Shown piece after piece: positions 1-24,730 of a stretch of 24,730 bases of DNA; within the stretch, counting starts at the first letter, position 1; every line of letters starts with the position of its first letter. The DNA comes from a virus. The notes beneath the pieces were generated by a model, which searched no databases, was not told the DNA's origin, and was given only the letters and a program-made list of their open reading frames with translations. Position numbers and translations under genes: made by a program. The stretch covers positions 1 to 24,730 of IMG/VR virus record IMGVR_UViG_3300021368_002993; one strand, given 5' to 3'.

Positions 1-1
1 T

Positions 2-619
2 ATTGGGATTAGTCCCGCCGATGGATTCCTGGGTAAGGGTGGTCTTGGGTTATTTGGTGGCCCCGGTCAGCCTTTCGGTGGACCCGCCACCGCTCAGGTG
101 TATGGAGTAAATCCATTTGATACCGTAGATAAGAATCCATTCGTGGCTCAACAGGCAATGGATCAGATGGCACAGAATGAATTGATTGCAAAGGGATTCA
201 TGGATGCACCGGTTGGTGCGCTTGGTACTGGACTTGGTGCTTTGAATAAACTTGGTGCGACTGCTGATGTAATCAAAGGTTTGCTTCCACAGGAACAACC
301 TGCGGCAGGAGTTTTCTCAAATGGTGTGAATCCTAGACAGCAAGGGGGTGGAATAAAAGTAACCCCCAGATCGCAAACACCACTTAATCGACCAGTCAAT
401 CTTGCTCAGCCACCAGGCATGATGGTGGCTCCCGGTGCAGGTGCAATGTCACCAGGTGGTGGTACATATGTTGACCAGGTAGGAAAAGCAGCAGCGCAAG
501 AAGCCGCACAAAGAGCTGGTGGTGTGCGTTCAGCTGATCCGAGGGTGGAGTCACTCAAGAAAATTCATGGGGGTAGACCTACGACCATGGGTTTGGGTGA
601 AAGATATTTTTCAATGTGA
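2..619 (+). CDS. Gly/Pro/Ala-rich virion protein, 3' part only
   Basis: The frame is open from base 2 to the TGA at 617-619, so this is the C-terminal 205 residues of a gene that starts upstream of the window. The first Met in view (98) is unlikely to be the true start, because the residues before it have the same Gly/Pro-rich composition. The protein is low in charge, rich in Gly, Pro, Ala and Gln, and has no predicted membrane segment; it ends in a more ordinary segment (GLGERYFSM). Such composition is common in the tails of large internal virion or tail-associated phage proteins, which fits its place at the end of the structural module once the genome is read as a circle. No family recognised; the virion role is inferred from composition and position. 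Confidence 0.6.
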   Translation: MGISPADGFLGKGGLGLFGGPGQPFGGPATAQVYGVNPFDTVDKNPFVAQQAMDQMAQNELIAKGFMDAPVGALGTGLGALNKLGATADVIKGLLPQEQPAAGVFSNGVNPRQQGGGIKVTPRSQTPLNRPVNLAQPPGMMVAPGAGAMSPGGGTYVDQVGKAAAQEAAQRAGGVRSADPRVESLKKIHGGRPTTMGLGERYFSM

Positions 620-921
620 TCTCATATCGTAGATTTAAGGAATTTATAAAAGTAGCTTTCGGGGACGATGTAAGGCTTCCCCAGTATGTTGCCATCCTTA
701 AGGCTGCGATAAAAATTGCTGTAAAAAGGGTAGGGAGACGGAAATGGTTCTCCCGAATGATGATTTGTTACAGGTGCCCAATATTTAACAGCTATAGCAA
801 AAGGTGTCGCCCATTTGATGGATCCGTATTGGGTTGCGGATGCTACACACCATACAAGGCACTTCTCGAGGATGAATGCTGGGGAAGGAAAAGGTTTGGA
901 GAGAGAATAGGATGGAAATAA
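616..921 (+). CDS. Small Cys-rich (zinc-ribbon-like) phage protein
   Basis: 101 residues beginning at a GTG that overlaps the preceding stop (GTGA), which indicates translational coupling. The N-terminal half is a basic helical segment; the second half holds paired cysteines in the order CYRCP, KRC, GCGC and a final Cys, a pattern of metal-binding knuckles. I recall similar short proteins (Cys-x2-Cys-Pro-Leu/Ile-Phe followed by a GCGC motif) near the tail genes of many phages, but know of no assigned function. Metal binding is inferred from the spacing of the cysteines. Confidence 0.65.
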   Translation: MISYRRFKEFIKVAFGDDVRLPQYVAILKAAIKIAVKRVGRRKWFSRMMICYRCPIFNSYSKRCRPFDGSVLGCGCYTPYKALLEDECWGRKRFGERIGWK

Positions 922-1151
922 AGTGGAACAAATTCAAGGGCACCATCAAGGGATCTGGGTGCGACTGTACCATTGAAATGATGGACTTATTTGAACCACA
1001 GTGGTTTGCCAGATTCTTCCGCGCAAATGAAGAAGAAATGGAGATGGCAATAAACAACTTTGAAGAGGGTGAGCTGGATCAGGCTCACAAGTGGTGCGAA
1101 AAACAAATCACTGACTATGAGCAACGAAAAGGAAAAGATACTCGAGACTAG
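912..1151 (+). CDS. Hypothetical acidic helical protein
   Basis: 79 residues from the ATG at 912, which overlaps the end of the preceding gene by 10 bases. An upstream in-frame start at 876 exists, but 912 has a purine-rich GAGAG stretch before it and gives the usual short overlap. The sequence contains a CDC pair near residue 17 and a Glu-rich helical second half with a predicted amphipathic segment. No family recognised. It is part of a run of small co-oriented genes whose starts and stops overlap. Confidence 0.5.
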   Translation: MEIKWNKFKGTIKGSGCDCTIEMMDLFEPQWFARFFRANEEEMEMAINNFEEGELDQAHKWCEKQITDYEQRKGKDTRD

Positions 1152-1287
1152 AAAGCAAAACATCGAAATGGATCTTAAGGTGGTGGAAAATAACCAAAAG
1201 AGACTGGAAGATGAAAAAGCTAAACTCATCCTAAAGCTTATCGAGACAAGAGAATATTTGTTGTCTTTGAAAGAGCAGGATGAATAA
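1117..1287 (+). CDS. Short coiled-coil protein
   Basis: 56 residues from the ATG at 1117, overlapping the previous gene by 35 bases; a longer reading from a TTG at 1060 is possible but looks like the shadow of that gene. Almost the whole protein is a charged heptad-like helix (repeated Lys/Glu with Leu/Ile at regular spacing), so a coiled coil or helical hairpin is likely. No function can be assigned. Stop overlaps the next start. Confidence 0.5.
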   Translation: MSNEKEKILETRKQNIEMDLKVVENNQKRLEDEKAKLILKLIETREYLLSLKEQDE

Positions 1288-1519
1288 ATTTGTCCCGAGG
1301 AAAATAAAAGATAGGTGGATTATTCGATCCCAGGGTGCACTGGGGGAGGCACCTGTCGGCCCCAGACTCGCCAAAGGTGCACCATTTCCTAAAGAAATTG
1401 GACTCATTTTTGAAAAAAAATCCGATGCGCTACGCGCATCTGTGTTATGGGAAGAGTGGTACCAAGGGCAACCCTACGTCAAAAAGTCTGAGAAACGCAA
1501 AGCGAAGTATCTTGCATGA
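1280..1519 (+). CDS. Hypothetical basic protein
   Basis: 79 residues, ATG at 1280 overlapping the preceding stop by 8 bases. Basic overall, with a central Gly/Pro-rich stretch and a C-terminal Lys/Arg cluster. A perfect 7-bp inverted repeat with a 3-base loop (GATGCGC / GCGCATC, 1424-1440) lies within the coding sequence. It is the last gene before the promoter/operator element at 1512-1545, so it probably ends one transcription unit. No family recognised. Confidence 0.5.
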   Translation: MNKFVPRKIKDRWIIRSQGALGEAPVGPRLAKGAPFPKEIGLIFEKKSDALRASVLWEEWYQGQPYVKKSEKRKAKYLA

Positions 1520-1545
1520 TTTAGTAACACGATTTAATATGTAAC
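1512..1545 (+). promoter_or_regulatory. Putative promoter overlapping a 22-bp operator-like element (site A)
   Basis: A 22-bp element at 1524-1545 begins GTAACACGA and ends ATGTAAC, one base before the ATG at 1547. A TTGCAT (1512-1517) and a TAATAT (1535-1540) are spaced by exactly 17 bases, with the -10-like box inside the element. A start about 7 bases downstream of the -10 would fall on the ATG itself, so a leaderless or near-leaderless message is predicted. Site B (5482-5515) has the same geometry. Confidence 0.5.
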
Positions 1546-1546
1546 A

Positions 1547-2107
1547 ATGGCTGGGGATATAATGGCAGATGTGGGTGATTATGGTGGTGGCACGGGTGTA
1601 GATTTGCTTAACTCCTTGCCGATGGCGCCACTCAATGAGATGGTTACTTTTGATTCAACCTCTACTGCACCACCAATACGACCAGATGGCTTTAGTCCTG
1701 GCTCCGCCTATAGTAATGATTTAGGGAACTTCCTAACTCTTTCAAGGAAAATGTCAGATGGTGACCCGCTATGGGAGAATATGATCGAGTTTGTAGACAT
1801 GACTGGTGTTGCTTCGTATGATGACGCATGGAGGGCATACACTGACTACAAGAAGGGTGATATTGGGGAGTTGACATTAATGCTGGAGGGAATGGGTGCT
1901 TTGCCGATAGTTGGAAAAATAAAAAGATTCATGGCAATAGATATGATGCCCAATGCCACTGCTACTGAAAAAGCTGTTGCAAAAGCCATGAATGCTTACG
2001 GAAAGGCAAAAGTCCCGCTAGAGGTAGTGAACAAATATGATGCGGTTGATGATGCTCTGGATGACAATGTAGATCCTTTGATCAAGGTACTTTACGGAAC
2101 AGAATAA
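1547..2107 (+). CDS. Putative virion-associated protein
   Basis: 186 residues. The N-terminal third is Gly/Asp/Pro-rich and probably disordered; the middle (residues about 60-125) is helical and contains the segment GALPIVGKIKRF, which resembles hydrophobic Leu-Pro-Ile/Val-Val-Gly-Lys stretches I remember from internal virion or tail-associated proteins. The C-terminus is acidic (Asp-rich). The first ATG lies one base after the operator-like element; an in-frame ATG at 1562 preceded by GGGGA is an alternative start. Its stop overlaps the next ATG by one base (TAATG). A structural role is inferred from place and composition only. Confidence 0.55.
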   Translation: MAGDIMADVGDYGGGTGVDLLNSLPMAPLNEMVTFDSTSTAPPIRPDGFSPGSAYSNDLGNFLTLSRKMSDGDPLWENMIEFVDMTGVASYDDAWRAYTDYKKGDIGELTLMLEGMGALPIVGKIKRFMAIDMMPNATATEKAVAKAMNAYGKAKVPLEVVNKYDAVDDALDDNVDPLIKVLYGTE

Positions 2108-2256
2108 TGGCTAGAAAAGCGAAAAAGAAACCAGCTAAGTCAAAAAAGGATGCCTGCTACCACAAGGTAAAGCGTTCTTACAAGGTGTTCCCTTCTGCCT
2201 ATGCAAGTGGTGCTATAGCCAAATGCAGGAAGAAGAGGGCAGGAAAGAAAAAGTGA
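2107..2256 (+). CDS. Tiny Lys-rich Cys-containing phage protein
   Basis: 49 residues. A Lys-rich N-terminus is followed by a segment with KKDACYHKVKRSYKVFPSAY and a later AKCRKK. This Lys-Asp-Ala-Cys-Tyr-His-Lys-Val pattern with a distal Lys-Cys-Arg-Lys is one I recall from small proteins of marine phages and as a domain in some algal giant viruses. The function is unknown; the very basic charge and paired Cys suggest nucleic-acid or metal binding. It starts on the last base of the previous stop (TAATG) and its TGA overlaps the following GTG. Confidence 0.65.
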   Translation: MARKAKKKPAKSKKDACYHKVKRSYKVFPSAYASGAIAKCRKKRAGKKK

Positions 2257-2483
2257 AGGGAACCCAATTCGATGATGCAAAACTTATGGATAAGGCTCTT
2301 AAGGAGTTCGCCGATTCAGCCCGTACTAAATTTCTTAACGGGATTAAAGAACATAATCCCGATGGTAATCGGGGAATGTGTAAGATGTCTTTTGAGGATC
2401 GTATTAAAGCTGCTAAAGAGGAAGTGATCGATTTATGGTTCTATTTAACCTCGATTGAATATGGGCGTAAGAAAGACAGCTAA
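2253..2483 (+). CDS. Hypothetical helical protein
   Basis: 76 residues if translation begins at the GTG at 2253, which overlaps the preceding TGA in a GTGA arrangement and has an AGGAAAG purine run upstream; a longer frame goes back to 2223. The protein is helical, with the C-terminal stretch FEDRIKAAKEEVIDLWFYL resembling a helix of all-alpha nucleotide pyrophosphohydrolase (MazG-like) proteins. It is too short, and lacks the paired acidic motifs, for that to be more than a resemblance. Confidence 0.45.
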   Translation: MKGTQFDDAKLMDKALKEFADSARTKFLNGIKEHNPDGNRGMCKMSFEDRIKAAKEEVIDLWFYLTSIEYGRKKDS

Positions 2484-2700
2484 AGGAGCCGCACTCAAGC
2501 GTTGGTTTAAGGAGAAGTGGACAGACCAGAAAGGTCGACCATGCGGTAATAAAAAAACTAAAGGCGTAAAAAAATGCCGACCAAGTAAGAAAATTTCAAA
2601 GAAAACACCCAAGACCTGGAAACAGGTTGGTAAAAAGAAAAAAGCGCTCGTAGCTGAAAAGCGCAGAGTAGGCATGGGGCGCAGAACAAAAAAGGCATAA
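2461..2700 (+). CDS. Lys-rich small protein, DUF5872-like
   Basis: 79 residues from the ATG at 2461, overlapping the previous gene by 23 bases. The order of motifs is KGAALKRWFKEKW, then GRPCG, KKCRPSKKISKKTPKTW and a C-terminal Lys/Arg tail. I recognise the Cys-Arg-Pro-Ser/Thr-Lys-x-Ile/Val-Ser-x3-Pro-x-Thr-Trp pattern from short proteins found in marine phages and nucleocytoplasmic large viruses (recalled as DUF5872). No activity is known. The two cysteines flank a basic segment; nucleic-acid binding or virion packaging is an inference from charge and from its neighbours, which are similar in style. Confidence 0.65.
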   Translation: MGVRKTAKGAALKRWFKEKWTDQKGRPCGNKKTKGVKKCRPSKKISKKTPKTWKQVGKKKKALVAEKRRVGMGRRTKKA

Positions 2701-2702
2701 TT

Positions 2703-2831
2703 ATGGCATACGGAAAAAAACCAAAAGCAAATAAAAAACCAATGGCGAAAAAACCTTTCAAGCCGTGCAGCTCTTGCCCAAATAAGGCTAAGTGCAGAAA
2801 AGCGGGTAAATGCTTAAAGCTTAAAAGATAA
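2703..2831 (+). CDS. Tiny Lys-rich protein with four cysteines
   Basis: 42 residues, 16 of them Lys or Arg. The C-terminal half contains four Cys with spacing Cys-x2-Cys-x5-Cys-x5-Cys (residues 22, 25, 31, 37), which would suit a single zinc-knuckle-like site. It sits between two similar basic Cys-containing proteins, two bases after one stop, and its TAA overlaps a following ATG. Function unknown; zinc and nucleic-acid binding are inferred. Confidence 0.6.
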   Translation: MAYGKKPKANKKPMAKKPFKPCSSCPNKAKCRKAGKCLKLKR

Positions 2832-2858
2832 TGGGCGGAACACACGGAGGAGGACATC

Positions 2859-3119
2859 ATGGCAAAGCCAACAAAAGGAAAGCGATTCGTAAAAGTAGTG
2901 CGAAATCCCAAAACGGGGCGTACCCGAAAAGTAAGCTACGGACAAGCGGGAAAAGCAAAGTCCGGCGGAGACCGAATACGTCCAGGTACTAAAAAAGGTG
3001 ACGCCTATTGCGCGCGAAGCGCAGGTATCAAAAAATGTAAGAAGCCACCTTGCGCAAATGATTTGTCGCGTAAAAAGTGGAAGTGCCGTGGCAAAAAATC
3101 AATGAGAGGTAAAAAATGA
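2859..3119 (+). CDS. Lys/Arg-rich Cys-containing phage protein
   Basis: 86 residues. The start at 2859 is set by a strong GGAGGAGG Shine-Dalgarno at 2846-2853. The N-terminal part (residues 8-50) has the pattern VRNPKTGRTRKVSYGQAGKA followed by a Gly/Asp/Arg segment; then GDAYCARSAG, paired Cys, and LSRKKWKCRGKKS. I recall this Ser/Ala-Tyr-Cys-Ala-Arg-Ser then Leu-Ser-Arg-Lys-Lys-Trp-x-Cys combination as widespread in marine phages, and a related pattern (possibly DUF6321) in algal giant viruses. Function unknown. Confidence 0.65.
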   Translation: MAKPTKGKRFVKVVRNPKTGRTRKVSYGQAGKAKSGGDRIRPGTKKGDAYCARSAGIKKCKKPPCANDLSRKKWKCRGKKSMRGKK

Positions 3120-3262
3120 GGAGTAGTTGTTGTAATTTTTGTGCCATTAAAGATGGCATGCAAGAAAAGGTTAAGAAAGCATCTAAACCCAAGTCGTGGA
3201 AAAAGAAATCTCCAGATCTGGAACTTGCCAAGGTAGCATACAAAAACAAGAAGGCGGCTTAA
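3116..3262 (+). CDS. Tiny Cys/Lys protein
   Basis: 48 residues, starting in an ATGA overlap with the previous stop. The N-terminus carries a CCxxC cluster (residues 5, 6, 9), followed by a Lys-rich stretch with PKSWKKKSPDLELAKVAYK. It shares composition with the four preceding basic genes and closes that run. No family recognised. Confidence 0.55.
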   Translation: MRSSCCNFCAIKDGMQEKVKKASKPKSWKKKSPDLELAKVAYKNKKAA

Positions 3263-3276
3263 GTCATACGGTTGAC

Positions 3277-3423
3277 ATGTCCGATAAGGAACATGGAAAA
3301 TTCGTTAACGCATTTAAGGTTTTCAAGGAGCAAACTGATTTTGAGAATGAGTTTAGCCCTATAATGCTCAAGTATTATGTGCAAATGGCTTACCTTGAAG
3401 GCTGGAAAAATTCAACCAAATGA
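3277..3423 (+). CDS. Hypothetical helical protein
   Basis: 48 residues from the ATG at 3277; the frame stays open back to 3196 but that stretch overlaps the previous gene. The sequence is helical and aromatic-rich (residues about 9-44). No clear Shine-Dalgarno is present, so the start is uncertain. The TGA overlaps the next ATG (ATGA), so it is probably translated together with the SWIM-type gene that follows. No function recognised. Confidence 0.45.
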   Translation: MSDKEHGKFVNAFKVFKEQTDFENEFSPIMLKYYVQMAYLEGWKNSTK

Positions 3424-3671
3424 ACATCGAATGGATGGAAGCCCGCAGGTATCTACTGACGAGCTTGACCAATCCAAGCAATGTCCACCTAGTTGACCTA
3501 GATGAGTTTGAGGGGTACGGAGAGTGCTCCTGCGAACACTTTAAGTTTCGCTTGTATCCTCGTCTTCGTCTTGGGAAGAAACCTCTGAGCTCTCGCTGTC
3601 GCCACCTTCGGCAGGCGCATCTTTTTGAGCGGCGCCAGCAGAAGCTTGCTGAGCCTCTGCCCATGACCTAA
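3420..3671 (+). CDS. SWIM-type zinc-finger-like protein
   Basis: 83 residues starting in an ATGA overlap. Cys36-x-Cys38, then 21 residues, then Cys60-x-His62 form the Cys-x-Cys-xn-Cys-x-His signature of SWIM zinc fingers, which in other proteins support DNA or protein contacts. The part before it (EARRYLLTSLTNPSNVHLVD) looks like an ordinary folded N-terminus. The last 131 bases lie opposite the C-terminal acidic tail of the convergent gene ending at 3541; the SWIM motif itself lies partly in this overlap, so the plus frame is likely the constrained one there. Function in the phage unknown. Confidence 0.55.
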   Translation: MNIEWMEARRYLLTSLTNPSNVHLVDLDEFEGYGECSCEHFKFRLYPRLRLGKKPLSSRCRHLRQAHLFERRQQKLAEPLPMT

Positions 3672-3864
3672 TTTGACGCGAGTATGCCTCAATAGTTCCA
3701 ATTGTCATGTGCCCAACAACTTCAGCCAAGTTTAGGTTTCTTTGCTGACCAAGCTGCAGTGCAGTTGCAACAAGAATTTCCGCAAGCGGTGCATCATTAA
3801 CCTCTTGCTCTGCGTTTTTAGGTATCTCCTTTTTAGGAGCAGATTTTTTACTTTTTTTGCTCAT
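3541..3864 (-). CDS. Hypothetical protein with acidic low-complexity tail
   Basis: 107 residues, last gene of the leftward operon. A Lys-rich N-terminus is followed by a helical Ala/Leu/Gln-rich core (residues about 25-75) and a Ser/Glu/Asp-rich tail (last 25 residues). Its ATG overlaps the stop of the tiny membrane peptide before it (ATGA). The tail overlaps the convergent SWIM gene by 131 bases. No family recognised; a helical DNA-packaging or scaffold-like role cannot be excluded or supported. Confidence 0.5.
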   Translation of the reverse strand: MSKKSKKSAPKKEIPKNAEQEVNDAPLAEILVATALQLGQQRNLNLAEVVGHMTIGTIEAYSRQIRSWAEAQQASAGAAQKDAPAEGGDSESSEVSSQDEDEDTSET

Positions 3865-3935
3865 TTATTTAATATTTGATCTAGTATTAAAACCACAGCT
3901 ATTACAAAAGCTGCGTATAAAATAATTGTCTCCAT
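3861..3935 (-). CDS. 24-residue membrane peptide
   Basis: A very short frame: start at 3935 overlapping the preceding TGA by one base, stop overlapping the next ATG. The translated peptide is MET followed by an uninterrupted hydrophobic run (IILYAAFVIAVVLIL, residues 4-18) and a short polar end, so one membrane helix fills the peptide. An AGGAGAT Shine-Dalgarno lies about 8 bases upstream. Proper signals on both sides make translation plausible despite the length. Function unknown; small phage membrane peptides often act in lysis or host takeover, but nothing here shows which. Confidence 0.5.
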   Translation of the reverse strand: METIILYAAFVIAVVLILDQILNK

Positions 3936-4504
3936 CACCAAAGATCTCCTGTTACTTTATGAACTACTTTGTGAAATGAATACTTACCCCAATTGATCGA
4001 ATATCTTGGAGTCTTATCCTTCTGCGCTTCTGGTTTATGCAAAATCCACGAAGGAAATGTGTAGATAATATCTTTACCAGGCTTAATCTTTTCCTTTGCT
4101 CCGCACATAAATAAGCTTAATTCGCCACCATCTTTAGGGGGATTCAGGTAGCACACTGATGTTATTGTGGAGTCCTGAATATGATTATGCCAAACTTTGT
4201 GCGGAGGCAAGAGATCCGGCTTAGACCACTTCTCGTTGGTTTGCTTGTAAACAGAGAAATCAGAATCCATAGGACAAAACTTCTCCTGAAATAAATAAAA
4301 ATTACTAAAAACTGATTCGTGGATGTCTCGAAGGTTCAACCAGAGCTTGTCTCTTCTCAACGGAACATTGTATCCAACCTTCCCCTTTTCTTCATGGAAT
4401 TGCGCATCGATCTCTTCTTTATGAGCAGTAAGTAGGTCATGGAGTCCAGTGACGAAGTACCCATGGATATACTTACTTATATCTATGAACTTCGATTTTA
4501 CCAT
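3935..4504 (-). CDS. 2OG-Fe(II) oxygenase-like protein
   Basis: 189 residues. The C-terminal half matches the order expected for the phage-type 2-oxoglutarate/Fe(II) dioxygenase fold: WHNH (His106, His108), SVCYLNPPKDGGELSLF, then KPGKDIIYTFPSWILH with the distal His156, and PRYSINW with Arg167 placed to hold 2-oxoglutarate. Such enzymes hydroxylate proteins or nucleobases; in phages the targets are generally unknown. The proximal site is HNHIQD rather than a clean His-x-Asp, so the exact iron ligands are uncertain. It lies in a string of overlapping early-operon genes between an RHH-like protein and a membrane peptide. Confidence 0.7.
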   Translation of the reverse strand: MVKSKFIDISKYIHGYFVTGLHDLLTAHKEEIDAQFHEEKGKVGYNVPLRRDKLWLNLRDIHESVFSNFYLFQEKFCPMDSDFSVYKQTNEKWSKPDLLPPHKVWHNHIQDSTITSVCYLNPPKDGGELSLFMCGAKEKIKPGKDIIYTFPSWILHKPEAQKDKTPRYSINWGKYSFHKVVHKVTGDLW

Positions 4505-4830
4505 GGCACCTGTTTGCTAGCTATGTACAGATTCATCGCATCTCTTGCGATTGTACTAAATGAATCGCTCCCACCTGCCTCAAGAACAGCTTCATATTGC
4601 TTGCGATCCATTGTGAAACCTACTTGCTTTAATCCTTTATTTCTCTTGGATTTCTTTAGTTCATTTCTTTCTGACGCAGGTCTTTTACTCCAAAACCCTT
4701 TAGCTGCTTTAGTTATATCCGATTCTGCGCAAGATTTTATAATCTTAAAATAATCATCCTTGGTAATAATGTTGTCGTCATCCCAAGGAGGGGGTTTAGG
4801 GATCCGATTGCGAAAGAGTTTAGTTTTCAT
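4498..4830 (-). CDS. RHH-like protein
   Basis: 110 residues. The N-terminus is Pro/Asp-rich, residues about 25-60 are helical and basic, and the C-terminal segment (68-105) begins with KQVGFTMDRKQYEAVLEAGG and continues into a helix with FSTIARDAMNLYI, which resembles a ribbon-helix-helix DNA-binding unit (short strand, helix, turn, helix). The start overlaps the stop of the lipoprotein gene by 11 bases and its stop overlaps the start of the oxygenase gene. Target unknown. Confidence 0.5.
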   Translation of the reverse strand: MKTKLFRNRIPKPPPWDDDNIITKDDYFKIIKSCAESDITKAAKGFWSKRPASERNELKKSKRNKGLKQVGFTMDRKQYEAVLEAGGSDSFSTIARDAMNLYIASKQVPW

Positions 4831-4963
4831 TGGCTTCGGGTATTGGCAGTCCGCATATTGGGCAAAAATCCCCGTGCCCAGGCATTGGGCAGCATGTGTT
4901 TCTATCGCACTTGTATGAACATGCGCTCATTTGTAATACAATTATTGCAAGTAAATACTTCAT
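4820..4963 (-). CDS. Cys-rich small lipoprotein (predicted)
   Basis: 47 residues. Start at 4963 lies in an ATGA overlap and has AGGA about 7 bases upstream. Residues 1-14 form a signal peptide (Met-Lys, then YLLAIIVLQMSA) leading to Cys15, a plausible lipobox cysteine (Met-Ser-Ala-Cys). The mature part is only 33 residues and carries five further cysteines, including CCPMPGH and CPICG, which resembles a small zinc ribbon or a disulphide-bonded knot. Probably anchored to the outer or inner membrane. Possible roles are host-surface modification or lysis (outer spanin), but no spanin partner is evident. Confidence 0.5.
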   Translation of the reverse strand: MKYLLAIIVLQMSACSYKCDRNTCCPMPGHGDFCPICGLPIPEANEN

Positions 4964-5127
4964 GTCTTTTTCCTGAATCCCATTTTTGCCATTTCCTTAA
5001 CCTTTCTTTTGCCCATTGCAGTAGGCGTGTTCTTGGCAGTGCTGACTTGAACCAACTTAATTCCATTAGAACGCCTTTTGTTTTTCCCAAAGGCACCTTT
5101 TGTGTGTCTTGCGGATTTACCACTCAT
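4960..5127 (-). CDS. Small basic protein
   Basis: 55 residues from the ATG at 5127, which overlaps the HNH gene stop (ATGA) and has AAGGA about 8 bases upstream. It is strongly basic, with GKSARHTKGAFGKNKRR at the N-terminus and a Lys/Arg C-terminus. No cysteines. A different overlapping frame (4902-5123) was judged a shadow. Nucleic-acid binding is likely from charge only; no family recognised. Confidence 0.5.
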   Translation of the reverse strand: MSGKSARHTKGAFGKNKRRSNGIKLVQVSTAKNTPTAMGKRKVKEMAKMGFRKKT

Positions 5128-5405
5128 ATTAAGTATCCTTTCTCTCTCGCCCATGCGGGCTCTCTATGAATTTTGTCATGACAGAATCGGCATGTGGACA
5201 ACCAGGAGTCCACATCAAGATAATGCTTCCCCCTCCCCGCCTTGTGGTGAATGTCCGTTGCGTTCGCCTTCATACACACTTCGCAGATAGGTAGTTTGTC
5301 CAAAAACTCCTTTCTTAGGATCCCATACTCCTTCATTTCTTTGGATCGACGCTTCGAGACTTTCCTTAATGGCGTTTTTCTTTTGAGAGGCCCGCCACGC
5401 TTCAT
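5124..5405 (-). CDS. HNH endonuclease (NinG-like)
   Basis: 93 residues. A basic N-terminus (KRKTPLRKVSKRR) precedes an HNH unit: Cys41-x2-Cys44, His53-His54 in ATDIHHKAGRG, and Cys72-x2-Cys75-His76 with His80, a complete zinc-bound beta-beta-alpha metal nuclease arrangement. The layout resembles phage NinG-type recombination nucleases; phage HNH proteins also serve in DNA packaging when beside terminase, which is not the case here. It follows the SSB/helicase genes in the early operon, so a role in recombination or host DNA cutting is more likely. The start overlaps another short reading frame (5215-5439). Confidence 0.8.
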   Translation of the reverse strand: MKRGGPLKRKTPLRKVSKRRSKEMKEYGILRKEFLDKLPICEVCMKANATDIHHKAGRGKHYLDVDSWLSTCRFCHDKIHREPAWAREKGYLI

Positions 5406-5439
5406 TGTTCATCCGAATTATTGTTTCCAGATCCCACAT
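5215..5439 (-). CDS. Possible short protein overlapping the HNH gene
   Basis: A 74-residue frame starting at 5439 that opens the distal part of the leftward operon. Its N-terminus (MWDLETIIRMNNEAWRASQ) has the feel of a short phage protein I have seen in several genomes, but most of the frame (191 bases) overlaps the HNH gene in another frame. It could be a real overlapping gene or a short translated leader that brings ribosomes to the HNH start. No Shine-Dalgarno is visible. Confidence 0.35.
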   Translation of the reverse strand: MWDLETIIRMNNEAWRASQKKNAIKESLEASIQRNEGVWDPKKGVFGQTTYLRSVYEGERNGHSPQGGEGEALS

Positions 5440-5481
5440 ATAACCATCCGCAAAAAGTAAAAAGTATTAAGAAAAAAAGAA

Positions 5482-5515
5482 TTGCCCACATCTGTTACAC
5501 GAATTTGTATGTAAC
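5482..5515 (+). promoter_or_regulatory. Putative promoter with 22-bp operator-like element (site B)
   Basis: The 22-bp element (5494-5515) begins GTTACACGA and ends ATGTAAC, three bases before the ATG at 5519. TTGCCC (5482-5487) lies 12 bases before the element, exactly where TTGCAT lies at site A, and the TTGTAT at 5505-5510 occupies the same place as the -10-like box of site A. The shared geometry supports a common promoter/operator design, although the -10 match is weak. Confidence 0.45.
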
Positions 5516-5518
5516 ATT

Positions 5519-5737
5519 ATGCAAAGAGTCAACAAAGATGAACCGGTAGAATTAGAATTTGATTACTATTTATGTTTAGCAAAAATTATCGACGAAGGTT
5601 ATCCTTCAATACCGCACTTATTTTGCCCAACCTATTCAGTCCCCGTAACCCCGAATAAAGGCCAAAACGCAGAAGGCGACAAAGCCCCAGAAGAGCACGC
5701 CACAGAGGACGCACCCTTCGGGGAAGAAAGTAGATAA
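5519..5737 (+). CDS. Hypothetical protein in an isolated plus-strand unit
   Basis: 72 residues. The N-terminal 30 residues are ordinary in composition (DEPVELEFDYYLCLAKIIDE), the rest is Pro/Glu-rich and probably disordered. It is the only rightward gene inside the 8-kb leftward early operon, is preceded directly by site B, and faces the 3' end of ssb 14 bases away. No terminator is evident after it, so its transcript could run antisense into ssb and the genes beyond. Function unknown; the location suggests independent regulation, perhaps expression in the prophage or late. Confidence 0.5.
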   Translation: MQRVNKDEPVELEFDYYLCLAKIIDEGYPSIPHLFCPTYSVPVTPNKGQNAEGDKAPEEHATEDAPFGEESR

Positions 5738-5751
5738 ATCTAAAAGCACGC

Positions 5752-6072
5752 CTAAGCATCTTTCTTATCTAGGAAGGTTAATTTATCCAGTGTGACCACG
5801 GGCTTCTGAAACTTATGTCCATCCTTTTCCCACTGCTCAACATGAAGTGGTCCTCTGATTCTCAAGTTTTTACCTTTAAGAGATAAATTCATGAGCTTGT
5901 CATTCAGTTTGTCACTCCAGGAGATTACTGTAATGTAGGATGTTCTTTCTCCGTCTCCTATTTTTTCATTTACAGCCAACCTAAGTTCAAGAAGGGGTCT
6001 TTTCCCCGCCTGTCTCATTTCTGGCTCTGCAACCGACGTTCCTATGATGTTTGTATATATTTCTCCTAACAT
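5752..6072 (-). CDS. ssb: Single-stranded DNA-binding protein
   Basis: 106 residues, an OB-fold SSB: MLGEIYTNIIGTSVAEPEMRQ, LLELRLAVNEK, SYITVISWSDKLNDKLMNL, GKNLRIRGPLHVEQWEKDG and a final VVTLDKLTFLD strand in the usual order. It coats single-stranded DNA during replication and annealing. It is shorter than host SSB (about 170-180 residues) because the flexible linker and the acidic tail ending in Ile-Pro-Phe are missing; it stops right after the OB fold. Neighbours (helicase, recombination genes) fit. No clear Shine-Dalgarno; the upstream 19 bases are A/T-rich. Confidence 0.88.
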   Translation of the reverse strand: MLGEIYTNIIGTSVAEPEMRQAGKRPLLELRLAVNEKIGDGERTSYITVISWSDKLNDKLMNLSLKGKNLRIRGPLHVEQWEKDGHKFQKPVVTLDKLTFLDKKDA

Positions 6073-6091
6073 TGTATTTTTTATTTATTGA

Positions 6092-6385
6092 TTAAAGAAG
6101 ACTCAGTTGATCTTCCTGTAAATTTTCATCGACCATGACCTGTCTTACGGTTTTGCCTGTTACTGGACATTTAGTGGCACCCACCTCTTTCACATATCCA
6201 GAATTTACAAGCTCAGTAATCCTGGGTCTCACCGAGTTCATGTCGGGAAACCCCATAAGGTCTTTGACCTCCCTGTCTGTAAGTTTCGATGAGTTTTTGT
6301 ATAATGTTATATAAACATCCCTCCGCCTACCACTAAGCTCGGGTTTGATGTCATGGTATGATTCTATGCTGTTTGAATGTATCAT
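6092..6385 (-). CDS. Winged-helix DNA-binding protein
   Basis: 97 residues, preceded by a strong AAGGAGG Shine-Dalgarno. Residues about 18-85 read as a winged helix: GRRRDVYITLYKNSSKLTDRE, a recognition-helix region (MNSVRPRITELVNSGYVKEVG) and a two-strand wing (TKCPVTGKTVRQVMV). It lies between dnaB and ssb. It may be a transcription regulator of the operon or a replication accessory; small winged-helix proteins in this position are common in phages, with no assigned target. Confidence 0.65.
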   Translation of the reverse strand: MIHSNSIESYHDIKPELSGRRRDVYITLYKNSSKLTDREVKDLMGFPDMNSVRPRITELVNSGYVKEVGATKCPVTGKTVRQVMVDENLQEDQLSLL

Positions 6386-6395
6386 TTTTTCCTCC

Positions 6396-7787
6396 TTAAT
6401 TTTGAAGTCTATCTATGCTTTGGAAATCTCCCTGTATTGGTTGCCGTGCAACCTTATGGAGTCTTGGTTCTGGTGGTGGATCCTCTTTCTGCCTAAATCT
6501 CTGCGTAAACCTATCGAATGTTACACGATCTTTCGTGTGACCAATTGGACCAAAACGATTTTTGTTTACGATAATATCAGTAGTTTCAGTGTCCCCACCT
6601 GCTTTCATTTCTCGGTGCAACATCACCACAATGTCAGCGTCCTGCTCGATCTGCCCAGATTCTCTAAGATTATGAAGGGCAGGGGGTCCACCAGTTTTGG
6701 CTGAATCTCTGTTTAACTGACAGATGAGAAATACAACCAAATCTAGTTCTTTTGCCAACCTCTTACACGCCTTTGATATTTGAGCGACCTGCTGTTCCCT
6801 TACATCTCTCTTGTCTTCAGGTTCCATCAAGCCAAGGTAATCAATAAACACCGCATCGAGTCCCACTTTACGATTCATAGTCTTTGCCTGTGCTCGGATC
6901 TGAGAGATTGTTTGTGCTGGATCGTCGTCCACCCATATCGGAAGTTCAGAAATATTCTCCAAACCCTCCTTCAGTTTTCTCCTATCGTCTTCGTTATCGG
7001 TTCTGTCAGCGAATTTTGATAGATTTACCCCTTTGTCGATTGCCGCTAGTTTCTTTCCCAACTGATCCTTGGACATCTCGAGGCTGAAAAACAATATCTT
7101 CTTGTTTTTATGAGCAGCATGGTGAGCCACATTCATTGAAAATGTTGTTTTTCCGATTGATGGTCGGGCTGCCACCACAACCATTTGTCCCGCCCTAAAC
7201 CCTCCATCTAGAATTTTATTCAGAAAAGGAATATTTGTAACGATAGTCGCACCGCCCTTTTCCCTTTCCTCCTTCATGGCAAGATGGGTGGCTTCTGCTA
7301 ATTCTTTTGCAGATACTAGGGTTTTATTATTTGGCTCAATTAGATTTGCAAGTGATTCTTCGAATTTTACCGCAATCTTGGTAGGATCATCTAATTTTCC
7401 CGAATCATCGATCTCCTGTTTGATTTTTCTCGATAACTTTTCGAGTTCTCTAAATTTTAAGGCTTTTACGAGCCGATCGACAAATTCTCTACCCCTCCGT
7501 GATGTCTCACAACATAGGAGCACTGAATTGGTGAAGTTTGGATTACTCTGTTTCCAGTCCTTAGGCAGTCTATTCATCGCCCCAAACATGCCGAAGTCAT
7601 CAGCCCTATCAGCCTCCTTGAGAGCAACAAAATATTGCCTTATGGAATCGTCACAAAAATGATTTTCTGAAACGCCGCACTCAATAGCATATGACCAAAT
7701 GTCATAAGTCTCATCACAATCATCATGCCTTGTGGTGGAGACAAAGCCTCGTTCAGCGTCGTAATCACAGTAATTACTCAATGTCAT
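6396..7787 (-). CDS. dnaB: Replicative DnaB-like helicase
   Basis: 463 residues. The C-terminal RecA-like motor is complete: Walker A AARPSIGKTT (about 206-215), FFSLEMSKDQL (H1a/Glu region), Walker B VFIDYLGL (313-320), the Gln motif FLICQLNR, and LRESGQIEQDADIVVML with the arginine-finger region and the final KNRFGP. It unwinds the fork as a hexamer. The N-terminal 150 residues are divergent and only loosely recall the DnaB collar domain. The gene overlaps the initiator gene by 14 bases and is preceded by GGAAGGGGG. A copy of the 22-bp dyad element lies inside the coding sequence at 6520-6541. Confidence 0.93.
   Translation of the reverse strand: MTLSNYCDYDAERGFVSTTRHDDCDETYDIWSYAIECGVSENHFCDDSIRQYFVALKEADRADDFGMFGAMNRLPKDWKQSNPNFTNSVLLCCETSRRGREFVDRLVKALKFRELEKLSRKIKQEIDDSGKLDDPTKIAVKFEESLANLIEPNNKTLVSAKELAEATHLAMKEEREKGGATIVTNIPFLNKILDGGFRAGQMVVVAARPSIGKTTFSMNVAHHAAHKNKKILFFSLEMSKDQLGKKLAAIDKGVNLSKFADRTDNEDDRRKLKEGLENISELPIWVDDDPAQTISQIRAQAKTMNRKVGLDAVFIDYLGLMEPEDKRDVREQQVAQISKACKRLAKELDLVVFLICQLNRDSAKTGGPPALHNLRESGQIEQDADIVVMLHREMKAGGDTETTDIIVNKNRFGPIGHTKDRVTFDRFTQRFRQKEDPPPEPRLHKVARQPIQGDFQSIDRLQN
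6520..6541. promoter_or_regulatory. 22-bp dyad element inside dnaB (site E)
   Basis: Left half GTTACACGA and right half TCGTGTGAC form a near-perfect palindrome with 4 central bases and the same total length as sites A-D. It lies within codons for the HTKDRVT segment of DnaB. With its outside-promoter position it would suit a roadblock (stoperator-like) site on the leftward operon. Binding is inferred from similarity to the intergenic copies. Confidence 0.45.
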
Positions 7788-8337
7788 ACGCTATACCCCC
7801 TTCCGCATCTTCGTTGGTTTCATTCTCGTACCCTCCGTCGGTAAGCCATGAGTTAGGATGCTTTGGATGCCTGCCTTTCAATTCTTGCTTACGACAATAA
7901 TCATTAAATTTATCGCAGGTTTCCTCGGGACATAATTCCCTTAAATCTTCCCAATGATCGCTTATTGTTTTTACCACTCTTTTGGGGAACATTTTTGTGT
8001 CACAATTCACCCAAAACTTTTTGAACCAAACTTGAACCGCCTGTTTTTTATCATCTGTCGGACTCGACGATTTATCTTTAGATAAATCTAAATTAGTATC
8101 ACACGTACGCGCGTGAGAATTGTCCGACACATGTCCGACATTTGGTACTTTTTCGGCTTGTCCATTTGTCCGACACATGTCCGACAAATTTGATTGTATT
8201 CTCCAACCACATTGAGCCATGTAAATCTCTAATCCTGCTCGAGCAATTTCACTTGGTTTCTTACCTGTTGCGTTAGTAAACGCTTGTAGATTTGCCAAAG
8301 CCTCGGGAGATAGTCTAAATGATATTCTGTCGCTCAT
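7774..8337 (-). CDS. Replication initiator / helicase-loader-like protein
   Basis: 187 residues from the ATG at 8337, which has GGAG 8 bases upstream (an in-frame ATG at 8355 is inside the previous gene). Residues 3-42 read as a ribbon-helix-helix unit (ISFRLSPEALANLQAF, then KKPSEIARAGLEIYMAQ). A linker of about 50 residues is encoded by the repeat-rich origin DNA. The C-terminal half has VWFKKFW and HPKHPNSWLTDGGYENE, and a Pro-x-Trp-Leu-x-Gly-Tyr/Trp ending is common in phage initiators that load DnaB. The immediate downstream gene is dnaB, as with lambda O and P before host loading. The initiator role is inferred from position, the embedded repeats and the C-terminal motif. Confidence 0.65.
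   Translation of the reverse strand: MSDRISFRLSPEALANLQAFTNATGKKPSEIARAGLEIYMAQCGWRIQSNLSDMCRTNGQAEKVPNVGHVSDNSHARTCDTNLDLSKDKSSSPTDDKKQAVQVWFKKFWVNCDTKMFPKRVVKTISDHWEDLRELCPEETCDKFNDYCRKQELKGRHPKHPNSWLTDGGYENETNEDAEGGIAYDIE
8056..8186. other. Candidate origin of replication (iterons, AT-rich segment, hairpin)
   Basis: Four copies of TGTCCGACA occur in two pairs, at 8121-8129 and 8132-8140, and at 8167-8175 and 8178-8186; each pair is separated by CA, and the two 20-bp blocks are identical. One inverted core (TGTCGGAC) is at 8056-8063. Between them lie a perfect 8-bp inverted repeat GATTTATC/GATAAATC with 4-base loop (8069-8088), an AT-rich stretch (8071-8098) and an imperfect dyad TCACACG/CGCGTGA (8099-8116). 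The two blocks are read in different codon frames by the initiator gene, so the repeat is kept as DNA rather than as protein. Lambda carries its iterons in the O gene in a similar way. Confidence 0.65.
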
Positions 8338-8662
8338 CTGCTTATCTCCACCCACGTGGCTTCCTTTTTGTACGCGTTGACCTTCTCTTGCGAGACTTGG
8401 AGGATGATGGAGTTCGGGTCATCTTCAGGAATAATTCCTGCAAGCCTGAGCGCATCGATGAGATGCTTTTGTCCCCCAACAAGGTTGTCTGGGTCGCAGA
8501 TTCTGACCCGCATTGAGATAATGCGTATTCTATGGCGTTTCCTACTGCCATTGTCATTTCCCTCTTTTCTTTTAATCGCTCCCATTGATTCCACCTCAAA
8601 AAAGTGTTCAGCGAAGGGGTTCTCTTCAGTACCTTCAAGGTTATCTTCTCTCCCTGTTCCAT
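8334..8662 (-). pseudogene. RusA-like Holliday junction resolvase split between two frames
   Basis: From the ATG at 8662 (TAATG overlap with the previous stop) one frame gives a RusA-like N-terminus: ITLKVLKRTPSLNTFLRW followed by WERLKEKREMTMAVGNA. The family's hallmark C-terminal part appears in a frame one base back: RIRIISMRVRICDPDNLVGG, LIDALRLAGIIPEDDP and ILQVSQEKV, with the DPDNL and DD acidic residues that bind metal. A -1 shift near 8515-8545 would join both into about 108-110 residues, close to the usual 120. No canonical slippery heptamer is seen at the junction (AGGAAAC at 8537-8543 is the nearest), so an indel, natural or from sequencing, is more likely than programmed frameshifting. 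RusA enzymes cut four-way junctions. Confidence 0.65.
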
Positions 8663-9057
8663 TACTTTTTTGGGGCATGTGATTTCATTATTGAAGGAGC
8701 TTTTGGTTTACTTCTGGCAATATCCTTAAGCCTCTCTTGCAGGTCTTTTTTCGCTTCTGCCTTACTCATTCCTGTACTGTCTGACCATACGGAAATAAAT
8801 GGCGTCATTGAAAATTTCATCGCACTAAGCAATTTATCCCAACCTATGACATTAGTATCCATTATTACATTCGCCACCTCTTTTGCGTCATAAGAGGTAA
8901 TCGATCCACCTCCACGCAGTTTATATCCTGGCACACTCTCTTCATTCTCCTCCAGCCTTGCCTTGACTGCCGCTTTTATTGCTTTGGCAAACGCTTCAGC
9001 AAATACCGCCAAGGACATTGCTTCTGCCAAATCTTCATCTTTCAACCAATCTTCCAT
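8662..9057 (-). CDS. Hypothetical protein, companion of the Fe-S nuclease
   Basis: 131 residues; a GGAGGG Shine-Dalgarno precedes the ATG at 9057 and it overlaps the nuclease gene by 23 bases. The first 40 residues are an Ala/Glu-rich helix; then VPGYKLRGGGSITSYDAKEV and a Lys-rich C-terminus. The Val-Pro-Gly-Tyr-Lys-Leu followed by a Gly/Arg-rich turn and an acidic helix resembles the C-terminal part of phage nucleases of the DUF2800 type, whose catalytic part corresponds to the preceding gene. It may therefore be the detached C-terminal domain of that enzyme. This link is recalled, not computed. Confidence 0.55.
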   Translation of the reverse strand: MEDWLKDEDLAEAMSLAVFAEAFAKAIKAAVKARLEENEESVPGYKLRGGGSITSYDAKEVANVIMDTNVIGWDKLLSAMKFSMTPFISVWSDSTGMSKAEAKKDLQERLKDIARSKPKAPSIMKSHAPKK

Positions 9058-9766
9058 ATTTTCCCTCCATTATTACTTTCATTAAATTTCGTGCTTCAGG
9101 ACAAAACGGGACCGCCGAGCACCATTTGCACTGCGACGGCCCCGCCGTTCTTGGAGCATTCTCATCCATTGCCTCATTTACTACTTCTGTAATCCACTCA
9201 CCCTTACCCTTAAGATGAGCATCAGTGTATGAGGCAGTCGTGTACATGGGCTCCTTGAAAGGCTCAATTAAGGCTACAAAAACCTCTGAGACCTTAGGGT
9301 AGTTTTTGTGTACCAAGGCAGCTTGAGCAAGTAGCTGTATGTTATCAAAAGCAGGATCATGATCCCCTCTTAATGTTTTATAGTCCGCAAGAAATGCGAA
9401 CTCAGTCAGTTTGTTTTCAACTAACTTGCTCCATGTCTCTAAGTAGTCAAGTTGCCCTGACCATTTACCATCCCACCACAACCGCACCTCACGTTCGATT
9501 GTAGTTTCATTTTCCTTCAGACCGAGATCTTCCCTGCACCACTCAAGTGCCTGACGACATCTAAGTGCACAAATCCGTTGCTCGTCATCCAAAATCTCAT
9601 CCAGTGGCGTCTGATTCTCCTCATGCTCATGTCTTATTGTACCCTCACTGGCGGCATCACTGTCCCCATACCAAGGGAACTTTTGATTAGCCATGTGGTA
9701 CCCTCTGCATTTTACGATAGCAGAGATCTTCGACGCGGAAGGAGCTCCGCCTCTTTCGTCACCCAT
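9035..9766 (-). CDS. PD-(D/E)XK exonuclease with Fe-S cluster (Cas4/RecB-like)
   Basis: 243 residues. Motifs in order: SASKISAIVKC (Cys20), SEGTIRHEHEE (helix with conserved His46 and Glu), GQLDYLE (Asp107), ADYKT (Asp128 and Lys130, the nuclease core), IQLLAQAAL (Gln of motif IV) and a C-terminal QCKWCSAVPFC (Cys213, 216, 222). Cys20 plus the three late cysteines give the four ligands of a 4Fe-4S cluster as in Cas4 and AddB. Next to an annealing protein, it most likely makes the 3' single strands that the annealing protein uses. It overlaps the ParB-like gene by 8 bases. Confidence 0.8.
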   Translation of the reverse strand: MGDERGGAPSASKISAIVKCRGYHMANQKFPWYGDSDAASEGTIRHEHEENQTPLDEILDDEQRICALRCRQALEWCREDLGLKENETTIEREVRLWWDGKWSGQLDYLETWSKLVENKLTEFAFLADYKTLRGDHDPAFDNIQLLAQAALVHKNYPKVSEVFVALIEPFKEPMYTTASYTDAHLKGKGEWITEVVNEAMDENAPRTAGPSQCKWCSAVPFCPEARNLMKVIMEGKYGRLVER

Positions 9767-10691
9767 TTAAGGTAGCCCTTTCGATGCCGTGAACCAAAAC
9801 ATTTGGAATAGTCATACCTCGCTCCACCCTGAGATATGAAATTTTCTTGCCAGACAAAAAGTGATTCCAAGATATTATGCCACCTTTGATTAGCCAACCC
9901 GGCTCCATAATGGTTTTCTCATTAAGCTTTCTTAGGATTGCATTTCTGAATACTAAGGTGGGGCATCCCTTTTCCAGTCCAACTCCGTCAAACACTTTAT
10001 CCATAAATGAATGCACCATCGTTTTGTCGAAAGACTGTGCTCTAACTAGAAGATAGTACAAAGCAACCAAGGGAGAGAGTCTTACTGGTAGCGACTTTCT
10101 CCATCTTGATACGAGCGGTATCATATGCTCTATCTCGGGATATTTTTCGCAATATGCATTTATTTCAGAATTTGAAATTGCTATTCTACTTGCACTTCCA
10201 TTCCCACTGATCCTTCTGTCTAGGTCAAATTTACCGACCAAGGAAATTGCTGCAGCAAGTTGCGTGGTGTACTTGTGGTCGTTTGCAGATAAAACATCCG
10301 AAAGATTTCTTTTCTTTCCTTGATTGAGTGAATCAAAAGCGGTTGTGTGCCTCTTTCCCAACTCTACAACTATTGTAGTAAATGATGCTTGGCTTTTTAT
10401 GCAGGCATGGAGCCTGTGTTGACCATCTATTAGTTTTCCGTCCTGAAAAACAATCGACTCTCCATTTAGCATCCAGTAACCTTTATTCATGGAGCGTATA
10501 TATCTCTCGACAGTAGCTTTAGATAGGTTCCTGTTCTTGGTTTGCTGACCGAGCATTGACTCTGCAAAGTCGGGAGTAATTTTCATTACTCTCACAAAAA
10601 GATCATGCTCATGATTATATAACCATTCATCCCCTCTCGATCCGAGGTTTGATTGTGGATTACTTGTTTTAGGTTTTTCTAGTGTTATCAT
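9759..10691 (-). CDS. ParB/sulfiredoxin-fold DGQHR-type protein
   Basis: 310 residues, GGAGGG Shine-Dalgarno 5 bases before the ATG. Residues about 35-115 hold the ParB-like core: LSKATVERYIRSMNKGYW, ESIVFQDGKLIDGQHRLHAC (the DGQHR signature) and FTTIVVELG. The remaining 190 residues are helical and contain no recognisable HTH. Phage proteins with this core are common beside recombination genes; their role (partition-like DNA binding, nucleotide-dependent clamp, or nuclease) is not settled. Between the nuclease and the annealing protein, a DNA-processing job is likely. Confidence 0.7.
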   Translation of the reverse strand: MITLEKPKTSNPQSNLGSRGDEWLYNHEHDLFVRVMKITPDFAESMLGQQTKNRNLSKATVERYIRSMNKGYWMLNGESIVFQDGKLIDGQHRLHACIKSQASFTTIVVELGKRHTTAFDSLNQGKKRNLSDVLSANDHKYTTQLAAAISLVGKFDLDRRISGNGSASRIAISNSEINAYCEKYPEIEHMIPLVSRWRKSLPVRLSPLVALYYLLVRAQSFDKTMVHSFMDKVFDGVGLEKGCPTLVFRNAILRKLNEKTIMEPGWLIKGGIISWNHFLSGKKISYLRVERGMTIPNVLVHGIERATLNG

Positions 10692-10712
10692 ATTTCCCTC
10701 CAGTGTTTATTG

Positions 10713-11522
10713 TTAAGCTACTCGCCCGAATCCCTGATTCCCGTCTTGATTTTTGCTTTTCGCATACATCATCAAGGCTTCGGCAAACTCCCTATTATTC
10801 ATGGAGTCTGTTTTGTCAGAAAAGTAATCTAGGTAGGTCGGATCTTCTTCCATGATTTGACCTACAGTCTTGCCTTTATGCTTTTTGTAGTCACAAATCA
10901 CATCTTTCCATGACTTTTCCTCCTGCACAGCTATGGGATCATTTTCCTCTAGCCACCCCTGTGGGGTAGAGTGCTGATCAGTAATGTCATCACCCACATA
11001 CTTAATCTCTTCCTCTGAGAGTGCTTGTGACTGGAGGATTTTGCCGACCTTTATATTTTTTCTTTCCTCTGCTCGGGCTTCCCTTAGTTTCTCCGCTTCA
11101 TCATCCTCCTCTTGAGTGCGCTCGAGAGGATCATCCTTAGACCAAAGTTGCCACGCATACCCGAATAAGGCGGCGGCGGCTTTACACGCCCCACGGACAA
11201 AAGAGTCTGCAACATCCCTTGACCCGATTTTATCTCCCGCAATTGGTTGCATTCGATTATCCATGATCGCATGAGGAATCCCTGCGGTCATTGTCCCGTC
11301 GATATGGGTAAAACGAATGACTAAATAGCACGATCCATCGGGTGCTTTGTGAACTTGATTCCCATCAATATCCAATGCCATTTCGGGCATCCATCCTGGT
11401 GCCTTAGATCTTACATCGTGCAAGGTGCGACCCCAGTTAATGTAACTTGCGTTAAATGTTCCCGTCCCTTTTTGTGATACATTTTCAGGGTCAGCGAGAC
11501 CGTTAAGATTTGGTAATTCCAT
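10713..11522 (-). CDS. Sak3-type (DUF1071-like) single-strand annealing protein with ExoX-like C-terminal module
   Basis: 269 residues from the ATG at 11522, chosen because GGAGGAG lies just before it; an in-frame ATG at 11537 is five codons upstream. The N-terminal domain (up to about residue 135) has INWGRTLHDVRSKAPGW, a strand-rich region with HAIMDNRMQPIAG, and SRDVADSFVRGACKAAAALFGYAW, which corresponds to the Sak3/DUF1071 pattern ending in a Lys-Ala-x-Ala-x-x-Gly-Leu-like helix. After an acidic linker, residues about 205-255 have YKKHKGKTVGQIMEEDPTYL, resembling the small C-terminal module of ExoX-like proteins. It pairs complementary single strands made by the nuclease. Confidence 0.72.
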   Translation of the reverse strand: MELPNLNGLADPENVSQKGTGTFNASYINWGRTLHDVRSKAPGWMPEMALDIDGNQVHKAPDGSCYLVIRFTHIDGTMTAGIPHAIMDNRMQPIAGDKIGSRDVADSFVRGACKAAAALFGYAWQLWSKDDPLERTQEEDDEAEKLREARAEERKNIKVGKILQSQALSEEEIKYVGDDITDQHSTPQGWLEENDPIAVQEEKSWKDVICDYKKHKGKTVGQIMEEDPTYLDYFSDKTDSMNNREFAEALMMYAKSKNQDGNQGFGRVA

Positions 11523-11769
11523 ATTGCTCTCCTCCATTTTGATTTACGACAAACTCAGGGCACTCAACCGCCTCACGAGTATTTGCTAGTTCAACAATTT
11601 CATCCTTTTTCCATCTTGGTGTTTTAAAACCGGGAAGTTTGATTGGACGAATGATTCGATGGCGCTCCAAATGCGCCAAGTATCTGTAGCCTGCCGTGGC
11701 TTTTAGACCAAGAAAGGATATTACTTCAGACCCTTTCATTAAGTATGATTCTTTACTATTCTCATCCAT
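11503..11769 (-). CDS. Excisionase-like / MerR-type HTH protein
   Basis: 88 residues, first gene of the leftward operon. Residues 11-58 form a winged HTH like those of excisionases and MerR-type regulators: MKGSEVISFLGLKATAGYRYLAHL, then a wing with GFKTPRWKKDEIVEL. The SEVISFLGL helix and the Trp/Arg before the last helix match this class. It could direct excision with the integrase located 0.9 kb away, or regulate the divergent promoters just upstream. Its end overlaps the annealing protein start. Confidence 0.65.
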   Translation of the reverse strand: MDENSKESYLMKGSEVISFLGLKATAGYRYLAHLERHRIIRPIKLPGFKTPRWKKDEIVELANTREAVECPEFVVNQNGGEQYGITKS

Positions 11770-11841
11770 GAAGAAGGGTTATGAATGATGATAAAGGAAA
11801 AGAAAAGAAAAAAATTAATTTATGTTAAAATTTCTATTTAT

Positions 11842-11869
11842 TTGACAGATAGTGATACAAAAAGATAAA
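11842..11869 (+). promoter_or_regulatory. Putative promoter for the RHH regulator
   Basis: A consensus -35 TTGACA (11842-11847) is followed after 16 bases by GATAAA (11864-11869), a 4/6 match to -10. It lies in the 139-base divergent region between the leftward operon and the RHH gene. The reverse complement of this A/T-rich region could also hold the leftward early promoter, but no strong pair of boxes stands out. Confidence 0.4.
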
Positions 11870-11908
11870 GAAGGAAATTGCCCCATTTGCTTTTTGGAGA
11901 AAGCTATA

Positions 11909-12130
11909 ATGACAAAAAATAAAAATAACACCCTATACGCGATTAACACTAGAATCCCTTTGGACTTAGCGGAGAAGATGAACAACCATCTAGCTATTAC
12001 TAAGAAATCAGCCTCTGCATTCATAATGGATGCAATCGTTGAATACTTAGACCAAATATATTGCGAAAACTATAAGCCAACCAAAGCTCTGCAGATTGAT
12101 AGGTTCGCTGCTGACATAGAAAGGAAATAA
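11909..12130 (+). CDS. Ribbon-helix-helix regulator (CopG/Arc-like)
   Basis: 73 residues from the ATG at 11909, chosen for the GGAGA 8 bases upstream; the longer frame from 11852 lacks such a site. Residues 8-48 read as strand (TLYAINTRIPLDLAEKM), helix, turn (ITKKSASAF) and helix (IMDAIVEYLDQI), a ribbon-helix-helix fold that binds palindromic DNA as dimers. Its place across from the early operon, next to attP and the integrase, suits a lysogeny regulator; it is a leading candidate to bind the 22-bp dyad elements, though that is untested. Confidence 0.65.
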   Translation: MTKNKNNTLYAINTRIPLDLAEKMNNHLAITKKSASAFIMDAIVEYLDQIYCENYKPTKALQIDRFAADIERK

Positions 12131-12135
12131 TAATA

Positions 12136-12432
12136 ATGAATACCACCACCCAAAACATAACTATATTACATGACGCCCAGGAATGGAGCACTGATTTGGA
12201 TGGTGAGATTGGCGAAGTAAGAGTTGATGGTACTCGATTAAATGATGTGCATGACCTGACCTTAAAGGTAGAGAAGGTAGAGGGGATCGCTCAAAGTTTA
12301 AAGACATTGGTCTTATGCCTTGGTGTAATCTTGATGATCTCCTTGATCTGTAATATCAGCATAGCTACATGGGTGCTAATACACGACAGTTGTACCCTAG
12401 ATGCAATAGAGCAAATTTTGGCAACAAAATGA
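12136..12432 (+). CDS. Small membrane protein
   Basis: 98 residues, 5 bases after the RHH gene and preceded by AAGGAA. Residues 1-55 are polar and acidic with a helical segment; residues about 57-81 are a single membrane helix (LVLCLGVILMISLICNISIA); a short polar tail follows. Encoded with the regulator and just before attP, it is in the place where phages often carry lysogenic conversion or superinfection-exclusion genes. No family recognised. Confidence 0.5.
   Translation: MNTTTQNITILHDAQEWSTDLDGEIGEVRVDGTRLNDVHDLTLKVEKVEGIAQSLKTLVLCLGVILMISLICNISIATWVLIHDSCTLDAIEQILATK
12415..12428. repeat. Direct repeat flanking attP, left copy
   Basis: A 14-bp sequence ATTTTGGCAACAAA is found here and again at 12625-12638, on either side of the tRNA-derived core. 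A partial copy, TTTGGCAA, follows at 12639-12646. Placement on both arms of attP is what is expected of integrase arm-binding sites. Confidence 0.5.
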
Positions 12433-12468
12433 CAACATACTCATGAACCCTTGTAAATAAGCGAAACT

Positions 12469-12521
12469 GCACCCGCTTTGGGAGCAGGAGGCCGTGAGTT
12501 CGAATCTCACCGTCCCGACCA
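12469..12521 (+). other. attP core: 3' half of a tRNA-Pro(TGG) gene
   Basis: Bases 12472-12521 read as the anticodon arm with loop TTTGGGA and anticodon TGG (12479-12481), a variable AGGCC, T-arm stems GTGAG/CTCAC (12494-12498 and 12506-12510) around TTCGAAT, an acceptor strand CGTCCCG, discriminator A and encoded CCA. No matching 5' acceptor (CGGGACG) is found upstream, so it is not a whole tRNA gene. One stem pair is mismatched (C12474 with A12486), which suggests that identity with the host gene starts at about 12475. Such a half gene restores the host tRNA on integration. Confidence 0.85.
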
Positions 12522-12549
12522 TTTTAAAATAGCGTCAATCCCACTAAAC

Positions 12550-12581
12550 AAGCACCTCTCAGCAATGGGGGGTGTTTTTTT
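12550..12581 (+). terminator. Rho-independent terminator-like hairpin
   Basis: CACCTCTC (12553-12560) pairs with GGGGGGTG (12567-12574) with two G-T pairs and a 6-base loop, followed by seven T. It lies 29 bases after the tRNA fragment and may be carried over from the host tRNA transcription unit, or may stop rightward transcripts before the integrase. Confidence 0.6.
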
Positions 12582-12624
12582 GTTTACTTCACTAAGTTTC
12601 ACGAATACCCACAAATTTATGGTT

Positions 12625-12638
12625 ATTTTGGCAACAAA
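12625..12638. repeat. Direct repeat flanking attP, right copy
   Basis: Identical over 14 bp to 12415-12428, on the other side of the attP core and 10 bases before the integrase ATG. An extra TTTGGCAA follows immediately. Probable integrase arm-type site; binding here could also repress the integrase gene. Confidence 0.5.
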
Positions 12639-12647
12639 TTTGGCAAT

Positions 12648-13655
12648 ATGAAAGTTGTAATTAAAAAACGCACAGTTCGTGGATCTGTAAAATGGGTCGT
12701 GGATGTTCAGCATGACGGAAAAAGAAGAAGAAAATTTTTTAATTCAGTAATTGAAGCAAAAGCATTCGATGTCTTATCTTGGATGGCAGAGGTCAGAAAG
12801 AAGGAGCCAGTTGGAGAGGAGACGATACTATTTGTTGCAAAAGAACTTTATTATAACGACTATCTAGAAAATAATTTTAACCCCAATAAGCCGAAACAGA
12901 AGGGGTACAGAACTACAGTAGAGAGAGTAAATAAATTCCTAGACTGGTTTGGAGAGGATCGTCCCGTTCATGAGGTAACCGTTAATGATTATAAGGACTA
13001 TGTAATGTCTGGTAAGTGGTCTGAAGAAACTAAAGCAGGATACAGTCGGGCTGTTCGTACATTTATGGCATGGTGCGCAAAGAAAGGCTTTGGTGGAAAT
13101 GTACAGGACTGGTACATATCAACTAACCCATGTCTAAAAAACTCAAAAAAGAAGACATATTCTAAGCTGCCTGAGATAGTTACACCCGAGCAGGCTGAGG
13201 GTTTATTGAATGAGATAACGGACAAATACCGTCCTGCACTCGCTCTTATGTTATTTGCCGGAATTAGACCAGAGATAGAAATGCTTACACTTGATTACTC
13301 TACAATTCGTTGGGGTAAATCAATAGGATTAAGGGCAGAACACACCAAGACCGGTAGAGAGAGATGGATTAAGCCACCTGAAAATCTATGGAGTTGGATA
13401 CCTAAAAAGAAGATCAATATTATGCCAAGCTATAATTCAGTTAATAAGGCAAGATATAGAGCGTCCAAAAGATTAGGTTTTAATTATCCACCCAATGGTG
13501 CCAGGCATTCGTTCGGTAGTTATGGGTACTGGAGATCTTTCGAGTGGGCATTAGATACCATGGGGCACATGTCATCCGAAACATTCCTTAAAAATTATAA
13601 GAACAATCGAGTAGATAAGGAATTATCCGATAAATATTTTGCGATAATGGGCTAA
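12648..13655 (+). CDS. int: Tyrosine recombinase (integrase)
   Basis: 335 residues. An N-terminal arm-binding region (1-50), a SAM-like core-binding domain (60-165) and a catalytic domain (175-335). Catalytic residues: Arg207 in FAGIRPEIEML, Lys234 in HTKTGRERW, Arg286 in PPNGARHSFGSY, His307 in MGHMSSETFL and the nucleophile Tyr317 in KNYKNN. The first His of the usual His-x2-Arg box is Asn284. It joins attP to the host tRNA-Pro gene. The start lacks a Shine-Dalgarno and lies 127 bases after the tRNA CCA end. The Asn-x-x-Arg-His-Ser form is one I associate with Verrucomicrobiota-linked integrases. Confidence 0.92.
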   Translation: MKVVIKKRTVRGSVKWVVDVQHDGKRRRKFFNSVIEAKAFDVLSWMAEVRKKEPVGEETILFVAKELYYNDYLENNFNPNKPKQKGYRTTVERVNKFLDWFGEDRPVHEVTVNDYKDYVMSGKWSEETKAGYSRAVRTFMAWCAKKGFGGNVQDWYISTNPCLKNSKKKTYSKLPEIVTPEQAEGLLNEITDKYRPALALMLFAGIRPEIEMLTLDYSTIRWGKSIGLRAEHTKTGRERWIKPPENLWSWIPKKKINIMPSYNSVNKARYRASKRLGFNYPPNGARHSFGSYGYWRSFEWALDTMGHMSSETFLKNYKNNRVDKELSDKYFAIMG

Positions 13656-13665
13656 CATATATTCC

Positions 13666-13687
13666 GTAACACGAATTTTCGTGTTGC
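13666..13687. promoter_or_regulatory. 22-bp dyad element (site C)
   Basis: GTAACACGAA and TTCGTGTTGC with two bases between them form a palindrome with a single mismatch, 11 bases after the integrase stop and 33 bases before the first ATG of the packaging operon. No good -35/-10 pair is seen at the positions used in sites A and B. Probably an operator or termination/roadblock site at the head of the rightward late region. Confidence 0.5.
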
Positions 13688-13719
13688 ATTTATCGCTGGA
13701 TGTGCAAATTTTAAAATCC

Positions 13720-13956
13720 ATGGATTGGCATGAAAAAAATAATATACCTAAATCAAAAGTGGAGGCTTTTGACCTATACGATAGAATAAAGTCTACCGTT
13801 GGGGAGTATTGTGATGACTGGATTCTGGTTGGTAAACGCTGCGACGATGACGCAAAGCATGTTATCATCGGAACGACCGATAAAGGGTGGGGAGACCTGA
13901 AACCAGTATATGACAACATCCAAAAGTGGAAAAAAGACTCCTTGGGAGATCCTTGA
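13720..13956 (+). CDS. Hypothetical protein at the head of the packaging operon
   Basis: 78 residues from the ATG at 13720; the frame extends back to a GTG at 13681, but that part overlaps site C and has no ribosome-binding site. The protein is ordinary in composition, with DLYDRIKSTVGEYCDDWILVG and a strand-rich middle (KHVIIGTTDKGWGDL). No family recognised. Its end overlaps the next gene by 47 bases. Confidence 0.5.
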   Translation: MDWHEKNNIPKSKVEAFDLYDRIKSTVGEYCDDWILVGKRCDDDAKHVIIGTTDKGWGDLKPVYDNIQKWKKDSLGDP

Positions 13957-14296
13957 AGAATATCCACCTGCTTTAGTTAGGTTGCTTGCCAGGAGGCAGT
14001 TTGCCCCCAAGCATGTGCGTGCAATGTCAGATCAAGAGATTGCAGTTGGTGGCGAGTTGCCCGTAGTCGAAGTACAGAAAATAAGCAAAATGACATCATG
14101 GGATTCTCTGCCCATTTCTAAAATTAAATCTTTTTGCATGGGTTGTAATTTTGATCCTTTTAACTGTTACGACAGGAATCGCGCACGTGCTTATACTAGG
14201 AGTTCTGCGAAATTTAGTTATTTAAAACAATCAGGTCATTGGGAGACAGTATTTCTTCCTTTGATAAAATTACTGGAAAATGCCCAAAAGTCATAA
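13910..14296 (+). CDS. Hypothetical protein upstream of terminase, possible zinc site
   Basis: 128 residues. The N-terminal half has WEILEEYPPALVRLLARRQF and AMSDQEIA, possibly a small HTH-like unit; the second half has FCMGCNFDPFNCYDRNRARAY with three cysteines and a basic stretch, and ends in a helix (WETVFLPLIKLLENA). It overlaps TerS by 17 bases. A role in packaging or late regulation is suggested only by position. No family recognised. Confidence 0.5.
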   Translation: MTTSKSGKKTPWEILEEYPPALVRLLARRQFAPKHVRAMSDQEIAVGGELPVVEVQKISKMTSWDSLPISKIKSFCMGCNFDPFNCYDRNRARAYTRSSAKFSYLKQSGHWETVFLPLIKLLENAQKS

Positions 14297-14963
14297 GATA
14301 AGCACGGATCTGTTAGGGCAAGCTATGGTTGATTTTGATGGCGACTACGCAAAGGTTGCGGAGCATTTTGGTGTAAGGAATGATTACATAAGAAAACGAG
14401 TTTCCACTGATGCCAAATTAAGATCTATTTGGATAAAGAATGGCACTGCCGACCCGTTGCCTGACTCCGTTGAGATACTGGCAAGAGAAGAATCGCCCGA
14501 GGTGAAGAATAAGCGAATGCTAGAAGCATTAAACAAAAATGGCAGGGATGCCTTTGAGAATGATCTCAAGTCGATGCTCAATAATCCTAATAATGCTGAA
14601 AAATTAGAAGTATTTAAAGAGTTTGATGATTCGGTTGGAATGTTTATGGCAGAAGCTTTGCGTGTTACGCAAAAACTAAACATACGACAAAATGTTGCTT
14701 TATTTGAGGTAGGAGAACAATTAAGGGAAGAGCTCCAGGATGAAATGATGGATCCTGAGGAAAAGGCTTTGAAGACCAGACTACTAATACAGGCATGCGA
14801 GCAACAGGGTAAGTTCCATGACAGACTCTTGAAGGGATTAGAGTTTCAACTAAAACTTTATGATCAAAAAGAGAAGTCTGGTGTTAAAAAGAAACCAGGG
14901 TTCAGACCATTAAAAGAACTGAAAGATGTCGAAGAAGAAGCTCAAGGACAAGGTACTAGCTGA
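14280..14963 (+). CDS. terS: Terminase small subunit (predicted)
   Basis: 227 residues, directly before TerL and overlapping it by 38 bases. Residues 8-45 form an HTH (LLGQAMVDFDGDYAKVAEHF followed by NDYIRKRVS), the DNA-recognition unit of small terminases. The centre is helical and acidic, suited to ring assembly, and the C-terminus is Lys/Pro-rich. It would bind the packaging site and regulate TerL. Assignment rests on position, HTH and helical architecture. An inverted repeat TTTGCGT/ACGCAAA lies within the coding sequence near 14658-14674. Confidence 0.65.
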   Translation: MPKSHKISTDLLGQAMVDFDGDYAKVAEHFGVRNDYIRKRVSTDAKLRSIWIKNGTADPLPDSVEILAREESPEVKNKRMLEALNKNGRDAFENDLKSMLNNPNNAEKLEVFKEFDDSVGMFMAEALRVTQKLNIRQNVALFEVGEQLREELQDEMMDPEEKALKTRLLIQACEQQGKFHDRLLKGLEFQLKLYDQKEKSGVKKKPGFRPLKELKDVEEEAQGQGTS

Positions 14964-16470
14964 GCGTCTCGCCCAAGCAGTAGAGCATGAAAGCGAGGAA
15001 ACAAAAGAGGTATCCAGCTGGACTCCTTCGCTCAGCCCTACTCAGCAACGCATATTTGATGATCCTGCAAAGTATATACTTGCTTATGGTGAACGGGGTT
15101 CCGGAAAAACTTTTTCACTCGGTGGCCATAAACTTGTTCGTCACTGCTATGAAAACTTTAATGCACTAGCTTTAATTATAGTAGGTGTTAGGTCTCAGGC
15201 TACCCTTGGTGGAGTGTGGCATAAACTGCAAGTCGAAATACTACCCGAGTGGGTAGAGGGTATAAATTTATCGCACACAGATGAAAGACAGGATACTCAA
15301 AAAAATTTATATATAGATATAGAGAATCGATTTGGTGGTCATTCTCGAGTTGTTCTTATATCTGTTCCGTATGGTGCTTTCATTAAGGATCGGATCAAAG
15401 GTTTTGAGCCCAGTCTTGTTTTTGTGGACGAGCTCACCAACTTAGATACACCAGATTACTTCAATGCGGTGGTTCAACAGTTGGGTAGACGGCAGGGGAT
15501 ACATGGCCCCCAGCAGTATTTAGCTGCTTGCAATCCCGACGGACCCAGCCACTGGGTTTATAAAAGATTTTTTGAGGAACCTTATGATGCTGATGGTAAC
15601 TGGAATGAAGACTATTCAACATATCATGTTCCTATTAAGGAAAATGAAGCAAACTTACCGCTCGGCTATTACGATCGAATCATAGAGGCAGTAAAATCTG
15701 ATCCCGTCGAGGAGGCGAGAATGGTAAGGGGTGAGTGGATAGATCGCCCTGCAGGAGATGCAATCTTCGGTCCTTATTTCAATAATGCAATGCACATTAA
15801 GGGTGATGCAAAAAACGGAATACTGCCATCTACGAAATATCCGATAATTTGCGGATGGGATCCGGGTTCTGTAAATAATGCCATAATTTTTATGCAAGCA
15901 TTACCAGGTGCAGATAAAACAATCTGGGCTGTATTTGACGAAATGGTCGTAATAAATAAAAAACTTCCATACACCACATTAATTCCAATGGTCATGCGCA
16001 AAATGTCATACTGGAATAGACGCATGAATCATAAATTTAAATATATACACATTTCAGATAATTCTGCATTTAATCAGTATCGAGCAAAAACAGGCTCTTA
16101 CGATGTGAGGGATATACAAGAAATATCTAAAGAAAAGTGCGCAACTTTTAAACTGGAACCAATAAGAATGAAAGCTGCACCAAAGTTTAGTGGATCTGTC
16201 GAGGCAAGGGTTAGGTTGATGATAGCGAAGCTCGCATCCGAAGAGTTCCTGATGTCGGCTCAGTGCACCAAATGCGCAAAAATGTTTAAGAATTTAGTTA
16301 GTGAAAAGCCTAGCAAAAATTATGACCCCAATGTTGCATTCAAACCAAAGAGAAGTGTTTATGTGCATGCCTTCGATGCCCTGTCTTATCCTATAATTTA
16401 TTATGAGTCCACCCACTATGTAGATGTGGGTCGTGCATCGGCTGGTGAGATAGTGGAATTAGGGGCTTGA
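14926..16470 (+). CDS. terL: Terminase large subunit
   Basis: 514 residues. ATPase domain: adenine-binding SPTQQRIFDDP, Walker A GERGSGKT (55-62), Walker B SLVFVDEL (163-170) and coupling motif AACNPDGPSHW (about 201-210). Nuclease domain (RNase H fold): GWDPGS with Asp312, HISDNS with Asp378 and HAFDALSYP with Asp484, a full acidic triad. It drives DNA into proheads and cuts concatemers. The family's cutting mode (cos or headful) cannot be decided from the sequence in view. Confidence 0.93.
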   Translation: MSKKKLKDKVLAERLAQAVEHESEETKEVSSWTPSLSPTQQRIFDDPAKYILAYGERGSGKTFSLGGHKLVRHCYENFNALALIIVGVRSQATLGGVWHKLQVEILPEWVEGINLSHTDERQDTQKNLYIDIENRFGGHSRVVLISVPYGAFIKDRIKGFEPSLVFVDELTNLDTPDYFNAVVQQLGRRQGIHGPQQYLAACNPDGPSHWVYKRFFEEPYDADGNWNEDYSTYHVPIKENEANLPLGYYDRIIEAVKSDPVEEARMVRGEWIDRPAGDAIFGPYFNNAMHIKGDAKNGILPSTKYPIICGWDPGSVNNAIIFMQALPGADKTIWAVFDEMVVINKKLPYTTLIPMVMRKMSYWNRRMNHKFKYIHISDNSAFNQYRAKTGSYDVRDIQEISKEKCATFKLEPIRMKAAPKFSGSVEARVRLMIAKLASEEFLMSAQCTKCAKMFKNLVSEKPSKNYDPNVAFKPKRSVYVHAFDALSYPIIYYESTHYVDVGRASAGEIVELGA

Positions 16471-16502
16471 TTTTAGTTACAATAAATCCTAAGTTACAAA
16501 TT

Positions 16503-16721
16503 ATGGAAAGTATTATATCGATAGATCTCAAGAATAATCCTGATCTTTTAGAGGATTTCGAGGGTGTTTCAGTCGGCGATAAGGTTAAGGTTGTTGTTGA
16601 GGCATCCGTGAGTGAGTTGTCCGAAAATAGAGCAGCCATGCCACTGGATAATGTTATCTCAATCAACTCCCTCGAGAGTCAAGATGACGAAGAAGGGGAA
16701 GAGGTCGAAGAGGAAGAATGA
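16503..16721 (+). CDS. Small acidic protein
   Basis: 72 residues from the ATG at 16503; a TTG at 16467 overlapping the TerL stop is an alternative. The N-terminus has SIISIDLKNNPDLLEDF and a strand-rich section (VGDKVKVVVEASVSEL); the C-terminus is almost all Asp/Glu. The upstream 35 bases contain two direct copies of AGTTACAA (one with one mismatch before it), 17 bases apart, which share a half-site with the 22-bp elements. Function unknown; conserved position between terminase and portal suggests a head-assembly accessory. Confidence 0.55.
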   Translation: MESIISIDLKNNPDLLEDFEGVSVGDKVKVVVEASVSELSENRAAMPLDNVISINSLESQDDEEGEEVEEEE

Positions 16722-17010
16722 TTCAACAGCAGCATCTACACTCATTGAGTGTCATTATGCAAAGTTGGGTCTCCCGAAAATTTGGAATCAGAAGCGCGTA
16801 GAGCGCATGTGCGCTTTCTTCCGAATGACATATGCAGAACTGGGCACACTGATCGGAGTGAAAGATTTAGATTTGAAAATAACAAAAACAAGACCTTTGC
16901 CCATGTCTGCCTGCATACTGCTTTCAGTCATTGAAGGTAAATTTATGCAAAATTGGGTGCCAGACCCAATAAAAAACATATTCGATTTTACGGGAGATAA
17001 AGATGGTTAA
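16684..17010 (+). CDS. Hypothetical protein with possible Cro/C1-type HTH
   Basis: 108 residues from the ATG at 16684 (GAGAG upstream), overlapping the acidic gene by 38 bases and the portal gene by 8. After a Lys/Arg-rich start, residues about 40-90 (KRVERMCAFFRMTYAELGTL followed by a Lys/Asp helix and LPMSACILLSVIEGKFM) resemble a degenerate lambda-repressor-type HTH. The position inside the packaging operon is unusual for a repressor. DNA binding is possible but not certain. Confidence 0.5.
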   Translation: MTKKGKRSKRKNDSTAASTLIECHYAKLGLPKIWNQKRVERMCAFFRMTYAELGTLIGVKDLDLKITKTRPLPMSACILLSVIEGKFMQNWVPDPIKNIFDFTGDKDG

Positions 17011-19270
17011 TTTAGATATACTTGAAAGATTTGGATGCACGCAGGCAAGATTGCGCGAAATATTTACTGCTGAGAAGGGTAAGGACTTGGAGACAAGAGA
17101 GAAGTTTCAAGATTTAATACAGTCCAGAATTATAGAAGGCATAAGGTTTTCCACAAAGCATTCCAAGTTATATATGTCAGTGGACATTGCATGGGATAGT
17201 ATGCCTATAAATAAAGCAACTGTTCCTTTACTTCAGTATGCGCAGGGCAAAATTTCTATTGAGCAGTGCCAGGAAGACTTAACTAATGTCAATGCCGCCG
17301 ATCAATTTTGCGAATATGATGATGAAGGAAATCTAAAAAATATAAACACTCTTCGCCTGTATGAGGTTAGTGTAAATTTAATTAGATCTTATGTTACTCG
17401 TCGAGTAGCTGCGCAAGTGCACCGATTTAGTAATCTCTATCCATATTTTAAGTACGAACCCAGAAGTACCGCGATGGAAGATAAGGTTCGGGCTGATGTA
17501 TTGTCGCAAAGAGTTGAGATGATGACAGATCAGTTTGGGTACAGGCATTTATGGGAGCAAATTATTAGGCAAATGTTCATGTATGGGCATTCTATTGCAT
17601 TTCCTGAAACTGCATGGACGGAAGAGGTTCAGTGGAGAGAAACTGTTGATTCGGTAACTGGAGAGAAAAATCTATCCTCTTACTCCGAGATGTCTGGGGT
17701 TAAGTTAAAGACACCTCATCCGACTAGAGTTGTATGGGATCAATCGAAACCTTTGCATGACTTAAATATCAATCAGGGGCCAGAATGGATTGGTTACTGG
17801 GATATTATCAGGTACGGCGATATTAAAGATAATCCATCTACATGGAACTCCGATGAGATAAGTTTTACCAACTCGCTTCATTCTCTTTATTCTGATTATG
17901 CGGAATTTTTCAATTATTACTTCAGTGATAATATGTCTTTTCCAAAGGTGCAGGATCAGTTTCCGTTTCACAACGAGCGCACTCAGCATGTAGGTGTATA
18001 TTCATCAGAGGATGAGGACAAGGGTATGTTTGTTACCAATATGTGCATGAAGGTAAATCCAAAGCGCGATGGGTTGGGGGATTATCCTCACGATGTGTGG
18101 ATTAAGTTTACAGTAGCAAGTGACGAAACTGTAATATACGCAGAATACCTACCTTCGCTTCCTGCAATATATGGAGGTATAAATGAAAATGATGATCGCA
18201 TGGCAAACATTTCAGTTGCGCACGAAATAATGCCTTTCCAGGATCAGCTTTCAAATATCATGACTAAAATGCTTCACGATATGAAGATTAGCATGATGAA
18301 AATCTTTTGTATAGACCAGGACGCGCTCGATGATGATGTAAAGGAATACATAAAAGATGCTCTTGCGGAAGATACATTTTATGCAAAACCCAAAGCATTA
18401 TTCTATTCGGGACAAAAAGCCGCGGACTTAGGAATAAACAACAAAGATTTTATTACTGTTGTTGATGCGCAAAAAGAACTTTCGGCTGGAATCAATCAGT
18501 CAATCCAAGCAATCCTCCAGTTGCTTAATCTCGTCGAGCGGTTGCTGATCCTGTCTCCACAAGAGCTTGGTCAGCCCGCTCCAAGAGAGATTAGTGCCAC
18601 AGAGGTTGCCGAGATAGCTAATACTACCAATAGTATTTACTCTTTTATATCAGAAGGCATAGACGACATGCGCGCTGCAGCAAAAAAGCTGTTTTACGAG
18701 CATCTAGTTTCCTGCTCTACCGATAAGTTTATTGTACCAATTAAGCAAAGGTACACAGAGAATGTCATACAGGAAGCAGGGTTTAGATCCCAAGAGGAAG
18801 GCCTTTCCGAAGCAAGTGCTAGAAATATTATAGGTGAGCCATCAAATTTAATCCATGAATATCTATTCAGTAGCAGGGATGGTGCAGAAAGAGCAAGGGA
18901 TACACAATCCGCACAGGTATTAAGTCAAACACTTCAAGGTATGATGCAGGTCGATGGGGTTGCCCAGGCACTTGGAAAAGATAGGATATTCATGTTTTTA
19001 AATGAAATATTCAGACTTTCGGGTGCGCACGATTTAAGGCTAGATACAGATGAAGCAGATCAAGCTCAAGAGCTTGGTGACATGCAGAATGAGCAATTTA
19101 TTGGACAATTGAAAGAGCAATGGCCTCAACTGGTGCAAGCAGTCAAGCAATTGATGGTTGTTGCTAAAGAAGCACAGGAAGCACATGCGGGCGAAGAAAG
19201 TGGTCCTCCCGTGCCGGCTGAACCAGAACAACAACCAAAAACAAGTCCCGATCAGCAAGTAATGTTATGA
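17003..19270 (+). CDS. Portal protein
   Basis: 755 residues, GGGAGA Shine-Dalgarno. Placed directly between terminase genes and the scaffold/capsid pair, with the size and composition of the larger podovirus-type portals. Residues about 125-250 contain LYEVSVNLIRSYVTRRVAAQ and a WEQIIRQMFMYGHSIAFPE segment typical of the portal wing/crown (a tyrosine/glycine-rich 'YG-x-x-I/F' turn); the long helical part from about 440 to 600 (LSAGINQSIQAILQLLNLVE) fits the stem and clip. The C-terminal 60 residues are Gln/Glu/Pro-rich. It forms the dodecameric DNA channel. Stop overlaps the scaffold start (ATGA). Confidence 0.85.
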   Translation: MVNLDILERFGCTQARLREIFTAEKGKDLETREKFQDLIQSRIIEGIRFSTKHSKLYMSVDIAWDSMPINKATVPLLQYAQGKISIEQCQEDLTNVNAADQFCEYDDEGNLKNINTLRLYEVSVNLIRSYVTRRVAAQVHRFSNLYPYFKYEPRSTAMEDKVRADVLSQRVEMMTDQFGYRHLWEQIIRQMFMYGHSIAFPETAWTEEVQWRETVDSVTGEKNLSSYSEMSGVKLKTPHPTRVVWDQSKPLHDLNINQGPEWIGYWDIIRYGDIKDNPSTWNSDEISFTNSLHSLYSDYAEFFNYYFSDNMSFPKVQDQFPFHNERTQHVGVYSSEDEDKGMFVTNMCMKVNPKRDGLGDYPHDVWIKFTVASDETVIYAEYLPSLPAIYGGINENDDRMANISVAHEIMPFQDQLSNIMTKMLHDMKISMMKIFCIDQDALDDDVKEYIKDALAEDTFYAKPKALFYSGQKAADLGINNKDFITVVDAQKELSAGINQSIQAILQLLNLVERLLILSPQELGQPAPREISATEVAEIANTTNSIYSFISEGIDDMRAAAKKLFYEHLVSCSTDKFIVPIKQRYTENVIQEAGFRSQEEGLSEASARNIIGEPSNLIHEYLFSSRDGAERARDTQSAQVLSQTLQGMMQVDGVAQALGKDRIFMFLNEIFRLSGAHDLRLDTDEADQAQELGDMQNEQFIGQLKEQWPQLVQAVKQLMVVAKEAQEAHAGEESGPPVPAEPEQQPKTSPDQQVML

Positions 19271-20679
19271 GCGAAGAGCAAGAAAAAGAACAAGTACAAG
19301 AGGAGGAAGTTGTACAAGAAGACGTACAAGAAGAGCAGCAAGAAGTGCAGGAAGTTGAGCAGGAGAAACCTAGCTCGCTCTTTGATGCACTATTTGAAGC
19401 CGCAGATCAGCCTACAGAGGAGGAGACTCAGGAACCAGAAGAAGACTTAGGGCAACCTATAACATTGAATGAAGCTGTAGATCAACTTTTGACAGACGAG
19501 GAGGCGGAACCTGAGGAGCAATCTGAGGAGGAGGAGCCAGAGGGAGATCAAGAGGAGGAAGCTAAGGCTGAGAAAGAGGAGCCTAAAAAAGAGGAGCCCA
19601 AGACAACCAAAAAGAAAAAAGTAAAGCAAGTTGTCGATCCTGAAATTGAAACTGAAGATCCCGCTCCACAATATGCTTTCCCGGAAGAAAATCCCGATAA
19701 AGAATTTATAGATAGTCTCTTGCCTGAAGAAAAAGATATATATGAATTAGCTAAATTTGCATCCCAAAATATGGATGGATTTAAAGGTAAAGATAAGCAG
19801 TTCAAGGATTACTTTGAGAAAACTAAGAACTACATAGATAAAAGAATTACAGAGGATCCAAATGTAGACTTATCTGAGGATGAAGATTACAGGTCATTTA
19901 TAGAAAAAAATAGACCCGACTTCAGCCAAGTAGACATCAAAAATGTAGAGCGTGAAAGAAATGTCCATGAGGCAATGCGTAGAATTGAGGAAAAGCAAGC
20001 TCCTGAAAAAGAGCGCGCACGAATAGAGCAGGAGAGAGCAAGAAAAGCCCCCCAAGTTCACAAGCAAAAATTGGAGTTTAGAGAATATTCAACCAAGGCT
20101 TTACCTGAAGAATTTGCGGATGTAACAAAAGATCAGGAATCAATTAAGGCTTTTGCAGAATCAAATCCACTTGAATTTCAAATTGTAAATTCCATTACCA
20201 CAGACCTACATAACCTTGGTGATCTGCTTTTGGATATAACCCAAGGGATGGTTGCGTTCGATGAGTCAAATCCAGTGCACTCAAAATTACTTTCTTGGGT
20301 AAATAAAGAGCAAGAAAACTACATACAGACAGGGCAAACTCAGCAAGATGGTAAAACATTTATGAGAAGGGAGCGCTTTTTTAAGCTACCAGAATCAAAG
20401 AGGACGCCGTATTGGACTTGGGATGATGCAGATTTAATTGCGATTCTCACGATGAGGGCAAAGCAAAGGATTGAAGAGTCAGTCACTAGGCAGAGGCAAA
20501 TACTTGAGAAATCAGGTTACGCAAAACAGGTTGCGCAACCTAAAGAACAAAAGGCTAAGCCGAAGGCTAAACGATCTTCACCACCAAAGGTCGCATCTAA
20601 GCCAAGACCAGGAAATACGCCTAATCAATCTCCTGCAACACCAGCTAAAAGTGCTTTTGAGTCGGTTTTGGGAATGTAA
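19267..20679 (+). CDS. Scaffolding protein (predicted)
   Basis: 470 residues. The first 140 are extremely Glu/Gln-rich (repeated EE, QEE, EEP) and disordered; the middle is helical with charged coiled-coil segments (about 210-275), and the C-terminus is Lys/Pro/Ser-rich and ends in SAFESVLGM, a plausible capsid-binding end. This composition between portal and capsid genes is typical of phage scaffolds, which guide prohead assembly and then leave. A 14-bp perfect palindrome (AGGTTGC/GCAACCT, 20528-20541) lies in the coding sequence. Confidence 0.78.
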   Translation: MSEEQEKEQVQEEEVVQEDVQEEQQEVQEVEQEKPSSLFDALFEAADQPTEEETQEPEEDLGQPITLNEAVDQLLTDEEAEPEEQSEEEEPEGDQEEEAKAEKEEPKKEEPKTTKKKKVKQVVDPEIETEDPAPQYAFPEENPDKEFIDSLLPEEKDIYELAKFASQNMDGFKGKDKQFKDYFEKTKNYIDKRITEDPNVDLSEDEDYRSFIEKNRPDFSQVDIKNVERERNVHEAMRRIEEKQAPEKERARIEQERARKAPQVHKQKLEFREYSTKALPEEFADVTKDQESIKAFAESNPLEFQIVNSITTDLHNLGDLLLDITQGMVAFDESNPVHSKLLSWVNKEQENYIQTGQTQQDGKTFMRRERFFKLPESKRTPYWTWDDADLIAILTMRAKQRIEESVTRQRQILEKSGYAKQVAQPKEQKAKPKAKRSSPPKVASKPRPGNTPNQSPATPAKSAFESVLGM

Positions 20680-20789
20680 AAAACCGATTTTAATATCAAC
20701 AAAACAAAAGCAAAATTTGTAGATTTAAAGTTTTTTTCAATAAAAAAACCTATTTTCCCCGTCAGTTAAGCCTTTGTGTTATTATAAGA

Positions 20790-20811
20790 GTTACACGAAT
20801 AATAGTGTAAC
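20790..20811. promoter_or_regulatory. 22-bp dyad element before the capsid gene (site D)
   Basis: GTTACACGAAT and AATAGTGTAAC form a dyad with perfect outer arms (GTTACAC/GTGTAAC), 20 bases before the capsid ATG. A TATAAT is at 20823-20828 but is too close to the ATG to be an ordinary -10. Upstream, 20680-20789 is A/T-rich and contains a perfect G-T7/A7-C hairpin (20730-20749) without a clear terminator function. No Shine-Dalgarno precedes the capsid gene. Confidence 0.55.
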
Positions 20812-20831
20812 AATTAACCTTATATAATAAA

Positions 20832-22739
20832 ATGGCTATAAACGATCCAAACATGCCTGCGCCTTCTCAAGCGGTTGAGCCAGGTTCTACTACAATCAGC
20901 CAATCGAACCTTGTGCGTGATGCTGGGTTTGGGCGTATCATTAAATGTGATGACACAACGGGCTGTACTCTTACTAACGCCTCCATCAAGGGTTTGACCC
21001 CTGCGGAATTTGAAGCTCTTTCCAATAAGGAAATAGACTTAGCTCGCGTTATTGCAAGCTCGGCAGAAGCAGCAATGCTTGGAGTTCAGGAGCGCGGACT
21101 TGTCGCACTTCTTAATAGCTCGATCACAAATATTAAGCCTCTTATCAATAAGGTAAATATTTCTGAGCAATCAATTATCCTTCCATATATCCAGCGTCGT
21201 CAGCGTTCGATTATCAATAGTGGTTACTTTGCTGTTGAGAGCGGAAGAGCTGCTGATTCCAACTCTCCAGTTGTATCAGGTTACGCTGTAGGTGGTGGAG
21301 ATCAAGAGATCACAGTTAATCTTGGTGCATCTGATTGGGCGTCTCCAATCGAGCATATTGAACGCTACTTCTTGGCTGGAGGTTTTGTGATTGTAAACTC
21401 TTGGGATGCGAATGGTGATCCAGTTGAGTCCCAGTTTAAAATCTTGGGATCTGCTGATTCTACCGAAAACGGAATCTCAAAAGCTAAAGTAACACTCCGT
21501 CCTGTCGGCCCCGATCTTAAGCAAGAGAAGTCCGACGGAACATCAGGATACTCAATTGCCGAATGGGGAACAAGAGGCGACATCGCTTCTGGTTATGCCG
21601 GAAAGCTTGACTATGAGCTTGATAAGGGTGTTGTTCAAACAATAGCTAACAATGTTAATGACTTCGAAGAATGGTGCCGCAATCAGCCTAGCGATTTAAG
21701 CGTAAAGCTTATTGTTAATTGGTTGCAAACCACTCGTGAATCTCGCACTGTTGATCAGACCTACAAGGAAACTCTCCAGAAAATTATGAACGGAGATGTT
21801 AATCCTTATCTAAAATCTATGGTTTATCAGCCTTTGGCGGAGCAAAACAAAATTGCCTCCAAAGCAAGCCAAGATCAGTGGTTACGCTCAACATGGTTCA
21901 ACCAGGCTATCTCGGAGAATCAAACTCCAGAAACCTACATGAATCTTCCCGCGGTAACTGATCCAGAGGACGACACTTGCACACTCGAGTATAAGTCAAA
22001 TGCCCTTGGTATACGTGCGCTTCTTCGTGAGTCTAATCGCATCAAGAATGCAGGCGGTTCCGCACTGACAGTTGAGTCGCTACAAGCTGACATCTACTAT
22101 CTGAAGCGCAACCGTGAGCAGGATGGATCTTCGATTAGCGTGATTGACTGCATGACTGATCGCTTTACATACAATAAAATCTTTGAAGTATTCAATAAGT
22201 ACTACGAAGCACGTTACGGATGGCACCTTGATCGCCATGCGCAGATCAACCAACAGATTACACACAACGGTATCTTGTTGTTCAACTACTCAATGTACGA
22301 TCTTCCTGAAGTTGGTTGTCAACTTGCGGTGTTCCATGATCCCTACTTTGATGATATTTTGAATCATCAATCTAGCCTGTTCGGTTCCGACGGACCTGCA
22401 GATGGTGCTAAAGTAATTGGAGTTGATGGCAAGAAGTCCTCTACAGATGTCCTTTCCTTGGGAGATCAGAGCACTTACTCTAAGGTGATGCGCGCTATGT
22501 GGTTCATTGATTGGTCTGATGTTAAGATCGGTATTGCTGGAACCAACGCAATTACTCGTAAGTCTCCACATCCTGAAACGGATAAGTTGTACAGATGTCG
22601 CATGGCGCACAAGGAAACTGAGTTTTCCTTACGCTCCACAAAATGGACAACCATGATGGATGTTCCTGCCCGCCATTTGATCATCGAAAATTTCGATGCA
22701 AATGCAGCAACATCTAACTGGTCCTCTTACATCTCTTAA
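20832..22739 (+). CDS. Major capsid protein (predicted)
   Basis: 635 residues, larger than the usual 300-400 of HK97-fold capsid proteins, which is compatible with an inserted domain. Recognised by place (after the scaffold, own upstream control region, followed by a strong terminator) and by composition: balanced, few Cys, codons rich in C-ending choices compared with its neighbours, as expected for the most abundant protein. The Gly/Ser-rich stretch around 145-165 and the mixed alpha/beta remainder fit the HK97 fold. It lacks a recognisable Shine-Dalgarno, which is surprising for a highly expressed gene and points to special translation. Confidence 0.75.
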   Translation: MAINDPNMPAPSQAVEPGSTTISQSNLVRDAGFGRIIKCDDTTGCTLTNASIKGLTPAEFEALSNKEIDLARVIASSAEAAMLGVQERGLVALLNSSITNIKPLINKVNISEQSIILPYIQRRQRSIINSGYFAVESGRAADSNSPVVSGYAVGGGDQEITVNLGASDWASPIEHIERYFLAGGFVIVNSWDANGDPVESQFKILGSADSTENGISKAKVTLRPVGPDLKQEKSDGTSGYSIAEWGTRGDIASGYAGKLDYELDKGVVQTIANNVNDFEEWCRNQPSDLSVKLIVNWLQTTRESRTVDQTYKETLQKIMNGDVNPYLKSMVYQPLAEQNKIASKASQDQWLRSTWFNQAISENQTPETYMNLPAVTDPEDDTCTLEYKSNALGIRALLRESNRIKNAGGSALTVESLQADIYYLKRNREQDGSSISVIDCMTDRFTYNKIFEVFNKYYEARYGWHLDRHAQINQQITHNGILLFNYSMYDLPEVGCQLAVFHDPYFDDILNHQSSLFGSDGPADGAKVIGVDGKKSSTDVLSLGDQSTYSKVMRAMWFIDWSDVKIGIAGTNAITRKSPHPETDKLYRCRMAHKETEFSLRSTKWTTMMDVPARHLIIENFDANAATSNWSSYIS

Positions 22740-22751
22740 TTCCCAACTGAG

Positions 22752-22800
22752 ATCCGTGTCCCTCTCCTTTCAAGGGAGGGGGGCATGGATTACTTTTTAT
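22752..22800 (+). terminator. Strong Rho-independent terminator after the capsid gene
   Basis: ATCCGTG (22752-22758) pairs with CATGGAT (22784-22790) and the inner strands 22759-22769 and 22773-22783 continue the helix, giving 18 stacked pairs (four of them G-T) with a 3-base loop, then TACTTTTTAT. It should end most capsid transcripts and lower expression of the genes that follow. Confidence 0.8.
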
Positions 22801-22801
22801 T

Positions 22802-23167
22802 ATGAAGTATTTATTATTTAGCAGAATACCATATGACTACGGGTGCGAGCATGATACAATCATGGTGGGATCAAAAGAGCGTGGATTTGGTGCATACCAA
22901 GATAAGGACGCAAAGATTCTAATAAAGATGCACGGCGACCTTGTAACAGAGATTCCAGAAGACAGCTACGAGTCGCTAAAAAAAAAGCTAGGTCGTCAAC
23001 CGGTTTCCTATCGTCTATTCGGAATGCAACAGCAGGAGGCAGACAAAAATCCTCATGCGGTGTATGCCAAGAAAGAAGACAAACCAGCGGCGGAGTCTAA
23101 GCCCGCAGAGGATTTGATTGAAGTAGGTGAAGCAGAGGTGGAGGATCCCCTAAAGGAATCTGAGTAA
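22802..23167 (+). CDS. Hypothetical protein after the capsid gene
   Basis: 121 residues, starting 1-2 bases after the terminator's T-rich tract, so it must be served by read-through or its own promoter. Residues 1-75 are a compact alpha/beta domain (KYLLFSRIPYDYGCEHDTIM); the last 45 are Lys/Glu/Pro-rich and disordered. Position suggests a head-completion or decoration protein. Stop overlaps the next ATG (TAATG). No family recognised. Confidence 0.55.
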   Translation: MKYLLFSRIPYDYGCEHDTIMVGSKERGFGAYQDKDAKILIKMHGDLVTEIPEDSYESLKKKLGRQPVSYRLFGMQQQEADKNPHAVYAKKEDKPAAESKPAEDLIEVGEAEVEDPLKESE

Positions 23168-23331
23168 TGGATCGAGATACGGCAGTTGGATTCCTTGGAA
23201 CATTCGCTAGTTTTACATTGGAGACCGTGCACTTAGTAGCGGCTTGTGTTTGTGCTGTATTGACGGCCGTTCATCTTAGTGTTAGCATATATGCAAAGAT
23301 TAAGGGAAGAGACCGTGGCAGAGATAAATAA
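23167..23331 (+). CDS. Small membrane protein, holin-like candidate
   Basis: 54 residues. A short polar start (MDRDTAVGFLG), a single hydrophobic helix (about residues 17-43, HLVAACVCAVLTAVHLSVSI) and a strongly basic C-terminal end (KIKGRDRGRDK). One helix with a basic cytoplasmic tail is typical of small phage holins or of neck/tail membrane peptides. It overlaps the preceding stop and the following gene's start. No lysin is next to it, so the holin role is tentative. Confidence 0.5.
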   Translation: MDRDTAVGFLGTFASFTLETVHLVAACVCAVLTAVHLSVSIYAKIKGRDRGRDK

Positions 23332-24091
23332 TACAGGTACATTTGCGGCAACTACTGATAATAACTTCAGCGCATTGCCCTACCACAGGGCTAAATCTTT
23401 CAGACTAACCAACCTTACTGGTAAAGTTGTTGGAATAAGGTTGCGACACAATAATATTGTTGTTGATAATTTAGACGACACAGATTTTTCTGAATGGACG
23501 GGCTCCTTATCATACGAGACCGCAGAAATTGAAGGAACTGGATCCGCCAGGGTTTCGGGACAAGCCTATAGGTCTATTACAGACCAGGTGATGCTCGATG
23601 GTTCGGAGGTTGACTTGACAATACGAACACCCATGGAGCCCTACAGCATTAAAATATCTATACTTGATGACATAACTCGTTTAGGGATGGATGGCGCTGG
23701 CGAAATCGTTATCGATAATTCTAATACAAAAGGTAACACTCAGTATAAAGTAACATTTTTACTGAACCCCGAAGCACTAACATTTGAAGCATATCTCGCT
23801 GAAAGCGGAAAAGACAGAGTTTTGATAAACTCAGGGGCAGGTGTATTCGGGCCAAACCAAATGGTGGATTCAATTATTCACTTTGACGCAAATAAAGAGC
23901 TCTTGATTGATTCCCTTATTTATAGACAAAAAGTTAGCTATTCAGTTGAACATATTGGTCACGGGGGAAGTTTTTCCTATCCGTGCAAAAATGAAATATC
24001 TGAGTACGAAATAGTTAACTTAGGTAGTGATGTAATGGGTTTTGCTGATAATACACAAACCGTTTCAGTAAGTGGATTTTATGCAAGATGA
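23315..24091 (+). CDS. Putative virion structural protein, beta-rich
   Basis: 258 residues if it starts at the GTG at 23315, preceded by AGGGAAGAG; an ATG at 23291 is an alternative. The sequence is rich in alternating hydrophobic/polar strands (GKVVGIRLRHNNIVVDNLDD, SIKISILDDITR, YKVTFLLNPEALTFEAYLAE), suggesting a beta-sandwich similar to carbohydrate-binding or decoration modules. It is probably a virion surface or tail protein. No family recognised. Confidence 0.6.
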   Translation: MAEINNTGTFAATTDNNFSALPYHRAKSFRLTNLTGKVVGIRLRHNNIVVDNLDDTDFSEWTGSLSYETAEIEGTGSARVSGQAYRSITDQVMLDGSEVDLTIRTPMEPYSIKISILDDITRLGMDGAGEIVIDNSNTKGNTQYKVTFLLNPEALTFEAYLAESGKDRVLINSGAGVFGPNQMVDSIIHFDANKELLIDSLIYRQKVSYSVEHIGHGGSFSYPCKNEISEYEIVNLGSDVMGFADNTQTVSVSGFYAR

Positions 24092-24730
24092 AATTACAGT
24101 TAGCGGGGGTTATCAGCCAACTCATCAATTTATTAGTTTCGTAGAAGGTTCGGCAAGCACACCGCCTGACTCTTCATCGTTTCCTCTACATGTTCTTGAC
24201 GCTGATCACAATTTGACGCAAGTAGACGGAGGTGACCCAACCGAGGGTTTTGCTCCTTGGGTAACAGATATTCTCGTTTATCCTTCAAGTGAATACTGGG
24301 AAACCCAATTAAATGGGGATCGTATTAGGCCATATTTTGACATAAGCATATCTCAGTATAACACACTTAGGGTACCATCTGCCGTTCATAATTATGACTT
24401 GTATGTTGATACTGCAAAAATATATGAAAATTTGGAAGTTGACGGGGATCTCGTTGCGAGTGGAACATTTACAATAGGAGCAATTCTATCCCCTAATGAT
24501 AATTTTGCGATTACCTCTTCTGGAGATGCTCGTTTTAGGGAAATTTCAGGTAAAGCAAAAACTAGGGCAAATATAGTACATGCTACTGAAGATATAAATC
24601 TTCTGAATGAACAGACTGGATCAATAGTAAATTGCGACCCAGAGGGTGCTAATCTTGTAGTTACTTTGCCTGCCACAGGTGAAAGCGGAACCATATTTAC
24701 ATTGATGCAGTGCGGCACCGGATCAACAAT
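24081..24730 (+). CDS. Putative tail fibre or structural protein, 5' part
   Basis: The frame opens at the ATG at 24081, overlapping the previous gene by 11 bases, and stays open to the right edge (216 codons plus two bases). N-terminus Gly/Pro/Ser-rich, followed by strand-rich segments; NLEVDGDLVASGTFTIGAI has the repeat-like beta texture seen in tail fibres and appendages. There are no long helices. The end of the gene is not in view. Confidence 0.6.
   Translation, partial: MQDEITVSGGYQPTHQFISFVEGSASTPPDSSSFPLHVLDADHNLTQVDGGDPTEGFAPWVTDILVYPSSEYWETQLNGDRIRPYFDISISQYNTLRVPSAVHNYDLYVDTAKIYENLEVDGDLVASGTFTIGAILSPNDNFAITSSGDARFREISGKAKTRANIVHATEDINLLNEQTGSIVNCDPEGANLVVTLPATGESGTIFTLMQCGTGST

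Follow-up and report, generated by a model that had tools for sequence, protein, structure and literature searches.

A 22-bp dyad element is dispersed over the window, a 24.7-kb IMG/VR record that is a fragment of a phage genome. Its copies are probably operators of one phage-encoded, lysogeny-linked repressor that acts directly on the late operons, and the most likely repressor would be the RHH protein encoded beside the integrase. By computation, the elements exist well above the chance level, are conserved in related phages, overlap promoters and carry inner bases specific to phage groups; they are absent from relatives without the lysogeny module.

The dispersed element in the window

An earlier note had reported 22-bp elements at five positions (1524, 5494, 6520, 13666 and 20790), and each of these does hold one (Table 1). 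The GTWACACGA half occurs in five copies, on the + strand only (0.15 expected; no more than 2 in any of 100 dinucleotide shuffles). The full dyad with up to three mismatches was found five times in the window vs none in 100 shuffles, and a separate dinucleotide-shuffle test gave five paired-box sites against a mean of 0.05. The conserved unit is slightly longer than 22 bp (tGTWACACGA...TGTWACa), with a core of two GTWAC boxes 17 bp apart. The count of five was nevertheless incomplete, since the degenerate copies at 16476-16497 and 23733-23754 had been missed. The first element indeed precedes the gene listed at 1547; however, the likelier start of this gene is the ATG at 1562 behind GGGGAT, which leaves the element about 16 bp upstream.

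The sites at 1524, 5494 and 13666 have counterparts ahead of matching neighbour genes in the relatives. The copy inside dnaB is the least secure functional site and its function is doubtful; it is kept in two of the five relatives in which dnaB was seen (G012 and G024), and these have the two closest dnaB genes.

Table 1. Elements, promoters and lysogeny genes located in the window.
Feature	Position	Strand	Sequence	Remarks
Putative operator 1	1524..1545	+	GTAACACGATTTAATATGTAAC	GTWACACGA/dyad scan; -35 TTGCAT 1512-1517, spacer 17 bp, -10 TAATAT 1535-1540 within right half; kept in place in G010, G012, G014, G026
Putative operator 2	5494..5515	+	GTTACACGAATTTGTATGTAAC	-35 TTGCCC 5482-5487, -10-like TTGTAT 5505-5510; kept in G010, G012, G014, G024, G026
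Operator-like dyad in dnaB	6520..6541	+ (antisense to dnaB)	GTTACACGATCTTTCGTGTGAC	Dyad scan
Excisionase/Cox-like winged HTH	11503..11769	-		Heads the divergent early (replication) operon
RHH promoter, 10-bp direct repeats	11842..11871	+	TTGACAgataGTGATACAAAAAGATAAAGA	
RHH (Arc/CopG-like) protein	11909..12130	+		First gene of the lysogeny operon; candidate repressor
Small membrane protein	12136..12432	+		Lysogeny operon; not found in box-less relatives
tRNA-Pro(GGG)-like 3' part	12475..12521	+		Probable attP core, from sequence
Tyrosine integrase int1	12648..13655	+		phrog_1 2e-21; R, K, R, H, Y catalytic residues
Putative operator 4	13666..13687	+	GTAACACGAATTTTCGTGTTGC	Near-perfect dyad between integrase and packaging operon; counterparts in G009, G010, G014, G024, G026, G034
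Putative extra degenerate operator	16476..16497	+	GTTACAATAAATCCTAAGTTAC	Upstream of the portal operon, on its promoter (TTGATT 16467-16472, spacer 17, TAAGTT 16490-16495)
Putative capsid-promoter operator	20790..20811	+	GTTACACGAATAATAGTGTAAC	Immediately 3' of extended -10 TGtTATTAT 20777-20785
Degenerate copy	23733..23754	+	GTAACACTCAGTATAAAGTAAC	Within the 23291-24091 gene; intact equivalents here in several relatives

Conservation in related phages

Relatives were collected as 34 viral contigs by capsid search and 78 by TerL search; G010, G012 and G026 (about 80 kb each) are probably near complete, and several other contigs are fragments. Genes were called by simple ORF rules. The capsid search of the phage collection matched no named phage. 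Paired GTWAC boxes at a spacing of exactly 17 bp are common to at least 36 related phage contigs, and the consensus from 85 non-redundant sites of 28 contigs is tGTWACACGAAwtWWWrTGTWACa. The spacing is strict: 80 pairs of TGTWACA boxes have 10 bp between them (17 bp box to box) and a handful have other spacings; GTWAC alone gives 81 exact pairs at 17 bp and fewer than ten at almost every other spacing. G001, G012 and L153/L163 also have three or four boxes in a row with a 17-bp period.

The 80-kb relatives contain 7-15 paired-box sites each, vs 0.15-0.25 after shuffling. Of 37 relatives, 36 have paired boxes at the capsid promoter, and of 71 related loci, 67 have them at the TerL-portal promoter; the expectation from shuffled sequence is about 0.6. 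This retention at homologous genes, together with the absence from shuffled controls, gives good support to the proposal of the earlier note that the sites form one regulon, including late genes, which is bound by one protein.

Several other genes of these phages were recorded. G012 encodes a DpdA-like protein (L048:3436-4284; PF23859, 3e-25) with homologues in G010, G022 and G026, which was not found in G036/G037; it suggests 7-deazaguanine DNA modification in these phages. The same genome encodes a giant protein of 4042 aa (L048:7181-19309) with the HExxH-like motifs HEIIH and HEIQH, which is conserved in the 80-kb relatives, and a protein beginning with the ThiF/E1-like nucleotide-binding motif IGCGGTGSH (L051:17005-17691; G012 76746-77435), which is family-wide, including G022. 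A predicted 2OG-Fe(II) oxygenase (phrog_81, 3e-6) lies at 3935-4504 on the - strand of the window. The sole hint to a host is an isolated 175-bp capsid-like fragment (L042, about 6674-6848) on an Opitutales MAG contig, which is perhaps a misassembly.

Specificity groups and natural loss of the boxes

More distant relatives carry altered elements at equivalent places. In G022, G027 and G028 (about 62% capsid identity), GTTACTA... replaces GTWACACGA... at the same promoters; L148, L149, L153 and L163 (about 60%) have GTWACCCAA... at the equivalent promoters; and G032/G033 (30%) have GTAACCTTAGATTGAAAGTAAC ahead of the capsid gene. The outer boxes are thus constant across three phage groups and the inner bases group-specific. 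By analogy with the cluster A phages (PMC6550527), this has the look of diverging repressor-operator pairs, and the groups might be heteroimmune-like.

Two relatives have lost the boxes. No paired box was found in the 118 kb of G036 (72.7 kb) and G037 (45 kb), whose TerL identity is 67%, and int1, the RHH gene, the small membrane protein and the excisionase-like gene were not found in them either. Their portal promoter keeps the -35 TTGACC, with CACAAT 17 bp on. The boxes therefore appear dispensable for the promoter and are associated with the lysogeny module, in a comparison that covers two box-less genomes only, both of which may be incomplete and one of which (G036) has another recombinase.

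The lysogeny module and the candidate repressor

In the window, the RHH gene, the membrane protein gene, a tRNA-Pro-like attP segment and int1 share one orientation, and the excisionase-like gene diverges from them. Two of the module's proteins, the RHH and the excisionase-like one, can be recognised as DNA-binding. The model of the RHH protein is of RHH type (pLDDT 90): a strand-like segment at the N-terminus is followed by helices at 18-31 and 35-51. A Foldseek search with this model gave no significant match; single members of the family match RHH_1 (7e-4) and the Arc-like repressor phrog_3180 (2e-4), and Arg15 in the strand is the sole invariant residue of the alignment besides Met1. For the excisionase-like protein, five of 16 homologues match phrog_66 ("excisionase and transcriptional regulator"), and there are weak Foldseek matches to BldC, SoxR, RdfS and Pukovnik Xis. 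The integrase keeps R207, K234, R286, H307 and Y317 in all eight aligned homologues.

The attP-like segment (window 12475-12521; L103 7515-7590) differs between phages: the window and G014 have tRNA-Pro, G026 and G024 have tRNA-Arg (acg in G026). The integration target thus seems to switch between close relatives. ARAGORN found no full tRNA in the window.

The divergent region between the RHH and excisionase-like genes has no GTWAC pair and contains other repeats instead. The direct repeats at the RHH promoter were rejected as GTWAC sites, being 10-bp repeats of another sequence; over 21 related regions the 10-bp periodicity has z = 7.3. The sequence of these repeats, at 11842-11871 and in the homologous regions, varies between phages and seems to follow the RHH allele. 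The excisionase-like protein could bind them.

The earlier note had named the RHH protein and an HTH protein (16684-17010) as possible regulators. On elimination and co-occurrence alone, the RHH protein is still the strongest candidate, and we give this particular step about an even chance. The HTH protein was rejected, since its homologue is present in the two box-less relatives. The second recombinase, int2, was rejected as well because it occurs in the box-less G036; and int1 is not a dead recombinase of the MrpR type, as its catalytic residues are intact. A putative replication protein (7774-8355, - strand) also begins with an RHH-like domain, the second in the window, and might be a minor alternative candidate for operator binding.

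Each palindromic TGTWACA box might be a stand-alone site for one RHH dimer. Against this reading, the inner flanks vary by group and the outer ones are constant; in its favour, arrays of three to four boxes with a 17-bp period exist. The behaviour of the flanks agrees more with one asymmetric half-site per monomer than with an RHH dimer on every palindromic box.

It is quite possible, with a chance somewhat short of even, that the operators are the same but that they are read by the excisionase-like winged HTH, by another unrecognised phage protein or by a host regulator. The GTWAC core is nearly invariant though the RHH and HTH proteins diverge strongly, and a host protein might equally be the reason for so constant a core. 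Moreover, the RHH protein of G011/L094 has been swapped for a divergent one with a GISFRL strand; whereas the operators of G011 remain of the common type, which counts against the RHH assignment. The individual alternatives nevertheless have difficulties of their own. In group 3 the recognition helix of the excisionase-like protein is completely changed, with a 3-residue deletion, but GTWAC is unchanged. A host regulator would account neither for the group-specific inner bases nor for the joint loss with the lysogeny module, and the occurrence of the HTH protein and int2 in box-less relatives speaks against these two.

Position of the elements on sigma70-type promoters

The exact paired-box sites are mostly extragenic (68 of 86, vs 11% of random positions), and many of them lie on ordinary promoters. 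A TTG, as in a -35, starts 12 bp before the element (-12) in 11 of 85 sites and 10 bp before it in 15 of 85, while the other offsets average 1.3; seven of the 11 sites with TTG at -12 carry TAnnnT exactly at element position 12, which gives a 17-bp spacer. Two layouts were recognized. In the first, a -35 TTGnnn is followed after 17 bp by a -10 within the right half of the element. In the second, which belongs to capsid genes, an extended -10 (TGTTATTAT) precedes the element, which then lies at +1.

The layout also affects the symmetry of the element. The inner triplet of the right half has on average 1.9 of 3 palindromic matches where the -10 is upstream, vs 0.36 of 3 where the -10 is inside. 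If the operator is palindromic and has bases in common with the -10, the one-sided conservation, with a fixed left half and a decayed right half, is therefore explained. The sites are oriented with the downstream late gene, predominantly in one orientation to transcription, and this apparent directionality also results from the -10 overlap.

An element that covers the -10 or the +1 in a varying register would fit repression, not activation. Sites for a late-gene activator made early in lytic growth would also precede late genes, in the direction of transcription; however, this is unlikely, since the promoters already have a consensus-like -35 and -10 with 17 bp between them, and the element is found on the -10 or at +1 instead of upstream, in a register to the -10 that varies. 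The box-less relatives, too, have to express their late genes, and their portal promoter retains its -35 and spacing. Promoters of a T7- or N4-like phage RNA polymerase would likewise be directional, have a fixed length and stand in front of genes; but this explanation is very improbable and was rejected because host-type -35 and -10 elements accompany the sites at fixed spacing, and no RNA polymerase was found by Pfam and PHROGs among the proteins scanned, a subset of all proteins, or recognized by eye in the 4042-aa protein. Just as improbable are parS-like partition sites of the ParB-like protein (9759-10691), which the earlier note had raised as the binder: the half-site GTTnCACG resembles half of parS, which would count for partition, but the sites are on late-operon promoters, and the protein was rejected as regulator by co-occurrence, with homologues in G012, G014 and G026 and none found in the box-bearing G010 and G022.

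Under the preferred explanation, operators of a lysogeny-linked repressor, the protein would bind a dyad of about 24 bp, whose outer half-sites are the GTWAC boxes 17 bp apart, and would occupy the spacer/-10 region or the start site of ordinary sigma70-type promoters. As long as the phage is dormant, RNA polymerase would then be blocked at the late (capsid, portal and tail) and accessory operons. We infer repression by a protein binding as a dimer; the likeliest is the Arc-like RHH protein, whose gene lies with the integrase gene and is divergent from that of the excisionase/Cox-like protein. Neither the replication operon nor the repressor operon has a site of this kind, and the absence of boxes from the RHH/excisionase intergenic region leaves the silencing of early genes unaccounted for by these operators.

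Comparison with known systems

In the lysogeny switch of P2, a C-int operon is divergent from the cox-replication operon, and C is an HTH protein with one early operator. The window likewise has the candidate repressor and the integrase in one operon, from which the replication operon diverges, with an excisionase-like gene as its first; whereas its divergent region is without the dispersed element, which sits at late promoters, and the candidate is an RHH rather than an HTH protein. Arc and Mnt of P22 are RHH phage repressors with one or two operators, and the centre spacing of Arc is 11 bp. The predicted RHH fold and the proposed role in phage regulation would be shared with them, but they have no genome-wide set of operators, unlike the dispersed operators described here.

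To our knowledge, dispersed operator networks are known experimentally in few temperate phages only, namely P1, the cluster A mycobacteriophages and SPbeta. The lysogeny repressor C1 of P1 has 22 dispersed operators and represses lytic genes; these operators are asymmetric and of 17 bp, and the late genes are controlled by C1 via the activator Lpa (PMC8546580). As with C1, there are many operators over a genome of 80-100 kb, above chance (here up to 15 per 80 kb vs a shuffled mean of about 0.2), and the sites overlap promoters. However, the 22-24-bp dyad shows no similarity to the asymmetric 17-bp operator of P1 (ATTGCTCTAATAAATTT), and it lies directly on late structural promoters. The operators might work in the manner of P1, whose lysogeny operators are dispersed as well (PMC8546580), but would be of a distinct two-box type placed directly on late promoters.

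The stoperators of cluster A are 13-bp asymmetric sites, mostly off promoters, and heteroimmune relatives have differing consensus sequences (PMC6550527, PMC9283540). The many sites per genome, the one orientation to transcription and the group-dependent consensus are similar here; whereas stoperators are asymmetric and terminate elongation, and the present elements are dyads, mostly extragenic and often with a -35 and -10. The 15-bp SPBRE motif of SPbeta is bound by the master repressor MrpR, which has a catalytically dead tyrosine-recombinase fold (PMC10516654). SPBRE is also a repeated element of intergenic regions; unlike MrpR, however, int1 keeps its catalytic residues, and int2 is present without boxes in G036.

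Significance for the phage family

The phages carrying these operators form an uncultured marine temperate family, whose capsid has no named relative in the phage collection searched. As a tentative generalization, to which we give somewhat less than an even chance, an Arc-like RHH protein may be the master lysogeny repressor of this large family, directly repressing the late structural operons through 7-15 two-box operators per 80 kb; specificity that combines boxes and inner bases might then define at least three immunity groups. The system is readable from sequence alone, and it includes natural loss variants as well as natural changes of specificity. The operators would thus give a sequence test of temperate lifestyle and immunity group for metagenomic phages of this family, and the family would supply paired variants of repressor and operator.
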